DNA from: Parahoeflea halophila
Lineage (GTDB): Bacteria; Pseudomonadota; Alphaproteobacteria; Rhizobiales; Rhizobiaceae
NCBI RefSeq assembly: GCF_900220985.1
Contig: NZ_OCPC01000003.1
Location: 1-64,000, forward strand
Reading direction: 5' to 3'
DNA: 64,000 bases
Shown: in pieces, positions 1 to 64,000 of the stretch
Layout: every line of letters starts with the position of its first letter
Numbering within the stretch: the stretch's first letter is position 1
Translations under genes and position numbers: made by a program
The notes under the pieces: generated by a model
Told to the model about the DNA's origin: nothing
What the model saw: the letters and a program-made list of their open reading frames with translations, nothing else
Database searches by the model: none

Positions 1-46
1 GAACAGCATCGCGTTTGAAATCGTCACTGAATTTGGCTGTGCTCAT
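1..46 (-). CDS. IS3-family transposase OrfA, N-terminal fragment cut by window edge
   Basis: The minus strand starts at an ATG (complement of 44-46) and runs off the left edge after about 15 codons, reading MSTAKFSDDFKRDAV. This is the usual beginning of IS3/IS911-type OrfA proteins, which carry an HTH and bind the element ends. A strong Shine-Dalgarno AAGGAGG lies just upstream (complement of about 51-57). Only the first residues are visible, so the IS subgroup cannot be named and intactness is unknown. Confidence 0.7.
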   Translation of the reverse strand, partial: MSTAKFSDDFKRDAV

Positions 47-70
47 GATGGCCTCCTTGCCTCAAATTTA

Positions 71-88
71 GGGAAGAAGGCGTCTACA
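71..88 (-). repeat. Possible terminal inverted repeat of the IS element
   Basis: On the minus strand the stretch begins TGTAGACGCC and lies 25 to 42 bases before the transposase start. IS3-type elements usually start with TG and have orfA a few tens of bases inside the end, so this is a sensible left terminus. The other end is outside the window, so neither the repeat match nor a target duplication can be confirmed. Confidence 0.35.
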
Positions 89-578
89 AATCTAGTGGCT
101 ATTCAACAGGAGCGTAGGCCGGAGAATCGGACCTATCACGTGACGCGCTGATTGACTGGAAACTGGTTCGAGAAAACCGTTCAACAAACAGACTCCCAGG
201 ATCGCGTGTTCCGCTGCGGACTCACATGCGGACCAAGGAGCGCGCCAGGTGGCCATTCTTCCAACACCGGGCGCGTCGGCCGCGGCCTACGCTCAAGGGC
301 GTTTTCGTGCCGGTTGTTGCCTCCTCTTCGGTTATCGACTGCCTGTTGGCTCGGTATCCGCGACACCCGCCAGGCCACAATAACCGGCTTTTCAGCCACA
401 AACCGTCCCGATGCGACAAACCTGACCCAAGCCAAATTGCAAACAGCCGCTGGATCGATCACAACAGGACCGTACTTGCTCATGGCCGTTGACCATCGTG
501 CAAGAGAGCTCAACGCACGGGACATCACACCCGGCAACAACAACAGCTCAATCCTGTGATCGAAGAAGGGCCTGGACC
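89..578. other. Non-coding stretch between IS end and LysR gene
   Basis: About 490 bases without a gene that can be supported. Open frames exist on both strands but have no convincing start, no recognisable family and mutually conflicting frames. The promoter of the LysR gene should lie near the right end. Nothing else is seen. Confidence 0.5.
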
Positions 579-1517
579 ATGAGACTCAATCCGCTGAGGA
601 TTTTTCTCGCGATCGTTGACACCGGCAGTCAGCACGCCGCATCACGCGCACTTGGGCTTACCCAGCCAGCAGTTACCAAGGCCCTGCAAAGACTGGAGGC
701 GGAACTGGATGTCCGCCTGTTCGACCGTTCCGTACATGGGGCGGTTCTCACGGAATACGGGCAGGTGCTGCTTGCCCATGCACGGCTCATCGATTCGGAG
801 CTCAAGACGTCCATCGAAGCGCTCAACCAGATCAAGGGGGCGCGGAAGGGTTCGATCTCGGTGGCGCTGTCGCACCTGCCCGGCACCTTGCTCCTGCCGG
901 TGGTTCTGGGCAATTTTCGCAGGAAATGGCCCGATATCAGCTTGCGCATCGCGGCCAGCGCCTATCCGTTCCTGCTGCCGCAGGTCCGAGAGGGTTCGCT
1001 GGACTTTGCCATCGCACCTGCTCCCGACTCCGACTGGCCTGAGGATCTGGTGCGCGAACCCCTGATGGCAACGACCCTGTCTCCTGTGGTGAGACGCGGC
1101 CACTCACGGGCGTCAGCAGCAAGCCTGAGAGATCTTGCAGGTGCCGAATGGGTGCTCCCGACCCAGGAGAGCGCCACGGCGCAGGCGCTCTATGCGGCGG
1201 CAAAGCAGCTCGACATGCCGCGCCCCCACTGCCAACTGACCTGTGAAACCTTCACCGCAATGATCATGACCGTGGCTTCGAGCGATCTGATCGGTCTCAT
1301 CCCCAGCGAGATGGTCGACAGCATTGCAACGCTCGCAGGTGTCGTCGAGGTGCCGATCGAAGACCGGCTGGAGAGCGGCGAACTTTGCCTGATCCGCAGG
1401 CGATCGAGCGTATTCACGCCAGCGGCCGCGGCACTTGCAGCCAATTTCGCCTCGGCGGCGCGCAACCTGTCGGGCGCCAACCAGCGTCGAAACAATAACG
1501 AAAAGTTATCAAGATGA
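579..1517 (+). CDS. LysR-family transcriptional regulator
   Basis: Predicted 312-residue regulator. Residues about 5-62 are the winged HTH typical of LysR proteins, with the conserved run of alanines, TQPAVTKALQRLE and the LFDR turn; residues about 90-300 form the periplasmic-binding-protein-like effector domain. The ATG at 579 is preferred over an upstream in-frame start at 489 because GAAGAAGGG stands 8 bases before it and the family begins about six residues before the helix. It sits directly upstream of, and in the same direction as, a TRAP transporter operon, and probably controls it. The inducer is unknown. Confidence 0.9.
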   Translation: MRLNPLRIFLAIVDTGSQHAASRALGLTQPAVTKALQRLEAELDVRLFDRSVHGAVLTEYGQVLLAHARLIDSELKTSIEALNQIKGARKGSISVALSHLPGTLLLPVVLGNFRRKWPDISLRIAASAYPFLLPQVREGSLDFAIAPAPDSDWPEDLVREPLMATTLSPVVRRGHSRASAASLRDLAGAEWVLPTQESATAQALYAAAKQLDMPRPHCQLTCETFTAMIMTVASSDLIGLIPSEMVDSIATLAGVVEVPIEDRLESGELCLIRRRSSVFTPAAAALAANFASAARNLSGANQRRNNNEKLSR

Positions 1518-1756
1518 TTATTCCTCGTCTTTCTCCGCGCCGATAACCCCGTATCGTTCCGGTGTGTAAGCCGGCCTGTCGGCATCGAAACAGTTTCCAA
1601 CAAGGACACGGTCTGTCGCGAGAGGTGATCCTGAGGAGACTGGACGCAGGCCGGATGATTTAGAACTTGCAATTTATCGGCCCGTCGCGATTCAGACGCT
1701 ACACCGAGACAACGGCCAGCGGCGCAAACGCGGCCAAACCAGAATGGGGAACTTTG

Positions 1757-2761
1757 ATGAAAACTCTAATTCGATCGATCCTGCTTGCCAGCAGCGTTGT
1801 TGCGGCAACTGCGATGCCGGCGCTCTCCCAGGAGATTAAGGTGGGGCTGTCCCTGCCCCAGAATGCAACCGGCTTTGATTTCGTCAACGGCATGTACGAA
1901 ACCTTCAAGTCGGAAGTCGAAGCCAATTCCGACATGACGGTCGACCTTGTCTATGCCGGTGCGCTGGGCGCACCGAACGAGCGTTTGAACCAGATGCGCC
2001 GCGGGGTCATCCAGATGAGCGACGCGGCAGACGGCAATTATGCGACGATCCACCGTGATATCCAGATCCTCAACATGCCCTATCTGTTTCCCACCGAGCA
2101 AACCGCCTGGGCCGTGTTTGACGGCCCCTTCGGACAGGCGCTGGCGGAAGATGTGCGAGAAAAGACCGGCATCCGCGTTCTCGGCTGGTGGGAATCGGGC
2201 GGTTTCAAGCATTTCAGCGCCAACAAGGCCATCGGAACCCCCGGCGACATGGCTGGCCTCAAGATGCGTGTGCTCGGCCCGCTGGCGACGATACCGGTCG
2301 AAGCCCTCGGTGCATCGGCAGCTCCGATCGCCTTCGGCGAACTCTACACCTCGCTCAAGACCGGTGTCGTCGACGGACAGGACAACTCGGTTTCGGTTTT
2401 CAACCTGGTCAAGCTCCATGAGGTGCAGTCCAATCTCACCCTGACCGGCCACACCTATGCTTTCGGCCCGCTTGGCATCAATGACCGCTTCTTTGGAGGC
2501 CTCGACGAGGCCAAGCAAAAGGTGATCATGGACGCGGCAGACAAGGCGATTGCCTTCAACCGTGCCAAATCGCGGGAAATGGAAGCAGGCGCCATTGAAC
2601 TCGCCAAGCAGAACGGCGTCACCATCACCGAACTTGACGGTGACGCCAAGGCGGCCTTCCGCGATATCATGCAGCCGGCGGCCATCGGTTGGCTGAAGGA
2701 CAATGTCGACACGCCTTCGCTTATCGATGAGGCGATTGCCGCGGCCAAGGCGGCGGAATAA
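1757..2761 (+). CDS. TRAP transporter substrate-binding protein, DctP family
   Basis: 334-residue periplasmic solute receptor. A Sec signal peptide (MKTLIRS, hydrophobic core, cleavage near ALS-QEI) is followed by a full DctP domain, including the motif region around residues 170-190 (GDMAGLKMRVLG) where DctP proteins place the arginine that holds a substrate carboxylate. The ATG at 1757 is chosen because it places the signal peptide at the N terminus and has a GGGGA site before it; the frame stays open upstream to 1667. It heads the dctPQM operon and delivers ligand to the membrane subunits encoded next. The ligand is likely an organic acid, but this is inferred from the family only. Confidence 0.92.
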   Translation: MKTLIRSILLASSVVAATAMPALSQEIKVGLSLPQNATGFDFVNGMYETFKSEVEANSDMTVDLVYAGALGAPNERLNQMRRGVIQMSDAADGNYATIHRDIQILNMPYLFPTEQTAWAVFDGPFGQALAEDVREKTGIRVLGWWESGGFKHFSANKAIGTPGDMAGLKMRVLGPLATIPVEALGASAAPIAFGELYTSLKTGVVDGQDNSVSVFNLVKLHEVQSNLTLTGHTYAFGPLGINDRFFGGLDEAKQKVIMDAADKAIAFNRAKSREMEAGAIELAKQNGVTITELDGDAKAAFRDIMQPAAIGWLKDNVDTPSLIDEAIAAAKAAE

Positions 2762-2765
2762 GCCA

Positions 2766-3251
2766 ATGAACTCGATGGCGCGCATCATCATCGACCTTGT
2801 CGACAAGGGTTTGCGCGCCATCGCGGCGTTGTGCCTGGTCATCCTGACCGTGCTCGTCGTCTTCCAGGTCATCAGCCGTTACGGCTGGGGCAGCGTGCCG
2901 CTCATGACCGAGGAAACAGCGCGCTACGCGATGATCTGGATGGCCTTGCTGGCCGCCGCCGTAGGGGTGCGCGATGCCGCCCATATCCGGATCGATTTCG
3001 TCCCCACCCTGCTGGAAGCGGTAGCGCCCAAGGCGCGGCGGATCCTGGAGGTGCTGCTCGATGTCATATCGCTCACGGTTTTCCTGACACTGATCTGGTT
3101 TGGCGTTGACACCATGATGTTTGCCGCCGGCCAGACCAGCGATGGAATGCAGATCCCGCTTTCCTATCCCTACAGTATTTTGCCGATCTCGTTCTTCTTT
3201 GCATCGGTGTTCGCGCTTCTGCGGATTGTCGCCGGGGACGTCCGCCCGTGA
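2766..3251 (+). CDS. TRAP transporter small permease, DctQ family
   Basis: 161-residue membrane protein with four predicted helices, the usual length and topology for DctQ, which stabilises the large subunit. The ATG at 2766 lies four bases after the DctP stop. The C terminus overlaps the next gene by four bases (GTGA), so the two membrane subunits are translationally coupled. The conserved acidic patch around MTEETARYAMIW after the first helix is typical of the family. Confidence 0.92.
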   Translation: MNSMARIIIDLVDKGLRAIAALCLVILTVLVVFQVISRYGWGSVPLMTEETARYAMIWMALLAAAVGVRDAAHIRIDFVPTLLEAVAPKARRILEVLLDVISLTVFLTLIWFGVDTMMFAAGQTSDGMQIPLSYPYSILPISFFFASVFALLRIVAGDVRP

Positions 3252-4540
3252 CACTTTCCCTCTCCATACTGCTGATCAGCTTCATGGGCCTGATCCTGGC
3301 CGGTCTTCCGATCGCATGGGCGATGATGGCGTCTGTTCTGATCTGGATCGGAGTGACCGGAAACTGGTATTTCCTGCCGATCGCTTCCGAGCGGGTCTAC
3401 CAGGGCATGGACAGTTTCGTTCTGATGGCGGTGCCGCTGTTTATCCTCGCAGGCGAGATGGTGAACGCGGGGAAAATCACCGACCGGCTGGTCAACTTCG
3501 CCAACGCCATCTTCGGCTGGATGCGGGGCGGTCTGGCCCAGGTGAATGTCGGCGCATCGATCCTGTTTTCCGGCATAACCGGTGTAGCGCTGGGCGACAT
3601 TGCCTCGCTGGGACGTGTCTTCATCCCGGCGATGATCCGTCAGGGTTACACGCCGGCCTATGCCGCAGCGGTCACCGCCTCCTCTTCAATCATCGGTCCC
3701 ATGGTCCCGCCCTCGCTGATCGCCGTGATCTACGGCTCCATGGCGGATGTCTCGATCGGCGCGCTGATGGCGGCAACGCTGATCCCGGGACTGCTGATCG
3801 GGGTTATCCAGATGGGGCTGATCGCGGTGCAGGCGCGATACTACAATTTCCCGCGCGTCGAGATGGACCGCTCACCACGGGCCATCGGCGTGGCTACCGG
3901 TCATGCTCTGGTTCCGCTGATGATCCCGGTGATTATTCTCACAGGCATGCTCGGCGGCATCATGACCCCGACGGAGGCCGGCGGCGTCGCCGCAGCCTAC
4001 GCGCTTGTCATTTCCATCGTTCTTTACCGTTCGATCCGCCTGTCGGCACTGGCCGATGTGTTCAGCCGCTCGGCATTGTTCTCCGGCCAGTTGCTGATCA
4101 TCGTCGGCTGTGGCGCAGCCTTTTCCTGGGCCATGGGAATGGAGAACGTACCGCAACTGGTTGGCGCCACGGTCGAGAGCTGGGGCCTGGGTTATCTGGG
4201 CACGATGCTGGTTTTCAACCTGATCCTGCTGGTGCTCGGTATGGTCATCGACCCCACCACTGTCATTATCCTGTTCGGCCCCCTGCTCTCCCTGGCGGCC
4301 ACCCGCGCTGGAATTGATCCTTTGCATTTCGGCACTGTTGCCATCCTCAACCTGAATGTCGGGCTTCTGACACCGCCGCTTGGGGTTTGTCTCTTCGCAG
4401 CGGAAAAGATCGCCGGCTGCGGGCTTTGGCCCTTGCTTCGTTCCACAGCGCCGTTCCTGCTCGTGACATTGTGCATGCTGGTGGTGGTGGCAGCGTTCCC
4501 CGAAATCAGCCTCTGGCTTCCAGGCATCCTTGGTTTTTAA
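3248..4540 (+). CDS. TRAP transporter large permease, DctM family
   Basis: 430-residue polytopic protein of the ion-transporter superfamily, with about a dozen hydrophobic segments; the length fits DctM. It forms the sodium-driven translocation channel together with DctQ. Family-typical glycine and proline loops are seen, for example IIGPMVPPSL near residue 155 and GMLGGIMTPTEAG near 235. The start is GTG at 3248, overlapping the DctQ stop by four bases. The next gene starts 26 bases after its stop, suggesting one transcript. Confidence 0.93.
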   Translation: MTLSLSILLISFMGLILAGLPIAWAMMASVLIWIGVTGNWYFLPIASERVYQGMDSFVLMAVPLFILAGEMVNAGKITDRLVNFANAIFGWMRGGLAQVNVGASILFSGITGVALGDIASLGRVFIPAMIRQGYTPAYAAAVTASSSIIGPMVPPSLIAVIYGSMADVSIGALMAATLIPGLLIGVIQMGLIAVQARYYNFPRVEMDRSPRAIGVATGHALVPLMIPVIILTGMLGGIMTPTEAGGVAAAYALVISIVLYRSIRLSALADVFSRSALFSGQLLIIVGCGAAFSWAMGMENVPQLVGATVESWGLGYLGTMLVFNLILLVLGMVIDPTTVIILFGPLLSLAATRAGIDPLHFGTVAILNLNVGLLTPPLGVCLFAAEKIAGCGLWPLLRSTAPFLLVTLCMLVVVAAFPEISLWLPGILGF

Positions 4541-4566
4541 ACATCTATGAGGCAGTTCAAACGACC

Positions 4567-5712
4567 ATGACCTACAAGACACAAGACGGTTCGGGCTACT
4601 TTCTCTACCATTCGATCGGCATGTATCCGGACAAGGAAGCCGAGATGGAAGCCGCATTTTCCCAGTTCTCCCGGAGCTGGAGCAGAATGGATGACCATCA
4701 GTGGATGCGGGCGCTTGCCGCGCGGCAGGAATTTCTCGAACTGTGGAGCAACCTGATAGGAGCCCCGAAGGGCACACTGACTTCGGCGGAGAACGTGACC
4801 ACCGCGCTTTACAGCTTGATCGGGGCGTTGCCGGAACACCATCTCAAGGACCGGACGTTGCTGGTTGCGGGCGATTGCTTTCCAAGCCTGCACTTCCTGC
4901 TGTCGGGGCTGGCAAAGCGTTTCGGTTTCGAGCTCAGAACCGTGCCGCTGCGGCCTGACGAAAGCTGGGTGCGCGACGAAGACATCATCTGGGCCTGGGA
5001 CGAAAGCGTCGGACTTGCGTTGCTGACATTCGTCACCTCCACCGCCTCACATCGCTGCGACCTCGAGACCCTCGTCGCCCATGGACGCAGGATGGGCAGC
5101 CTTGTCGGCGTCGACATTACCCAGGGCGTCGGGATCATTCCGTTTCGCGTGGATGAGCCGCATGTGGATTTCACACTGTCAACCAGCCTCAAATGGCTGT
5201 GCGGGACACCCGGCGCCGGGATTATCCACGTGGCAGAGCCGCTGCTTTCCACCTGCGAGCCCGAATTGCGCGGCTGGTTCAGCCAGGACAACATCTTTTC
5301 ATGGGATCTCGACGCGTTTGCCTATGCCGGCGATGCGCGCCGTTTTGATCACGGAACGCCTTCGGTGCTGGCATGTGCCGGTTCCGTTCCGGCGCTTCAA
5401 TGGCATGCTCGGCAGAACCAGGCTGCGCTGCTTGCCCATAACCGCAGCCTTGGACAGGCCATCATCGATGCAGCGCCTTCGCTGGGCATGGAACTCATAA
5501 GCTCTCGAGACGCGGACCGAAGGGGCGGCAGCATCATGCTCAGACTGCCGGAAGGAGCTGATCCCGCCGTGTCGGTCAATGAGTTGCGTGACCAGGGTAT
5601 CTATACCGATTGTCGAGGCCGGATCATGCGGCTTTCGCCGGGTGCGGTCACGACCGCAGAAGGTCTCGACCGGCTGTTTGCCGGGCTAAGGGGAGTTGCA
5701 AAGGCTGCATGA
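4567..5712 (+). CDS. Class V aminotransferase-fold PLP enzyme, kynureninase-like
   Basis: 381-residue fold-type I PLP enzyme. The segment TSLKWLCGTPGAG near residue 205 carries the probable Schiff-base lysine in the kynureninase-like context, and VDITQGVG about 25 residues earlier carries the aspartate that pairs with the pyridine nitrogen. The kynureninase/cysteine-desulfurase superfamily acts on amino acids by C-C or C-S cleavage or transamination, and the substrate here is unknown. The ATG at 4567 fits the family N terminus; an open frame continues upstream inside the permease gene. It is co-directional with the TRAP genes and overlaps the next gene by four bases, which suggests it processes the imported compound. 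Confidence 0.75.
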   Translation: MTYKTQDGSGYFLYHSIGMYPDKEAEMEAAFSQFSRSWSRMDDHQWMRALAARQEFLELWSNLIGAPKGTLTSAENVTTALYSLIGALPEHHLKDRTLLVAGDCFPSLHFLLSGLAKRFGFELRTVPLRPDESWVRDEDIIWAWDESVGLALLTFVTSTASHRCDLETLVAHGRRMGSLVGVDITQGVGIIPFRVDEPHVDFTLSTSLKWLCGTPGAGIIHVAEPLLSTCEPELRGWFSQDNIFSWDLDAFAYAGDARRFDHGTPSVLACAGSVPALQWHARQNQAALLAHNRSLGQAIIDAAPSLGMELISSRDADRRGGSIMLRLPEGADPAVSVNELRDQGIYTDCRGRIMRLSPGAVTTAEGLDRLFAGLRGVAKAA

Positions 5713-6158
5713 TCAATCCGTCTTCAAACTACGCCCACAGCGTGACCGGCCTGTTCGACGTGCCGGCCGAAGCCGCGTTCAGCTTCATGGCCGATCCGGT
5801 CGCTCTCGGACAATGGTCGCTTGGTTGCATGAACACCCAGCCGGTAAACCAGACCGGAATTCACAGCGGTCATTCGCTGTTTGACGGTGCCCAAGGTTTC
5901 TTTGAAATCGACACGGATTCCAACCGCCTGATCGTCGATTATCGCCTGGGGTCGCTGGAACACATGGTCCCCAGGGTGTCGGCAAGGGTGGTCCCCGCCG
6001 AGATCTGCGGTTTGGGCCAGCAACAGTGCTACGTCACCCTGACAGCCTGGCGTTCAAGTGACATGGATGATACCCGGTGGCATCGCCTGTGTGCGGCCCA
6101 TGAGGCGGAAATCTACCTTATCAAATCACAGTGCGAAGCGACATATTCCAAGGTTTGA
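5709..6158 (+). CDS. SRPBCC-fold small protein
   Basis: 149 residues. The N terminus (VTGLFDVPAEAAFSFMADP, then QWSLG) has the shape of the SRPBCC/polyketide-cyclase superfamily, a helix-grip fold with a large hydrophobic pocket. No catalytic residue can be assigned. The ATG at 5709 overlaps the stop of the PLP enzyme by four bases, so the proteins are probably made together. Two other SRPBCC genes occur in the Mo-hydroxylase operon at 15549-16437, but this one is clearly more distant. It could bind the substrate or a product; this is inference. Confidence 0.7.
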   Translation: MINPSSNYAHSVTGLFDVPAEAAFSFMADPVALGQWSLGCMNTQPVNQTGIHSGHSLFDGAQGFFEIDTDSNRLIVDYRLGSLEHMVPRVSARVVPAEICGLGQQQCYVTLTAWRSSDMDDTRWHRLCAAHEAEIYLIKSQCEATYSKV

Positions 6159-6245
6159 TCGGACCAGAATCCGGCCTTGCGAGCAACCGGACGAGAGAAA
6201 GCTTCACCTCCCTCTCCTCCCTCGGCCCGATCCCCTGAAACAGGT

Positions 6246-7829
6246 TCAGCCAAGCGCTGCGATCACCTCGTCAGTTTTCGTCACAAGCGACACATTCTGC
6301 AGCGCATAATTGATCGAGGCGTTGTGCCAGTCGGCGTTCATGGTCGAGCAGCCATCCTCGGGGATGATCATCACATAGCCCTTGTCCGCACCGGTTCGCG
6401 CCGTGTGCTCGATCGACATGTTTGTCCATGCACCCGTCTCGATAATCATGTCCCGCCCCTCGGCCTTGAGGACGGTCTCTAGGGTGGAGCCTTCCCATGC
6501 CGACATGCGCATCTTCTCGACCACGAAATCGCCGTCCTCGGGGACGAGCCCATCGACAGGCGATCCGCCCCAGGTGCCGCGGACCAGGGCCGCATTGTCG
6601 ATCACGCCTTCAAACAGCGGGGCGTTGAGCGTCAGCCCCCTGGCTCCGGGCGGGACGAGGAAATGGACATGAATTACCGGTACCCCGAGCGCACGGCACC
6701 GGTCGGCCAGGCGCGCGATATTGGCGATGGCATTCTGGTCGCGGCAGTGCTGAGGTGATCCGGATTCGGCGAAGGCGCCCCCCTCCATTACCACGTCGTT
6801 CTGCATGTCCTGGATAATCAGCGCGCAGCGCCGGGCGTCAAGCCGGAGCGGCTCGTCGGCGCCTGAAGATTGTGCAACCGATGCTTCCGCGCGCGAAGCG
6901 CTCCCGCCTGCCCTTGCGCGCATGAAAGGCTCATTGCGCGGTCCCACCTTGACGTCGACAGCATAGAGCGAGGTCGAGGCGCAGACATAGAGCGTGCGCC
7001 AGTCCGGGCCGCCCCAGTGGAAATTGGCAGGAAGCTCGGGAATCGAAACCTTGCCGATCAGCTTGCCGGACGGATTATAGACCCAAAGGCCACCGGGGGC
7101 CGTACACCAGACATTGCCCTCTGCATCACATTTCATGCCGTCGGGCACGCCGGCCAACAGGCTGTCGCGGATTCCGGACGCGAATACCCGTCCGTTCTTG
7201 AGCTTGCCGTCAGCTTGAACGTCGAACACCCGGATATTGGCCTGCTCGGTGTCGTTGATGTAGAGCAGGCTCTCATCAGGAGAAAAGCAAAGCCCGTTTG
7301 GCATGGTGAACATGTAGCGTTCGACAACCAGCTGCGGTTCCGCCCCCGGCTTGTGGCCCGGCGCCAGGCGGAAAACACCCTGCCAGCCCAGCTCGCGCGG
7401 CCGCTCGACGCCGAAACCCGGCATGCGGCCATACCAGGGATCGGTAAACCAGATCGATCCGTCGGACTTGACGCAGATGTCGTTGGGCGAGTTGAGTTCA
7501 CGCCCCTCGAAATGACTTGCCATCACCTCGCGCCGGCCATCAGGTCGAAAACGGGCAACGGAGGATGTGGAATGCTCGCAGACCAGCAGGTTGAGGTCTG
7601 AATCATATGTCATGCCGTTGCCCATGTTGGAGGGACGCATCCACTCCCGCACGCCGCTCTTGTCGAAGCGGCGACGCACATCGCCCGGCATGTCCGAAAA
7701 CAACAGATACTGCTCGACCGGATGCCAGATCGGGCCTTCGGTGAATGTGAAGCCGCTGCCCGGCTGGCGCACCGGCGCATGCTCGTCGATCAAGCGCCGG
7801 AAGTCGGGATCCAATGCCTGGTGAGCCAT
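6246..7829 (-). CDS. SMP-30/gluconolactonase domain fused to isochorismatase-like hydrolase
   Basis: 527 residues with two enzyme domains. Residues about 20-295 are a six-bladed SMP-30/gluconolactonase propeller with its metal-site landmarks: EGP at 31, SPND near 115, MPNG near 178 and VPDGM near 229. A Gly/Ala/Ser-rich linker (about 300-325) leads to an isochorismatase-like hydrolase, with QDMQND (Asp341) and EKMRMSAWEGS (Lys439). The third catalytic position, Cys in nicotinamidases and N-carbamoyl amidases, is Ser472 here (TNMSIEHTAR). A lactonase plus an amide or ether hydrolase acting in sequence is plausible. It is the last gene of the long operon, 12 bases after the MBL gene. There is no sign of a stop or frameshift at the junction. 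Confidence 0.88.
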   Translation of the reverse strand: MAHQALDPDFRRLIDEHAPVRQPGSGFTFTEGPIWHPVEQYLLFSDMPGDVRRRFDKSGVREWMRPSNMGNGMTYDSDLNLLVCEHSTSSVARFRPDGRREVMASHFEGRELNSPNDICVKSDGSIWFTDPWYGRMPGFGVERPRELGWQGVFRLAPGHKPGAEPQLVVERYMFTMPNGLCFSPDESLLYINDTEQANIRVFDVQADGKLKNGRVFASGIRDSLLAGVPDGMKCDAEGNVWCTAPGGLWVYNPSGKLIGKVSIPELPANFHWGGPDWRTLYVCASTSLYAVDVKVGPRNEPFMRARAGGSASRAEASVAQSSGADEPLRLDARRCALIIQDMQNDVVMEGGAFAESGSPQHCRDQNAIANIARLADRCRALGVPVIHVHFLVPPGARGLTLNAPLFEGVIDNAALVRGTWGGSPVDGLVPEDGDFVVEKMRMSAWEGSTLETVLKAEGRDMIIETGAWTNMSIEHTARTGADKGYVMIIPEDGCSTMNADWHNASINYALQNVSLVTKTDEVIAALG

Positions 7830-7841
7830 TGCAACCTCCCG

Positions 7842-8693
7842 TTATGCTGCGAACCAGTTCCGCTTCGGCACCGACTGGCTGGCCGGCCCGGGCACCTGCA
7901 TGTCCAGCCGGCCGACGACCTGCCCGTGTTCGACCATTGCCGGTTTGTCGTGGACCGGCAGCAGGAATTTCGCCCCGGAATACATGAGCTTGCGAATGGC
8001 ACCCTTCTCGCCGCGCTTGGATCCGCCATGGTTGCCGGTCACCTGATACTCCTCGGGACCGAATGTGCGGACGGGGTCGATCACCTGATCGTTGAAATCG
8101 TAAATGACATCGCCGCAGATCGTGGCGCGGCCCTCGGCGGTGTCGACATGGACATTCATTGAGCCCTCGGTATGCGCGCCGGCAGCTTCGAGGAAAACGC
8201 CCGGGATCAGCTCCACCGCGCCCGAGATCTCAAGATCCTCAAGCCGCAGCGCACCTGGATGATGCAGCCGTTCGACCAGATGGATGATGTCGGGCTTGGG
8301 GTATTGCGGATGCATCAGGCCCGAGACCGAATATTCGAGTTCCCGGCGGTTGATCACCACCGTGGTGTTCATCGAGAAATGATCGTCCTTGCCGGCATGA
8401 TCGATGTGAAGATGGGTGTGCAGCACGTAGCGGACATCGCCCGGCTTGACGCCGTGGTTCGCCAGCTGCCGCTCGATCATGTTCTCGTGGAACTGCAGCC
8501 CGCGCATGCCCAGCGTTTCCATGATCGCGTTGTCACGGTAACCGGTGTCGACAACGATCGGATATTGCCCGCCGAGGATGAGGAAGCCGTAGACCGGCAC
8601 TCTTCTGACCCGGCCGCAATCGCGTCCGAGCACGAGAAAGCTCGATTCAAGCTCGATATCACCGTAATCCAGCACCTTGATTTCCAAAGCCAT
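7842..8693 (-). CDS. Metallo-beta-lactamase-fold hydrolase, AHL-lactonase-like
   Basis: 283-residue MBL-fold protein with the zinc motif HxHxDH (H94, H96, D98, H99) and downstream ligands GAHTEGS and CGD. The layout resembles N-acyl-homoserine-lactone lactonases and related cyclic ester hydrolases. In this operon a catabolic lactonase is more likely than quorum quenching. The ATG at 8693 is chosen because the fold begins directly after it; the frame is open upstream but overlaps the amidohydrolase gene. It lies 16 bases after that gene and 12 before the SMP-30 fusion gene. Confidence 0.85.
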   Translation of the reverse strand: MALEIKVLDYGDIELESSFLVLGRDCGRVRRVPVYGFLILGGQYPIVVDTGYRDNAIMETLGMRGLQFHENMIERQLANHGVKPGDVRYVLHTHLHIDHAGKDDHFSMNTTVVINRRELEYSVSGLMHPQYPKPDIIHLVERLHHPGALRLEDLEISGAVELIPGVFLEAAGAHTEGSMNVHVDTAEGRATICGDVIYDFNDQVIDPVRTFGPEEYQVTGNHGGSKRGEKGAIRKLMYSGAKFLLPVHDKPAMVEHGQVVGRLDMQVPGPASQSVPKRNWFAA

Positions 8694-8709
8694 TCGCGTT
8701 TCCTCCCGT

Positions 8710-9591
8710 TCAGACCTTGTAGACCCGGCAGGCAGTGCCGGAAAAAATCTCTTGTTTTTGTGCGTCGCTCGGCGTCGCCGCTGCCGCCTGATGTGCCGCG
8801 AGCAGATCGGCGTAGCCGGTCCAGAGCTTTTCGATCGGGAAATTGGATCCCCATAGGCAGCGCTCGGCGCCGAAAATCGCAACGGCCTGCTCGACCAGCC
8901 AGGCGATATGTGCCGTGTCATTGCGGTGAATGAAGGTGCCGAAGCCCGAGAGCTTGCAGACCACATTGGGTTGCCCGGCGAGCGCCTCGAGATTGGCCCG
9001 CCACGTCTCCCGTCCCGTCTCCTCAAGGTCTTCCAGCATCCCGGCATGCTGGAGAACGAAAGTGACATCAGGGCAGCTGCGGGCCAACTCACAGGCACCC
9101 GGCATCTGACCGGAGAAGACCTGCAGATCGAAGCTCCATTCATGCTCGGCTAGGCGAGCGACATTGCGCTGAACCACAGGGCTGCGGCACAGGTCCGGAT
9201 CCGCGGCGAACCGGTAGAGCGGGTTTTTATGCCAATGAAACTGCTGACGGATACCGCGCATCAGTGGATGGCGAGCCAGGCGCTCAAGCGCCGGACGCAC
9301 GTCGTCGGCAGTCATGTCGGCATAACCGACGACCCCATGCGGCCAACCGGTCTCGGCAGCCACCTTCTCCAGCCAGGCGACCTCATCCTCCGCCTTTTCG
9401 GGCGGCCAGTTGGCCTGCACATAGACAGCCTTCTCGACACCGGTGCCGGAGACATCCTGAAGATATTCGGACATCGAATAATCGCGACGTATCGGTTCAT
9501 AGGGTCCGAAGATCCGCGGCTGCATCGGCCCGGACAACCATGGCAGATCCGACTGGCGCCAGACGTGAAAATGAGAATCGACCACCTTCAT
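8710..9591 (-). CDS. Amidohydrolase-superfamily TIM-barrel hydrolase (COG3618 type)
   Basis: 293 residues, the usual size of the amidohydrolase_2 group that includes 2-pyrone-4,6-dicarboxylate lactonase and L-fuconolactonase. It has the N-terminal HxH motif (DSHFHVW, H7 and H9), a central LQHAG histidine near residue 180 and the C-terminal GSNFP motif near 250, where many relatives have GSDWP. The ATG at 9591 overlaps the CoxE-like gene by four bases (ATGA). It probably opens a lactone or cyclic ester made downstream of the Mo hydroxylase. The substrate is not known. Confidence 0.85.
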   Translation of the reverse strand: MKVVDSHFHVWRQSDLPWLSGPMQPRIFGPYEPIRRDYSMSEYLQDVSGTGVEKAVYVQANWPPEKAEDEVAWLEKVAAETGWPHGVVGYADMTADDVRPALERLARHPLMRGIRQQFHWHKNPLYRFAADPDLCRSPVVQRNVARLAEHEWSFDLQVFSGQMPGACELARSCPDVTFVLQHAGMLEDLEETGRETWRANLEALAGQPNVVCKLSGFGTFIHRNDTAHIAWLVEQAVAIFGAERCLWGSNFPIEKLWTGYADLLAAHQAAAATPSDAQKQEIFSGTACRVYKV

Positions 9592-10709
9592 GCGCGCGCC
9601 CCCTTTGAAAACGCGAGAATCTCGCGGGCCAGCGAGCCGGGGCTGGAGCCGTCGCCCAGCCGGTCAAGCATGGGGAGGATCGCGCGCATGGCCCCGGTTT
9701 CGGGCCGGTAGGCCGGATCGGCGGCGAGCGGGGACAACCAGAGCACCGACCAGGCGAGCCCGTCGAGCGTGTGTATGGCCGAGGTCAAGGCCTCGGGTCC
9801 GCCGCGCTCCAGCCCGTCGGAAATGACGATCGCAAGCGCGCCGCGCGCAAATGAGGCGAAGCGCGGCACCGAAAGGAACACCGACAACGCCTCGCCAAGG
9901 CGGGTTCCGCCATCCCAGTCCGCCACAAGACCGGAGGCGAGTGTCAATGCCTGCTCCCGGCTACGGTGTCTCAATGCGCGGGTGACGCGTGTAAGTCGGG
10001 TTCCCAGTGTAAAAATTTCCACCCGCTCGCCGGCCTGCATCAGCGCATGGCTGAGCCGGAGCGCACCATCGGTTCCCGCCTTCATGGAGCCCGAGACATC
10101 GACCAGAACCAGAATGCGCCGCTGCCGCAAGCGCCTGTGACGCTTCGGCAGTTGAATGATCTCGCCATCGCGCCTCAGCATCTCGCGAAAGGCGCGGCGC
10201 GGATCGGCTTGCCGGCCTTTTCCGGGCGCGGTCCGCCGCGATCGCCGCCGCGGCAATGCGCCCGGGGCCGCGCGGGTGAAGCCCCTGAGAACGACATCCT
10301 CATCCCCCGACGTCAGCAGCCTTGCAAACAGCCGCTCGGCCGCCGTTGCGTCCGCGCCCGACGGATCTTCTTCCGGTCCCTCGGGCATCAGGTCGAAATC
10401 GCCCGCGTCGAAAGCCTGCGGCAGATCCTCGGCTTCACCCATCGCGGGTGCTGCGATCGAGCGGCCAAGAAAAACCGCATCGAAAACCGCATCAAAGGTT
10501 CCGGTACGTTCGGGTCCAGGCCCGAAGGTTGCGTGAGCTGCCCGCCGGACGTCCCTTATCGACCGCGGGCCCAGCAGTCCGACGCCTGTCACGAAGGCCT
10601 GAGACTGTTCGGGGGCGGCGGGAATGCCTGCCTCGCGCAATGCGGCTGCAAACGCAAGAAACGGTTCGAGTGCCCGCGGCAGCGGCTGCCTGAGCGTTTG
10701 TCCGGTCAC
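9588..10709 (-). CDS. CoxE-like protein with von Willebrand factor A domain
   Basis: 373 residues. The C-terminal half is a VWA domain with the MIDAS motif DVSGSMK near residue 205; the N-terminal half matches the CoxE family. CoxE proteins partner with MoxR-type AAA+ ATPases such as CoxD in maturation of the active site of CO dehydrogenase-type Mo hydroxylases. GTG at 10709 is chosen as start because it overlaps the stop of the ATPase gene by four bases (GTGA), and the sequence before it has no family similarity. An Arg-rich stretch precedes the VWA domain. Confidence 0.87.
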   Translation of the reverse strand: MTGQTLRQPLPRALEPFLAFAAALREAGIPAAPEQSQAFVTGVGLLGPRSIRDVRRAAHATFGPGPERTGTFDAVFDAVFLGRSIAAPAMGEAEDLPQAFDAGDFDLMPEGPEEDPSGADATAAERLFARLLTSGDEDVVLRGFTRAAPGALPRRRSRRTAPGKGRQADPRRAFREMLRRDGEIIQLPKRHRRLRQRRILVLVDVSGSMKAGTDGALRLSHALMQAGERVEIFTLGTRLTRVTRALRHRSREQALTLASGLVADWDGGTRLGEALSVFLSVPRFASFARGALAIVISDGLERGGPEALTSAIHTLDGLAWSVLWLSPLAADPAYRPETGAMRAILPMLDRLGDGSSPGSLAREILAFSKGARA

Positions 10710-11587
10710 GCCACGGCCTCCTGCAACAGCGCGTCGAGCCGCGGGACCATGAATTCGAGATCGTCCTGATCCTTCAGCGCCACGCCGATGGCGCGGGCAA
10801 AGGCACGCGGCCACGGCGCACCTTGGGCGTTGAGCAATGTCGCGGCCTGGGCCCACTCGACCGTTTCGGCCACGCCGGGCGGTTTCGCAAGCGGTTCGGC
10901 CCGCAAGCCGCCAACGGCGGCCACCACCTTGCGGGCGGTGTCCTGTGCGACGGTCGAAGCCCGCATCATCACGATCTCGGCTTCGAGTTCGGGCGCCGGA
11001 TAATCGATCCAGTGGTAGACACAGCGACGCCTGAGCGCCTCATGCAGTTCCCGCGTCCGGTTCGACGTCAGGACGACGACCGGCGGTTCGCCTGCGCGGA
11101 TGGTGCCGCGCTCGGGAATGGAGACGGTGAAATCGGACAGAAACTCGAGCAGAAAGGCCTCGAACTCATGGTCGGCGCGGTCGATCTCGTCAATCAGCAA
11201 CACCCGCTGGCGCGGTGCCTGCAGCGCCAGCAGGACGGGACGGGCGATCAGAAATTCATCTGCATAAAGATTGATGTGTTCGTCGCCGGCCTGGCGGATC
11301 GCAAGCATCTGTCGCGGGAAGTTCCACTCATACATCGCCGCCGCAGCATCGATGCCCTCGTAGCATTGCAGCCGCACCAGTTCCCGGCCTAGCACCGAGG
11401 CGATGGCCTTGGCGGCTTCGGTCTTGCCCACGCCCGGCGCACCTTCCAGAAGCAGGGGCTTGCCCAGTGCCAGGGCCAGATAGGCGGCGGTCGCCAGGCT
11501 TTCATCGGCAATGTACTGGGCGTCGCGCAAACCCTGAGCCAGGGGCCCCGGGCCATCAATGCCGAGAATGCTGGACCGCACCGCCAT
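10706..11587 (-). CDS. MoxR-family AAA+ ATPase, CoxD-like
   Basis: 293 residues with Walker A GAPGVGKTEAAKA near residue 48, Walker B VLLIDEIDRAD near 130 and a sensor 1 asparagine in VVLTSNRTREL near 173. Acts as a cytoplasmic chaperone-like ATPase with the VWA protein encoded next. In the CO dehydrogenase system CoxD helps install the Cu-S part of the cofactor; here the enzyme is not a CO dehydrogenase, so a more general role in Mo-cofactor or active-site maturation is inferred. The start overlaps the stop of the molybdopterin C-terminal gene by one base. Confidence 0.9.
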   Translation of the reverse strand: MAVRSSILGIDGPGPLAQGLRDAQYIADESLATAAYLALALGKPLLLEGAPGVGKTEAAKAIASVLGRELVRLQCYEGIDAAAAMYEWNFPRQMLAIRQAGDEHINLYADEFLIARPVLLALQAPRQRVLLIDEIDRADHEFEAFLLEFLSDFTVSIPERGTIRAGEPPVVVLTSNRTRELHEALRRRCVYHWIDYPAPELEAEIVMMRASTVAQDTARKVVAAVGGLRAEPLAKPPGVAETVEWAQAATLLNAQGAPWPRAFARAIGVALKDQDDLEFMVPRLDALLQEAVA

Positions 11588-12609
11588 CAGAGCATCCGGC
11601 GCGGTTTGGCGCCGCCTTGTGCCCTGAGCCCGCGCAGCACCTTCTCCGGCGTCACGGGCAGATCGTCGATCCTCACGCCGATCGCGTCATATACCGCATT
11701 GACGACCGCCGGGAGCACCGGATTGGCGCACATCTCACCCGGTCCCTTGCCGCCATAGGGACCGTCGGGCGCGGGCCGTTCGAGAACCGAGATGTGGTGT
11801 GGCGCGAGATCGCCCGGACCCGGCATCAGGTAGGAATTGAAATCTTCCGGGCCATGCTCGCGCGACGGATAATAGGGCTCCGTCGTCTCCCAGATCGCGT
11901 GGCTCATGCCCATCCAGGCGCCACCGCGCAATTGCTGCTCGACGAGCTTGGGGTTAAGCGCGCGGCCGACCTCATAGGCCGACTGCATGTCGATGACGGC
12001 AACCTCGCCGGTCTCGTCGTCCACCTCGACATCGACCAGCATCGCCGCATGGGCGAAGCAGGAGACCGGCGTCATCTCGCCGGTATCGGGATCGACCTCG
12101 GAAAGCGGGATGAGAAAGATCCCGCGTCCCGCGATGGTCCGGCCTTGCTTGAACTGCGCGGCCTGTGCGGCGGCCATCGTGGTTATCGAGCGCGACGGCG
12201 CGCCCTTGACGTGGATGTTGCCCTTGCCGTCGGTGACAAGATCTGCTGCATCCACTTCCAGTTCCTCGGCAGCCGCCTCCAGCATCACCGAACGCGCCTC
12301 GTTGGATGCCTGGATCACGGCATTGCCCATGCGGTGCGTCCCGCGCGAGGCGAACGAACCCATATCGTGCGGACCGGTGTCGCTGTCGGCAGTGTCGACA
12401 TAGACATCCTCCACCGGCACGCCCAGCGTTTCAGCCGCGATCTGGCGGGTAACCGATTTCATGCCCTGGCCAAGATCGATGGCCGAGAGCGCTACCGTGA
12501 ACTTGCCATCGGGATTTGAATGAACCAGCGCCTGACTTGGATCGCCGCCGAGGTTCATGCCGATGGGATAGTTGATCGCCGCGAAACCGCGGCCGCGATG
12601 CGTCGCCAT
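11587..12609 (-). CDS. Molybdenum hydroxylase, molybdopterin subunit, C-terminal part (split gene)
   Basis: 340 residues that align with the second molybdopterin-binding half of xanthine dehydrogenase/CoxL large subunits. It starts at RGRGFAAINYPIGMN, contains the cofactor segment SAIDLGQGMKSV near residue 45 and ends with the catalytic glutamate segment GGKGPGEMC (Glu292), followed by AVVNAVYDAIG. On its own it cannot hold the cofactor; it must join the product of the preceding gene. Its ATG shares one base with the TAA of that gene (TAATG), a coupling arrangement. A two-chain large subunit has precedent in nicotinate dehydrogenase of Eubacterium barkeri (NdhL and NdhM). Confidence 0.85.
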   Translation of the reverse strand: MATHRGRGFAAINYPIGMNLGGDPSQALVHSNPDGKFTVALSAIDLGQGMKSVTRQIAAETLGVPVEDVYVDTADSDTGPHDMGSFASRGTHRMGNAVIQASNEARSVMLEAAAEELEVDAADLVTDGKGNIHVKGAPSRSITTMAAAQAAQFKQGRTIAGRGIFLIPLSEVDPDTGEMTPVSCFAHAAMLVDVEVDDETGEVAVIDMQSAYEVGRALNPKLVEQQLRGGAWMGMSHAIWETTEPYYPSREHGPEDFNSYLMPGPGDLAPHHISVLERPAPDGPYGGKGPGEMCANPVLPAVVNAVYDAIGVRIDDLPVTPEKVLRGLRAQGGAKPRRML

Positions 12610-14279
12610 TATCGCCTCCTGAAGCCGGCCAGTGATGAAAACCGCATCGCTCCGCTGCGCGACGCCGCGGGCCTTGCCCCGGGTGGCTGCGGCGGAGGAC
12701 CGCTCCGGGGCGGCGCTTGCTCCGGCGTTTTCGCAGACGGCGGAGGAGATGCCGGTTGCGGCGCTCTTGCAGGCTGCGGGTTTGGCGGCGCAGAAGCCGA
12801 CACGGGAGATGTGCCGCCGCCCTTGCGGGCATAGGAGCCGGTGTCAAAACCCTCCACACGGCCGTTCTGGTCGGTCGCGGTGTAGTTCGGAATGCGCGCA
12901 CGCTCGCCGCCACCGCCGGTCATCGATGTCGCCGCCTTCGCCTCTGCAGACAAGGTGACACCGGCTTTCTCCGCCACAACCTGGCAGCATTCCACCAGCG
13001 CGCAGTTCTTCGCCTCGCGCCGGTGCGCCTTCATGTCACCGTCACGGTAGCTGTTGAGTATGCGCAATTCGATGGGGTTGAGACCCACGGTTTCCGCCAC
13101 CTTGTCCATATGGGTTTCGATGGCGAAATCGACGCCGGTGATGCCGAAGCCGCGCATCGCGGTGGCCGGTGTCCGGTTGGTGTAGACGCAATAGACGTCG
13201 GCATAGACGTTCGGGATGGTGTAGGGCCCGGGCAGATGGCCCACGCCCTTGATGATCGCGTAGGACGACAACCGGGTATAGGCGCCACTATCGAAATAGC
13301 CGATGAACTTGCGCGCGGTGATGCGGCCGTCGCGATTGACCGCGTCCTTGATGTACCAGCGCTCGGCCCCGCGGGGGGCGCCGACCTGCATCTCCTCTTC
13401 CCGGTCCCATGCGTATTTGACCGGCCTTCCGGTCAGCATGGCCCCGAGGATTGCCAGCGGCTCGTGGATCGAATCCACCTTGCCGCCAAAGCCGCCGCCA
13501 ACGGTGCCGCCGACGAAATGCAGCTTCGAGGATGGCGTCTGCAGGACCTTGGCTGCGGTTCCCAGCGAGAAGAACAGCGCCTGTGTCGAGGTATAACAGA
13601 CATAGCGGCCGTTCTGCTCCGGTGCGGCAATCGCCCCGCAGGTCTCGATCGGGGCCTGCTCGATGGGCGACATCTGATACCGCCCCTCGACAATGTGATC
13701 GGCCGAAGCGAAAGCGGCCTCGACATCTCCGAACCTGAGCTTCTGGTGGTCATATTTGCCGTGATAGACGAACTTGTTGTTGGGGTAGATGTCCAGCACC
13801 TTTGGCGCGCCGGGCTTGATCGCTTCCTCGACATCGAGCACATGCGGCAGGACTTCCCAGTCCACCCGCACAGCCTTGACCGCCGCCCGCGCCTGCGCCT
13901 CCGTCGCTGCGATGACGGCGGCCACCGGCTCGCCGCGATAGGCGACCTTCTTATCCGACAGGATCGGTTCATCGTCGATACCGAAATCAAGCAGGCTCAA
14001 CAGTGTGTTGAGATTGGCGGGCACATCCTTTCCGGTGAGTACGCGGACCACGCCGGGCATCTTTTCAGCCTGCGAGGCATCAACCCGTCTGATGCGGGCA
14101 TGATGATGCGGACTGCGCACGCAGCGCAGATGCAGAAGCCCGTCGAACTGGTGATCGTCGAAGAAGGGCGAGCGTCCGGTGACATGGCCCAGAATATCCT
14201 GACGCCGGGTCGGCTTGCCGATCTCGTTCAGGTCGTCGTCGCGCTCGTTTGCAAAAAACTCCTTGCGGAATTCGATCAT
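12609..14279 (-). CDS. Molybdenum hydroxylase, molybdopterin subunit, N-terminal part (split gene)
   Basis: 556 residues. About 1-120 is the aldehyde-oxidase a/b hammerhead domain; about 140-440 is the first molybdopterin-binding region, with GGTVGGGFGGK near 260 and TAMRGFG near 375. The CO dehydrogenase loop with its Cu-ligating cysteine is absent, so this is a xanthine/nicotinate/aldehyde-type hydroxylase. The last 60 or so residues are an unusual Pro/Ala/Arg tail (for example APPNPQPARAPQPASPPP) not found in ordinary large subunits, and the frame ends where the C-terminal half starts. The ATG at 14279 overlaps the 2Fe-2S gene by four bases. Confidence 0.85.
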   Translation of the reverse strand: MIEFRKEFFANERDDDLNEIGKPTRRQDILGHVTGRSPFFDDHQFDGLLHLRCVRSPHHHARIRRVDASQAEKMPGVVRVLTGKDVPANLNTLLSLLDFGIDDEPILSDKKVAYRGEPVAAVIAATEAQARAAVKAVRVDWEVLPHVLDVEEAIKPGAPKVLDIYPNNKFVYHGKYDHQKLRFGDVEAAFASADHIVEGRYQMSPIEQAPIETCGAIAAPEQNGRYVCYTSTQALFFSLGTAAKVLQTPSSKLHFVGGTVGGGFGGKVDSIHEPLAILGAMLTGRPVKYAWDREEEMQVGAPRGAERWYIKDAVNRDGRITARKFIGYFDSGAYTRLSSYAIIKGVGHLPGPYTIPNVYADVYCVYTNRTPATAMRGFGITGVDFAIETHMDKVAETVGLNPIELRILNSYRDGDMKAHRREAKNCALVECCQVVAEKAGVTLSAEAKAATSMTGGGGERARIPNYTATDQNGRVEGFDTGSYARKGGGTSPVSASAPPNPQPARAPQPASPPPSAKTPEQAPPRSGPPPQPPGARPAASRSGAMRFSSLAGFRRR

Positions 14280-14749
14280 GCCCTCACCCTCCCCTCGGCA
14301 ACCGCAAGGATCGCCTGGATGATCGTCTCGTAGCCGGTACAGCGGCACAGGTTGCCGGAGATCGCCTCGATTACCTCTTCACGGCTGGGCCTTGGATTGC
14401 GGTCGAGAAGCGCCCGCGCGGAGACCAGCATGCCCGGCGTGCAGTACCCGCACTGGGCCGCGAAATTCTCCATGAACGCCACTTGCAAGGGATCGAGCGC
14501 CGGAGATGGAAGTCCGCTGGCGGTGCGGACTTCCTTGCCGTCGACAGCCTCGGCAAGCACCAGACAGGAAAGCTGGGTCTCGCCGTCGATCATTACCGTA
14601 CACGCGCCGCAGGTGCCCTGCCCGCATCCGTATTTTGGCGACATGTCGCCGACGCCGCGCCTCAAGAACTCGAGCAGGTTCTGACCGTCTTCGGCGAAGG
14701 CGGCGCGGGCGTCGCCGTTGAGCGTGAAATTGACAGGTTTCTTCGCCAT
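14276..14749 (-). CDS. Molybdenum hydroxylase, 2Fe-2S subunit (CoxS/XdhS-like)
   Basis: 157 residues. The N-terminal plant-ferredoxin-type cluster uses C42, C47, C50 and C62; the C-terminal four-helix domain holds the second cluster with C100, C103, C135 and C137 (CGYCTPG and LCRCTGY). It passes electrons from the molybdenum centre to FAD. The ATG at 14749 overlaps the stop of the FAD gene; a GTG one codon upstream is an alternative. The gene order FAD, FeS, Mo matches the CoxMSL layout. Confidence 0.95.
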   Translation of the reverse strand: MAKKPVNFTLNGDARAAFAEDGQNLLEFLRRGVGDMSPKYGCGQGTCGACTVMIDGETQLSCLVLAEAVDGKEVRTASGLPSPALDPLQVAFMENFAAQCGYCTPGMLVSARALLDRNPRPSREEVIEAISGNLCRCTGYETIIQAILAVAEGRVRA

Positions 14750-15552
14750 CACCCGCGCTCCATCTGTTCCAGCATGCGCCTGAGATGCACGCCTGCCACC
14801 TCGCGACGATACCAGTCGGTTGCAATCGCATCGGTCTCCGGGTTGAGCCCCTCGGCTGCCGCCGCCGCGGCCCGCCCCATCGTCTCTGCAGTGAGGGACT
14901 GGCCTTCCAGCGCCCGTTCCGCCGAAGTGCCGCGCTGAGGCCGCGGCCCCATTGCGCCCCAGGCCACCCGCGCGCCGCGAATGCGGCCACCCTCGCGGGG
15001 CAGCAGTGCCGATACGCTGAGCACGGAAACACCCTTGGGCTTGACCCTGCTCACCTTCAGAAACCCGAAGGTACCGGATCTCGGCCTTGCAAACTCGACC
15101 GCAGCCACCAGCCCCGGAGACCGCGTCCCATCCCGCAGAAGGTCGTCGACCGGCCGGGCACCGCCCTGCCCGGCCATGACGACGCGTGCGCCCAGTGCCA
15201 GCAGCGCAACAGCGAAATCGCCATAGGGATGGGGCGCGAAAAGATTGCCGCCCACGGTTCCCATGTTGCGCACCTGGGGTCCGCCCACAAGGCGCGCGAC
15301 AGGGTGCAGGAAGGCCAGATCCCGATTGGCGAGAATATTCGCCATCGTGACCCCGGCCCCAAGCGTAACGGTTTCACCGCTGATCCGGATTTGTTTTAAA
15401 GACGGGTCCGTGGTCCGAACGAGACTGGCCGCCGCGGTGCCGGCATTGATATCGCGCATGATGATGGTGCCGCCCGCAAAAAAGGTCGCGCCTTGCGCCA
15501 CGGCACTGGCAGCTTCCCCCATCGTTGCAACGGTTAGAACCGTGGAAGTCAT
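14749..15552 (-). CDS. Molybdenum hydroxylase, FAD subunit (CoxM-like)
   Basis: 267 residues of the CO dehydrogenase flavoprotein family. Both FAD motifs are visible: FFAGGTII near residue 24 and MGTVGGNLF near 97. The C-terminal CO_deh_flav_C domain covers about 165-265. It hands electrons to an outside acceptor. The start overlaps the stop of the preceding SRPBCC gene by four bases (ATGA). Confidence 0.92.
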   Translation of the reverse strand: MTSTVLTVATMGEAASAVAQGATFFAGGTIIMRDINAGTAAASLVRTTDPSLKQIRISGETVTLGAGVTMANILANRDLAFLHPVARLVGGPQVRNMGTVGGNLFAPHPYGDFAVALLALGARVVMAGQGGARPVDDLLRDGTRSPGLVAAVEFARPRSGTFGFLKVSRVKPKGVSVLSVSALLPREGGRIRGARVAWGAMGPRPQRGTSAERALEGQSLTAETMGRAAAAAAEGLNPETDAIATDWYRREVAGVHLRRMLEQMERG

Positions 15553-15995
15553 CGGGCCTGTTCCTCCAAAAGCGCGCGAATGGCGTCAATTCCACCCTGA
15601 TAGATGTTCTCACCCACCATCTGGGCCAGTTCGTCCTCCCTCCCGGGCGGCGTGTCAAAGCGCGACTCCCAGTGCCAGAAGGTGCGGTCACCGTCGGTCA
15701 CGGGCGACAGCCTCACATGGGCAACGTAGTTGAGCAGCGGCACCGGCGTGTCGAGCAGGCAATAGGAAAACGCCATCTCGGCATCCGAGAAGGTCAGCAG
15801 CTTTTCACGAAGCTCGGAACCATCGACGAGATGAAAACGGCGAACACAGCCCACCCTGTCAGACGGGTAACCTCGCTCGATGGCGGACTCCGCGACCACC
15901 GGATGCCATTGGTCATGGCCATTGAAATCGCGCAGCACGTCCCATGCCGTTTCCACCGGCACGTCGAGAATTGTGCTTTTGACCACCCGGACCAT
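15549..15995 (-). CDS. SRPBCC family protein (second of tandem pair)
   Basis: 148 residues, polyketide-cyclase/MxaD-like fold. Landmarks are AWDVLRDFNGHDQWHP near residue 17 and the run of conserved residues SDRVGCVRRFHL near 45 and TDGDRTFWHWES near 103. It closely resembles the product of the preceding gene, so the two arose by tandem duplication. CoxG-type SRPBCC proteins accompany many Mo-hydroxylase clusters, where CoxG is tied to membrane attachment; these are shorter and lack a membrane segment. A substrate-carrier or assembly role is inference. Confidence 0.8.
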   Translation of the reverse strand: MVRVVKSTILDVPVETAWDVLRDFNGHDQWHPVVAESAIERGYPSDRVGCVRRFHLVDGSELREKLLTFSDAEMAFSYCLLDTPVPLLNYVAHVRLSPVTDGDRTFWHWESRFDTPPGREDELAQMVGENIYQGGIDAIRALLEEQAR

Positions 15996-15999
15996 CGTC

Positions 16000-16437
16000 T
16001 CAGCCCATCATCTGCCGCTTGAGCGCATCGAAACCGGCCTGGAACACATCTCCGCCAATCCCGGAGACGAGACCCTCGGCGTCATCGACCGAGCACTCGA
16101 ATTCGGCCGACCACTCGGCAAAGGTCCGGTCTCCGTCCGTGACAGGGGTCAACCGCAAGGTCGCGACATAATCGGTCAGCGGCATCGGGCTTTCCAGGAT
16201 TGAGTAGGTGCAGAACAGGTCGTAGTCCGACAGCCCCAGAAGCTTTTCCCGGATGCGGTCACCGTTCTGCAAATGGAAGTCGCGGACACAGCCGACACGA
16301 TCGGAGGGTTCTCCGTTCTCGATCCTGCTGTCGCGGATGCGCGGGTGCCAGCGCGGAAGGCCGTTGAAATCCCTCACCCGTTCCCAGACCTTGGCGGCAG
16401 GCGCGTCGATCACCGAAGAAATGTATACCCGCGGCAT
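16000..16437 (-). CDS. SRPBCC family protein (first of tandem pair)
   Basis: 145 residues, paralogous to the next gene: VWERVRDFNGLPRWHP, SDRVGCVRDFHL and TDGDRTFAEWSAEF occur at the same positions. Its ATG directly follows the TAG of the SPFH gene with no base in between, and its stop lies four bases before the second copy. Both copies keep the Trp-His-Pro turn of the superfamily pocket. Two diverged copies may form a heterodimer or serve two ligands; neither can be shown from sequence. Confidence 0.8.
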   Translation of the reverse strand: MPRVYISSVIDAPAAKVWERVRDFNGLPRWHPRIRDSRIENGEPSDRVGCVRDFHLQNGDRIREKLLGLSDYDLFCTYSILESPMPLTDYVATLRLTPVTDGDRTFAEWSAEFECSVDDAEGLVSGIGGDVFQAGFDALKRQMMG

Positions 16438-19365
16438 CTACTTCTTCTCCTTTTCGCCGGCCTTGGCACCGCCGGGAGGCGCCTCATCGGCCTTGGCGCC
16501 GCCGGATTTCGCGGTAGTGCCTTTTTTCACCTCATTGGCGACGCGCTGCATGTCACTCGCCTCGCGGATCAGGCCACCCTGCTTGGACAGATTGGCGCCG
16601 TCGATGCCGATATCGTTGAGCAGGCTGTCGATAAGAGGTGCCTGAACCCGGTATCTCAGCGCCGAATTGATGACCTCGTCGGTGGGGCTGCCGCCGTCGC
16701 CCCGCCCCGCGCCACCGCCATGAATGCCGTCGAGTTGCATGATCCGGATGTCCTGGATCTTCTCGAGCGGCTTGACGCTGGCCGAGACGATGCCCTCGAC
16801 ATGCTCGAGCAGCTTGCGGCGGAACAGCGATGCCCGCGCCGGATCGGTGAGCACGTTCTCGGCCTCGTTGATGAGACGCTGTGCTTCCGCCTGCACGGCC
16901 AGCCGAACCCGTTCGCCCTCGGCGATTGCCTGGGCTTCCGCAGCAGCCTTTTCCGCCATTAGCACATCGATCGACTTGCGCCGGTTGGCAGCTTCGGTCT
17001 CGCGCACTGTCTTGACCTTTTCCTCGGCCTCGGCCGCCTGGGCCCTGGCGGCATCCGCCTTGGCGCGGGCTGCACTTTCCTCGAGGCTCTTCTGCGACAG
17101 CGCGATGGCCTTTTCGATCTGTACGGTTTCCACCTCACGCTCGCGCTCGACCTCCAGCCGGCGGCGCTCGGTCTCGTGGCTGATGCGGATCTCGTCGAGG
17201 CCGCGCTCGGATGCGATACGGGAGCGCTCGATATCCTCGCGGCTTTCGATCTCGGCTTCGCGCAGTGCCTGCACGCGGGCGATCTCGAGCTGCTCAATGG
17301 AGCGGCGACGCTCCAGCCGTGCTGCTTCCAGCGCCCTTTCGCGTTCCACTTCCGCTGCCTCGACTTCGCGCTTTGCAGCGATTTCCGAGCGTTGCACCGA
17401 GGCTTCTGCAGCCACGCGCTCGCTTCGGGTATCCGACAGAGCCACGATGCTCTTCTGCTCGGCTTCCTCGACGGAACGCTTCCGGTCGATCTCGCTGACT
17501 TCGCGTGTCTTCTGGCTGGCGATGCGTTCCTTTTCGAGCGTCAGCTCGGTTGCGACACGCTTCTTCTCGACCTTTTCACGCCGCGCGATGTCGGCCGCCT
17601 CGAGTTCTTCCTGCTTGGCAATCTCGCGGACCCTGACTTCCTGTTCCGCCGCGATCTTCTCGGCCTCGATGGCTTTTCTCTGCGCGATGCGGGCCTGCTC
17701 GACGGCCTCCTCGGCAGCAACCCGTGCCTCGTCGATGATCCGGTTGCGGGTGATTTCGCGGCTCTGGGTTTCCTCGTCGGCGGCAATGCGGGTGGCTGCG
17801 ACCTGCTTCTCGCGGGAGATCCGGGCGGCATCGATGGCCTCTCCGGCTGCGATTTCCGCCGCGTCGACGGCCTGCTGGCGCGAGATCTCCAGTTCGCGGA
17901 TCCGCTGATCCTCCGAGATCCTTGCCTCGTTGACTTCAGCAGTCTGCAGGATGCGGATGCGTTCGACGGTTTCGCGGGCGACGATCTCGGCTTCCTCGAG
18001 CCCCTGCTGACGCGCGATTTCACGGCGGCGGATGTCCTCCTCACCCTTGATCCGGGTCTGGGCGATGATCAGGTTCTGGGCCATCCGGGCGCGTTCGGTT
18101 TCCTCATGCGCCTTGATTTCCGCCTGCTCGATCGTGCGCTGCCGCTCGATTTCCAGCGCCTGGGTTTCCTTCTCCTTGGCGATCCTGGCTTCGGTCACCG
18201 CCCGTTCCTGGGCGATGCGCGCCTTCTCGGTGATTTCACGGGCGGTAATCTCGGCCTCGTCGAGCGCCTTCTGGCGTTCGATTTCGCGCGCACGGGTGTC
18301 CTGCTCGTTGGTGATGCGGGCTTCGGAAACCGCACGCTCCTGGCGGATCCGTGCGGTTTCGATGGCTTCGCGTGCGGCAATTTCCTCGGCCTCATCGGCC
18401 GACGTTCGTGCAATCTCGCGGGCGCGGATCTCGCGCTCGGACGAGATACGCGCTTCGGCAACCCTGCTTTCGTGGGTGATCCTCGCCTTTTCGACCATTT
18501 CGCGGGCGGTGATCTGCGCGGCTTCCGCCTCGGTTTCGCGCTCGGCACGTTCACGTGCCAGCAACGCGCGCTGCTGGGCGCGGCGGAACTCGACTTCACG
18601 TTCCTGGTCGAGCCGGGCCTCTTCGCTGGCCCGCTCGATTTCGAGCGCCTGTTTCTCCGCTTCCAGATTGCGGGTGCGGATCTGGATCATTGAGTCCTGC
18701 TCGATGTCGTTGCGCAGCTTGCGCCGTGCCTCGATATCCTTGATCAGATCGGTCAGACCTTCGGCATCGAAGCGGTTGGACGGATTGAAGTACTCGAGCG
18801 GCGTCTGATCGACATCGATGATGGCGACACTTTCCAGCTCGAGCCCGTTCTTGGTCAGGTCCTCCTGTGCGACTTCACGCAACCGCGCCACATAGGTCGA
18901 GCGGTTCTCGTGCATTTCGCCCATGGTCATTTCGGCGGCGATGGCGCGCATCGCGCTTTCGAACTTGCCCGACAGCAGACCGTGCAGATTGCCCGCCTCG
19001 AGCGTGCGCCGGCCCAGCGTCGAGGCCGCCATAGAGACCGACTCCCTGGAGGGATTGACGCGGACATAGAATTCCGCTTCGACATCCACCCGCATCCGGT
19101 CCTTGGTGATCAGCGCGGTCTCGTTCTTGCGGGCCACGGCAAGCGGCAGCGTGTTCATGTTGACCGGGGTGATCTCGTGGATGATCGGCCAGACGAAGGC
19201 ACCACCGTCGATCACCACCTTTTCGCCGAGGAAACCGGTTCTGACGAAGGCGATTTCCTTGGTCGAGCGCCGGTAAAGCCACTGCATCACCCAGTAGATG
19301 ACGGCAATCACAACCACCGCCAGGATTAGCCACAAGATCAGTTCTCCGATGATCTGTCCCGTCAT
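16438..19365 (-). CDS. SPFH/flotillin-like membrane scaffold protein with long repeat stalk
   Basis: 975 residues. One N-terminal membrane helix (about 8-30) is followed by an SPFH/Band 7 domain (about 35-215), then a very long charged helix region (about 215-800) rich in Glu, Arg, Ala and Ile. In it a 44-residue unit recurs at least seven times (about 272-579). A flotillin-type C-terminal region (about 800-930) and a Lys/Gly/Ala tail follow. Bacterial flotillins are commonly 300-650 residues, so the stalk is unusually long. Flotillins oligomerise on the membrane and organise transporters or enzymes; here it is made between the ABC transporter and the Mo hydroxylase, so it may hold the two together. 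GGGGGAGGAAGAG precedes the ATG. Confidence 0.88.
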   Translation of the reverse strand: MTGQIIGELILWLILAVVVIAVIYWVMQWLYRRSTKEIAFVRTGFLGEKVVIDGGAFVWPIIHEITPVNMNTLPLAVARKNETALITKDRMRVDVEAEFYVRVNPSRESVSMAASTLGRRTLEAGNLHGLLSGKFESAMRAIAAEMTMGEMHENRSTYVARLREVAQEDLTKNGLELESVAIIDVDQTPLEYFNPSNRFDAEGLTDLIKDIEARRKLRNDIEQDSMIQIRTRNLEAEKQALEIERASEEARLDQEREVEFRRAQQRALLARERAERETEAEAAQITAREMVEKARITHESRVAEARISSEREIRAREIARTSADEAEEIAAREAIETARIRQERAVSEARITNEQDTRAREIERQKALDEAEITAREITEKARIAQERAVTEARIAKEKETQALEIERQRTIEQAEIKAHEETERARMAQNLIIAQTRIKGEEDIRRREIARQQGLEEAEIVARETVERIRILQTAEVNEARISEDQRIRELEISRQQAVDAAEIAAGEAIDAARISREKQVAATRIAADEETQSREITRNRIIDEARVAAEEAVEQARIAQRKAIEAEKIAAEQEVRVREIAKQEELEAADIARREKVEKKRVATELTLEKERIASQKTREVSEIDRKRSVEEAEQKSIVALSDTRSERVAAEASVQRSEIAAKREVEAAEVERERALEAARLERRRSIEQLEIARVQALREAEIESREDIERSRIASERGLDEIRISHETERRRLEVEREREVETVQIEKAIALSQKSLEESAARAKADAARAQAAEAEEKVKTVRETEAANRRKSIDVLMAEKAAAEAQAIAEGERVRLAVQAEAQRLINEAENVLTDPARASLFRRKLLEHVEGIVSASVKPLEKIQDIRIMQLDGIHGGGAGRGDGGSPTDEVINSALRYRVQAPLIDSLLNDIGIDGANLSKQGGLIREASDMQRVANEVKKGTTAKSGGAKADEAPPGGAKAGEKEKK
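17629..18552 (-). repeat. Seven tandem copies of a 44-residue coding repeat (132 bases)
   Basis: Residues about 272-579 of the SPFH protein. Each unit has the pattern REIxRQ..(L/I)(D/E)EAEI.AREx.E.ARI.QE.AV.EARI..E.. with exact spacing of 44 residues from one REI to the next. 44 equals four undecads, which suits a right-handed coiled coil or straight helical stalk rather than a heptad coil. The copies are diverged in DNA, so this is an old protein repeat and not a recent DNA expansion. Weaker copies continue to about residue 620. Confidence 0.85.
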
Positions 19366-19392
19366 CTCTTCCTCCCCCTGGCGCTATGCCAG

Positions 19393-20220
19393 TTACTTGC
19401 CTGCGATGAGCTTGAATGCGCGGGTCTGTTCGGTCAAAGCCACTTCGGTCGGCAACCGCTCCATCGAGGAGGCGCCGTAAAATCCGTGGCAGATCTCGGT
19501 GTTCTTCAAGACGTATTCGGCGTCCTCGGGCAAGGCGACCGGTCCGCCGTGCACCAGAATGATCGCATCCTTGTTCACCTTCAGCGCCGCTTCCGCCCAA
19601 GTATCGACAAGCGCGGGGCAATCAGCCAGCGTCAGCGCGGTCTCCGCTCCGATGGAACCGCCAGTGGTCAGGCCCAGATGGCAGACGATGATGTCGGCAC
19701 CGGCTTTGGCCATGGCCTCGGCATCCTCGGCGCAGAAGACATAGGGCGTGGTCAGCATGTTCCGGGCCCGGGCCTTGGCGATCATGTCGACCTCCAGCCC
19801 GTAGGACATTCCGGTCTCTTCCAGATTGGCCCGGAAGGTGCCATCGATCAGGCCGACGGTCGGAAAGTTCTGCACGCCGGAAAAACCGACCCGCTTGAGG
19901 TCGTCGAGAAACACGTCCATCAGCCGGAACGGATCGGTGGCGCAGACCCCCGCCAGAACCGGTGTGTGCTTGATAACCGGCAACACTTCTGCGGCCATCT
20001 CGACGACGATCGCATTGGCGTCGCCATAGGGCATCAACCCGGCAAGGCTTCCGCGGCCGGCCATCCGGTAGCGGCCGGAATTGTAGATCACGATCAGATC
20101 GATGCCGCCGGCTTCCTCGCACTTCGCCGAAAGGCCTGTGCCCGCACCGCCACCCACGATTGGCTCGCCGGCTGCGATCATGCTGCGGAATTTCTCGAGA
20201 AGGGTCTCTCTGGCTATCAT
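19393..20220 (-). CDS. PEP-hydrolase-family TIM-barrel protein (Tm-1 C-terminal-domain-like)
   Basis: 275 residues of the phosphoenolpyruvate hydrolase-like/TIM-barrel signal-transduction family. Landmarks are [14 protein letters not shown] near residue 20, [16 protein letters not shown] near 43 and [12 protein letters not shown] near 175. In tomato Tm-1 a domain of this type follows a UPF0261 domain in one chain; here it is a separate gene directly after the UPF0261 fusion, overlapping it by four bases (ATGA at 20217-20220). The reaction in vivo is not established for the family. The SPFH gene starts 27 bases after its stop. Confidence 0.85.
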
Positions 20221-22421
20221 CTCCGGGCCTCTCTTTTGCGTACCGGCCTGCCGCCGCCATGCAGCGCTCGAAACGCGGCCACAACGGCTGCGGCAAACGC
20301 GGGGTCGTTGATGTGATGGGGCAGACGGATCAGTTGCCTGTTGGAAGTCTGCCGCACGGTGGATTGAAGCGCCTCGTAAACTGCCGCGCGCGCTTCCGGA
20401 TCGTGGAAGGCCTGACCGGGTGCGTCGAGCGCCGAGACGCCGCCCTCGGGCAGGAAAAACCGCACCTGCCCTTCCATCTGGTTCAGCCGCTCGCCAATCC
20501 AGCGGCCCATTGCTGCGCACTCTTCGACTGTGGTGCGCATCAGGGTCACTTGCGGGTTGTGGACGTAGAAGGTGCGGTCCTTGTATTTCTCCGGAACCGT
20601 CTCGGGTGCTGCGAAATTGACCATGTCCAGCGCGCCGACCGAGCCGATAAAGGGGATACGCGTCCGGATGACCGCGCCGAAACGATCTTCGGTCGCGGGG
20701 AATACGCCGTCCATCATCAGGTCGCAGACTTCGGTCGTGGTGATGTCGATGACACCGGACGTCTTTCCGGACTCGACAAGCTTTTCCATCGAGCGCCCGC
20801 CGATCCCCGTCGCGTGGAAGACGAGGCAATCATGCGTGTCATCAAGCAGATCGACGATCTGGCGCACGCAGGGAGTGGTGACGCCAAACATGGTCAGTCC
20901 CACCGCAGGTTTGCCCTGCACAGCCTCTTTTGCACCACGCCGTGCCTTGACCATACCCGCCATCGCCTGGGCGGCGTTCGACAACACCTCCCGGGTGATG
21001 GTGTTAAGCCCCTGAACATCGGCCACCGAGTGCATCATCGTGATGTCCGAGGGGCCGACATATTTGCTGACCTCACCCGAAGCCACGGTGGAGACGATCA
21101 GTTTCGGCACACCGACCGGGAGCGTCCGCATCGCCGGGGCGACAATTGCGGTGCCGCCTGAACCGCCCGCCGATATGATGCCGCCAATCCCCTGCTGGCG
21201 GGCGATCCAGCGCTCGAATGCAAGCGTCATCCCGGCCACCGATTGACCACGGTCGCCAGTGAACACACCGGCCGAGCCGCGCGGATGGAACGCGGCGATC
21301 TGATTGGCCGGGATTTCCGCGCCCGAGTGCTCGCCGGATGTCGAAAGATCCACCATTCGTACCGGAAGTCCGGCCGCGCGGACCTGGTCGCGGATGAATC
21401 TCAACTCGTCGCCCTTGGTGTCGAGTGTTCCGGCGACCAGCACAACGCTGTCACCCGGACTTGCCAATTGACGAATTTCCGCCTGCTCCGCACTTGCGCG
21501 ATTGGTCGGACCGGCGGTGATTACGCGCCCCGAGCGCTCAAGCTGGGCAACCGGCACCGGCTGCGACCAACGCGTCGGCGCCGTCGGGTTGGATTGATAG
21601 ATCTTGACCGTGCCGGAAGTCCGCGCATCGGCCTTGGCGGCCTCTTCCTTGGACGTCCCCGCCGCAGCAATTGCGGGTTGGGCCGGCGTGTCGTCGTGGC
21701 TGTGACGGCCCACTCCGAGCAGGCGTTGCTGCAAATCACGGTCACCGGCAAGCTCTGCCGCCGGAGCGATCCGGTTGATCCGTCCGTTGACCATGATGGC
21801 CACATTGTCGGAAATGCCGCAGGCAACGCCGATGTTCTGCTCGATCACCAGCACTTCCATATCGCCTTCATCGGCCAGACGAAGCAGCATGTCTTCAACC
21901 TGGGCGACGATCACCGGGGCGAGGCCTTCGGTGGGTTCGTCCATCACCAGAAGCCGGGGATTGGACAGCAGCGCCCGCGAAATCGCCAGCATTTGCTGCT
22001 CGCCGCCGGAAAGCTGCCCGCCGCCATTGTTCTTCCGCTCGGCCAGGCGCGGGAACGTCGAATAGATGCGTTCGACAGTCCAGGCCCCGCTCTTGGTGGC
22101 AACCATCTTGAGATGTTCGTCGACCGACAGCGAGCGCCACAACCGGCGGCCCTGGGGCACGTATCCAATGCCAATTCGCGCAATCTCGGCCGGCGTCTTG
22201 CCGACCAGAGACTGACCCGAAAAATTGATCGTTCCGGAGGCAACCGGCACCATGCCCATGATCGCCTTGCAAAGCGTCGTCTTGCCCATGCCGTTGCGGC
22301 CGACCACCGACAGGACGCCGCCTTCGAGCTTCAGATCGCCCCCCTGCAGCGCGTGGGAGGCGCCATAGAAGACATTCAGATCCTTGATTTCCAGGGCGGG
22401 AACGCGGGAACGTTCAACCAT
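20217..22421 (-). CDS. LivF-type ABC ATPase fused to a Tm-1-like (UPF0261) domain
   Basis: 734 residues. About 10-235 is a complete branched-chain-amino-acid-type ATPase with Walker [10 protein letters not shown] (41-49), signature LSGGEQQ (137-143) and Walker B LLVMDEP (157-163). A low-complexity linker (about 240-320) leads to a full UPF0261/Tm-1-like domain that starts at [15 protein letters not shown] near 326 and runs to about 725, including [10 protein letters not shown] and [15 protein letters not shown]. The Tm-1 N-terminal domain binds ATP. The fusion ties an uptake ATPase to an enzyme-like domain. It overlaps LivG by eight bases and the TIM-barrel gene by four. No frame break is seen at the joint. 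Confidence 0.9.
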
Positions 22422-23211
22422 GACCGTCTCCCAGATAGAGTTCCTGAACTTCCGGATCGTTCTCGATCTCCTCCGGCGTGCCTTCCTTGAAGATTTTGCC
22501 GTTGTGCATCATCGTCACGCTTTCGGCGACACGAAGTGCCACGTCCATGTCGTGCTCGATGATGATGAAGCCGATATGCGACGGAAGCCCGGTCAGGATC
22601 GAGATAAGTTCCGAGCGCTCGGTCGGTGAGAGACCTGCGGCTGGTTCGTCAAACAGGATGAAACGCGGTGCGCCGGCAAGGGCGAGCGCGATCTCGAGCT
22701 GCCGTTGCTGACCGTAGCTCAGTTCGGAGACCGGCGTATCGGTGGCAGCCGTCATGTTGACCGCCTCGATCAGTTCGGCGGTTCTGGTCAAGAGCGGATC
22801 GCCCTTTCTCGGTCTGATCAGGGAGAACCGGCCTCGCGAAACGCCACGGCAGGCGAGATAGACATTGTCGGTCACGGTCAGCCCGCCAAACAGGAGGCTG
22901 ATCTGATAGGTCCTGCGCAATCCCCGGCGGATCCGCTCATAGGCCGGAAACGTGGTGACATCCTCGCCAAACAGCCGGATCGTGCCGGATGTCGGCAGGA
23001 AGTCACCCGTCACGCAGTTGAATAGAGTTGTCTTTCCTGCACCATTCGATCCCAGCACCGCCCGGCGTTCGCCCGGACGTACGGACAGGGTGATGTCCTC
23101 GATCGCGGCGAGTGCGCCGAACATCTTCGTCACGCCGCGCAGTTCCAGTGCGTTGCCGGAACTTACCGAACCCAGGCCCTCGGTGGCGTTGCGGGTCACG
23201 GTCAGCGTCAT
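22414..23211 (-). CDS. ABC transporter ATP-binding protein, LivG type
   Basis: 265 residues with Walker A GSNGAGKTT near residue 53, signature LSYGQQRQLE near 163 and Walker B FILFDEP near 186, plus the LivG-specific C-terminal extension ending in NDPEVQELYLGDG. It energises uptake with the LivF domain encoded next. The ATG at 23211 overlaps the LivM stop by four bases. A roughly 20-residue N-terminal extension precedes the first strand. Confidence 0.93.
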   Translation of the reverse strand: MTLTVTRNATEGLGSVSSGNALELRGVTKMFGALAAIEDITLSVRPGERRAVLGSNGAGKTTLFNCVTGDFLPTSGTIRLFGEDVTTFPAYERIRRGLRRTYQISLLFGGLTVTDNVYLACRGVSRGRFSLIRPRKGDPLLTRTAELIEAVNMTAATDTPVSELSYGQQRQLEIALALAGAPRFILFDEPAAGLSPTERSELISILTGLPSHIGFIIIEHDMDVALRVAESVTMMHNGKIFKEGTPEEIENDPEVQELYLGDGHG

Positions 23212-24257
23212 TTCACAGCCCCCGTCAACGGATCACGGTTGCGGGTCTTGCGGTTGCGCCAGCGCACCCAAAGGCCCAGGACGCCATCGGGTGAGAAGAA
23301 CACGACAGCAAGAAAACCAAGACCTATCAACAGCTTGAAGCGCTCTCCCGACATTCCGAATCCGGTCAGGATGTCCGGAGAAAAGGTGCGCAGAACCGTA
23401 TAGATGAGCGCGCCGATAAACGGTCCGATGGGGCGTCGCACCCCGCCGACAACGGCAATCACCAAAATGTCGATGACGGCCGGAATGCCCGCGGTGCCGG
23501 GGGAAATCTGCGCATTCTGCCAGACCAGCAGGATACCGCCGAAAGCCGCGATCACCGAGGCGAAGGTGTAGGCGGCGATGCGATGCGCAGTCACATTGAA
23601 ACCCAGTGCCGCCATACGGCGCGGATTGTCGCGCACGCCCTGAAGCGCCAGCCCGAAAGGCGAGCGGGAGACATAGACCACCGCGAGATAGGACAGTGTC
23701 GCGCACCCGAGCGACAGGTAGTAGAACGGCACCGCCTGGCGCCAGTCGACGCCGAACAGTTGCGGCGGCACCACAAGGTTGAAGCCGGAATAGCCGTTGA
23801 AGATCCCGTAATTCTGACGCGTGAAGTAGAAGAAGGCCGAGGCGATCGCGAGCGTGATCATGATCGTGTAGATACCCTCGGTCCTTACCGCGAGCGCCCC
23901 GACGATGGTTCCGAATATGGCAGCAATGACCACCGCAACCGGGATGTAGAGCCACCACGGAAGCCCCATGCTGATCGACTCGACACCGGAGGTGCCGAAG
24001 ATGGCGACCATGTAGCCCCCGAGTGCGGCAACCGACATCTGGATCAGGCTGACCATCCCGCCATAGCCGGCCAGGAACATCAGGCTGAGGGCGATCATGC
24101 CGAGCAGGAATGTCCAGCCGAAGACCTGAAACAGAATAAAGTCGTTGGCGATCGCGGGCATGATCAGCAGCAGCAAGGCAACCGCCCACCACTGGGGCGG
24201 GATCCGCTCGACCCACGGAACGTAATAGGGTGTTGAGCGTTCAACGAGCGCCATCAT
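23208..24257 (-). CDS. ABC transporter permease, LivM type
   Basis: 349-residue inner-membrane permease with eight to ten hydrophobic segments and the family motif GLALQGVRDNPRRMAALG near residue 220, which is the coupling loop to the ATPase. It begins six bases after the LivH stop, with GAGGGGAT before the ATG. Together with LivH it forms the channel of a HAAT-type importer. The ligand is set by the binding protein encoded at 27510-28772 and cannot be read from the permease. Confidence 0.93.
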   Translation of the reverse strand: MMALVERSTPYYVPWVERIPPQWWAVALLLLIMPAIANDFILFQVFGWTFLLGMIALSLMFLAGYGGMVSLIQMSVAALGGYMVAIFGTSGVESISMGLPWWLYIPVAVVIAAIFGTIVGALAVRTEGIYTIMITLAIASAFFYFTRQNYGIFNGYSGFNLVVPPQLFGVDWRQAVPFYYLSLGCATLSYLAVVYVSRSPFGLALQGVRDNPRRMAALGFNVTAHRIAAYTFASVIAAFGGILLVWQNAQISPGTAGIPAVIDILVIAVVGGVRRPIGPFIGALIYTVLRTFSPDILTGFGMSGERFKLLIGLGFLAVVFFSPDGVLGLWVRWRNRKTRNRDPLTGAVK

Positions 24258-24263
24258 ATCCCC

Positions 24264-25295
24264 TCATCGCACCGTTCCCAGAAGGCCCTGAGGCCGGAAC
24301 GCCAGCACTGCCGCCATGATCAGAAAGGTGAAGACGACCGAATAGGTCGGCGCGTAGACCAGACCGATCTGCTCCGACAGCCCGATGACGGCCGCGCCAA
24401 TGGCAGCTCCGGGAATCGAGCCCATGCCGCCGACGATAACCACCACGAGGCTGGCCAAAAGAAACCGCGTGTCCTCGCCCGGCGAAAGCGACTGAAACGT
24501 CCCGCCGACAATCCCGGCCATACCGGCCAACCCGGCTCCGAATGCGAAGACGGCGAGGAAGACGTATTGAATCCGAACACCGGACGCGGCAAGCATCTCG
24601 CGGTCGTCGACACCGGCACGGATCAGCATGCCGAGCCTGGACTTGTTCAGCACCAGCCACATCGCGAGCCCGATGACGATGGCAGCGACAAGGATGGCGA
24701 TCCGGACCGCCGGATAACGCAGATAGACAGCCTCACCGTTTGATTTGATCGTGGAAATGATCGGAAGTTCAGCCGGACCACTCAGCCATTCCGGCGACAA
24801 GATCGTGTAGGACTGGCCACCCCATATCCACAGCATGATGTCCGCGATGACAACCGACAGGCCGATCGTCACCATCGTCTGCCGCAACTCCTCGCCTTCC
24901 ATCCTGCGAAACACCTGGTTTTGCAGAACCAGACCGAGCCCGGCAACGAGAATGAAGACCACCGGAAAGGCCAGCAGCCAGGATCCGGTCGCGTCCGAGA
25001 CTTCGTAGCCGATATATCCTCCAAGAAGATAAAGCGAGCCATGCGCCAGATTGACGTTTCGCATCAGGCCGAAAATCAGCGTGAAGCCGGACGCCACGAG
25101 GAAATACAGCGCGCCAAGCGTGATGCCGCCAAACACCGCATTGAGAAAGATCTTCTTGCGCCCGAGCGTATCGACGAGACCTTCGGGCCATGGCGCGAAA
25201 ACCATCCACAGCACGATGGCCACCGCGACCGCGATGATCAACGACCAGATCGGTCTGCGTCTGTAGAAATTTCCCATCCCGTCAGCCTGTCCCAT
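24264..25295 (-). CDS. ABC transporter permease, LivH type; first gene of the long operon
   Basis: 343-residue permease with the LivH motif LVASGFTLIFGLMRNVNLAHG near residue 62 (split here only by length limits) and about eight membrane segments. The ATG at 25295 and another at 25277 are both possible; neither has a strong ribosome site. This is the first gene of the 17-gene minus-strand string that ends at 6246. The promoter should lie in 25296-25408, between it and the broken AraC gene. Confidence 0.92.
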   Translation of the reverse strand: MGQADGMGNFYRRRPIWSLIIAVAVAIVLWMVFAPWPEGLVDTLGRKKIFLNAVFGGITLGALYFLVASGFTLIFGLMRNVNLAHGSLYLLGGYIGYEVSDATGSWLLAFPVVFILVAGLGLVLQNQVFRRMEGEELRQTMVTIGLSVVIADIMLWIWGGQSYTILSPEWLSGPAELPIISTIKSNGEAVYLRYPAVRIAILVAAIVIGLAMWLVLNKSRLGMLIRAGVDDREMLAASGVRIQYVFLAVFAFGAGLAGMAGIVGGTFQSLSPGEDTRFLLASLVVVIVGGMGSIPGAAIGAAVIGLSEQIGLVYAPTYSVVFTFLIMAAVLAFRPQGLLGTVR

Positions 25296-25408
25296 CAGCC
25301 TGTCAAAACGGCGCGTCCTCTACGAGCCGTAGACAAAACACTAGCCCGGCCCGGACCTTACCCTTATACCCGAGAGTCTTTTCGTTGGCCCCGGCGTCGG
25401 GAAAACCA

Positions 25409-26247
25409 TTATTGCGGCAAGGAAACGTGGATGCTGCGACGATAGGCAGATGGTGGTACCACGCCGTTGGCGATGAAGAAGCGCGAGAAACTTGCCTGGC
25501 TTGAAAAGCCCAGATCGAAGCCGATGTCTGAGACCGCCTCCTGGCTCAGTGCCAGGCGGTCAATCGCGCGCTCCATCCTCAGTGCATTGAGGATGGATTG
25601 GGCGTAAGCCCGATCTGCTCGCGGAAAAGCTTGTAGAAATGCGGCCGCGACAGGCCGACCTCCCGTGCGACGGCATCAAGGGCGAGCGCTTCGCCGACCC
25701 GCTTTTGCAGGACGCGCAAGGCATTGCGGATCCTGTAGTCGCGCTTGACGAACATCGGTCCCGTGAAACTCTCGCCGCGGTGCGTCCATTGCCAGGACTG
25801 GTCGAAGGCCAGCTGGGTCAGCGAGCAGATGCGATCTTCGAGCAGTGGATCTTCCTTGTCCACATCCATCATCGACTGGGTGGTGCCGAGAACCAGGCGC
25901 GCCATCTGGTCGGTGACCTCTATACCGACACGGCCGAAACTCAGCGAGGCTGTTGCACGCCGCGACGCCTCCAGAAACCAGGCCGGCCGAATATAGAGTA
26001 CGAGCCCCAGCGTTGGGGTATCATCCTGAAGCGGTCTGAAATAATGCCCCTGCCAGGGGCTGACAGCTACGGCCTGACCAGGCGCCATAGGAAACGCCCG
26101 GTCGTTGACGATCATTTCAGCCGGCGGCCCCTGCAGATGAAATATAAGGTGTCCTTCCCTGTGCCCGTGCGGCACCATGCCCCGATCCATCAAATAGAGG
26201 CAAACTCTCCCGAAAGCACCATGAAACACGGCCAGTGCTGTGCTCAT
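25409..26247 (-). pseudogene. AraC-family regulator interrupted by a frameshift
   Basis: The frame from 26247 encodes a cupin-like sensor domain and the first helix-turn-helix (VAREVGLSRPHFYKLFREQIG), then hits TGA at 25579-25581. The missing second HTH is present right after it in another frame: ILNALRMERAIDRLA, then DIGFDLGFSSQASFSRFF and PPSAYRR, ending with TAA at 25409-25411. One base lost near 25590-25599 explains this. AGGGAGGAAT stands before the ATG. Whole, it would be about 278 residues. It sits just upstream of the LIV operon and was probably its regulator. A sequencing error is the alternative. Confidence 0.82.
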
Positions 26248-26361
26248 ATTCCTCCCTCATGCATTCTTGCGATGCATTGGCTGCAAACGATAGCGCAGAA
26301 ACATCAAAGCGTAAACATTTGGCGTTTCGTGGTTTTATGCTTTGCTAATCTGCAAAACTCA

Positions 26362-27405
26362 CTAGCACGCCTCCTGCAACAGACGAAAATAGTCGTCGGC
26401 CGTGGCGAGCCGCGGGTTTGTCTGATTGGCCGGATCGGCAGCCGCCGCCTCCGCCGCCTTTCGCAGATCCGCCCGGCCGAGCCCAAGTGAACCGATCCGG
26501 TCAGGCAATCCCAGACGCACGCCAAGCTCGGCGATCACGAAAGCGGCATCGCCATCGGGTGGCACCCCAAGCGCCTCACGGATCACCGGCAGCCGTACCG
26601 TGACAGCCGGCGTATTGAAGGCCAGCACATGAGGAACGAGCGCTGCATTGAGTGCACCATGCCGCCCCCAAAGACCGGCCTGGGCTTCCACCGCCTTTGC
26701 CGCGGCATCGATCCCGCCCAGCCCCTTCCGCGCTGCCAGACCGGCGTTCAGGGCTGCTGCAAGCATCTCCCGCCTGGCTTCAAGGTCATCACCATTTTCA
26801 ACCGCGCGCGACAGATGCCGCATCGCCCGGCGCAGACCCTCGAGCGCAATGCCGTCGGCCGGCGGATTGAACGCGGTGCCGAGATAGGCCTCGAGGCAAT
26901 GGGTCAGCGTGTCCATTCCCGCGATCGCTGTCGAGTAGGCGCTTGCACCCATGGTCAGCGTCGCATCGCAAAGCACGACCGAAGGACTGCGCGGATTGCA
27001 GATTTCCCTGCCGGCAAATGCCGCCCCGATCGGACCGAGACCGACGCTTTCGGTGGTGGTCGGTATGGTAATCAGCTGCGAGCGTGCATCAATCAATCGC
27101 GAAATATCCAGCGCCACAGCGCCCCCGAAGCCGATGACCCCATCGCACCGGTTTTCAGAACAGGCCTGCGACACCGCCCTTACCTGCCCGGTCATCACCT
27201 TCGCACTGAATCCGTTCAGGTGGACCGGGTCGCAAAGCGGAGGCAGGGAATCCAACAGACGGTCGAGACAGTCGTCACGCTCTCCAGCCTCGTCCGTGAC
27301 GACCAGCGGGCGCCGTATGCCGAGCTTTTCCATTTCCTCCGGCAGCGCGTCCTCGAGAACGCGGTCGGCAAAATGGATTCGTGTGACGAAGGAAATCAAC
27401 GACAT
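26362..27405 (-). CDS. Iron-type alcohol dehydrogenase-like protein (maleylacetate-reductase-like)
   Basis: 347 residues with the group III (iron-containing) alcohol dehydrogenase layout. The nucleotide site reads GFGGAVALDISR near residue 95; the first metal region GMDTLTHCLEAY near 165 is intact. In the second region (GLGGIDAAAKAVEAQAG, near 228) a lysine sits where the family usually has a metal-binding histidine; the later RHG is kept. It may therefore be a reductase with altered or no metal, as in some maleylacetate reductases. The ATG at 27405 is preferred over a TTG one codon upstream. It lies between the binding-protein gene and the regulator on the same strand. Confidence 0.78.
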   Translation of the reverse strand: MSLISFVTRIHFADRVLEDALPEEMEKLGIRRPLVVTDEAGERDDCLDRLLDSLPPLCDPVHLNGFSAKVMTGQVRAVSQACSENRCDGVIGFGGAVALDISRLIDARSQLITIPTTTESVGLGPIGAAFAGREICNPRSPSVVLCDATLTMGASAYSTAIAGMDTLTHCLEAYLGTAFNPPADGIALEGLRRAMRHLSRAVENGDDLEARREMLAAALNAGLAARKGLGGIDAAAKAVEAQAGLWGRHGALNAALVPHVLAFNTPAVTVRLPVIREALGVPPDGDAAFVIAELGVRLGLPDRIGSLGLGRADLRKAAEAAAADPANQTNPRLATADDYFRLLQEAC

Positions 27406-27509
27406 CAACCCGTACTTTCACACAAACCGCGACCGCAGAGCGGCGCGGAACGCGGGAGTGTCCGGGGGGCGGCGCATCTCCGTGCGCCGCCCCCGGAAGG
27501 TGAATGCGC

Positions 27510-28772
27510 TCAGCCCTTGCCGCCGAGGGCGGCGCAGTCGGGCGTGTCACGCGAGGGAAGCCCCATCGCACGGAACTCGTCGGCCGTCATGCCAAGCGTC
27601 TGGTTGACGTCCTCGACCTTGCTGACCATGACGTTCTTCAGTCCGCCGGCGCCATCATCCTGCACCTCGTTGATGAAGACTGTTCCGGTGGCCTGCCGGT
27701 TCTCGTTGAGCGAGACCGGACCCAGCGGGGTATCAAGCGGATCATCGGCCAGTGCCTCGCGGAACTTGGCCTGGCCATCAGACAGGTCGCCATCGATTTC
27801 GTTGAGCGCGTCGATCGCGGCCAGCGTGGCAACATAATAGCCAACACCAAACAGCGACGGTGTCGGGAACCGTTCATCCTCCGGGAAGGCTTCCTGATAG
27901 GCGGCAACATACTCGGTCCAGGCAGGATCAGGATTGTCCTCGGCGAGCGCACCCGACGTTGGCGTGCCGACAAGCGCGTCCTTGGCGCGGCCCTTGGAAG
28001 TGAGAACGGTCTGGTCGGCCATGATGGTTCCGCCGATCAGGTTGGTTTCAGCACCCGCCTGCTCATACTGGTTGAGGAAGTTGATCGCATCGGTTCCGCC
28101 GACGCCGAGATAGATGGCATCGATATCATCCGGCATGGCGGCGATCACGCCGCCGAAATCGGACGAACCGAGCGGCACCCAGAAGCGCTCGACAATCTCG
28201 CCACCGGCGCGGCAGAAATCGACTGCGAACCCGAGGAAGTTGGTATAACCGAACGAGTAGTCTGCGGCCACGGTTGCAACCTTGTTCCAGCCCTTTTCCT
28301 TGACAACGTAAGTGCCGAGACCGGCGCCCCACTGCGAGCCGTCGAGGTTGAAGCGGAAGAAATTCTCCGCCGGATCCACCCAGGTGGTTTCCAGCGCGCC
28401 CGAGATGCCGTTGATGATGGTCTTGTCAGGCACGGTCTTGGCGTAGTCGCGCATGGCGATGCCTTCGGAACCGGAAAGCGGACCGATGATGATGTCCACA
28501 CCGTCCTGCTCTATGAGCTTGCGCGCCTGGCGGACGGCGGTGTCGGGCGTCGTGTCGCTTGGCGCGACAACGATCTCGATTTCCTTGCCGCCGGCCTTGC
28601 CGCCAGCCTGCTGAATGGCGAGTTCGACATTGCGCACGCCATCGGCGCCGCCGGCAGCAAACACGCCTTCGAGCGCAACAAGGACGCCGATCTTGACCGT
28701 GTGATCGTCAGCCATGGCCCCCGCCGGAAACAGGAAAACTGCCGCAACTGACGCAAATAGTGCCTTCTTCAT
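27510..28772 (-). CDS. ABC transporter substrate-binding protein, LivK/HAAT type
   Basis: 420 residues. A clear signal peptide (MKKALFASV core, cleavage near AMA-DDH) is followed by a type I periplasmic binding fold starting IGVLVALEGVFAAGG. The conserved DIIIGPLSGSEG segment lies near residue 95. It should serve the LivH/LivM/LivG/LivF transporter encoded from 25295 downward. The ATG at 28772 has a strong GGGAGGAA site. Frame open upstream is not needed. Two unrelated genes stand between it and the permeases, so it may have its own promoter in 28773-29097. Confidence 0.92.
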   Translation of the reverse strand: MKKALFASVAAVFLFPAGAMADDHTVKIGVLVALEGVFAAGGADGVRNVELAIQQAGGKAGGKEIEIVVAPSDTTPDTAVRQARKLIEQDGVDIIIGPLSGSEGIAMRDYAKTVPDKTIINGISGALETTWVDPAENFFRFNLDGSQWGAGLGTYVVKEKGWNKVATVAADYSFGYTNFLGFAVDFCRAGGEIVERFWVPLGSSDFGGVIAAMPDDIDAIYLGVGGTDAINFLNQYEQAGAETNLIGGTIMADQTVLTSKGRAKDALVGTPTSGALAEDNPDPAWTEYVAAYQEAFPEDERFPTPSLFGVGYYVATLAAIDALNEIDGDLSDGQAKFREALADDPLDTPLGPVSLNENRQATGTVFINEVQDDGAGGLKNVMVSKVEDVNQTLGMTADEFRAMGLPSRDTPDCAALGGKG

Positions 28773-29097
28773 GGTATTCCTCCCTGAGCAAGCGCGGAAA
28801 CCATTCCCAATGTCACCGCCCCGCTGCCTGCATGATCTTACGGCAACTACCAGAAGGTTATCAGCGTGAGCCCTCAGCACGATGACCTCATGTTGGTCGT
28901 CATACCCCAGCGTCTCTTTTTTTCAGCCAATGGATAGCGATTGGCATTGAAGCAAAGCACGATGCGAGCCCGCAGGACAGACCGAGAGCACCTCACCGGC
29001 GCGGGCGCCGCAAACCTGCGGGCCGCGAAGCCGGTAGGACAACAAAGGGCGTGTGTTATGAAACCCGCCTCCGGAGCAATGATTTGGGAGAGAAGGC
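28773..29097. other. Divergent intergenic region
   Basis: 325 bases between the minus-strand binding-protein gene and the plus-strand SDR gene. It must hold both promoters. No clear operator, hairpin or small gene is seen; the run of T at about 28917-28923 has no stem beside it. Confidence 0.5.
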
Positions 29098-29841
29098 ATG
29101 AACGACCAGCAATTCCAGGGAATGACCGCAATCGTTACCGGCGGCGCCCAGGGCATCGGTGAAGCTGTCGCGCGGCGGTTGCACAAGGCAGGGGCCAGGA
29201 TCGCAGTGTGGGACCTTGACCAGGAGCTGGCTGAAAACACTGCCAAAATCCTCGGAAACGCCGTTGCCTTGAAGGTCGACATTTCCAGATGGGACGATGT
29301 CGAAAGCGCCTGCGCGAAAACACTCGACGCGCTCGGCCGGATCGATATCCTCGTCAATTCCGCCGGCATCGCAGGGTCCAATGCTCCGGTCAATGAGTAC
29401 CCGGTGGACGAGTTCGCCAAAATCGTAGCGGTCAACCTGAACGGGACGTTTCACGTCAATCGAGCCGTGGTGGCACACATGCGCACTCAGGCTTTCGGCC
29501 GGATCGTCAACATCGCCTCCGTTGCCGGCAAGGAAGGCAACCCCAATGCGTCCGCCTATTCCGCCTCCAAGGCTGGCGTGATTGGCTTTACCAAGTCACT
29601 TGGCAAGGAACTCGCCGGCCTCGACATCGCGGTCAATTGCGTTACGCCGGCGGCAGCGCGGACACGCATCTTCGATCAGATGGCCCAGACACATATCGAC
29701 TACATGCTTTCGAAGATCCCGCGCGGCCGCTTTCTTGAGCTGGATGAGGCGGCGGAGATGATCGCCTGGCTGTGCTCACGCGAAAACAGTTTCACTACGG
29801 CCGGTGTTTTTGACCTTTCCGGGGGCCGGGCAACCTACTGA
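29098..29841 (+). CDS. Short-chain dehydrogenase/reductase (FabG-like)
   Basis: 247-residue classical SDR. The cofactor motif TGGAQGIG is at residues 14-21, NSAG at 87-90, and the catalytic residues are Ser141, Tyr154 and Lys158 (YSASK). Asp39/Asp41 after the second strand suggests NAD rather than NADP. It resembles sugar and polyol dehydrogenases of the FabG group, and the substrate is unknown. GAGAGAAGG precedes the ATG. It faces away from the binding-protein gene and may share control with that cluster. Confidence 0.88.
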   Translation: MNDQQFQGMTAIVTGGAQGIGEAVARRLHKAGARIAVWDLDQELAENTAKILGNAVALKVDISRWDDVESACAKTLDALGRIDILVNSAGIAGSNAPVNEYPVDEFAKIVAVNLNGTFHVNRAVVAHMRTQAFGRIVNIASVAGKEGNPNASAYSASKAGVIGFTKSLGKELAGLDIAVNCVTPAAARTRIFDQMAQTHIDYMLSKIPRGRFLELDEAAEMIAWLCSRENSFTTAGVFDLSGGRATY

Positions 29842-30043
29842 ACCCTGCATTCAGTTAAATTCGACTGCGTGCCCGAATGGCCGGCAAAGCTTTTGGGCTC
29901 CGCGTGTGGCACTGCGGCGGTGGTGATATTTCTGGGGTGCAGGCTGGCCCGGGCCAATGCATGCTGGGGCTCAGCCGCGCGTTTCGGCCACGAGGGATGA
30001 AGCGGCAGAGTGCTTCAATTCGACAGGACCGGCTGAACGAGGA

Positions 30044-30370
30044 TTATCGGCAATCGGTCATATCCACATTCTTGTGTTTCTGGGGCAGATAGACAAAGCC
30101 GTTTCGTGTAAATGTACAGGTAAACGTCCGCCCGGCATGCCGAGCCATGTCGTGGTATTCCTCTTTGTCCTTCCACTCCCATTTGGTAGCCCGGATGTTG
30201 TAGTGCCCGGGTTCATCCGCTTTGTAACACTTCAACGTCGCATACTTCTTGCCACTGATGGTCCCAGCCGTGATCGAGCACACGCCTTTGAAAGAGATCG
30301 TTTTTGAGAATGACATCTGCGTCGACAGAACCAGCATGACCGCGGATCCCAAAACCAAAATTCTTCTCAT
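30044..30370 (-). CDS. Small secreted hypothetical protein
   Basis: 108 residues, family not recognised. A typical signal peptide (MRRILVLGSAVMLVLS, cleavage near SFS-KTI) is followed by a basic, Lys- and aromatic-rich domain with four cysteines (about 31, 48, 84 and 107), possibly two disulfides. AAAGGGAAAA lies eight bases before the ATG, which supports the start. Neighbours give no hint. It may be a periplasmic or secreted small protein. Confidence 0.62.
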   Translation of the reverse strand: MRRILVLGSAVMLVLSTQMSFSKTISFKGVCSITAGTISGKKYATLKCYKADEPGHYNIRATKWEWKDKEEYHDMARHAGRTFTCTFTRNGFVYLPQKHKNVDMTDCR

Positions 30371-30911
30371 TTCGTTTTCCCTTTGCGGCGGCGGCGCAGC
30401 CGCAAGCGAAATGCTTGATGCCCCTCCGAGTTTGCTCTTGCGACGACTATGAACGCCAAGTGCGCGGATTTAAACCCCACCATTTCAGGGGTTTGCAGAG
30501 AATCTACCTGATCAGCCTCTGCACAGGTACAGCGCCCGAGACAAGCGATGTTGACCCTATCGTCCAATTGATCTGCAGCAATGAGCATTGCTGCCGGCCG
30601 GTGTATGGGTGGACTTGTCCGAAGTGCAAGGCGCTTCCGATTTCGTGGGCGCATTTCTGGAGAACCGTCTCGACACCGGTCTGCTGGCAGTTTCTCTCCC
30701 CGGCCCGATTGCAGGGTCCGGGTTCAGTCTGGCGGGCCTGGTCACGGCTTCGGGCCTGGGCTGGTCTGCGGGGGGCATTCCCGTGCTGCTGGGATCCTGC
30801 AGTCCCGCGGAGGTGTGACGGCACGCAATCCGGGTCGGTGTGGCGCGCCTGCCCTTGCATCCTGTCCTGGCAATCGCCATTGTCTGGCAAGGAGTGGAGT
30901 AAGCTCATCAC
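30371..30911. other. Gene-poor stretch upstream of nadK
   Basis: 541 bases. The left part holds the promoter of the minus-strand secreted protein. The right part, from about 30588, has protein-like sequence described separately as a possible kinase remnant. No complete gene, tRNA or clear terminator is seen. Confidence 0.45.
30588..30902 (+). pseudogene. Possible remnant of a four-carbon acid sugar kinase gene
   Basis: In one frame the stretch reads LPGPIAGSGFSLAG and 20 residues later VLLGSCSPAEV, then TGA at 30816-30818, then RHAIRVGVARLPLHP in the same frame. The paired GSG and GSCS motifs followed by a helix and LP.. resemble the hinge region of OtnK/DUF1537 kinases. No start, no N-terminal domain and only part of the C-terminal domain are present. 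Resemblance is by eye only and could be chance in GC-rich DNA. Confidence 0.28.
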
Positions 30912-31676
30912 ATGGTTTGGAAATTCAGTTTCATCGCCTCGCTGGCCCCTGACGCTCAGGCAGCCGCTCAGCACCTCGCTGCGCTTTACGGCAATACCCG
31001 GCAGCAGGACGCTGACGTCATCGTGGCGCTGGGCGGTGACGGCTTCATGCTGCAGACATTGCATGAGCAGATGAACAGCGGCCGGGCTGTCTACGGCATG
31101 AACCGCGGATCGATCGGCTTCCTGATGAACGACTATTCGGATGAAGACCTTCCGGGCCGGATCCAGGCCGCGGTTGAAAACATCATCCGCCCGCTCGAGA
31201 TGATCGCCAGGGATGCGCACGGCGCTACCCACAAAGCCTTGGCCATCAACGAAGTCTCGCTGCTCAGGCAGAGCTACCAGGCGGCAAAGCTGAAATTGTC
31301 GGTTGACGGGCTTGAACGCATGGAAGAGCTTATCTGTGACGGGTTGATGGTGGCGACGCCGGCGGGGTCGACCGCTTACAACCTGTCAGCCCATGGCCCG
31401 ATCCTGCCGCTTGATGCACAGTTGCTGGCCTTGACGCCGGTCAGCCCGTTCCGGCCGCGGCGCTGGCGGGGCGCGCTGCTGCCCAACAAGGTCAAGGTGA
31501 CCATTGACGTGCTGGAAAGCGACAAGCGGCCGGTCAACGCGGTGGCCGACCATATCGAGGTCAAATCCGTAACCCAGGTCCAGGTCGCGGAATCGGAGGA
31601 ATCGACGACCCGGATCCTCACCGATTCCAGCCATTCATGGAACGACCGCATATTGGCCGAACAATTTCTCTACTGA
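30912..31676 (+). CDS. nadK: NAD kinase
   Basis: 254 residues, the usual length in rhizobia. It phosphorylates NAD to NADP. The diagnostic motif GGDG is at residues 41-44; NEVSLLR near 115 and the conserved DGLMVATPAGSTAY near 140 bind NAD. GGAGTGGAG lies before the ATG. It is cytoplasmic, a single gene, and followed 23 bases later by a secreted hypothetical protein. Confidence 0.96.
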   Translation: MVWKFSFIASLAPDAQAAAQHLAALYGNTRQQDADVIVALGGDGFMLQTLHEQMNSGRAVYGMNRGSIGFLMNDYSDEDLPGRIQAAVENIIRPLEMIARDAHGATHKALAINEVSLLRQSYQAAKLKLSVDGLERMEELICDGLMVATPAGSTAYNLSAHGPILPLDAQLLALTPVSPFRPRRWRGALLPNKVKVTIDVLESDKRPVNAVADHIEVKSVTQVQVAESEESTTRILTDSSHSWNDRILAEQFLY

Positions 31677-31699
31677 CTCACGAACGGGAGGTTGAGTTG

Positions 31700-32194
31700 A
31701 TGCTGCGTACGACATTGAAGATGATGGCGATGCTGGCTTGTCTTGCTGCCTGGATCTTGGCGCCGGCTCCGGCCTTTGCCCAGCAGGCGTCGGAACTCGC
31801 CGACAGCTTGTCGCCGCGCATCCTGTTTGCGACCAGCGGCGGATTTTGGGAGAAAACAGTGGAAGGCTCGGACGCGGGAGCCTCCCCCCAGCGGGGTTAT
31901 TACCGGCTTGTCGCCATCCGTGGCGAAGACAACCGCTCGCTGCTTGAATTGCAGGAAATCGCCCTGGGCCCGGATGGTCCGGCACTGGCCAGCACCATCG
32001 GGATCGATGAGATCAACAATCTGGGCGGCTACATCACCGACATCAGACCCGAAGATTCGACCGGCTCGGCAAGCCAGCAAGGCTTCGGCGCCTATATCTA
32101 TCTCAAGACCGATCCCTCGGTGGTGGAACCGGAAACCTGGGTGCTCTACATCGACGAATTCGGCGAGATGCTGGTGGAGCGCTCGAGCAACTGA
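31700..32194 (+). CDS. Secreted hypothetical protein
   Basis: 164 residues, family not recognised. The signal peptide (MLRTTLKMMAM core, cleavage near AFA-QQA) is followed by an acidic soluble domain with IDEINNLGGYITDIRPED near residue 95 and YLKTDPSVVEPETW near 135. The ATG at 31700 is chosen because CGGGAGG precedes it and it places the signal peptide at the N terminus. It follows nadK closely and converges on prfB. Its acidic domain suggests a periplasmic protein; no function is proposed. Confidence 0.8.
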   Translation: MLRTTLKMMAMLACLAAWILAPAPAFAQQASELADSLSPRILFATSGGFWEKTVEGSDAGASPQRGYYRLVAIRGEDNRSLLELQEIALGPDGPALASTIGIDEINNLGGYITDIRPEDSTGSASQQGFGAYIYLKTDPSVVEPETWVLYIDEFGEMLVERSSN

Positions 32195-32234
32195 CAGAGC
32201 TGCCGGTCAGGCTTGACCGATCAGGTCGCAGTCA

Positions 32235-33363
32235 TCAATCAATGTCTGCGACCTCATCGCCGCCGCCATAGACGCGCTGCGCAAGTGCAGCTTCCATAAA
32301 CTCGTCGAGATCACCATCGAGCACCCCTTGCGGGTTGGTGCTTTCTGTTCCGGTGCGCAGGTCCTTGACCAGCTGGTAGGGCTGCAGCACGTAGGAGCGG
32401 ATCTGGTGACCCCAACCGATGTCGGTCTTTGACGCCGCCTCGGCGTTGGCCGCTTCTTCGCGCTTCTGCAACTCAGCCTCGTAGAGTCGCGCGCGAAGCA
32501 TGTCCCATGCCTTGGCGCGGTTCTTGTGCTGCGAGCGTTCCTGCTGGCACTGCACCACGATCCCGGTTGGATTGTGGGTGATGCGAACGGCCGAATCGGT
32601 TGTGTTGACGTGCTGGCCACCGGCGCCCGAGGCACGGTAGGTGTCGATGCGGCAATCGCTCTCGTTGATGTCGACATCAATCGAATCGTCGATCACCGGA
32701 TAGGTCCAGATGCTCGAGAAGGATGTGTGACGCCGCGCCTGGCTGTCATAGGGCGAAATCCGGACCAGGCGGTGAACGCCCGATTCCGTCTTCAGCCAAC
32801 CATAGGCATTGTGACCCTTGACCAGAAGCGTGGCCGACTTGATGCCGGCCTCTTCACCGTCATGAATCTCGAGAAGCTCGACCTTCATCCCGTGCTGCTC
32901 GGCCCAGCGGGTGTACATGCGCAACAGCATGTTGGCCCAATCCTGGCTCTCGGTTCCACCGGCGCCGGAATGAACTTCGAGATAGGTGTCATTGCTGTCG
33001 GCTTCACCCGAAAGCAGCGATTCGATCTGCTGCCGGGTAACTTCGGTGCGAAGCTCCTTGAGCGCAGCTTCCGCCTCGCTGACAATGCCGCTATCGCCTT
33101 CTTCCTCGCCCATTTCGATGAGTTCGAGGTTGTCCGACAGCTGGCTTTCGAGACGTTTCAGCCCAGTGATGGAATCATCGAGTTGCTGGCGTTCGCGCAT
33201 CAGCTTCTGAGCTTCCTGCGCGTCATCCCAGATTGACGGGTCTTCAGCCTTGGCGTTCAGCCATTCGAGACGCTTTTGAGCAGGTTCCCAGTCAAAGATG
33301 CCTCCTCAGCAGGCTTATGGCCTGCTTGATTTCGTCGACAACGACCTGGGTTTCTGCGCGCAT
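32235..33363 (-). CDS. prfB: Peptide chain release factor 2, with programmed +1 frameshift
   Basis: Reads UGA and UAA stop codons and releases the peptide. The first frame starts at ATG 33363, encodes 23 residues and ends at an in-frame UGA (33294-33292). Reading continues after a +1 slip at CTT-TGA-C to give about 375 residues, matching RF2 length. The GGQ motif lies in [11 protein letters not shown]; the anticodon-like tripeptide reads SPY where E. coli RF2 has SPF. Because termination at the early UGA depends on RF2 itself, the gene is autoregulated. The broken frame is the normal state of this gene, not damage. Confidence 0.96.
33291..33306 (-). promoter_or_regulatory. prfB programmed frameshift site
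   Basis: On the minus strand the site reads AGGAGG-CAT-CTT-TGA-C. The internal Shine-Dalgarno (complement of 33301-33306) lies three bases before the slippery CTT, the same geometry as in E. coli prfB, where tight spacing pushes the ribosome forward. The UGA in the slot is slow when RF2 is scarce, which favours the +1 slip. Confidence 0.95.
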
Positions 33364-33473
33364 GAATCTCTGTTTCCGTTATGTTGTCAGGCAAGTTTCC
33401 TGCCGAAGCGGGCGGACCATAAGTTCCGCTCCGCGTGTTGTAAAGGCGTCAAGGGCGCCGATTTTCCGATGCG

Positions 33474-35924
33474 TCAATAAAGCCCGCCAACACCATTGTT
33501 CACAGCCTGGTTGGCCTGCGGCGAAATCGTGGTGATGGCTTCGCCGGTGGCAAATTCCTCAAGACCGATGACCGAATAGACGTCCGAAGGCCCGGTGCCT
33601 GGCTTGAACGCCTCCATGATCACGTCGCCCTCGCCTTCAAAGGCTTGCATGCCTGTTTTGCGGTTGATCGCAATCAGCTTCATGCCCTGCGGGACGCGGA
33701 AGTCAGCCGGGCGCGTGCCCTCGAGCGCGCCCTGCATGAACTCATTGAACACCGGTGCGGCCAGCGCGCCGCCGGTGGAGCCGCGGCCCATCGGTGTCGG
33801 ATTGTCAAAGCCGATGAAGACTCCGGCCACGAGGTCGGCGGTATAGCCCATGAACCAGGCGTCCTTTTCCTCGTTGGTGGTGCCGGTCTTGCCGGCGGTC
33901 GGGCGATCAAGGTCGATCTTGCCGGCTGCGGTTCCGCGGGTGACCACACCTTCCATCATCGAGGTGATCTGGTAGGCGGTCATCGGATCGAGCACCTGCT
34001 CGCGGGTGTCGATGACTTCGGGCTCTTCCTGCGACAGCCAGGCAGTGGCAACACAGGCATCGCAACTGCGCTCCTCGTGCTTGAAGATGGTTTTTCCGTA
34101 GCGGTCCTGAATCCGGTCGATCAGCGAGGGCTTGATCTGCTTGCCGCCATTGGCCAGCACCGAATAGGCCGACGCCATCCGCATCACCGTGGTTTCGCCG
34201 GAACCCAGCGACATCGCCAACACCGGCAACATGTCGTCATAGACACCAAACCGTTCGGCATATTCCGCCACCAGGTTCATCCCCATGTCCTGGGCAAGCC
34301 GGACGGTCATCAGGTTACGCGAGCGTTCGATGCCGAGCCGCAGCGTCGACGGGCCAGCCGAGCCGCCACCGTAGTTCTTTGGCTTCCACAGTTCACCGCC
34401 GGACACAATTTCGATCGGTGCATCAAGCACCACCGAGGCAGGCGTATAGCCATTGTCGAGAGCGGCTGCATAGACGAAGGGCTTGAAAGCGGATCCGGGC
34501 TGGCGCTGGGCCTGGGTGGCGCGGTTGAACTCCGACTGGGCGAAGGAAAAGCCGCCGACCATGGCGAGCACGCGCCCGGTATGCGGATCCATTGCCACCA
34601 GCGCGCCCTGGACCTTCGGCGGCTGCCTCAGACGCAGCTTCTGGGTCCCGTCCTGGTCAAAAGGTTCGACATAGACAACGTCACCCGGAGCCAGCACATC
34701 GGAGGCCTTTTTGACGTTCCGGGCCTTTTCTCCGGGCAGATTGACGCGGTATGCCCATTTCATGTCCTCGGCCAGAATCGTGCCGGTCGGCCGCTCTTCG
34801 GCAACTGCGCCGGAAACCTCCCGGCCGGGGCGCAGGCCAACCTCGACGGTGTCGTCGGAAGCCGACAGAACGACAGCCAGTTTCCATTCAGGCACGTCAC
34901 GCAGCGGATCAATCTCGCTGAGCGGCGTGCCCCAGTCGCCGGATATGTCGATCCGGGTCACCGGCCCGCGGAAGCCACGGCGCTCGTCGTAGTTCAACAA
35001 CCCTTTGTGCAAGGCCTTGCGTGCAATCACCTGAAGCCGCGGGTCGAGCGTGGTGCGGACCGACAGGCCGCCCTCATAGAGCGCATCATCGCCGTAACGG
35101 TCGATCAGCTCGCGGCGGACCTCTTCTGCGAAATATTCGGATGCAAACAGGTAAGATCCGGTCTTGCGCGGCGTCACGCCCAGCGGCTCGGCCTTGGCAT
35201 CGGCGCCGTCGGCGGCGCGGACGTAGCCGTTTTCCATCATCCGGTCGATCACCCAGTTGCGGCGCTCCATGGCGCGCTCGGGGTGACGGAAGGGATGGTA
35301 GTTCGCGGGAGCTTTCGGAAGCGCCGCCAGATAGGCGGTCTCGGCAATGGTCAGCTCGTTGACCGACTTGTTGAAATAGGTCAGTGCGGCGCCGGCAATA
35401 CCGTAGGCATTCATGCCGAAGAAGATCTCGTTGAGATAGAGCTCCAGAATACGGTCCTTGGAATAGGCCTGCTCTATGCGGAACGAGAGAATCGCTTCCT
35501 TGATCTTGCGCTCATAGGTCTGATCGGCGGTCAGCAGGAAGTTCTTTGCAACCTGCTGGGTGATGGTCGATGCACCCTGCCGTGCGCCGGTGCGGATATT
35601 GTTGATCACCGCGCGGGTGAGGCCTACCGGATCAACGCCGGGATGCGAATAGAAGTTCTTGTCTTCGGCAGACAGAAACGCCGCCTTGACCCGGTCCGGG
35701 ATGGCCTGGATGGGAAGGAACAAACGGCGCTGACGGGCGTATTCCGCCATCAGCTCACCGGACGCGGAGTGGACACGGGTGGTCACCGGCGGCTCGTAGC
35801 TGTTGAGCACCTCGTAGTCCGGCAGATCCTTCGAGATATCCCCAATGTACCAGGCAACACCGGCTGCAACAATCAGAAACGCAACGGTCCCGATCCCGAA
35901 GAAATATCCAATCAGTCGTATCAT
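33474..35924 (-). CDS. mrcA: Penicillin-binding protein 1A, bifunctional
   Basis: 816 residues. One N-terminal membrane helix (about 5-25) anchors it in the inner membrane. The glycosyltransferase domain (about 50-225) shows EDKNFYSHPG and GASTITQQVAKN; the transpeptidase domain (about 420-700) has SAFK with nucleophile Ser478 and Lys481, SRN near 535 and KTG in TAGKTGTTNEEKD. An OB-like insertion lies between them. It polymerises and crosslinks peptidoglycan. An AmiC-type amidase gene lies upstream on the same strand, so two wall enzymes are neighbours. Confidence 0.96.
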   Translation of the reverse strand: MIRLIGYFFGIGTVAFLIVAAGVAWYIGDISKDLPDYEVLNSYEPPVTTRVHSASGELMAEYARQRRLFLPIQAIPDRVKAAFLSAEDKNFYSHPGVDPVGLTRAVINNIRTGARQGASTITQQVAKNFLLTADQTYERKIKEAILSFRIEQAYSKDRILELYLNEIFFGMNAYGIAGAALTYFNKSVNELTIAETAYLAALPKAPANYHPFRHPERAMERRNWVIDRMMENGYVRAADGADAKAEPLGVTPRKTGSYLFASEYFAEEVRRELIDRYGDDALYEGGLSVRTTLDPRLQVIARKALHKGLLNYDERRGFRGPVTRIDISGDWGTPLSEIDPLRDVPEWKLAVVLSASDDTVEVGLRPGREVSGAVAEERPTGTILAEDMKWAYRVNLPGEKARNVKKASDVLAPGDVVYVEPFDQDGTQKLRLRQPPKVQGALVAMDPHTGRVLAMVGGFSFAQSEFNRATQAQRQPGSAFKPFVYAAALDNGYTPASVVLDAPIEIVSGGELWKPKNYGGGSAGPSTLRLGIERSRNLMTVRLAQDMGMNLVAEYAERFGVYDDMLPVLAMSLGSGETTVMRMASAYSVLANGGKQIKPSLIDRIQDRYGKTIFKHEERSCDACVATAWLSQEEPEVIDTREQVLDPMTAYQITSMMEGVVTRGTAAGKIDLDRPTAGKTGTTNEEKDAWFMGYTADLVAGVFIGFDNPTPMGRGSTGGALAAPVFNEFMQGALEGTRPADFRVPQGMKLIAINRKTGMQAFEGEGDVIMEAFKPGTGPSDVYSVIGLEEFATGEAITTISPQANQAVNNGVGGLY

Positions 35925-36240
35925 CAGCCCGCTACCGTTTGCTTTTCATTCAGACCCGCCTGGCTGACGCCAGGACAATGGCCGGACATGTCTTGTGCCC
36001 GGTTAGCCCGGACAATGTGAGTAAAATAGGGCGCTGCCGCGTTTTCCCATTTGACCTCGGAAAATGAAAACTGCAGCAAACGCTTGGTTTTCAAGCCTTC
36101 TCGTCCGTCACCGCGCTGCGCGTTTGGCCGCATGTACCACGGCTCATGGCGCGATGCCACGCAACCGCATGTCCGTCTCCCGGCGACCGGCCCGAGACGC
36201 CCTGGCCGCCAGCCGGAATCGTCATGTACCTTATCGGTCA
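35925..36240. other. Intergenic region before mrcA
   Basis: 316 bases between the amidase stop and the mrcA start, both on the minus strand. It should hold the mrcA promoter. A short imperfect inverted repeat (CCTGGC...GCCAGG, about 35959-35973) lies close to mrcA. No gene is supported. Confidence 0.45.
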
Positions 36241-37500
36241 TCATTGCCTGCCCGCCAAGATCGTTTCGCGGTAAGCCTCAACCGATTGTGCAAGCAGCCG
36301 GGCGGTGTTATTGCGCCATTCCTCATCATTGAGAAGCTTTTCGTCCTCGCGATTGGACAAATAGCCCATTTCCACGAGTACCGACGGAACATCGGGAGCC
36401 TGCAACACCCGAAAACCGGCGTGGCGCAGCGGATTGTTGATGAGTTTGACCTGGCCTTCGAAGGAATTGATCACCTGTTGGGCGAGACCTGTGGAAAACA
36501 CCCGTGTTTCGGTCCGCGCCAGATCCACAAGGATGGCGGCAATATCTTCGGGCGCATTCTCGAGGCTGGTCCCAATTATGGCGTCCTCCCGGTTTTCCTG
36601 ATCCACCAGCGATTGCGCCACCGCATCGGATGCCTTGTCCGAGAGCGTGTAGACCGTCGCACCGCGTAGCGAGCGGACGGCGATCGAATCAGCATGCAGC
36701 GAAATCAGCAGATCCGCCGCCGCCTCGCGCGCGCGCCGCACCCGCGCCGACAGCGACAGAAAGCTGTCGTCGGTTCGGGTCATGATAACACGGATGCCGT
36801 CCTTTTCCTCCAGCGCCGCTTTCAGGGCCTCTGCAAAGGCAAGAGTGACATTCTTTTCCATCGAGCCGGCGGGGCCCTCTGCGCCTCCGTCGATGCCGCC
36901 ATGACCTGCGTCGACGACAATGGTCATGCTGTCGCCAGGCGGGGTGGCAGACTGTCGGCTGCTTTCGTCATCCGGTTCCGGCCAATCGGTGGCGGAAACC
37001 TCGGCGGCGAAATCCTGTTCGTCGACGATGGTGATGTCGAACACCATGCGGTGGATCGCGCCATCGGCTTCCGTGCTGGTTTCGGCCAGTTCCATTTTCG
37101 TAGGCGCAGCGAATTCAAAAACCATGCGCGCTTGGCTGTTACCGGAATTGCCATAGCGAACCGAGCGGACCAGTCCACGCTGCTGCAACGCGTCCTGTGA
37201 GAAGGCAAACACTGTTTCGGGCAGATCGATCACGGCACGATGGGGATTTTCGAGGTACTTCAGCCTGAATTCGGGTTCGCGTTCGAAATCGAGCACCAGC
37301 CGGACGCGGGTGTCGTCGCCTGCCAGGCGCGCGGCAATGGCGACATGGCGCGGCGCGGCAGAACTTTCCGGATTTGCCGCCAGTGCCAAGGGGGGTAGCG
37401 CCACGAGAGCAAAGGCGGCGGCCACAAAACAAGCCAAGGCACACAGGAGCCGGTGGCCTCCACGCGCATTTCCCCGCCGTCCTGTCGCATCTTGTCTCAT
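36241..37500 (-). CDS. N-acetylmuramoyl-L-alanine amidase, AmiC-like
   Basis: 419 residues. After a basic N terminus and hydrophobic export signal (CALACFVAAAFALVAL) comes an AMIN domain (about 50-160) that targets it to septal peptidoglycan, then an Amidase_3 zinc domain (about 195-415). Zinc ligand motifs are VVDAGHGG near 199, a glutamate in GSMEKNV, and LISLHADS near 270; the catalytic glutamate is in SVLVEMGYLSN. It cleaves the glycan-peptide bond in daughter cell separation. The ATG at 37500 puts a twin-arginine-like RR before the hydrophobic stretch; an upstream start at 37566 is possible. Confidence 0.9.
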   Translation of the reverse strand: MRQDATGRRGNARGGHRLLCALACFVAAAFALVALPPLALAANPESSAAPRHVAIAARLAGDDTRVRLVLDFEREPEFRLKYLENPHRAVIDLPETVFAFSQDALQQRGLVRSVRYGNSGNSQARMVFEFAAPTKMELAETSTEADGAIHRMVFDITIVDEQDFAAEVSATDWPEPDDESSRQSATPPGDSMTIVVDAGHGGIDGGAEGPAGSMEKNVTLAFAEALKAALEEKDGIRVIMTRTDDSFLSLSARVRRAREAAADLLISLHADSIAVRSLRGATVYTLSDKASDAVAQSLVDQENREDAIIGTSLENAPEDIAAILVDLARTETRVFSTGLAQQVINSFEGQVKLINNPLRHAGFRVLQAPDVPSVLVEMGYLSNREDEKLLNDEEWRNNTARLLAQSVEAYRETILAGRQ

Positions 37501-37645
37501 CGGTCTGCACCAAGCCCTTTTTGCGAAGCTTCCCCGGCGTCGTGAAGGACGAGCCTCTAGCGCCAAACGACGTCAATAGAATGGCACGATTCGAACCGTC
37601 ATCCGTGCTGTAGCATGGTGCAATCGGGTTAACCCTTCGTTCACC

Positions 37646-37667
37646 ATAAAAAACCGGAGACCGGTTT
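37646..37667 (-). terminator. Rho-independent terminator of the mini transcription unit
   Basis: On the minus strand AAACCGG-TCT-CCGGTTT forms a perfect seven-pair hairpin with a three-base loop and is followed directly by three more T. There is no T run on the plus side, so it acts for minus-strand transcripts. It lies 13 bases after the stop of the 23-codon frame and cannot serve any other gene. Confidence 0.65.
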
Positions 37668-37680
37668 ACGCGGTTGCGGG

Positions 37681-37752
37681 TTAGGTCAACTCGCGGCGAT
37701 ATACAACCGGATGCCCAGATGATTTCAGTTGCCAGATCGATAAACAGCCCAT
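37681..37752 (-). CDS. Candidate 23-residue mini-protein
   Basis: ATG at 37752 to TAA at 37681 encodes MGCLSIWQLK, then SSGHPVVYRRELT. An AAGGAAAG ribosome site lies five bases before the ATG, promoter-like hexamers about 20-45 bases upstream and a hairpin terminator just after the stop. The open frame extends further upstream without another good start, so the short form is preferred. Alternatively the transcript is a small RNA and the frame is incidental. No family is recognised. Confidence 0.45.
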   Translation of the reverse strand: MGCLSIWQLKSSGHPVVYRRELT

Positions 37753-37770
37753 AAAAGCTTTCCTTGGGTA

Positions 37771-37797
37771 AGTATATTGACGGGATAGAACTGTCAC
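37771..37797 (-). promoter_or_regulatory. Candidate promoter of the mini transcription unit
   Basis: On the minus strand GTGACA (complement of 37792-37797) and TATACT (complement of 37771-37776) are 15 bases apart. The sequences are close to the housekeeping consensus but the spacing is short by one or two bases. Position fits a transcript starting near 37764. Confidence 0.35.
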
Positions 37798-38309
37798 CCT
37801 TCCGGCCGCCGCCTGCAACAGGCCCAGGGCGCCAGGAGTGCGGATCGTCCGTCGTCGAATAAAAATCCTTTCCCGGAGCGGCCAGCTCACAGTTCCCTCG
37901 TCGGGAACCAATTCTGACTGCTCCTGCTCGGCAATATGGCCAGAGATGCAGAGAGGCTTGTCAGTCCTCCACAGCACCGAAGGCCAGGACATTGATTAAA
38001 CCCGGCAGGCGAGGACTCCTGCCACAACCTTCGCGGCCCTTGTCGCCGCACGCCTCTTCAGAGGCTTTCATCGGTCCGCAAGGACTACACGCAAATGAAT
38101 TTTCGGCCGGCTTTTATGGTGCAAATGCGGAACTCCCAAAGTGTGAACAGGCCCCGGGCGTCAAACGCTCCGGTTTCAGCCCTGACCACTGCTCCATGCC
38201 GACGTCCGGAATATCTATCATCCGGCGCACTTCTCGGTGACCATCCCCTGCCCCGACATTCGGCGCGGCGGAGTCAGTCTTTGAGGACGCGCCGAGGAGC
38301 TTACATTCA
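37798..38309 (+). other. Leader and promoter region of rne
   Basis: About 510 bases with no supported gene on the plus strand. Two hairpins are seen: GGCAGG...CCTGCC around 38003-38022 and CCTCT-TC-AGAGG at about 38052-38063. RNase E mRNAs usually carry long structured leaders through which the enzyme limits its own synthesis, so a similar role is likely. Confidence 0.45.
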
Positions 38310-41264
38310 ATGGCAGAAAAAATGCTTATCGACGCCTCCCATCCCGAGGAGACTCGCGTCGTTGTCGTTCGTGGAAACCGCATAGAGGAATTCGATTTCG
38401 AATCGGAGCACAAGAAACAGCTCCGCGGAAACATCTATCTGGCTAAAGTCACCCGCGTGGAGCCATCGCTTCAGGCGGCCTTCGTCGATTATGGCGGCAA
38501 CCGCCATGGTTTCCTGGCGTTTTCCGAAATCCATCCCGACTATTACCAGATCCCGCTCGCCGACCGGCAGGCTTTGCTTCAGGCCGAAGCCGAGGATGCA
38601 GAGAACGATCCCGACTTCGAAAGCGCCGACGAGGCTGACAATGGCTCGAGCAAGCCGAAGTCGCGATCCAAGGCCAAGGCGAATGACGATGAACAGGGCA
38701 GCGAGGACGCCAACGCCTCGAAGTCCCGACCCCGCCGCAGCCGGCGCGGCAAGAAATCCACCGAGGCAGCCAAAACCGAGGATGCTGATGCGGATGCCGC
38801 AACCGCTGCAGAGGAAAGCGATACCGCTGCAAGCGATGTCCCCGTTGCCGAGATGGCGGCGGCTGCCGATGCAGATGAGAAGGATGCAGCGGAAGCGTCC
38901 GATGCGGGTGCCGGAAACTCCGACGACTCAAAGGACGACGATGACGGTAAGCCGACCGAAATGGCTGCCGATGTCGAGGCCGACGAGATCTCCGAACCGG
39001 TATCGACATCACGCAAGGGCAAATCGAAGAAAGACGATGACGACGACGCGTCCAGCGACGACGAACCGGTCGAATCGGTCGGCTCCGAAGACGCGCTGGA
39101 AGAGGTTCCCACCCGCTCGCAGCGCAAACCGCGCAAGCAGTACCGGATCCAGGAAGTCATCAAGCGCCGCCAGATCCTGCTGGTCCAGGTGGTCAAGGAA
39201 GAACGCGGCAACAAGGGCGCCGCGCTGACGACCTATCTGTCGCTGGCCGGACGTTATTCGGTGCTGATGCCGAACACCGCGCGTGGCGGCGGGATTTCGC
39301 GCAAGATCACCAACCTGCCTGACCGCAAGCGTCTCAAGGAGATCGCTCGCGAGCTGGAAGTGCCCAAGGGCATGGGCGTCATCCTGCGCACCGCCGGCGC
39401 CAACCGCACCAAGGTCGAGGTCAAGCGCGACTTCGAATACCTGATGCGGTTGTGGGAGAATGTCCGCAACCTGACGCTGAAATCGACCGCGCCGAGCCTC
39501 GTCTACGAGGAAGGCAGCCTGATCAAGCGGTCGATCCGTGATCTTTACAACAAGGACATTTCCGAAATCATCGTTTCGGGCGAGGAAGGCTACCGCGAAG
39601 CCAAGGATTTCATGAAGATGCTGATGCCGAGCCACGCCAAGGTGGTTCAGCCCTATCGCGACCTGCATCCGATCTTTGCGCGCTCGGGCATCGAGGCCCA
39701 GCTCGACCGGATGCTGCAGCCGCAGGTAACGCTGAAATCGGGCGGCTACATCATCATCAACCAGACCGAGGCGCTGGTCGCCATCGACGTCAACTCGGGG
39801 CGCTCGACCCGCGAGCACTCGATCGAGGACACGGCGCTGCAGACCAACCTCGAGGCCGCCGAGGAAGTTGCCCGCCAGCTCAGGCTGCGCGACCTTGCCG
39901 GCCTGATCGTCATCGACTTCATCGACATGGAAGAAAACCGCAACAACCGTGCGGTCGAAAAGAAGATGAAGGACTGCCTGAAGAACGACCGCGCCCGCAT
40001 CCAGGTCGGCCGGATTTCGCATTTCGGGCTCTTGGAGATGTCGCGTCAGCGGATCCGGGCGTCGGTGCTGGAAAGCACGATGCAGGTTTGCCCGACCTGC
40101 GGCGGCAACGGCCATATCCGGTCGCAGTCATCGGTGGCGCTGCATGTCCTGCGTGGCGTCGAGGAGCACCTGCTCAAGAACACCACCCACGACATCATCG
40201 TTCGCACAACGGGCGAAACCGCGCTTTACATGCTCAATCACAAGCGTGATACGGTGGTTGATCTGGAGAAACGCTTCGGCGTCTCGATCAGCTTCTCGGC
40301 AGACGAAAGCGTTGGCGCGAACCATTTCGCCATTGATCGCGGCGCTGCCGTGGAATCGCCGGTCAACATCGAACACATCACCGTCAACACCCCGGCCTAT
40401 CCCGAGGATGACGACGATCCGGAAATCGTCGAGGAAACCGGCGAGGAGACCTCGGAGTCGGACGACACGTCTGAGGCCAGGAGCGACAACCGCCCCGAGC
40501 GCGAGGAAGGCCAGGGCAAGAAGCGGCGCAGGCGCCGCCGCCGTGGCGGCCGCAAGTCCGAGGGCGACACCAATGGCGATGAGACGAACACATCCGCTGA
40601 TGGATCGGCGCAGGACAGCAAGAGCGAAGGAGACTCTTCATCAGGCGAGGAAGCCACGGATGCTTCCGCCGAGGGCGAGAATGATGAGCAGGCGCGCGGC
40701 AAGCGCCGCCGCCGTGGCAAGCGCGGTGGACGTCGCAACCGCGAGGAAGATACAAACGGCGCATCGGATTCCAACGACGGGTCGTTGCAGACAGACGAAG
40801 TAGCGGCATCCTCCGAAGGGGCCTCTCCCGTAGCCGACACTTCCGGCGACGCTGCCGCGTCAGAGCCTATTGCAACTGCTGCCGAGGCCGAGCCTGCTGA
40901 GGTCGCGTCTGCAGCCGAGGAAGAGAAGCCCACCAAGCCCGCGCGCAGAAAACGCCGGACCAAGGCGCAGATCGCCGCTGACAAGGCTGCGGAAGAAGCG
41001 GCGGCTGCCGCTGCTGCGGAACCTGAAGCTGAAACCGCCGCTGAACCGGAGGCGGATGCAAAGGCTGACAGCGACTCCGAGGCTGCCGCGCCGGACACTG
41101 TTGATAAAGAAGAGAAGAGCGACGACAAGGCTGCCGACCGCAATGCCGCGCGCACCGATCTCGCCGCGATTGCCACGGCACCCGTGGTAACCTCATCGAC
41201 CGCACCTGATGAGGAAAAGAAACCCAAGAAGGCCGGCTGGTGGCAAAAGCGCGGCTTCTTCTGA
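38310..41264 (+). CDS. rne: Ribonuclease E
   Basis: 984 residues; endonuclease of mRNA decay and rRNA/tRNA processing and scaffold of the degradosome. The S1 domain begins at about residue 35 and is split by an acidic, Lys/Ala-rich insertion of about 180 residues (about 90-270), typical of alphaproteobacterial RNase E. The catalytic aspartates lie in VAIDVNSGRS (about 493) and VIDFIDME (about 536); the zinc-link is CPTC (594-597). Residues from about 690 on are disordered, with Arg-rich blocks (KKRRRRRRRGG) that bind RNA and partners, and end in a conserved KKAGWWQKRGFF-type tail. GAGGAG precedes the ATG. Confidence 0.97.
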   Translation: MAEKMLIDASHPEETRVVVVRGNRIEEFDFESEHKKQLRGNIYLAKVTRVEPSLQAAFVDYGGNRHGFLAFSEIHPDYYQIPLADRQALLQAEAEDAENDPDFESADEADNGSSKPKSRSKAKANDDEQGSEDANASKSRPRRSRRGKKSTEAAKTEDADADAATAAEESDTAASDVPVAEMAAAADADEKDAAEASDAGAGNSDDSKDDDDGKPTEMAADVEADEISEPVSTSRKGKSKKDDDDDASSDDEPVESVGSEDALEEVPTRSQRKPRKQYRIQEVIKRRQILLVQVVKEERGNKGAALTTYLSLAGRYSVLMPNTARGGGISRKITNLPDRKRLKEIARELEVPKGMGVILRTAGANRTKVEVKRDFEYLMRLWENVRNLTLKSTAPSLVYEEGSLIKRSIRDLYNKDISEIIVSGEEGYREAKDFMKMLMPSHAKVVQPYRDLHPIFARSGIEAQLDRMLQPQVTLKSGGYIIINQTEALVAIDVNSGRSTREHSIEDTALQTNLEAAEEVARQLRLRDLAGLIVIDFIDMEENRNNRAVEKKMKDCLKNDRARIQVGRISHFGLLEMSRQRIRASVLESTMQVCPTCGGNGHIRSQSSVALHVLRGVEEHLLKNTTHDIIVRTTGETALYMLNHKRDTVVDLEKRFGVSISFSADESVGANHFAIDRGAAVESPVNIEHITVNTPAYPEDDDDPEIVEETGEETSESDDTSEARSDNRPEREEGQGKKRRRRRRRGGRKSEGDTNGDETNTSADGSAQDSKSEGDSSSGEEATDASAEGENDEQARGKRRRRGKRGGRRNREEDTNGASDSNDGSLQTDEVAASSEGASPVADTSGDAAASEPIATAAEAEPAEVASAAEEEKPTKPARRKRRTKAQIAADKAAEEAAAAAAAEPEAETAAEPEADAKADSDSEAAAPDTVDKEEKSDDKAADRNAARTDLAAIATAPVVTSSTAPDEEKKPKKAGWWQKRGFF

Positions 41265-41287
41265 GCCAGTCCGAACGACAGGACGAG

Positions 41288-41314
41288 AAACCGGCGGTTC
41301 CCCCGCCGGTTTTT
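41288..41314 (+). terminator. Rho-independent terminator of rne
   Basis: AAACCGGCGG and CCGCCGGTTT form a ten-pair stem around a five-base loop, followed by two further T. It starts 24 bases after the rne stop. Confidence 0.9.
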
Positions 41315-41402
41315 CATTTCAACACAAGAATAATGTCGCTTACCACCATACCATGACTCTAATATTTTAGTTTATCAAACTTATATAAAATTGTGTAATT
41401 GC

Positions 41403-41657
41403 TCAGTTTTTCCGATTCACAGAATTCAGACGCTCCATGATCAGGACCGGGCTGCCTCGGAGTTCGCCGGAACAGCGCTCGACAAAACCGTTCTTCGCTG
41501 CAATGAAACGGACCACATCGGGATCACTCCAGAGGGCGGCGGATGGTTTGAAGTCGGAAACGGTATGGCGCCGCATGCGCGTCCGCTCGGTCAGGATACC
41601 GGAGCCAGCCGTTTCGGCGGCACAGGCTGACAGAGCAAGTTTTTTGCCGCCCTTCAC
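41403..41657 (-). CDS. Small hypothetical protein overlapping the aminotransferase stop
   Basis: 84 residues, family not recognised. The GTG at 41657 overlaps the TGA of the aminotransferase gene by four bases (GTGA), the same coupling seen in the true operons of this window. Near the N terminus LALSAC resembles a lipobox, but the hydrophobic stretch before it is too short for a normal signal. The rest includes SDPDVVRFIAAKNGFVERC, which reads like a folded domain. The region after it is AT-rich and has no clear terminator. Confidence 0.5.
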   Translation of the reverse strand: MKGGKKLALSACAAETAGSGILTERTRMRRHTVSDFKPSAALWSDPDVVRFIAAKNGFVERCSGELRGSPVLIMERLNSVNRKN

Positions 41658-42814
41658 CTGCTGCCAATCCAGCTCTCGATGCGATCCAGCGCCGTCACCA
41701 TGTCGGCATGGTCGCCGGCATAGGAAAAGCGCAGATAGCGCGATCCGTCTACCGGATCGAAGTCCCTGCCCGGCGTTGCCGCAACATGAATGTCCGCGAG
41801 CATCTGGCGGGCAAACGCCATCGAATCATTTGTGTGCGCGGAAACGTCCATCCACGCGTAGAAGGCGCCGTCCATCGGGGCTGCGAAGGGCAGTCCCAGT
41901 GCCGGCAGCCGCTCGGCCAGCAATGAACGGTTTTTCTGATAGCCGTTGCGGACCGCCTCCATTTCCGCAATGCCATCCAGAGCCGCCTCGGCGGCGACCT
42001 GGGAAAGTTCCGGTGCGCTGATGTAGAGGCTTTGCGCGAGGCATTCGACCGGCCGCACCAGATCTTCAGGCAGGACCATCCAGCCGATGCGCCATCCGGT
42101 CATGCAGAAATATTTCGAGAAGGAATTGATCACCACCGCATTGTCGGAGATGGAGAGCGCGGTCGTCTCCTCGCCGCTCCAGGTCAGGCCATGATAGATT
42201 TCGTCGGATATGAAGGCCACACCGCGAGCTGCGCACCAGGCGTCGAGTTCGGCAATGGCGTGGGCGGAATGAACCGCGCCGGTCGGGTTGGCGGGACTGG
42301 CGATCAGAACACCCGCAACACGCATACCGGCCTCGCGTTCAGCGTCCTCAATGGCAGCGGGGGTCAAGGCATGGCCGGTATCCGGTCCCACCGCAATCTC
42401 GATCACCTGCAAGCCAAGCGCTGCGAGAATGTTGCGGTAGGCGGGGTAGCCCGGGCGGGTGATGACGACAAGGTCGCCGGGATTGAACAGCTGCAGGAAA
42501 GCAAGGTTGAAACCTGCCGAGGACCCGGTCGTAACGGCGACACGCTGTGGATCGAGGTCTAGACCGTGGACGGTCTTGTATCGGTGCGCAATGGCCTGAC
42601 GCAGGCTCTTGATGCCGAGCGCATCGGTGTAACCAAGCCGCCCGGCTTCGAGCGCGCGCGCGGCGGCGGCACGGGCTGTTGCAGGGGCCGGATGGGCGGG
42701 CTGACCAACGGCCATGGAGATGACCGGCTTGCCCTCCTGCTTGTGCCGTGTTGCGGCGGCCAGCACGTCCATGGCGTGGAACGGCTCGACGGATGGCTTG
42801 CGTTTCAGTGTCAA
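41654..42814 (-). CDS. Class I/II pyridoxal-phosphate aminotransferase
   Basis: About 386 residues, AspC-like. The PLP lysine lies in NSFSKYFCMTGWRIGW near residue 230; the cofactor contacts SPANPTG and SDEIYHGL precede it, and an arginine near the C terminus (RYLRFSYA) would bind the substrate carboxylate. TTG at 42814 is preferred as start since AGGGAGAG lies six bases before it; another TTG at 42844 and an ATG at 42772 are possible. Substrate not predictable. It is divergent from the M48 protease gene and overlaps a small gene at its end. Confidence 0.85.
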   Translation of the reverse strand: MTLKRKPSVEPFHAMDVLAAATRHKQEGKPVISMAVGQPAHPAPATARAAAARALEAGRLGYTDALGIKSLRQAIAHRYKTVHGLDLDPQRVAVTTGSSAGFNLAFLQLFNPGDLVVITRPGYPAYRNILAALGLQVIEIAVGPDTGHALTPAAIEDAEREAGMRVAGVLIASPANPTGAVHSAHAIAELDAWCAARGVAFISDEIYHGLTWSGEETTALSISDNAVVINSFSKYFCMTGWRIGWMVLPEDLVRPVECLAQSLYISAPELSQVAAEAALDGIAEMEAVRNGYQKNRSLLAERLPALGLPFAAPMDGAFYAWMDVSAHTNDSMAFARQMLADIHVAATPGRDFDPVDGSRYLRFSYAGDHADMVTALDRIESWIGSR

Positions 42815-43061
42815 GATTGGCTCTCCCTGGCCGCGGACCGACAATCGGTTGCGGGTGTTGATTTCTTTAGTGCCCGTTTTTGCGCAAGCTCGGGCGAATC
42901 CGCGGACAGCCGCTTACCTGCGCTGGACCGGATGGCCGCACAAATGCCCGATTGTCGTGTCCTTCACAAGTACGAGAGCGCTACCGCTTGGTCGCATTGG
43001 ACAATTGCTTTTCCGGCCCCAGCGATTACCCTTCAACCGAACGAGGAGAGCTTCACCGATC

Positions 43062-44459
43062 ATGGCTGACTTCACCAGGGTCCACGACAGTATGGCAGGC
43101 AAGACACGCAGGCCAGGCCGGCTCATATCTGCGGCGATTGCGGCACTGGTTACGGTTTCACTCGCCATGCCAGCATTCTCGCAGGGCCGTGTGGCTGTTG
43201 TTCGCGACGCGGAAATCGAAACTCTGCTGAAGGAATATGCCACACCGGTGCTGAAAGCGGCCGGGCTGAAGTCCAGCCGGGTACGGATCATCCTCGTCAA
43301 CGACCCGAGCTTCAATGCCTTCGTCGACGGTGAACGCATCTTCATCAACACCGGCGCGTTGTCGGCTGCGACCGTTCCCAACGAGATCATCGGCGTCATT
43401 GCCCATGAGGCCGGGCACCTTGCCGGCGGACATCAGCAGCGGCTTCGCGAACAGATCGCCGCGGCCCAGACCATGGCCATTGTCGGCGGCTTGCTGGGCA
43501 TCGGCGCGATGGCCGCAGGCTCCATCGCTGGCAGTGACGGCAGCGCCAGGGCCGGCGGTGCACTGATCACGGCGACACCTACGCTGGTGCAGCGCAACTT
43601 GCTGAGTTACCGCCGCTCCGAGGAGATGAATGCCGACCAAGCAGCGGCGCGCTACCTCAATGCCACCGGGCAGTCGATCAAGGGCATGCTGACGACCTTC
43701 GAACGGTTCTCACAGAGCCTGTCACTGTCCGGCGTCCAGGTGGACCCGTACCAGATCAGCCACCCATTGCCGCGCGAACGCATCGCGTTGCTCGAAGAGC
43801 TCGCGCGCAAAAGCAAGTATTTCGACGTCAAGGATCCGAAACGGCTCAATGACCGGCATCAACTGATGCTGGCCAAGATTGCTGCCTATTCGGGCGGTGC
43901 GGCCGCCGTGGCGCGGATGTTCGCCAATGACCGCAGCTCGCTTGCCGCGCGCTATGGAGACGCGATCGCGACCGATCTGACGGGAAACTCCGCAGCGTCG
44001 CTTAAAAAGCTCGATGCGCTGATACGCGAACAGCCCAACAATCCCTATTTTCACGAGTTCCGCGGTGAAGTGCTCGTCAAGTTGCGCAAGACCGACGAGG
44101 CAATCAAGGCTTTCGCGCGGGCGCTGAAACTCGACCGCAGCAATTCCCCGCTGATCCGGGCGCGGCACGGCTTTGCGCTCGTCTCCTCCGGCAATCCAAA
44201 GAACATGACACGCGCCATCGAGGAACTGCGGGTCGCCATCCAGGCCGAACCCGACAATTTTGCCGCCTACCGGCACCTTTCCCAGGCCTATGGCCAGACC
44301 GGGGACATCGCCAATGCGGAGCTTGCGATGGCGGAAGGCAATTTTCGCGCGGGCAATTTACGGGAGGCAAAATCCTTTGCCGCCCGCGCCCTTACGAAGC
44401 TGCCGAAGGGGTCGCCCGGTGCCCTCCGCGCAAATGACATCTTAACCATCGGCAGATAG
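43062..44459 (+). CDS. M48 family metalloprotease with TPR repeats, BepA-like
   Basis: 465 residues. A signal peptide (cleavage near AFS-QGR) leads to a peptidase M48 domain with the zinc motif HEAGH near residue 116 and the third ligand in EEMNADQAA near 190. From about 330 on the chain is helical with TPR-like units (NPYFHEFRGEVLVKLRK, then SPLIRARHGFALVSSG). BepA-type enzymes survey outer-membrane protein assembly in the periplasm. The ATG at 43062 has GAGGAG somewhat far upstream; an inner ATG at 43092 would give a more standard signal peptide. Confidence 0.9.
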   Translation: MADFTRVHDSMAGKTRRPGRLISAAIAALVTVSLAMPAFSQGRVAVVRDAEIETLLKEYATPVLKAAGLKSSRVRIILVNDPSFNAFVDGERIFINTGALSAATVPNEIIGVIAHEAGHLAGGHQQRLREQIAAAQTMAIVGGLLGIGAMAAGSIAGSDGSARAGGALITATPTLVQRNLLSYRRSEEMNADQAAARYLNATGQSIKGMLTTFERFSQSLSLSGVQVDPYQISHPLPRERIALLEELARKSKYFDVKDPKRLNDRHQLMLAKIAAYSGGAAAVARMFANDRSSLAARYGDAIATDLTGNSAASLKKLDALIREQPNNPYFHEFRGEVLVKLRKTDEAIKAFARALKLDRSNSPLIRARHGFALVSSGNPKNMTRAIEELRVAIQAEPDNFAAYRHLSQAYGQTGDIANAELAMAEGNFRAGNLREAKSFAARALTKLPKGSPGALRANDILTIGR

Positions 44460-44515
44460 GAACGCCTGAGCATAGGGGCGTTGGCCGCACAGACAACGAT
44501 AAGGATCTGATCGAC

Positions 44516-45280
44516 ATGAGACTGAAAACCGGCACCGGCCTGATGGCCGCCCTAATCATCGGCATGTCGACGGCGCTGCCTCTGCCCGCCGCGGCGCTGG
44601 ATGATACACAGAAGGAGGAATTCGGCGCCTTCATCCGCGAATATCTGATGGCCAATCCAGGTATCATTGAGGAGATGCAACAGGCGCTTGAGGTCAAGAA
44701 GGAAGCGGAAAGCCGGGCCCTGGCGCAAGCCGCGATTTCGAGCAACAGCGATGCTATCTTCAACGCGCCGGAAGACATCGTGCTGGGCAATCCGGACGGT
44801 GACGTCACTGTGGTCGAGTTCTATGATTACAATTGCGGCTTCTGCAAAAGCGCGATGAACGACATGATCGCGCTTCTCGACAAGGACCCGAACATTCGTT
44901 TCGTGCTCAAGGAATTCCCCATCCTTGGACCCGATTCCCTGGCGGCGCACCGTGTTGCCATGTCGTTCCGCGCACTGGCACCGGAGAAATACGGCGACTA
45001 TCACATGCAGATGCTGGGCGCCGATGTGCGTGCGACCGAAGACCGGGCCATCGAACTGGCGAAGTCTTTCGGCATCGATGAGGCAGAGCTGCGCGCCGGA
45101 ATGGATGACCCGGCGATCGAACAGTCAATACGTCAGACCTATACCCTCGCAAACGCGCTGGGAATTTCCGGCACACCATCCTTCGTCATCGGTGACGAGG
45201 CTGTATTCGGTGCCGTCGGTGAAGACGTGCTGCGCGAGAAGATCGACAACATGCGCCAATGCGAAAGCACCATTTGCTGA
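44516..45280 (+). CDS. DsbA-family thioredoxin-fold protein
   Basis: 254 residues. The signal peptide ends near AAA-LDD. An N-terminal helical segment (about 30-75) precedes the thioredoxin fold with its CGFC active site near residue 107 (YDYNCGFCKS) and the cis-proline loop GTPSFVIG near 222. It is a periplasmic oxidoreductase of the Com1/ScsC-like DsbA group, forming or isomerising disulfides. It follows the M48 gene by 56 bases in the same direction, so both may act in envelope protein quality control. Confidence 0.92.
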   Translation: MRLKTGTGLMAALIIGMSTALPLPAAALDDTQKEEFGAFIREYLMANPGIIEEMQQALEVKKEAESRALAQAAISSNSDAIFNAPEDIVLGNPDGDVTVVEFYDYNCGFCKSAMNDMIALLDKDPNIRFVLKEFPILGPDSLAAHRVAMSFRALAPEKYGDYHMQMLGADVRATEDRAIELAKSFGIDEAELRAGMDDPAIEQSIRQTYTLANALGISGTPSFVIGDEAVFGAVGEDVLREKIDNMRQCESTIC

Positions 45281-45580
45281 CACGCTCAGTGATTAAGCGG
45301 CCAAGCAACAGGGCGACTGCAAACTGCTTCAGGCGGCTGGTGTTCCAGCAATCGCTTGTGGAAAATGCCATGAGCCCGCGAAAGCTTTCTCATAGGAACC
45401 GCCAGACAGTGTATTGATTAATACTGGACGGCCTGAACCGGCAGATCGGGATTTCAGGCCGATTCTCGGCTCCTTGAACAGTGCGGGCTTGTCACCGGGC
45501 AGTTCGGGGCTGTAAAGGACAGACAACCAGCGACGGCTGCATTTGCCGTCGGCGACAACAAAAACAAAGGCAAAAGTCCG
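45281..45580. other. Leader region of accBC
   Basis: 300 bases between the DsbA-like gene and accB. It should hold the accBC promoter. A small palindrome GTATT-GATT-AATAC lies near 45410-45423. In many rhizobia aroQ sits in this slot; no trace of an AroQ reading frame is seen here. Confidence 0.5.
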
Positions 45581-46051
45581 ATGGCAACACGAAAACCGTC
45601 GATCGACCAGGATCTGATCCGGGATCTGGCCAATATTCTCAACGACACCGATCTCACAGAGATCGAGATCGAACAGGATGATTTGCGCGTCCGGGTCAGC
45701 CGCGCCGGCACCCCGCAGATGGTCCACGCACCGGTCGCACAGTCCCCGGCACCGGCTGCACAGCCTGCAGCAGCTCAGCCGGCGGAAGCTCCGGCCGCAG
45801 CAGCGTCAAAACCATCGGCCAATGCCGTGACGGCTCCAATGGTCGGGACCGTCTACATGTCGCCGGCGCCCGGTGCCAAGCCGTTTGTCGAAGTCGGCCA
45901 GTCGGTCAAGGAAGGCCAGACCATCCTGATCATCGAAGCGATGAAGACGATGAACCAGATCCCCGCACCGCGCTCCGGCAAGGTTGTCGAAATCCTGGTT
46001 GGTGACGCCGATCCGGTGGAATACGGCGAACCGATGATTGTGATCGAGTAG
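45581..46051 (+). CDS. accB: Acetyl-CoA carboxylase biotin carboxyl carrier protein
   Basis: 156 residues. An N-terminal segment (1-45) and an Ala/Pro-rich hinge (about 48-78) lead to the biotinyl domain, whose target lysine is in EAMKTMN near residue 125. It shuttles carboxylated biotin between AccC and the carboxyltransferase in fatty acid synthesis. accC follows 12 bases later, and the two are normally made as one transcript. Confidence 0.96.
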   Translation: MATRKPSIDQDLIRDLANILNDTDLTEIEIEQDDLRVRVSRAGTPQMVHAPVAQSPAPAAQPAAAQPAEAPAAAASKPSANAVTAPMVGTVYMSPAPGAKPFVEVGQSVKEGQTILIIEAMKTMNQIPAPRSGKVVEILVGDADPVEYGEPMIVIE

Positions 46052-46063
46052 GTGAGCGAGGCT

Positions 46064-47413
<1,350 letters not shown>

Positions 47414-47445
47414 GTTTCTGCCGCCCCTGATCCGGAGGGCCTGAC

Positions 47446-48087
47446 ATGCGCCGCGGATCCTTGCCGCAGATCACGCCGGACCTGCTGTTGCGCGCCTATG
47501 CCTCCGGCCTGTTTCCGATGGCGGATTCGGCGGACGACCCGGACCTGTTCTGGGTCGAACCGGAGGTTCGCGGCCTGTTGCCGCTGGACGGTTTTCACGT
47601 CCCCAAGCGCCTTGCCCGCACCGTGCGCCAGGCGCCGTTTGAAATCCGCATCAACACCGCATTCGAGACGGTCGTTGCGGCTTGTGCGGAAAGTGTCGAG
47701 AATCGCCCTTCGACCTGGATCAACTCGACCATCACAGAACTCTACAGCGAATTGCACCGGCTCAACCACGCTCACAGCGTCGAGGCCTGGCGTGATGGCA
47801 AGCTTGTGGGCGGGCTCTATGGAGTCTCGCTGCGCCGGGCCTTCTTCGGCGAAAGCATGTTCAGCCGCGCCACAGACGCCTCCAAGATCTGCCTGGTGCA
47901 TCTTGTCGAGCGGCTGTGCGCGCGCGGGTTTGTGCTGCTCGACACCCAGTTCACCACCGAGCACCTCAAGCGCTTCGGCGCCATTGACGTGCCGCGCGAA
48001 GACTATGTCGATTTGCTGGCGGAGGCGCTAGACGGGCCGGATCTGGCCTTCGCCGATACCGACCAACGCGATCGCACCGGTACATGA
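47446..48087 (+). CDS. aat: Leucyl/phenylalanyl-tRNA-protein transferase
   Basis: 213 residues. It adds Leu or Phe from aminoacyl-tRNA to proteins with N-terminal Lys or Arg, marking them for ClpS/ClpAP. Family motifs GLFPMA near residue 22, FWVEPEVRG near 35, [16 protein letters not shown] near 112 and FFGESMFS near 133 are intact. It is co-directional with accBC, a known rhizobial order. Confidence 0.95.
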
Positions 48088-48249
48088 GCCTGCCGCGGCG
48101 GCGCTGATACTGCATTTCACTCACACGACATCAATAATCTTTCCGTGCTGCCCACCATTCGCCGCAAGCGACTGGTAGCAGATCCCGCTGGCGTATTTTC
48201 GACGTGGTCCAAGGACTGACGCGGTACAGCCTGCGGATGGAACCACAGC

Positions 48250-48272
48250 GGGCGCTCAGGCGTTGAGCGCCC
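48250..48272 (+). promoter_or_regulatory. Hairpin in the leader of the OmpA-family gene
   Basis: GGGCGCTCA and TGAGCGCCC form a perfect nine-pair stem with a five-base loop, 20 bases before the AGGAG site of the next gene. No T run follows, so it is not a standard terminator. It could stabilise the mRNA or gate translation; the role is not known. Confidence 0.4.
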
Positions 48273-48304
48273 GAAGGAACGTTCACCTTACAGGAGTTGC
48301 CCTC

Positions 48305-50461
48305 GTGACATTGCCACGGACCCTACTTGCCTCCACCGCCATCAGCCTCTGCAGTCTCGGCTTCAGCCATGCTGCATCTTTCAGCCATGCTCAGGCACCC
48401 GACCTTAGACAGCCCGGCATCCAGTATCCGCTTATCCGGGTGCAGATGAGCGTCGCCGATGCCGAAGCGGCCCTTGCGGCCGCACTCGAACGCAAGGCAG
48501 AAGCTGAAAACACAGGTGGAGATGTCGCCACCGCCCAGGCCGAGGTAGAAGCCGCCCAGGCCGAGCTCGAGGCCGCTCAGGCCGCTGAACAGTCTTCGCA
48601 ATCCTCCGCAGACGCGGCGCAAGAAAAGCCCGCCGAAACCACTGCCCCGGCAGCGGCCGAATCCGAAGCCCAACCTGCTCCGGCACCTGCTGCAGAGCAA
48701 CCGGCGTCAGAACCAGAGCCCGCCTCCGCACCCGACGCCGCACCCGCGGCCGATAAGCCCGTGGAGCCATCGGCCAGCCAAGATACAGCCGCAGAGGCCG
48801 ACGCTGAAGCCGCTGTGACGGAAGGCGGTTCCACCGAGACAGAGCAGCCAGTGGAAACCGCTCCCGTCGAAGGTGCCGGTGCTGAAGGTGCAGGCGCTGA
48901 AGACGAGCCGACCAGCGAGGCTACACCGCAGGCCGAGCAGCCCGAGGCTGCTGAAGAGGCTCCGGAGCAACCTGCAGAAGCACAGGCTGAAAAACCGGCA
49001 GCACCAAAGCCGGCTCAGGCAGAAGAGGCGGAACCAGCCCCGGCAGCTCCTGCCTCTGAAGATCCCGCTTCTCCGGATCAACCCGCTCCAGCCGATGACA
49101 GTTCCGAGAGCGGCGAACCGGTCGGCGAGGAGGCTCCTGCCATGGAAGCGCCTGCCGGTGAAAACGAACCCCAGGTCGCACCACAGAGTGTGGCACCGGA
49201 AGAAGCTGCGCCCGACCCGGCACAGTCATCCGAAACACCTGCTGAAGAGGAGAACACGGAATCCCAGCCCAAGGCCGACGAGGCCGCCGGCACACCGGCA
49301 ACCCCGGATGCGGCACAGGGCCAACAGCCAGAGGCAGAAACGCCCGCGCCTGCAGAGGAAGAAGTTCTCACCCTGCCCGTCGAAGATGGCGCGCCCGTGC
49401 TCGACAGCGCCAAGGAAGAACCGGCCCCGGAGGAAGGTGGTACCCGCACGGCTCCGGCTGCAGCCTCCAGCGAGCCGGCCGCCCCTCCTCCGTCCTCGGA
49501 CGCCGAAGCACAGGCCCCTGCCTCGCAGTCCGCTGCGGCGCCAGAGGCCGCGATGTCGGAACGCGGCGAACGCATCGACGAGGCACCGCCGCGCGAAGCT
49601 CAGACCAACGTCACCATCATCAACCAGACCGACAACCGGACCATCATACAGGTCGACAATCGCACCGTCATCGAGCACGATGAACGCGAGCGCCTGCGTG
49701 CGGGCAGTGACGAGGTGTATTACGAGCGCCTGCGCGGCGGCCGCGTGCGCGAGGTCATTGTCCGGCCAAACGGCGTCCAGCTGGTGACCATAACCAATCG
49801 CTGGGGTGACGTGATCCAGCGCAGCCGCATCATGCCGGACGGCCGCGAATACGTGCTGTTTTACGCCGAGGCCAACAGCGACGGTTCGCGCGAGGCCTTT
49901 GTCGACCCGGGCCGGTCGCTGCCACCCTTGCGGCTCGGCATCCCGATCTCCGATTACATCCTCGACGCCAGCGAGGCCCGGCCATCTGCATTTCTTGAAT
50001 TCCTGATGGAGCCCCCGGTCGAGCGGGTCGAACGGCTCTATTCGGTCGAGGAAGTGCGCCGCTCGGCTCGTATTCGCGACAAGGTGCGCCGCATCGACAT
50101 GGATTCGTTGACATTCGAGTTCGGCAAGGCAAGCATTGCCGAAGACCAGGTCCAGCGTTTGTCGGACGTGGCAGACGCAATCAGCAAGATACTCGACCGC
50201 AACCCGGCTGAAACCTTCCTGATCGAAGGTCATACCGATGCCATTGGACGGGATGAATCGAACCTGCTGCTGTCGGACCGTCGCGCCGAAACGGTCGCCG
50301 TGGCACTGACCGACGTGTTCGGCATCCCGCCGGAAAACCTTGTCACACAGGGCTATGGCGAGCGCTATCTGAAGGTTCGCACCGAGGCGCCGGAGCGACT
50401 CAACCGGCGGGTCACGATACGGCGCATCACACCACTGGTGACCCCCATCGCCTCGCGATAA
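48305..50461 (+). CDS. OmpA-family envelope protein with long Ala/Pro/Glu-rich spacer
   Basis: 718 residues. A signal peptide (cleavage near SHA) is followed by about 370 residues of low-complexity sequence (about 50-418) made largely of Ala, Glu, Pro and Gln, then a conserved middle part (about 425-595, with NVTIINQTDNRTIIQVDNRT) and a C-terminal OmpA domain (about 600-705; GHTDAIGRDESN and LSDRRAETVA) that binds peptidoglycan. GTG at 48305 is preferred because AGGAG lies eight bases upstream; a TTG at 48263 is in frame. The spacer may span the periplasm. Length variation in the spacer between strains is expected. Confidence 0.88.
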   Translation: MTLPRTLLASTAISLCSLGFSHAASFSHAQAPDLRQPGIQYPLIRVQMSVADAEAALAAALERKAEAENTGGDVATAQAEVEAAQAELEAAQAAEQSSQSSADAAQEKPAETTAPAAAESEAQPAPAPAAEQPASEPEPASAPDAAPAADKPVEPSASQDTAAEADAEAAVTEGGSTETEQPVETAPVEGAGAEGAGAEDEPTSEATPQAEQPEAAEEAPEQPAEAQAEKPAAPKPAQAEEAEPAPAAPASEDPASPDQPAPADDSSESGEPVGEEAPAMEAPAGENEPQVAPQSVAPEEAAPDPAQSSETPAEEENTESQPKADEAAGTPATPDAAQGQQPEAETPAPAEEEVLTLPVEDGAPVLDSAKEEPAPEEGGTRTAPAAASSEPAAPPPSSDAEAQAPASQSAAAPEAAMSERGERIDEAPPREAQTNVTIINQTDNRTIIQVDNRTVIEHDERERLRAGSDEVYYERLRGGRVREVIVRPNGVQLVTITNRWGDVIQRSRIMPDGREYVLFYAEANSDGSREAFVDPGRSLPPLRLGIPISDYILDASEARPSAFLEFLMEPPVERVERLYSVEEVRRSARIRDKVRRIDMDSLTFEFGKASIAEDQVQRLSDVADAISKILDRNPAETFLIEGHTDAIGRDESNLLLSDRRAETVAVALTDVFGIPPENLVTQGYGERYLKVRTEAPERLNRRVTIRRITPLVTPIASR

Positions 50462-50484
50462 GGGTTGCCTGCCAACAAAGGCAA

Positions 50485-50520
50485 AACGCCGCGCATCCAG
50501 TCGGATGCGCGGCGTTCTTT
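50485..50520 (+). terminator. Rho-independent terminator of the OmpA-family gene
   Basis: AACGCCGCGCATCC and GGATGCGCGGCGTT form a 14-pair stem with loop AGTC, followed by CTTTTT. The stem is strong enough to serve also the minus-strand DUF2155 gene that converges from the right. Confidence 0.92.
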
Positions 50521-50568
50521 TTAAATTGCGGACTGTCGCCCTGATGGATCGGGTAACGCAGGCGGAGA

Positions 50569-50994
50569 CTAGTTGCCCGTGCCCGGTGCGGGAATATCGG
50601 ACTGCTGCTTGCAATCCTTGAGCCAGACGTCATAAACAGCGTGATCAACCGCATTCAGGCCGGGAGAATCGGCAAACATCCAGCCGGTAAAGCGGCGCCT
50701 GATCTTGCGGTCGAGGGTGATTTCATCCACTTCGACAAATGTGGTTGTTTTCGGTGGTTCGGTTTCATCGCGGCTGTAACAGACCCGCGGCGTGACCTGA
50801 AGCGCGCCGAATTGCACGGTTTCACCGACATAGACATCAAAAGTGGTGATTCGACCGGTGATCTTGTCGATTCCGGAAAACACCGCCACCGGATTTTCAA
50901 TGCGCGCGGCGTGGGCGGGAGAACCCACAATGGCCGTGGCTGCAAGAAGCAGCGCGCTGGTGCACGTTACGAGGCTGTTCAGGTGGAAATTCAT
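50569..50994 (-). CDS. DUF2155 family secreted protein
   Basis: 141 residues. Signal peptide (cleavage near AHA-ARI), then the DUF2155 core with AVFSGIDKITGRITTFDVYVG, a CYSRDETEPP segment near residue 80 and FTGWMFADSPGLNAVDH near 110. The function of the family is unknown; it is common in alphaproteobacteria next to an NDUFA12-like gene, as here. The ATG at 50994 gives a compact signal peptide; an ATG at 51018 is also in frame. Confidence 0.9.
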   Translation of the reverse strand: MNFHLNSLVTCTSALLLAATAIVGSPAHAARIENPVAVFSGIDKITGRITTFDVYVGETVQFGALQVTPRVCYSRDETEPPKTTTFVEVDEITLDRKIRRRFTGWMFADSPGLNAVDHAVYDVWLKDCKQQSDIPAPGTGN

Positions 50995-51124
50995 TCGCTT
51001 CACTCGTCGCAGGGCCATTAGATGACCGTTCCGGCAGATCTCCGGCCGAGAGGCTAGCTCACCGCCGTCAACGAAGCGTTAAGCATGAATTGTGGCAGGG
51101 CTTAGCCAAAGCCATGACGGCCTG

Positions 51125-51523
51125 TCAGGATTTTGGTGTCCAGGCGTCGTAGTCGCCGGTGACATGCGGACGTGCACCCTGGTTGAGGATCGACCCCTTG
51201 GGGCGGTAGGCGCGGCCAGTGCCCGTCATGTTTGCAATGTGGGCTTTTTCCCAAGGCCTTGGCACATAATTCTCGGCAGCAGGCGAGACATCGGTGCGGT
51301 GATGCATCCAGCCATGCCAGCCGGGCGGAATAGCAGAAGCTTCCGAGTAACCGCTGTAGATCACCCAGCGGCGGGTGCGGCCTTCCGAGTCAGTCCCGCC
51401 TTCATAATAGACATTGCCGTCGGCATCCTCACCGACACGGGTGCCATGGCGCCAGGTGTGAAACCTGGTCCCCCAGGTCTGTCCATTCCACCAGGTGAAC
51501 ATCTGAAGAAGTAGTGCCTTCAT
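51125..51523 (-). CDS. NADH:ubiquinone oxidoreductase 17.2 kDa subunit (NDUFA12-like)
   Basis: 132 residues of the NDUFA12/B17.2 family, an accessory complex I subunit shared by mitochondria and alphaproteobacteria. Conserved segments are GTRFHTWRHGTRVGEDADGN near residue 18, RRWVIYSG near 51, and PPGWHGWMHHRTDVSP near 66. It lies on the matrix-side arm of complex I. The gene lies far from a nuo operon in this window, next to DUF2155, its usual partner. Confidence 0.95.
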   Translation of the reverse strand: MKALLLQMFTWWNGQTWGTRFHTWRHGTRVGEDADGNVYYEGGTDSEGRTRRWVIYSGYSEASAIPPGWHGWMHHRTDVSPAAENYVPRPWEKAHIANMTGTGRAYRPKGSILNQGARPHVTGDYDAWTPKS

Positions 51524-51623
51524 GAAAGCCTCTCGTCCGTGGACTGGCGACCGGATTGCAGCCGCGTCTTGTCCCGCCTTATGGCCCGCTGCGCCAGCAT
51601 TGTCCAGTGTCTGGACACCGGGC

Positions 51624-52082
51624 TCAGCGCAATTTCATCTTGAAGCCGAGATGGCTCTGGCTGAAACCGAGGCGGCTGTAAAACCTGTGCGCCTCAGCCC
51701 GGCTGGCATTGGACATCAGCTGTACCAGCCGTGCGCCGCGCGTCTTTGCCTGCTCGATGGCATGGCTAATCATCGCCTTACCGATTCCCTTGCCGCGCAT
51801 ATCGCTGCGGGTGTGCACAGCCTCGACCGTCAGGTTCGAACTTCCCTTGCCGGTCAGCGAGGTGATCAGCGTCGTCTGGAATGTGCCGACGATTTCGCCA
51901 TTATGGACAACGACGAAAAGCTGATCGTTGCGGCTTGCGGCGATGGTATCGAAGGCTGCAGTGTAGGCCGGCAGGTCAGCGGGATCGGCACTGTCTCCAT
52001 GGCCGCCGAGGTCATCGTCGGCAAACATGGCTGCGATCGCGGCGACATCTTCGCGCCGGGCCTCACGGATTTCCATGTTCAT
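51624..52082 (-). CDS. GNAT-family N-acetyltransferase
   Basis: 152 residues with a complete GNAT fold. The acetyl-CoA pyrophosphate loop is RSDMRGKGIGKAMISHA near residue 92, followed by the C-terminal motif ASRAEAHRFYSRLGFSQSHLGFK. The late motif is typical of small-molecule acetylating members. Its acceptor is not known. It is 10 bases from the DM13 gene on the same strand, so the two may form an operon. Confidence 0.85.
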   Translation of the reverse strand: MNMEIREARREDVAAIAAMFADDDLGGHGDSADPADLPAYTAAFDTIAASRNDQLFVVVHNGEIVGTFQTTLITSLTGKGSSNLTVEAVHTRSDMRGKGIGKAMISHAIEQAKTRGARLVQLMSNASRAEAHRFYSRLGFSQSHLGFKMKLR

Positions 52083-52092
52083 CGCCCTGCCC

Positions 52093-52581
52093 CTAGATTT
52101 TTGCCTCAGAGAGAGTCGCGACCGAGAACAGGACGCCGAACTGCTCGCACCAGATCACCGCCGATCCCCATTCCGACGGATTGGTACCTTCGGGGATCAC
52201 ATAGGTCTGGTCGCCCTTGTTGCCGCGAAGCGGGCCAAGCGAAAGCCATTGGCTGGCGCTGACGTCAGCAGATTTCTGCGGGTCCGGATCCTTGACCAGC
52301 CAGACTTCCAGATCCGGGCCGTTGGTGACTTCGAAATCGGTGAACCTGAGCAATGCGGCGCCAGCCGGCGAGACCAGCACCTGCGCCTTGCCGGAGCCGC
52401 GGTGGGCCCCGTCGACATCGCGAAATTCTCCGCTGCGCAGTTCACTCAGGTCAAAGCCTGCAGGCAGTTCTTCACTGACCACCCGGTCGAAGAGCGCCGG
52501 GGAAAACAGATACCAGAAACCGGCACCGGCCAGAAAGCCGATGAAGAATACCGGGATTACGATCTTGTAGCTCTGTGTCAT
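52093..52581 (-). CDS. DM13-domain membrane-anchored protein
   Basis: 162 residues. An uncleaved N-terminal helix (about 8-26) anchors a periplasmic DM13 domain (about 55-158) with SGKAQVLVSPAGAALLRFTDFEVTNGPDL near residue 63 (quoted parts LRFTDFEVTNGPDL) and the late WCEQFGVLF with its single conserved cysteine. DM13 domains are proposed to be redox or electron-transfer modules, unproven. Upstream of and co-directional with the GNAT gene. Confidence 0.85.
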   Translation of the reverse strand: MTQSYKIVIPVFFIGFLAGAGFWYLFSPALFDRVVSEELPAGFDLSELRSGEFRDVDGAHRGSGKAQVLVSPAGAALLRFTDFEVTNGPDLEVWLVKDPDPQKSADVSASQWLSLGPLRGNKGDQTYVIPEGTNPSEWGSAVIWCEQFGVLFSVATLSEAKI

Positions 52582-52886
52582 GGCACCCCCTCCCCCGATC
52601 CACCACCGCAGTATCCGCGCATTAACTTACGGGGACAACAGCCAGTCAAGCTTGAGAGCACGGGTGAACAAGCGTCAATTCGGCTTTTGGCTATCCACAC
52701 AGAGAAAATGGCTGCAAGTTCGCATCAATTGCCGATGGCAGGATGGCAGCGATCGAGGTTGCCTGCGACCGCGAGCGCCGGAGCTACTTCATCGAATGTT
52801 CAGCCGTGCGCTTCTGGGACCTCCAGGGCCGGGAGCTGGAGGCAAACTGAATCCAAAGCCCGGGCTGCGGTTGCCTGTTCTGCCCC
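52582..52886. other. Intergenic region between two minus-strand genes
   Basis: 305 bases. It holds the promoter of the DM13 gene. A plus-strand frame of 35 codons at 52743-52850 has protein-like composition but no ribosome site and is not called. Nothing else is seen. Confidence 0.4.
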
Positions 52887-53384
52887 CTATCCCGGAAGCG
52901 GCTTGCTCATGATCACGGCAGGGATGCCCGACTGGTCCTTGCCGCAATTGTCGGTGCGGCCGGTCTCGGTCATGCCGTGAGCCTGGTAGAACGCGATCGC
53001 CGGCTCATTGCCGGGATCGACTTCCAGGCTGAGTGTCTGCGCGCCCGGAAAACAGGTTTCGATTTCGGCAAAGAGATCGCGTCCGATGCCAAGCCCCTGA
53101 CATTCAGGCCGGACATAGAGCTGATGCAGCGAGACGGTCCTCGACGCGGCAGAGTGGCTGGCAAAGGCGATGCCGCCGATCTTTTCGCCGTCGTCGGCCA
53201 CCAGGAATTCGCCGTCCGGCCGTGCCAAATGGCTTTTGATCGCCGCTTCGGAATGCCAGTCGGCAATGATCTCCTCGACCCTCGCCGCCCCGTAGAACGG
53301 CGCATAGGTCGCCCGCCAGGTTTCAGCCAGCACATCGCGGATGGCTGAAACATCGCGGGGAGAAGCGGAGCGGACGAAGAACAT
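52887..53384 (-). CDS. GNAT-family N-acetyltransferase
   Basis: 165 residues with the full GNAT order: ASPRDVSAIRDVL at the N terminus, LHQLYVRPECQGLGIGRDLF for the acetyl-CoA loop near residue 85 and EVDPGNEPAIAFYQAHGM near 118. It resembles PhnO/RimI-like small enzymes; its substrate is not known. It starts 9 bases after the gatB stop on the same strand and may be cotranscribed with it. Confidence 0.87.
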   Translation of the reverse strand: MFFVRSASPRDVSAIRDVLAETWRATYAPFYGAARVEEIIADWHSEAAIKSHLARPDGEFLVADDGEKIGGIAFASHSAASRTVSLHQLYVRPECQGLGIGRDLFAEIETCFPGAQTLSLEVDPGNEPAIAFYQAHGMTETGRTDNCGKDQSGIPAVIMSKPLPG

Positions 53385-53393
53385 CAGGCTATC

Positions 53394-54896
53394 TTAGTCC
53401 TCGATGCCGAGCTTCGACTTGACCAGGTCCTGCACCGCCTTCGGGTTGGCCTTGCCGCCGGTGGCTTTCATCACCTGACCGACGAACCAGCCAGCAAGCG
53501 CGGGCTTGGCCTGTGCCTTGGCGACCTGATCCGGGTTGGCGGCGATAACCTCGTCAACGGCCTTTTCAATGGCGCCGGTGTCGGTGACCTGCTTCATGCC
53601 CTTGGCTTCAACGATTTCAGCCGGGTTGCCGCCCTCATTCCAGACGATCTCGAACAGGTCCTTGGCGATCTTGCCGGAGATGGTGCCGTCCTTGATCATG
53701 TCGATGATGCTGCCGAGCTGGGCCGGGGAAACCGGAGTCTCTTCAATGCCTTTGCCGGATTTGTTCAAGGCACCCAGCAGGTCGTTGATGACCCAGTTCG
53801 CAGCCATCTTGCCGTCGCGGCCACTGGCCACTTCCTCGAAATAGTCGGCAATCGCCTTTTCCGACACCAGGATCGAAGCGTCGTAGACGCTCAGCCCCAT
53901 GTCGGCCACGAAACGCGCCTTCTTGTCGTCGGGCAGTTCCGGCAGATTGGCCTTCAGCGCATCGACATATGCCTGATCGAACTCAAGCGGCAGCAGGTCC
54001 GGGTCAGGGAAATAGCGGTAATCGTGCGCATCTTCCTTCGAGCGCATCGAGCGGGTTTCGCCCTTGCCGGGATCGAACAGGCGGGTTTCCTGGTCGATCG
54101 TGCCGCCGTCCTCGATGATGGCGATCTGACGCCTGGCCTCGGATTCGATGGCCTGGCCGACGAAGCGGATCGAGTTGACGTTCTTGATTTCGCAGCGGGT
54201 GCCGAACTCGCCGCCCGGCTTGCGCACGGAGACATTGACGTCGGCGCGCATTGAGCCTTCGTCCATATTGCCGTCGCAGGTGCCGAGATAGCGCAGGATC
54301 GAGCGCAGCTTGGTGACATAGGCCTTGGCCTCGTCCGCCGAACGCATGTCGGGCTTGGAAACGATCTCCATCAGCGCGACGCCGGAACGGTTGAGATCGA
54401 CATAGGACATCGACGGATGCTGATCGTGCATCGACTTGCCGGCGTCCTGCTCGAGGTGCAGGCGTTCGATGCCGATCTCGATATCCTCGAAATTTCCCTG
54501 GCGGTCGGGGCCGACCGAAATGATGATCTTGCCCTCACCGACGATCGGGTCCTTGTACTGGGAGATCTGATAGCCCTGCGGCAGATCGGGATAAAAATAG
54601 TTCTTGCGATCAAACACCGAGCGTTTGTTGATCTGCGCCTTCAGACCGAGACCGGTGCGCACGGCCTGGGCGACGCACTCCTCGTTGATCACCGGCAGCA
54701 TGCCGGGCATCGCCGCATCGACGAGACTGACATTGGAGTTGGCAGCCTTTCCGAACTCGGTGGACGAGCCGGAGAACAGTTTCGAGTTGCTGGTCACCTG
54801 CGCATGGACTTCCAGACCGATGATGACCTCCCAATCGCCGGTGGCGCCGGGAATCAGCCGTTTGGGGTCAGGGGTGCGGGTGTCGACGAGTGTCAT
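53394..54896 (-). CDS. gatB: Glutamyl/aspartyl-tRNA(Gln/Asn) amidotransferase subunit B
   Basis: 500 residues, standard length. It binds misacylated tRNA and, with GatA and GatC, makes Gln-tRNA(Gln) or Asn-tRNA(Asn). Markers are IIGLEVHAQ near residue 24, [18 protein letters not shown] near 90 and the DVNVSVR segment near 215; the C-terminal tail domain ends with LGIED. gatC and gatA are about 2-4 kb to the right on the same strand, so the three are not a single operon. Confidence 0.97.
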
Positions 54897-55013
54897 GGCA
54901 GGCTCATTGTCTGTGAAGGATCAGCTCCCAGTCGGGTAGAACAAACCCGGCCCGACTGCAAGGCTTTCCGGGCGGCGAGGCCCGGAACAGGCCCGAAACC
55001 AAGTGCAAATTGT

Positions 55014-55027
55014 TTGACCGAGATCAA
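55014..55027 (+). promoter_or_regulatory. FNR/FixK-type binding box
   Basis: TTGAC-CGAG-ATCAA matches the anaerobox pattern TTGAN-N4-NTCAA with both half sites intact. Its centre is about 62 bases before the ATG of the DUF6455 gene, which suits activation at -41.5 with a transcript start about 20 bases before that ATG. The box also lies upstream of gatB on the other strand, where it is less likely to act. Confidence 0.6.
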
Positions 55028-55082
55028 TGCGGCCGCGCGGTGCCGATGAGATCCTCTCCACAACAGCAACAAGGAGAAGAGC

Positions 55083-55367
55083 ATGAGCGTACTCGACATT
55101 TTCAGCCGCCTGACAAGACAGGCCGACCTGATGGACGCCATGATGATCAAACTTGGAGTCGCAGACGAGATCCGGGCGCTGCCGGATCACGCAGGCGTGC
55201 TGCGCCGGGCCGCCAATCGATGCCTGAGTTGCGACCGGACCGATGCTTGTGAGCACTGGCTTTCCCACGAAGCCGCGCCGGATGAGGCCCCGTCCTTCTG
55301 CCGCAATCACGATCTTTTCGCGCGGGTTCTGCGCAACGCCGAGGCGAAGACACAGCCTGCAGCGTGA
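55083..55367 (+). CDS. DUF6455 family small protein
   Basis: 94 residues. Four cysteines are arranged as CLSCDRTDACEHWL (about 47, 50, 56) and FCRNHDLF near 73, suggesting a metal or Fe-S site. The function of the family is not known. An FNR/FixK-type box upstream suggests induction under low oxygen, in line with a redox role. AAGGAGAAGAGC precedes the ATG. Stands alone, divergent from gatB. Confidence 0.85.
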   Translation: MSVLDIFSRLTRQADLMDAMMIKLGVADEIRALPDHAGVLRRAANRCLSCDRTDACEHWLSHEAAPDEAPSFCRNHDLFARVLRNAEAKTQPAA

Positions 55368-55521
55368 ATTTAGAACTCCCTTGAGGTGAAGGCGTTTTCT
55401 TCGTCCAATTCTGAGCCCGGGTTGCCTCGCCGCGTCCGGGTCTTTTCTGCCTGACGCAGAGCAGCTCCGCGCGCTCCACCTGCGGCGGCGCTGTTGTGCC
55501 ACCTTGAAATGAAGCGTGTGT

Positions 55522-56067
55522 TCAATTGTCGTAAAGGCTGTAGTCGTCGGTTCCGGGATCACGGGGCTCGCCGCCGGGGTCGTTGCCGGGCTCGAACTCC
55601 TTGATCATCTCGACCTTGTCGATGTCTTCGTCCAGCGGGTCGGAATAGGTGACGAAATAGGTTTTCACCCGATACCGCATCCGCTTGAAAAGCCGGATCG
55701 CGGCGAGATTGCGGGCGTGGGTATCAAGCCGCGCAGACGGAAAGCCGCGCGCCATGATACCTGCTTCGATCTCATCGAGCAGAGCGGTGCCTATACCCCG
55801 GTTCTGAAACTCCGGCAGCACCCAGAGATCGGTGATGAAATCATCGGCCTTTTCGCACGATCCCCAGCCGGCCACATCGCCATCCCATTCCGCCACAAGA
55901 ATATCGGGCCAGCAGCGGGTGCAGAAATCGTAATAGGCATCCCGGGCGTTGTCGCGCAGGCGCTCGGCATCCTCACCCCAGACGCGGATCGCCTTTTCCC
56001 ATGCGGCGAGACCGATCTTGGCAAGATCCTGGGCTTCGGCAGACGTGGCAGGCCGGATAGCTAGCAT
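55522..56067 (-). CDS. GNAT-family N-acetyltransferase
   Basis: 181 residues. GNAT core with DLWVLPEFQNRGIGTALLDEI near residue 82 (acetyl-CoA loop QNRGIG) and DTHARNLAAIRLFKRMRYR near 113. It has a 40-residue acidic C-terminal tail (DEDIDKVEMIKE, then Gly/Asp-rich). The ATG at 56067 is preferred over a TTG one codon upstream. It is a single gene; acceptor unknown. Confidence 0.85.
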   Translation of the reverse strand: MLAIRPATSAEAQDLAKIGLAAWEKAIRVWGEDAERLRDNARDAYYDFCTRCWPDILVAEWDGDVAGWGSCEKADDFITDLWVLPEFQNRGIGTALLDEIEAGIMARGFPSARLDTHARNLAAIRLFKRMRYRVKTYFVTYSDPLDEDIDKVEMIKEFEPGNDPGGEPRDPGTDDYSLYDN

Positions 56068-56417
56068 CAAGACCGCTCCGTAAGTTCATGACCGCGCCGG
56101 TGCGAGGTAATCGCTCCGACTTTCGCCGGAATCCGGCAAATCATCAAGCCCTGCACCTTTGGCCGGGCAAAAAGGCAACAGTGGCAATGCTTCTCAAGGC
56201 ACCCCGACCGAGTTTCATTGTGCCCGGCTCCCGCCCCTTCCATGGTCTAACGGTCCATCACCGGAGCCTTTATGTTCTTCCAGTCCGAGTCCCGATAACG
56301 GGCCTGCCCGCGTCGAAGCCGCCGCGTCAGGCCCGACAAAAACATGAAGCCGTCAATGTCAGAGACATTGGCCCGTGTTTTTGTGCGCTCACCGGAGCGC
56401 TATCCCGGATACGAACA
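56068..56417. other. Divergent intergenic region
   Basis: 350 bases between a minus-strand GNAT gene and the plus-strand yjhX-like gene. It should hold both promoters. No hairpin or box is evident, and no gene is supported. Confidence 0.45.
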
Positions 56418-56675
56418 ATGGATATATCCCGCGCAGAACAGCGCATTTTGCACCTGCTGGCCCAAGGCGGCAGGATCGAGCCGGTCCGTGACGAACGCAA
56501 GAAGATCACGGAACTGAAACTGTTTACCCGTGAAGGCTGGCTGTTTACCGGTCTCGATCTCGCGACCTTTCGCAAGCTCAAGCGCCGCCGCGCGATCAGC
56601 TCGCGCAGGGGACAGCCCTACGGCGTAACCCGCCGCGGGCTGGAACTGGTCAGATCACAGCTGAACAACCGCTAA
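56418..56675 (+). CDS. YjhX/UPF0386 family protein
   Basis: 85 residues. Nearly the whole chain follows the UPF0386 pattern: MDISRAEQRILHLLAQGGRI, then a basic middle, TREGWLF near residue 41 and RRGQPYGVTRRGLELVR near 63. E. coli YjhX is described as the toxin of the YjhX-YjhQ pair, where the antitoxin is a GNAT protein. Here a GNAT gene lies 350 bases away on the other strand, not in the usual tandem, so a toxin-antitoxin role is doubtful. Confidence 0.88.
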   Translation: MDISRAEQRILHLLAQGGRIEPVRDERKKITELKLFTREGWLFTGLDLATFRKLKRRRAISSRRGQPYGVTRRGLELVRSQLNNR

Positions 56676-56679
56676 ACGC

Positions 56680-56705
56680 AAAGCGGCGCCTCGAGGCGCC
56701 GCTTT
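56680..56705. terminator. Bidirectional terminator between yjhX and gatA
   Basis: AAAGCGGCGCC-TCGA-GGCGCCGCTTT is a perfect palindrome lying between two convergent genes (stops at 56675 and 56727). T runs are short on both sides. Confidence 0.8.
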
Positions 56706-56726
56706 GTCATCTCTCGGATTGAAAGA

Positions 56727-58208
56727 TTACCACCACTTCTTCGCTTCGAACCGGCCGGCGGCCTGTTCGATGACGTGAGCGGTCTTGAACAGGGTTTCTT
56801 CCTCGAAGGGACGGCCGATCAGCTGCAGACCGAGCGGCAGACCTTTGGCGTCGAGACCGGCGGGGACCGAAATGCCCGGCAGGCCGGCCATGTTGACGGT
56901 GACGGTGAAGACGTCCTGCATGTACATCTTGACCGGGTCGCTGGCCAGGCTCTCGTCACCGACGGCAAAGGCCGAGGACGGCGTTGCCGGGGTCAGAATC
57001 GCATCAACGCCCGCCTCGAAGGCGAGTTCGAAATCGCGCTTGATCAGGGTGCGGACCTTCTGGGCGCGCAGGTAATAGGCGTCGTAGTAACCGGCGGACA
57101 GCACGTAGGTGCCGATCATGATGCGGCGCTTCACCTCCTGGCCGAAGCCCTCGGCGCGGGTCTTCTCGTACATGTCTGCAATATCCTTGCCGGGCACACG
57201 CAGACCGTAACGCACGCCATCATAGCGGGCCAGGTTGGACGAGGCCTCGGCCGGGGCGACGATGTAATAGGCCGGCAGCGCGTATTTCGTGTGCGGCAGT
57301 TCGATATCGACGATCTCGGCGCCGGCATCCTTGAGCCAGGCAATGCCCTTCTGCCACAGCGTTTCGATCTCTTCCGGCATGCCCTCGATGCGGTATTCAC
57401 GCGGTATGCCGATCTTCAGGCCCTTGACCGAAGCGCCAAGGGCGGCTTCGTAATCGGGCACCGGCATGTCGACGGAGGTGGTGTCCTTTTCATCAACGGA
57501 AGCCATCGACTTGAGCAGGATTGCAGCGTCGCGTACGTCGCGGGTGATCGGGCCGGCCTGGTCAAGCGAGGATGCGAAGGCGGCAATGCCCCAGCGCGAG
57601 CAGCGGCCATAGGTCGGCTTGATCCCGACCGTGCCGGTAAAGGCTGCGGGCTGACGGATCGAACCACCGGTGTCGGTCGCCGTTGCACCCGCACACATCA
57701 GCGCAGCCACCGCAGCGGCTGACCCTCCGGAGGACCCGCCGGGCACCAAATTGGCGTTGGAACCCTCGGCGCGCCAGGGGTTGATTGCCGGGCCGTAATA
57801 AGAGGTTTCGTTGGACGAGCCCATGGCGAACTCGTCCATGTTGAGCTTGCCGAGCATGACTGCGCCGTCAGCCCAGAGATTGGCCGTGACGGTGGATTCG
57901 TAGCGCGGTTCGAAACCGTCGAGCACATGGGAGCAGGCCTGGGTGTGGACGCCCTCGGTGGCATAGAGATCCTTGACGCCGAGCGGGATCCCCTCAAGGG
58001 CCCCGGCCTGACCGTTTGCACGGCGGGCGTCGGAGGCTTTCGCCATTTCGCGCGCCTTGTCGGCGGTCACCTTGACATAGGCATTGATTGCCGGGTTTGC
58101 CGCCTCGATGGCATTCAGATAGGCATCGGTCAGCTCGACGCTGGAGAGTGCGCCCCTGCCCATTTCGTCACGGGCTTCGGCGATGGTCAGGCGGGTGAGG
58201 TCGGTCAT
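56727..58208 (-). CDS. gatA: Glutamyl/aspartyl-tRNA(Gln/Asn) amidotransferase subunit A
   Basis: 493 residues. Amidase-signature enzyme that frees ammonia from glutamine for transamidation. The Ser-cisSer-Lys triad is Lys79 (GVKDLY), Ser159 (GGSSGGS) and Ser183 (DTGGSIRQP). Its ATG overlaps the stop of a GNAT gene by four bases, so that gene is inserted between gatC and gatA. Length and motifs are normal. Confidence 0.97.
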
Positions 58209-58687
58209 GCGGACAACTTCTTTTCAAAGAACCGGGAATAGTGAGATGCGGGATAATCGAGCACAGCGCCACATTCGGTGAAGCCGTGGTTCTGATAAAG
58301 CCGGACAGCGGCGGCGAGCCCCTCGCCGACGCCGGTTTCGAGGACGAGGCGCTCGATCCCCAGCGACCGGGCGCGTTCTTGGATCGCCTCGAGCAAGGCC
58401 GAGCCGATGCGCTGCCCGCGCACGGCAGGATCGGTGTACATGCGCTTGATCTCGCCCAGCTGCTGGCCTTCGTACTGGCCGATATGCTTGAGCGCGCCGA
58501 TTCCAACCGCCTTGCTGTCGCCGTTGCGGGCAACAAAGACGGTTGTGTCGGCGGCGGCCATCTCGTCCAGATCAAGACCGAAATTGAACTCGGCCGGCGC
58601 CAGTGGCGCCAGATGCGCATCGAGCGCCGTGACCAGCGTCTTCACCTCGTCCTGAAGCGGCGTTTCAATGGCGATCGACACAGCCAT
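58205..58687 (-). CDS. GNAT-family N-acetyltransferase between gatC and gatA
   Basis: 160 residues. GNAT fold with [20 protein letters not shown] near residue 87 (acetyl-CoA loop RGQRIG) and [20 protein letters not shown] near 120; similar to the PhnO/MarR-linked acetyltransferases. It lies four bases after gatC and overlaps gatA by four, so it is made with the amidotransferase. Whether it has a role there is unknown. Confidence 0.87.
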
Positions 58688-58691
58688 CGGC

Positions 58692-58979
58692 TTACTCGAC
58701 CACCTTCGGCACCATGAAGAAATTGTCGGCCCGTTCGGGCGCGTTGGCGACGATGTCGTCCGCCTTGGAGCCGTCGGTAACGGTGTCGGCGCGCTTCTTC
58801 ATCGCCATCGGCGTCACCGAGGTCATCGGCTCGACGCCCTCGACATCGACTTCGGAGAGGTGCTCGACAAATCCCAGGATGGTGTTGAGTTCGCCTTCCA
58901 TGCGAGCGGCTTCCTCGTCGGTGACCGCAATGCGGGCCAGGTGCGCAACGCGTTTGACGGTGGCAAGATCTACGGACAT
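58692..58979 (-). CDS. gatC: Glutamyl/aspartyl-tRNA(Gln/Asn) amidotransferase subunit C
   Basis: 95 residues, the usual length. The family pattern [16 protein letters not shown] near residue 8 and the C-terminal [13 protein letters not shown] are intact. GatC wraps around GatA and GatB and stabilises the complex. The ATG at 58979 fits the family; a longer open frame upstream has no similarity. First gene of the gatC-GNAT-gatA unit. Confidence 0.95.
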
Positions 58980-59088
58980 CGGGTCCTCATCGGGGTGGTG
59001 TGAACAGGTGGCCCCGCTATAGCGGCGAGTGGGCAAGCGTGCAACCGCGCGGCATTGTTTTGTGCCACGCGGCTGCCGGAAGACGGAA

Positions 59089-59796
59089 TCAGACTGTCAC
59101 GCTCTCGCCTGACCTTGGGACGGCGACGTTTCCGGCATCCTCTTCCATGGCCTCGACGAAACCATCCGCCGTCTGGTCGAGGATCGGGAACGTTCCGTAA
59201 TGGCAAGGCAAGATCTTGGAGAAGGAGAAGTATCTCCGGCAGGCAAGGCCTGCGACGGCACCACCCATGGTGAAGCGGTCACCGATCGGCACGATGCCGA
59301 TTTCCGGCCGGTGCAGCTCGTTGATCAGCGCCATGTCGGAGAAGATGTCGGTGTCTCCCATGTGCAGAAGTGCCGGTTCATCATCAAAATGCAGCATCAG
59401 GCCGTTGGCGCTGCCCAGCGAGTGCGAGACGCCGTCCTCGGTGATCTGCGCCGAGGAATGGAAGGCGTTGACGAAGGTCGCCGAGAAATCGCTAAGCGAG
59501 ATGGTGCCGCCGGTGTTGCCGGTTTCAAGCTTGTCGACGCCCTTGTGGTGCCCAAGCCATACGCCGAGATCATAGTTGCACAGCACCACTGCGCCGGTTT
59601 CCCTGGCGATCTCCGCCGTGTCGCCGACGTGATCGGCATGGCCATGGGTGAGCAGGATATGGGTGACATCCTTGACCGCATCCTTACGGTCATTGCCTTC
59701 GAAACCCGGATTGCCGGTGAGAAACGGATCGATCAGGATGGTCGACTTGCCGGTTTCCAGACGGAACGCGGCGTGACCCAGCCAGGTGATTTTCAT
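59089..59796 (-). CDS. UPF0173 metal-dependent hydrolase
   Basis: 235 residues, metallo-beta-lactamase fold. N-terminal WLGHAAF, zinc motif [10 protein letters not shown] near residue 51, GDTDIF near 147 and C-terminal CHYGTFP near 198 are the family hallmarks. Its substrate is unknown. Divergent from ruvX. Confidence 0.93.
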
Positions 59797-59902
59797 GGAT
59801 TATCCTCTCTCGCGTTACACGGACCCTCGCGTTTCAAGGGCTTGTTCGCTAAACCCGACATTTAGCGCGGCATCGGTCCGTGCGCAAAGGCGGAGTTGAG
59901 AC

Positions 59903-60406
59903 ATGGCCGTGATTGCCATCGAGGACGTGGGCGCGCATCTGGCGCCGGGCCAGACGATTGCCGGCATCGACCTGGGGACGGAAACCATCGGCCTGGCTGT
60001 GTCAGACCTGTCGCTGCGGCTGGCCTCGCCGCGGCCGGTAATCAAACGCAGGAAATTCACCCTCGATGCCATCGCACTGCTTGCGGCGCTGGAGAAGGAC
60101 AATGCGGCGGTGGCAGTGATCGGATTGCCGGTCAACATGGATGGCAGCGAGGGCCCCCGCGTTCAGGCCACGCGCGCCTTCGTGCGCAACATGGCGCAGA
60201 AGACCGAGATGCCCTTCGTGTTCTGGGACGAGCGGCTGTCGACAGTTGCTGCGGAACGGGCGCTGATCGAAATGGACGTGTCGCGCAAGAAGCGCAAGGA
60301 GCGGATTGATTCGGCCGCCGCCAGCTTCATCCTGCAGGGCGCGCTCGACCGGTTGACCGGCCTGCGCGCGCAGCAGCAAGCCTCAGGCGCTTCTGGAGAA
60401 TTCTGA
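59903..60406 (+). CDS. ruvX: Putative pre-16S rRNA nuclease/Holliday junction resolvase, YqgF type
   Basis: 167 residues, RNase H fold. The first acidic site is in [15 protein letters not shown] near residue 22; FWDERLST near 112 carries the glutamate and [12 protein letters not shown] near 144 the last aspartate. It is thought to process the 5' end of 16S rRNA. Its end overlaps the convergent DUF6105 gene by 24 bases. Confidence 0.93.
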
Positions 60407-60733
60407 GTCAGCCTGGGCGGAAGCGGGGATCGGCTCATCAGCATTGTCGGACCAGCCGAACATTCTGCGGATGGCAGCCCAGATCTGCTTGCGCCGGCGC
60501 TTGATGATGATGAGGCCGACGACCAGGAAGGTGTCGAAAATGATCGCCTTGAGCACCAGTGGCGGTATCGTCTCCGGCGGAATGCCGAGCAGATTGCCGT
60601 AGATCTCGAACACCAGATCATGCAGCTCGCGGGTCAGGATGCGGTAGCCGAAACTGATGTCGTAATAGGACAGGCCGTACCAGCTGCCGAGCAGGATGAT
60701 GGGCATGACCCAGAGCGCGAGAAACACCTTCAT
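60383..60733 (-). CDS. DUF6105 family small membrane protein
   Basis: 116 residues with two hydrophobic helices (about 4-22 and 62-78) and a basic stretch KRRRKQIW on the cytoplasmic side. Segments [16 protein letters not shown] and [16 protein letters not shown] match the DUF6105 pattern of Hyphomicrobiales as I know it. The function is unknown. Its ATG overlaps the stop of the preceding gene by four bases. Confidence 0.8.
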
Positions 60734-61341
60734 GGCCTGGATCCGTGTCTGGAGAGCGAGGCCAGCTGCGCGCTGAAGGCAGCATGGTTGGCGGCGTGGT
60801 CGGCAATCACCTGCTCGAGCTCACTCGCCTCCTCCACGTTCTCCCGGTCCGGTTCGATCTCAAACTGGCCAAGTGACAGGACGGTGAGGAACAGCCCGCC
60901 GAGAGCGCCGAATTCCAGCGCCAGAAGCGCACCGGCCTGTCCGCCGGCAAGGAACACTGCGGCCGTCAGCATGGCGCCAAGTGCTGTGCATGCGACAGCG
61001 CCCTGCGCCAATGACCTCGATTCGCGCTGCTCGCGCTCTTCGCCAAAGACGTAAAACATCATGGAAAACAGAAGCAAGCCGGCGGATGCGGCGCTGAAAC
61101 CACCCAGTAGCCCGAAGACGACGCTTTGCGCCACCGGCGACAAGCCGATGGACCGCATGGCTATCATCGCAGTCTCGACCAGCCCGGCATCGCTGAAGAG
61201 GCTAAGGCCGGCCACACTCAGCCCGCCCTGCGGTGCATAGGCCACGACCATTGCCAACAGCAACAGATAGCAGACCCAGAACAGCATCATCGAGGCATAA
61301 TACAGGCGGTTTGATATCATCACGGGACCGGCGGGGCTCAT
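60730..61341 (-). CDS. Hypothetical four-helix membrane protein
   Basis: 203 residues, family not recognised. Four hydrophobic segments (about 15-37, 65-90, 105-130 and 135-150) and a charged C-terminal helix (EIEPDRENVEEASELEQVI). Translation may start at 61341 or at an ATG at 61320; neither has a good ribosome site. Coupled to the DUF6105 gene, so the two proteins may act together in the membrane. Confidence 0.75.
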   Translation of the reverse strand: MSPAGPVMISNRLYYASMMLFWVCYLLLLAMVVAYAPQGGLSVAGLSLFSDAGLVETAMIAMRSIGLSPVAQSVVFGLLGGFSAASAGLLLFSMMFYVFGEEREQRESRSLAQGAVACTALGAMLTAAVFLAGGQAGALLALEFGALGGLFLTVLSLGQFEIEPDRENVEEASELEQVIADHAANHAAFSAQLASLSRHGSRP

Positions 61342-61483
61342 GCGTTAAGGTTAAAATCAGCTGCCAGCATGACGGTGGCGGGCCGCCCGCGCAATGTAAA
61401 CCATTTGTTAAGGTTAACAGCCGCCATTGCCCTTGCGTGCGTCGCTGCTTATGAGAGGACTCCCTACCCCACGGCGGCCCTTC

Positions 61484-62434
61484 ATGATCCCCATCTTCGA
61501 AAGCATATTGCCGATCTTTCTGATCGTGCTTCTCGGCATTGTGCTCAAGCGCGCACCCTTCATCGACCAGAGTGTCTGGCCCGGGCTGGAAACGCTGGGC
61601 TACTACCTGCTGTTCCCGTCGCTGCTGTTCCTGACGCTTGCTACTGCCGATTTTTCCGGCATCGAGCTTGGCACCGTGGCGCTCGTGTCACTGGTGGCGG
61701 TTGCGGTGATGACGGTGCTGCTGATCGCGATTCATCCGATTGCTCGCGCACGGGGCATGTCGGATTCAAGCTTCACATCGCTGTTTCAGACCTCATCACG
61801 CTGGAATGCCTTCATAGCCCTGGCAATCGCCGAAAAACTTGCCGGCGCGAGCGGTCTGGCGCTGGTTGCCCTGGTAATGGCGTTGATTGTCGTTCCGCTG
61901 AATTTCATCAACGTCACCATGCTGGTCTGGTACGGTACCGGCGCGCGCAGCATGACGACACTGGTCAGGAGAATAGCCGGCAATCCGCTGATACTTGGTT
62001 GCGTCGCGGGCATTATCGTAAATGCCCTCCCCTTCGGTATCTACCCGCCGGTGGAACAGGCAGTCGATCTTATCGCCCGTTCCGCGCTTGGCCTGGGGCT
62101 GTTGTTGGTCGGCGCCGGACTGAAGCTCACCGATGCACTGCGGCCAAGCCCCGCCGTGCTGACACCAGTGGCACTCAAGCTCGTCGTTTTTCCGATCATT
62201 ATGGTGTCGCTGGCGGTCGGATTTGGCCTGAGCGGAGAGACGGTGCTTATCCTCGCGCTGTGCGCTGCGGTTCCGACGGCTATGAACGGCTATCTGCTGG
62301 CCCGGCAGATGGGCGGTGATGCGCCGCTTTATGCCGCCGTCACCACTGTACAAACCGTAGCTTCTTTTCTCACCATTCCGGCAGTCATGTGGGCGGCTGG
62401 ACTTCTCGTCGGCCCTCAAATCGCCGGCGGGTAA
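61484..62434 (+). CDS. AEC family transporter
   Basis: 316 residues with about ten hydrophobic segments in two halves, the layout of the auxin efflux carrier (AEC) family. The N terminus IPIFESILPIFLIVLLG and the conserved LKLTDALRPSPAVLTPVALK region near residue 215 (short part LKLTDALRP) support this. It likely exports or exchanges organic acids; the substrate is unknown. The ATG at 61484 fits the family; two ATG codons upstream are in frame. Its end overlaps the convergent dehydrogenase gene by 19 bases. Confidence 0.87.
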   Translation: MIPIFESILPIFLIVLLGIVLKRAPFIDQSVWPGLETLGYYLLFPSLLFLTLATADFSGIELGTVALVSLVAVAVMTVLLIAIHPIARARGMSDSSFTSLFQTSSRWNAFIALAIAEKLAGASGLALVALVMALIVVPLNFINVTMLVWYGTGARSMTTLVRRIAGNPLILGCVAGIIVNALPFGIYPPVEQAVDLIARSALGLGLLLVGAGLKLTDALRPSPAVLTPVALKLVVFPIIMVSLAVGFGLSGETVLILALCAAVPTAMNGYLLARQMGGDAPLYAAVTTVQTVASFLTIPAVMWAAGLLVGPQIAGG

Positions 62435-64000
62435 AGCAGGTCCACAATCTGGCGGGCGTCGAAACGGGCATCGAGCATGCCGTAGGTCGAGCGCCAGGCG
62501 CCGCCCAGACGGGTCTCGACAAAGGCTTCGGCAACATGGCCGGCGCCCAGACGGGTCAGTTCGGCAGCGGCAGCCGCCAGCGCCAGCTGTTCGGTAAGCA
62601 GTCTTGCAGCGCCCTCGTCACGCTCTGCAACGGCCATGCAGGCGCGTAGCACATCGACGGTGCGCGGTCCGGCGGCCCCCAGATCGCGGTTGATGCTTTC
62701 CAGCGCCACCTCGCACAGATCGCGGCCGCGGGTCAGCACTCTGAGCACATCCAGCGACATGACATTGCCCGAGCCTTCCCAGATCGCGTTGACCGGGGCC
62801 TCCCGGTAGTGCCGGGCCACCGCGCGCTCCTCGACATAGCCGTTGCCGCCCATGCACTCCATCACCTCATAGATGACGGAGGGGGCAATCTTGCAGACCC
62901 AATACTTGACCACCGGGGTCAGCAGCCGGGCAATTGCTGCCTCGGAAGGGTTGTCGCGGGCATTGTCAAAGGCGCGCGCCAACCGCATCGACAGCGCGGT
63001 GGCAGCAGCCGTGTCGAGCGCCAGATCGGCAAGCACGCGCGCCATCAGCGGCTGGTCCACCAACAATTCGCCGAACACCCGGCGGTGGCGGCAGTGGTGC
63101 ACGGCTTCGGCCAGACTCGCGCGCATCATGCCGGCGGAGGCCAGTGCACAATCGAGCCGCGTCAGCGTCACCATGTCCAAAATGGTGCGGATGCCCTCGC
63201 CTTCACGGCCAAGCAGGAAGCCGAAGGTGTCGGAAAACTCGACTTCGGAAGAGGCATTGGAGCGGTTGCCGAGCTTGTCTTTCAGGCGCTGAATGCGCAG
63301 GCCGTTGAGAGTTCCATCCTCGAGAATGCGCGGCACCAGGAAGCAGCTTACCTGCTCGTTCGAGCCCTTGCCGGTCTGGGCCAGCATGACGAAGGCGTCC
63401 GACATCGGCGCCGACATGAACCATTTGTGGCCGGACAGCCGGTAGACCCCTTCGCCTGCGCGGGTGGCCACACTCTGATTGGCCCGGACATCGGTCCCGC
63501 CCTGCTTTTCTGTCATGCCCATGCCGATGGTCACGCCGGATTTCTGCATCGCCGGGCGATGGCTCGAATCGTAACGGCGCGATACCACCTGCGGCGCCCA
63601 GGATTTCTCGATGCGCGGTGCCGCCATGATGGAGGCAATCGAGGCATTGGTCATCGTCAGTGGACATAGATGGCCGCATTCGAGACCGGCGGTCAGAAAA
63701 AACCGGATGGCGCGGGCCTGATGGGCGAAGCCCGCCTCCTCGCGCTTGCCCTCCCAGACCGAGCCTTGCAGACCGGAGGCCACACCGCGGCGCATCAGGG
63801 CATGCCAGCTGGGGTGAAAATCGACCTGGTCAATGCGGTTGCCGGAAGCATCGTGGGTCCTGAGCTCCGGTACGGAGCGATTGGCAATTCGCGCCAGATC
63901 CTGGGCTTCCGCCGAGGCCACGAATTTGCCCACCGTTTCGAAATCGATGCGAAGCGCCCGCGGCATGTCAGCGGCGATATCCTTCAGCAGCGGATCGGAA
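62416..64000 (-). CDS. AidB-like acyl-CoA dehydrogenase, 5' end beyond window
   Basis: At least 528 residues are visible and the frame runs off the right edge; the last visible codons read SDPLLKDIAADMPRA, a normal AidB N-terminal region, so the apparent ATG at 63966 is internal. Markers are GMGMTEKQGGTDVRANQS for flavin binding, MSAPMSDAFVMLAQT, and GGNGYVEE near the end. AidB-like proteins are FAD acyl-CoA dehydrogenases linked in E. coli to the alkylation response and DNA binding. The C-terminal helical domain is complete. Confidence 0.9.
   Translation of the reverse strand, partial: SDPLLKDIAADMPRALRIDFETVGKFVASAEAQDLARIANRSVPELRTHDASGNRIDQVDFHPSWHALMRRGVASGLQGSVWEGKREEAGFAHQARAIRFFLTAGLECGHLCPLTMTNASIASIMAAPRIEKSWAPQVVSRRYDSSHRPAMQKSGVTIGMGMTEKQGGTDVRANQSVATRAGEGVYRLSGHKWFMSAPMSDAFVMLAQTGKGSNEQVSCFLVPRILEDGTLNGLRIQRLKDKLGNRSNASSEVEFSDTFGFLLGREGEGIRTILDMVTLTRLDCALASAGMMRASLAEAVHHCRHRRVFGELLVDQPLMARVLADLALDTAAATALSMRLARAFDNARDNPSEAAIARLLTPVVKYWVCKIAPSVIYEVMECMGGNGYVEERAVARHYREAPVNAIWEGSGNVMSLDVLRVLTRGRDLCEVALESINRDLGAAGPRTVDVLRACMAVAERDEGAARLLTEQLALAAAAAELTRLGAGHVAEAFVETRLGGAWRSTYGMLDARFDARQIVDLLYPPAI

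Follow-up and report, generated by a model that had tools for sequence, protein, structure and literature searches.

It has long been asked what bacterial flotillins organise, and the locus described here poses the question in concrete form: what does a giant SPFH/flotillin do between the genes of an ABC importer and those of a molybdenum hydroxylase? The window, by which we mean the whole stretch analysed (64,000 nucleotides of a Parahoeflea halophila contig, NZ_OCPC01000003.1), carries these genes in a run of 17, all on the minus strand, from 25295 down to 6246. Because importer and enzyme can both be named and each of two short motifs can be deleted, the operon makes the flotillin question directly testable.

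A packed and conserved gene unit

The 17 genes are preceded on the same strand by LivK, an iron-containing alcohol dehydrogenase (Fe-ADH) and a frameshifted AraC gene. In the direction of reading, the features are:

LivK-type periplasmic binding protein, 27510..28772, minus (Pfam Peripla_BP_6; AF2 mean pLDDT 89.3)
Iron-containing alcohol dehydrogenase, accessory, 26362..27405, minus (Pfam Fe-ADH/ADH_Fe_C)
AraC-type regulator, frameshifted in the window, 25579..26247, minus (Pfam HTH_AraC)
LivH permease, 24264..25295, minus (BPD_transp_2, 4.8e-31)
LivM permease, 23208..24257, minus (BPD_transp_2, 2.4e-31)
LivG ATPase, 22414..23211, minus (ABC_tran, BCA_ABC_TP_C)
LivF ATPase fused to UPF0261 (Tm-1-like) domains, 20217..22421, minus (ABC_tran, UPF0261, UPF0261_C)
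PEP_hydrolase-like TIM barrel, 19393..20220, minus (PF09370, 3.9e-130; solved relative 2p10)
Giant SPFH2/flotillin, 975 aa, 16438..19365, minus (Pfam Band_7, 1.4e-13, and Flot, 1.4e-31)
SRPBCC protein 1, 16000..16437, minus (Polyketide_cyc2)
SRPBCC protein 2, 15549..15995, minus (Polyketide_cyc2)
FAD subunit of the Mo hydroxylase, 14749..15552, minus (FAD_binding_5, CO_deh_flav_C)
2Fe-2S subunit, 14276..14749, minus (Fer2, Fer2_2)
Mo subunit, N half (MoN), 12609..14279, minus (Ald_Xan_dh_C, MoCoBD_1)
Mo subunit, C half (MoC), with GGKGPGE motif, 11587..12609, minus (MoCoBD_2)
CoxD-like MoxR AAA ATPase, 10706..11587, minus (AAA_5/AAA)
CoxE-like VWA protein, 9588..10709, minus (VWA_CoxE, 2.1e-43)
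Amidohydrolase-2, lactonase-like, 8710..9591, minus (Pfam Amidohydro_2)
Metallo-beta-lactamase-fold hydrolase (MBL), 7842..8693, minus (Lactamase_B; relatives AHL lactonase and 4-pyridoxolactonase)
SMP-30/gluconolactonase fused to an isochorismatase domain lacking the Cys, 6246..7829, minus (SGL, Isochorismatase)

The initial annotation had described 17 tightly packed same-strand genes, and both their order and coordinates hold, with the families confirmed by Pfam. Intergenic gaps do not exceed 27 bases and 10 of the 16 junctions overlap when preferred ATG starts are used (20220 for the PEP hydrolase and 8693 for the MBL protein, by which two of the 16 junction values were recalculated); from 5' to 3' the spacings are +6, -4, -8, -4, +27, 0, +4, -4, -1, -4, -1, -1, -4, -4, +16 and +12. 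The annotation had also named two findings that would speak against a single unit, strong internal promoters and relatives with scattered, unlinked genes. Neither was seen: a consensus scan of positions 6000-25900 returned one promoter-like site against 3.7 expected in shuffles, and the genes were linked in all 57 named loci that extend over 20 kb or more, every one of which had been picked via its SPFH. Linkage also held in the six genomes of the class with a MoC match of at least 70%: in each of them MoC is no further than about 8 kb from the SPFH gene.

Fifteen core segments keep their order in 57/57 of the SPFH-chosen loci, and the gene order is therefore not due to chance. The unit is larger than 17 genes, because LivK (53/57), AraC (54/57) and Fe-ADH (29/57) belong to it on the same strand in many relatives; in the window, the homologous C-terminal part of the AraC gene lies in a different reading frame. 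Beyond LivK, no family recurred in more than four of the ten genomes inspected further out. On the 3' side, the clusters present in at least six of these ten overlap the last gene and are read as shadow frames.

Importer, molybdenum enzyme and hydrolases

The importer set is complete and of the LIV/HAAT type, with LivK, two permeases and two ATPases. Among the fold neighbours of LivK, those ranked 1 and 3-7 bear the titles of aromatic-acid complexes, and the modelled protein resembles aromatic-acid binders. In 92/94 loci LivF runs in frame and without a stop into UPF0261, across a linker that carries an RW[ST] motif in 90/94; L092, of type 1, lacks the motif, and L052 and L054, both short type-2 loci, have it (type 1 being the form of the window and type 2 a sister operon described below). 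To our knowledge no bacterial function has been established for UPF0261 or its TIM-barrel partner, and the operon places both at an importer.

LivF/UPF0261 linker with RW[ST] motif, 21465..21686, minus (alignment; disorder judged by composition only)
Linker motif of the window, reading PTRWS, 21564-21578

With its FeS and FAD subunits, two Mo-binding regions and a GE motif near the C end, which is a feature of the superfamily, the enzyme is by sequence a member of the molybdenum hydroxylases. Its Mo subunit is split in 67/67 loci having both halves, and the motif G[GA]KGxGE is found in 66/67 MoC proteins. Aerobic CO dehydrogenase (CODH) was rejected, since MoN and MoC scored 175.2 and 100 bits against a cut-off of 991 for the CODH model and the active-site loop reads P[AS][TS]AMRGFG in 70/72 instead of the AYxCSFR of CODH. 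Two NCBIfam equivalogs were likewise rejected, xanthine dehydrogenase (pucD; best MoN 283 bits versus 784) and 4-hydroxybenzoyl-CoA reductase (MoC 208 bits versus 995), in both cases with the halves scanned apart, which lowers the score. CoxD and CoxE follow MoN/MoC in 57/57 loci.

Of the two SRPBCC proteins, the first has no membrane helix by hydropathy, and in L044 and L047 the type-2 counterpart of the second forms a fusion with a zinc-binding dehydrogenase. CoxG of the cox operons is an SRPBCC protein too. The amidohydrolase reached 121 bits with the L-fucono-1,5-lactonase model (cut-off 400), and the SGL-isochorismatase fusion is full length or nearly so in 30/30 genomes queried; like the LivF-UPF0261 fusion and the split Mo subunit, it is real and conserved. 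All 13 isochorismatase domains compared read TNMS[IV]E, with Ser at the position that we take to be the nucleophilic Cys of cysteine hydrolases, and an assignment as an isochorismatase-like cysteine hydrolase was rejected. Amide hydrolysis by this domain has thus become doubtful, and at the level of protein families the operon's hydrolases may open lactones.

The lengthened flotillin and two candidate tags

N-terminal membrane helix of the SPFH protein, residues 3-34, 19264..19359, minus (hydropathy maximum at residue 5; helix in AF2 model)
Lengthened helical wall, residues 204-863, 11- and 44-residue periodic, 16777..18756, minus (autocorrelation, span measurements, anchors)
SPFH C-terminal segment GGLIREASDMQR, candidate tag receptor, 16543..16578, minus (alignment)
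Pro/Ala-rich linker of MoN, from about residue 455, 12645..12917, minus
MoN C-terminal peptide RFSSLAGFRRR, candidate docking tag, 12612..12644, minus (68 tails compared)

A search of solved structures with the SPFH protein gave Flotillin-1 (9bq2, 6.3e-07) as the only match at E up to 0.001. Type-1 relatives measure 835-1259 aa (72 loci). Between fixed anchors the helical span is 667 residues in the window versus 279-301 in four orphan flotillins; in type 1 it ranges over 521-953 (n=73, counting the window). The long type-2 loci examined first, eight in number, have 400 (389-499 once later ones are added), and four short type-2 loci have 268-279. Of 94 span lengths, 92 fall into two classes modulo 11, the classes lying 3 residues apart. 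Gain and loss of repeat units would produce 11-residue steps even without selection on height. A tree of 40 selected SPFH domains joins type 1, long type 2 and L052 in one group (100/99), outside which lie the other short type-2 proteins and canonical flotillins. L052 is placed among the long type-2 proteins despite a span of 268; its amidohydrolase was not seen. The single-chain AF2 model is weak (mean pLDDT 61.7, pTM 0.26) and silent on oligomers.

The 68 MoN tails (the window and 67 of 72 type-1 loci, those readable to the stop) typically read RFSSxxGxRRR. All 68 have the R[RK]R end, with R at -3 and -1, beyond a linker that varies; RFS[ST] is present in 50/68. In most loci the RRR end and the Shine-Dalgarno site of MoC share bases; the end is also kept in L040, L043, L073 and L102, where that site follows the stop. 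A six-frame search of 104 sources found the peptide pattern nowhere but in MoN, and the tail is absent from 3/3 split relatives, which come from two genomes without an SPFH match.

The type-2 sister operon has the importer, UPF0261, TIM barrel, SPFH and SRPBCC genes with enzymes other than the Mo hydroxylase. Its amidohydrolase, unrelated to the Mo enzyme, carries an aromatic-Gly tag at its N terminus in 15/15 loci with a lengthened SPFH, in 0/5 genes beside a canonical-length SPFH and in 0/10 without an SPFH in the stretch. The two tags thus sit at opposite ends of unrelated enzymes, and the pattern [FY]xx[VILMW][SGAF]G, picked after inspecting them, fits 50/68 MoN tails and 13/15 amidohydrolase tags as against 0.6% and 1.4% of shuffles. 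L228, a locus set aside because its contig ends, carries the tag and shows no SPFH in the part available. The SPFH segment GGLIREASDMQR takes a form common to type-1 and long type-2 proteins in the alignment, and may be the tag receptor. Encapsulin cargo peptides are short conserved terminal peptides on flexible linkers; the candidate docking tags of MoN and the type-2 amidohydrolase have a similar anatomy, and no encapsulin, microcompartment or other shell gene was found among the unit's Pfam matches.

Our preferred reading, which we hold tentatively and put slightly short of an even chance, is a dedicated module for import and oxidation, based on a lengthened flotillin, in which the SPFH protein gathers the importer and a peptide-tagged enzyme. 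The MoN tail might instead be a recognition signal for CoxD/CoxE, serving maturation of the Mo centre or joining of the halves, with the SPFH protein a general membrane organiser placed in the operon by chance. MoxR-type ATPases act on client proteins, CoxD/CoxE invariably follow MoN/MoC, and no CoxD/CoxE match came from the sequence around the three split relatives that lack the tag (one stretch being only 4.6 kb long). Nevertheless, these relatives indicate that the tag is unnecessary for joining the Mo halves, and the long type-2 stretches, in which CoxD/CoxE were not found, encode an amidohydrolase tag of similar form; we consider this explanation unlikely.

Slightly less probable still, in our estimate, is an ordinary catabolic operon in which the SPFH protein belongs loosely to lipid microdomains, the tails and linkers are lineage-specific without any docking, and wall length drifts by slippage. 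Slippage does give length steps of one repeat unit, and tagged and untagged amidohydrolases differ also in relatedness (69-77% identity to the query, the query itself aside, versus 49-64%), and the tag could therefore be no more than a mark of one subfamily of closer homologues. Such drift sits poorly with a MoN peptide end conserved beyond its variable linker in 68/68, with a tag that tracks the lengthened SPFH (15/15 versus 0/15) and with an SPFH inside the unit in 57/57 loci, even though these were chosen by SPFH. Tag and long SPFH co-occur in two lineages only, type 1 and long type 2, a small evolutionary sample.

A possible assembly and its known counterparts

In the favoured import-and-oxidise module, LivK would capture a ring-containing acid, which is probably an aromatic or heteroaromatic one, for import by LivHMGF. 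The SPFH protein, anchored by its single N-terminal helix and with its long helical wall predicted to lie in the cytoplasm, would gather importer and oxidising enzyme in one membrane assembly, perhaps a cage. We infer that the importer docks via the RWS motif of the LivF-UPF0261 linker and the Mo hydroxylase, its Mo site matured by CoxD and CoxE, via the MoN C-terminal peptide on its flexible proline-rich linker. The SRPBCC proteins may either pass a hydrophobic ligand on or hold the enzyme at its electron acceptor, and the amidohydrolase, MBL and SMP-30 proteins would hydrolyse the product, most likely as lactones. If the tag binds SPFH, bacteria of soil and marine genera would couple uptake to the first catabolic steps by a membrane-tethered, peptide-addressed route without a protein shell.

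An import-and-oxidise assembly had already been suggested in the initial annotation. The conserved packed unit, the flotillin-type scaffold and the linker and tag anatomy fit it; the scaffold core is not tied to this Mo enzyme, because the sister operon has it together with other enzymes, which makes 'Mo hydroxylase plus flotillin' one version of a wider module. A bolder form, rather improbable though a shade less so than the CoxD/CoxE signal, is a flotillin-walled catabolic compartment: a tall cage over its own ABC importer, admitting enzymes by an aromatic-Gly tag, so that the substrate is oxidised before reaching the cytosol. It would exist in two versions (C-tagged Mo hydroxylase, N-tagged amidohydrolase), its wall height changing in whole 11-residue steps. 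A third, distant group of giant SPFHs, whose genes are flanked by those of a hydantoinase-B protein and an ABC ATPase, may be a parallel invention.

No pathway with this gene set was found described in the literature searched, as had been supposed, and the giant SPFH with 11-residue steps, the MoN tail, the type-2 amidohydrolase tag and the RW[ST] linker of LivF-UPF0261 are new. Giant SPFH2 proteins as such were already described by Hinderhofer et al. 2009 (PMC2636767), in the form of SPFH2b flotillins of about 800-1000 aa with a strongly expanded coiled coil. The 975-aa protein fits this range and shares the SPFH2-type domain and expanded coiled coil, its assignment to subgroup 2b being by length and Flot domain, not by the models of that paper. 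SPFH2 is paired there with an NfeD2-type partner, 17 genomes having SPFH2 without one. Here, no NfeD2/YqiJ partner was found among the 20 proteins of the unit scanned with Pfam, and the SPFH gene adjoins those of a LIV importer and a Mo hydroxylase; three canonical SPFHs checked each have a YqiJ neighbour. The accessible part of the 2009 paper describes no operon of the present kind.

HflK/C-group SPFH proteins interact with FtsH (PMC2636767, as far as its accessible text goes), and the SPFH protein could by analogy be a quality-control or regulatory cage governing importer turnover by FtsH, not a metabolic scaffold. This we regard as very improbable: no protease gene was found among the 20 proteins scanned, and tags on cytosolic enzymes would be left unexplained.

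Other comparisons, each drawn from the accessible portion of its source, bear on our preferred module. Flotillin forms a closed-walled cage 22 nm high with a wall helix of 186 residues (PMC11260169); it too has SPFH and C-terminal regions parted by a long charged helix, and the present protein, with a span of 667, would be a putative cage former. Stomatin is reported to form an SPFH dome enclosing the transporters AQP1 and UT-B in human erythrocytes (PMC12407830), an enclosure of the kind that may exist here, with no enzyme cargo or tag reported in that portion. The cox operon with CoxD/CoxE/CoxG (PMC4240915) shares the FAD, FeS and Mo subunits, AAA and VWA helpers and SRPBCC proteins; in the present unit the Mo subunit is split and tagged, the active-site loop differs, and importer and SPFH are added. 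UPF0261 and its TIM-barrel partner co-evolve and are fused to each other in plants (PMC5028733), whereas here the two genes adjoin and UPF0261 is fused to LivF instead. A flotillin-associated rhodopsin cluster (PMC10308929) likewise ties a bacterial flotillin gene to one dedicated membrane customer, in that case a rhodopsin, and no importer-enzyme set of the present kind was found in the text accessible.

Gene order, packing and distribution of the operon

The initial annotation described 17 genes in a fixed order on one strand, and Pfam assignment of the families reproduced this order, with 17 minus-strand genes running from 25295 to 6246. The proposed tight packing also held: of the 16 junctions, 10 overlap, one lies at 0 and the widest gap is 27 bases (using starts of 20220 for the PEP hydrolase and 8693 for the MBL protein), and a promoter scan of the operon returned 1 site versus 3.7 expected. 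The host genome measures 4.19 Mb in 15 contigs. Three further genes, encoding a binding protein (LivK), Fe-ADH and AraC, lie ahead of the 17 and share their strand; the gaps in this upstream run measure 101, 114 and 283 bases:

27510-28772, minus strand, LivK

The AraC gene (25579-26247, on to about 25350) is frameshifted, with an early stop in frame 0 and the remaining HTH region in another frame, reflecting either a sequencing error or a decayed regulator.

To describe the distribution of the unit, we used two scans. At E 1e-20 or better, the N-terminal region of SPFH, the giant flotillin, was found in 50 of 385 genomes of the class. Window proteins were mapped onto twenty stretches of 12-20 kb drawn from these matches; five carried the whole unit (type 1), four SPFH alone, and 11 a sister operon (type 2) comprising LivF-UPF0261, the TIM barrel, SPFH, SRPBCC and Liv genes without this Mo set. 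Of the 573 relatives in a scan of named genomes, the best 80 loci, chosen by SPFH, were retained, and we counted the ordered core on the 57 of at least 20 kb, leaving out the 23 that were shorter. The proposal of a single linked unit was upheld here, as 15 core segments (LivH, LivM, LivG, LivF, UPF0261, PEP hydrolase, SPFH, SRPBCC1, SRPBCC2, FAD, FeS, MoN, MoC, CoxD and CoxE) lie on one strand in this fixed order in 57/57 of these loci from the best 80 of 573. In the same 57 loci LivK flanks the core in 53, AraC in 54 and Fe-ADH in 29, and the amidohydrolase (49/57) and MBL protein (15/57) both fall near the locus end. SGL-isochorismatase is a single full-length or nearly full-length fusion in all 30 genomes queried from those of the best 80 loci. 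In ten genomes viewed further out, no family past LivK recurs in more than four; the clusters seen frequently on the 3' side overlap with the last gene and resemble shadow frames.

The spread is patchy: with the window's own genome counted, MoC reaches at least 70% identity in 6/385 class genomes, and within the genus 4 of 18 genomes (one partial) have the giant SPFH at 87% or above. Among the matches listed, the closest named locus is that of Hoeflea alexandrii, with 97% identity in the N-terminal part of SPFH, and carriers include Jannaschia, Maliponia, Roseibium, Bradyrhizobium, Bosea, Acuticoccus and Elioraea. Copies in Shinella and Yoonia are plasmid-borne, and a Granulosicoccus MAG carries the first half of the unit on locus L072, which stops before the Mo genes.

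Because the sister operon lacks this Mo hydroxylase, we rejected the enzyme as the reason for the flotillin. In type-2 loci SRPBCC2 is joined in one protein with a zinc-binding dehydrogenase of the medium-chain type, and the further enzymes encoded are a PF01979 amidohydrolase, an alpha/beta hydrolase and an FAA hydrolase (families Pfam-tested in L044 and L047 and seen in other loci); one short type-2 locus, L053, carries a different Mo hydroxylase (30-48% identity) on the opposite strand. In L051, the type-2 operon is followed by additional copies of UPF0261 and the PEP hydrolase that are more distant (282-2805).

Terminal peptides on the operon enzymes

The Mo subunit is divided between MoCoBD_1 and MoCoBD_2 in all 67 loci having both parts. 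The N half, MoN, has a Pro/Ala-rich linker that varies freely among tails and, at its very end, a conserved peptide that often reads RFSS[VIL][SF]GxRRR. All 68 MoN tails, window counted, end in R[RK]R, with RF in 65 and RFS[ST] in 50 within the last 12 residues (5 of 72 type-1 loci, with no MoN stop inside the stretch, were left out), and the tag pattern followed by a stop occurs 64 times in 104 sources, always in MoN. An AGGAGG in the RRR codons likely doubles as the Shine-Dalgarno site of MoC in most loci. That the tag merely mirrors this site was rejected, since in L040, L043, L073 and L102 the site follows the stop and RRR is retained with different codons. A role in joining the split Mo halves was likewise rejected because split relatives lack the tag: the next-nearest MoC proteins (55-57%) occur in G196 and G289, genomes outside the SPFH-match set of the class scan, and all three of their loci (one a 4.6 kb contig) are split, with linker and tag in none. 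Between MoN length and SPFH span, the distance between two conserved anchors of the helical wall, the Spearman coefficient is 0.33 for 68 loci, without correction for kinship.

A comparable peptide is found at the other end of a different enzyme. In long type-2 loci (span 389-499), the amidohydrolase starts with an MA[ED]xx[FY]xxW[GSA]G-like peptide and a Gly/Ser-rich linker in 15/15 cases, with small variations that are larger in L049 (PTRWSG) and L220 (SIWGG). The peptide is present in none of five genes beside canonical-length SPFHs (L053, L054, L141, L184) and in none of ten with no SPFH in the stretch (L205, L206, L208, L221-L227). These counts leave out L228, which is tagged and lies on a contig ending ahead of any SPFH, L052, in which no amidohydrolase was seen, and L207, a second, untagged copy (49% identical) at the location of L199. 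Tagged amidohydrolases are, in addition, more similar to the query (69-77% identity) than untagged ones (49-64%), so that tag, SPFH type and subfamily are inseparable here. A rule framed after inspection of the tails, [FY]xx[VILMW][SGAF]G, matches 50/68 C-tails in type 1 and 13/15 N-tails in type 2; shuffled tails matched at rates of 0.6% and 1.4%, respectively. When ten other proteins of the operon were compared with the rule at their C-ends, the only matches were 2/57 PEP hydrolases. The evidence for tagging rests on two lineages, type 1 and long type 2.

The in-frame LivF-UPF0261 fusion is present in 92/94 loci and its linker contains RW[ST] in 90/94. This motif is absent from L053, L141 and L184, which have short SPFHs, and from the type-1 locus L092, and present in L052 and L054, which are also short.

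Length and periodicity of the SPFH wall

SPFH comprises an N-terminal membrane helix and SPFH and Flot domains, the two domains being separated by helical sequence that is periodic at 11 residues, with a super-repeat of 44 residues. Giant SPFH2 proteins were on record in 2009, according to an excerpt of PMC2636767. We measured spans in 103 loci plus the window, ten loci remaining unmeasured because SPFH was cut by the stretch or shorter than 500 residues (L132, 397 aa), and treated five type-1-like loci whose contig or stretch is cut as a separate class.

Span of the SPFH wall by class of locus (residues)
Window protein: 667
Type 1 (73 proteins, window counted): 521-953, median 656
Long type 2 (8): 400
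Short type 2 (4): 268-279
Orphan flotillins (4): 279-301

Modulo 11, the spans of 92/94 proteins differ from that of the window by 0 or 8, the exceptions being L093 and L099, both among the cut loci. All 30 distinct spans outside the cut set fall within these two classes, as did none of 20,000 random draws, and long type-2 spans of 389 and 499, measured later, also fit. The wall therefore changes length in whole 11-residue units, with the two classes three residues apart. Repeat slippage could yield such steps without selection on height. In human flotillin the wall helix has 186 residues and the cage is 22 nm high (PMC11260169, in part); if the helix were continuous and a cage were formed, a rise of 0.15 nm per residue would take the wall of the median type-1 SPFH some 53-57 nm beyond one of orphan length. 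An AF2 model of SPFH, of low confidence (pLDDT 61.7, pTM 0.26), contains three long helices.

In an alignment, a C-terminal segment resembling IFRSAKDAQSLA or LIREASDMQRVA is common to the type-1 (6), long type-2 (5) and L052 SPFHs and absent from the seven canonical SPFHs aligned with them; this segment is a candidate tag receptor. When 40 chosen SPFH domains were placed in a midpoint-rooted tree, L052 joined type 1 and long type 2 in one group (100/99), apart from a rhodopsin-linked SPFH, other short type-2 proteins, canonical flotillins and a distant giant group. The tree suggests that the importer operon may have come first and the long wall and tags afterwards.

Enzymes, substrate and related modules

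A CO dehydrogenase operon was rejected, as the active-site loop differs and the score is far below the cut-off; the hydrolases also score far under the curated cut-offs of named lactonases. An amidase step by the isochorismatase domain (6246-6848) was rejected: of the canonical residues, Asp and Lys are kept and Ser replaces Cys in 13/13 sequences, so the domain is probably not a cysteine amidase. For the AF2 model of LivK (pLDDT 89.3), the Foldseek matches ranked 1 and 3-7 carry titles that name a complex with p-hydroxybenzoic acid, with 4-hydroxybenzoate or with a ligand whose cut name begins with 'v', presumably vanillate, and the title of rank 2 names no ligand. Binders of BCAA, urea and amides come next, which makes aromatic acids a lead for the modelled protein rather than proof. 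In Yoonia (L140), an aldehyde dehydrogenase follows Fe-ADH (20-2551) and an SDR, an FAA hydrolase and a second SDR follow the last gene (23607-25941), offering clues to the pathway.

The roles of CoxD and CoxE are taken from the cox system (PMC4240915, excerpt), and in Sulfolobus a CoxG-like protein is a membrane anchor, as reported in a portion of PMC11962113. Neither SRPBCC protein here has a hydrophobic helix, so anchoring may fall to SPFH in their place. Our best explanation, a lengthened SPFH that would serve as a scaffold holding the importer and the tagged enzyme, we put just short of an even call; a flotillin-walled catabolic compartment with peptide-addressed enzymes we consider unlikely. 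The greater similarity of the tagged amidohydrolases to the query counts slightly against both readings.

By title and abstract, we found no description of the operon in a largely open-access literature, subscription journals being mostly outside it. In the same literature no publication was found on SRPBCC with flotillin or on Tm-1-like with phosphoenolpyruvate hydrolase, and all matches for flotillin, molybdopterin and ABC transporter together were unrelated by title. The parts are of known kinds; new, as far as could be checked, are their combination, the link between tag and SPFH, and the stepwise length of the wall.

The triad of UPF0261, TIM barrel of the PEP-hydrolase type and SRPBCC is portable: in L142-L144 it lies near unrelated transporters (a sugar ABC system with arabinofuranosidase, a BMP-type ABC system and, close to one set, TRAP transporter genes), with no SPFH within the annotated stretch. 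Co-evolution of UPF0261 and TBST proteins has been reported, and in plants the two are fused (PMC5028733, in excerpt).

A second, distant group of giant SPFHs (L165-L168, SPFH at about 8.5-11.4 kb) is 37-39% identical over the N-terminal region, and in L165 and L167, on which Pfam was run, the proteins have 938 and 852 aa and a 29-residue repeat. In this group the SPFH gene is preceded by a hydantoinase-B gene and followed by one for an ABC ATPase, and L165 also has a DAO oxidoreductase; the hydantoinase-B has a long N-terminal extension starting SLDDLLxANKxQFD in 3/4 loci. In L170 (8665-11528) SPFH adjoins a bacteriorhodopsin-like gene, resembling the flotillin-associated rhodopsin clusters described in part of PMC10308929. 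The window's own genome encodes a second SPFH of ordinary size on contig C5 (62327-63229), a 551-residue open frame with 32% identity.
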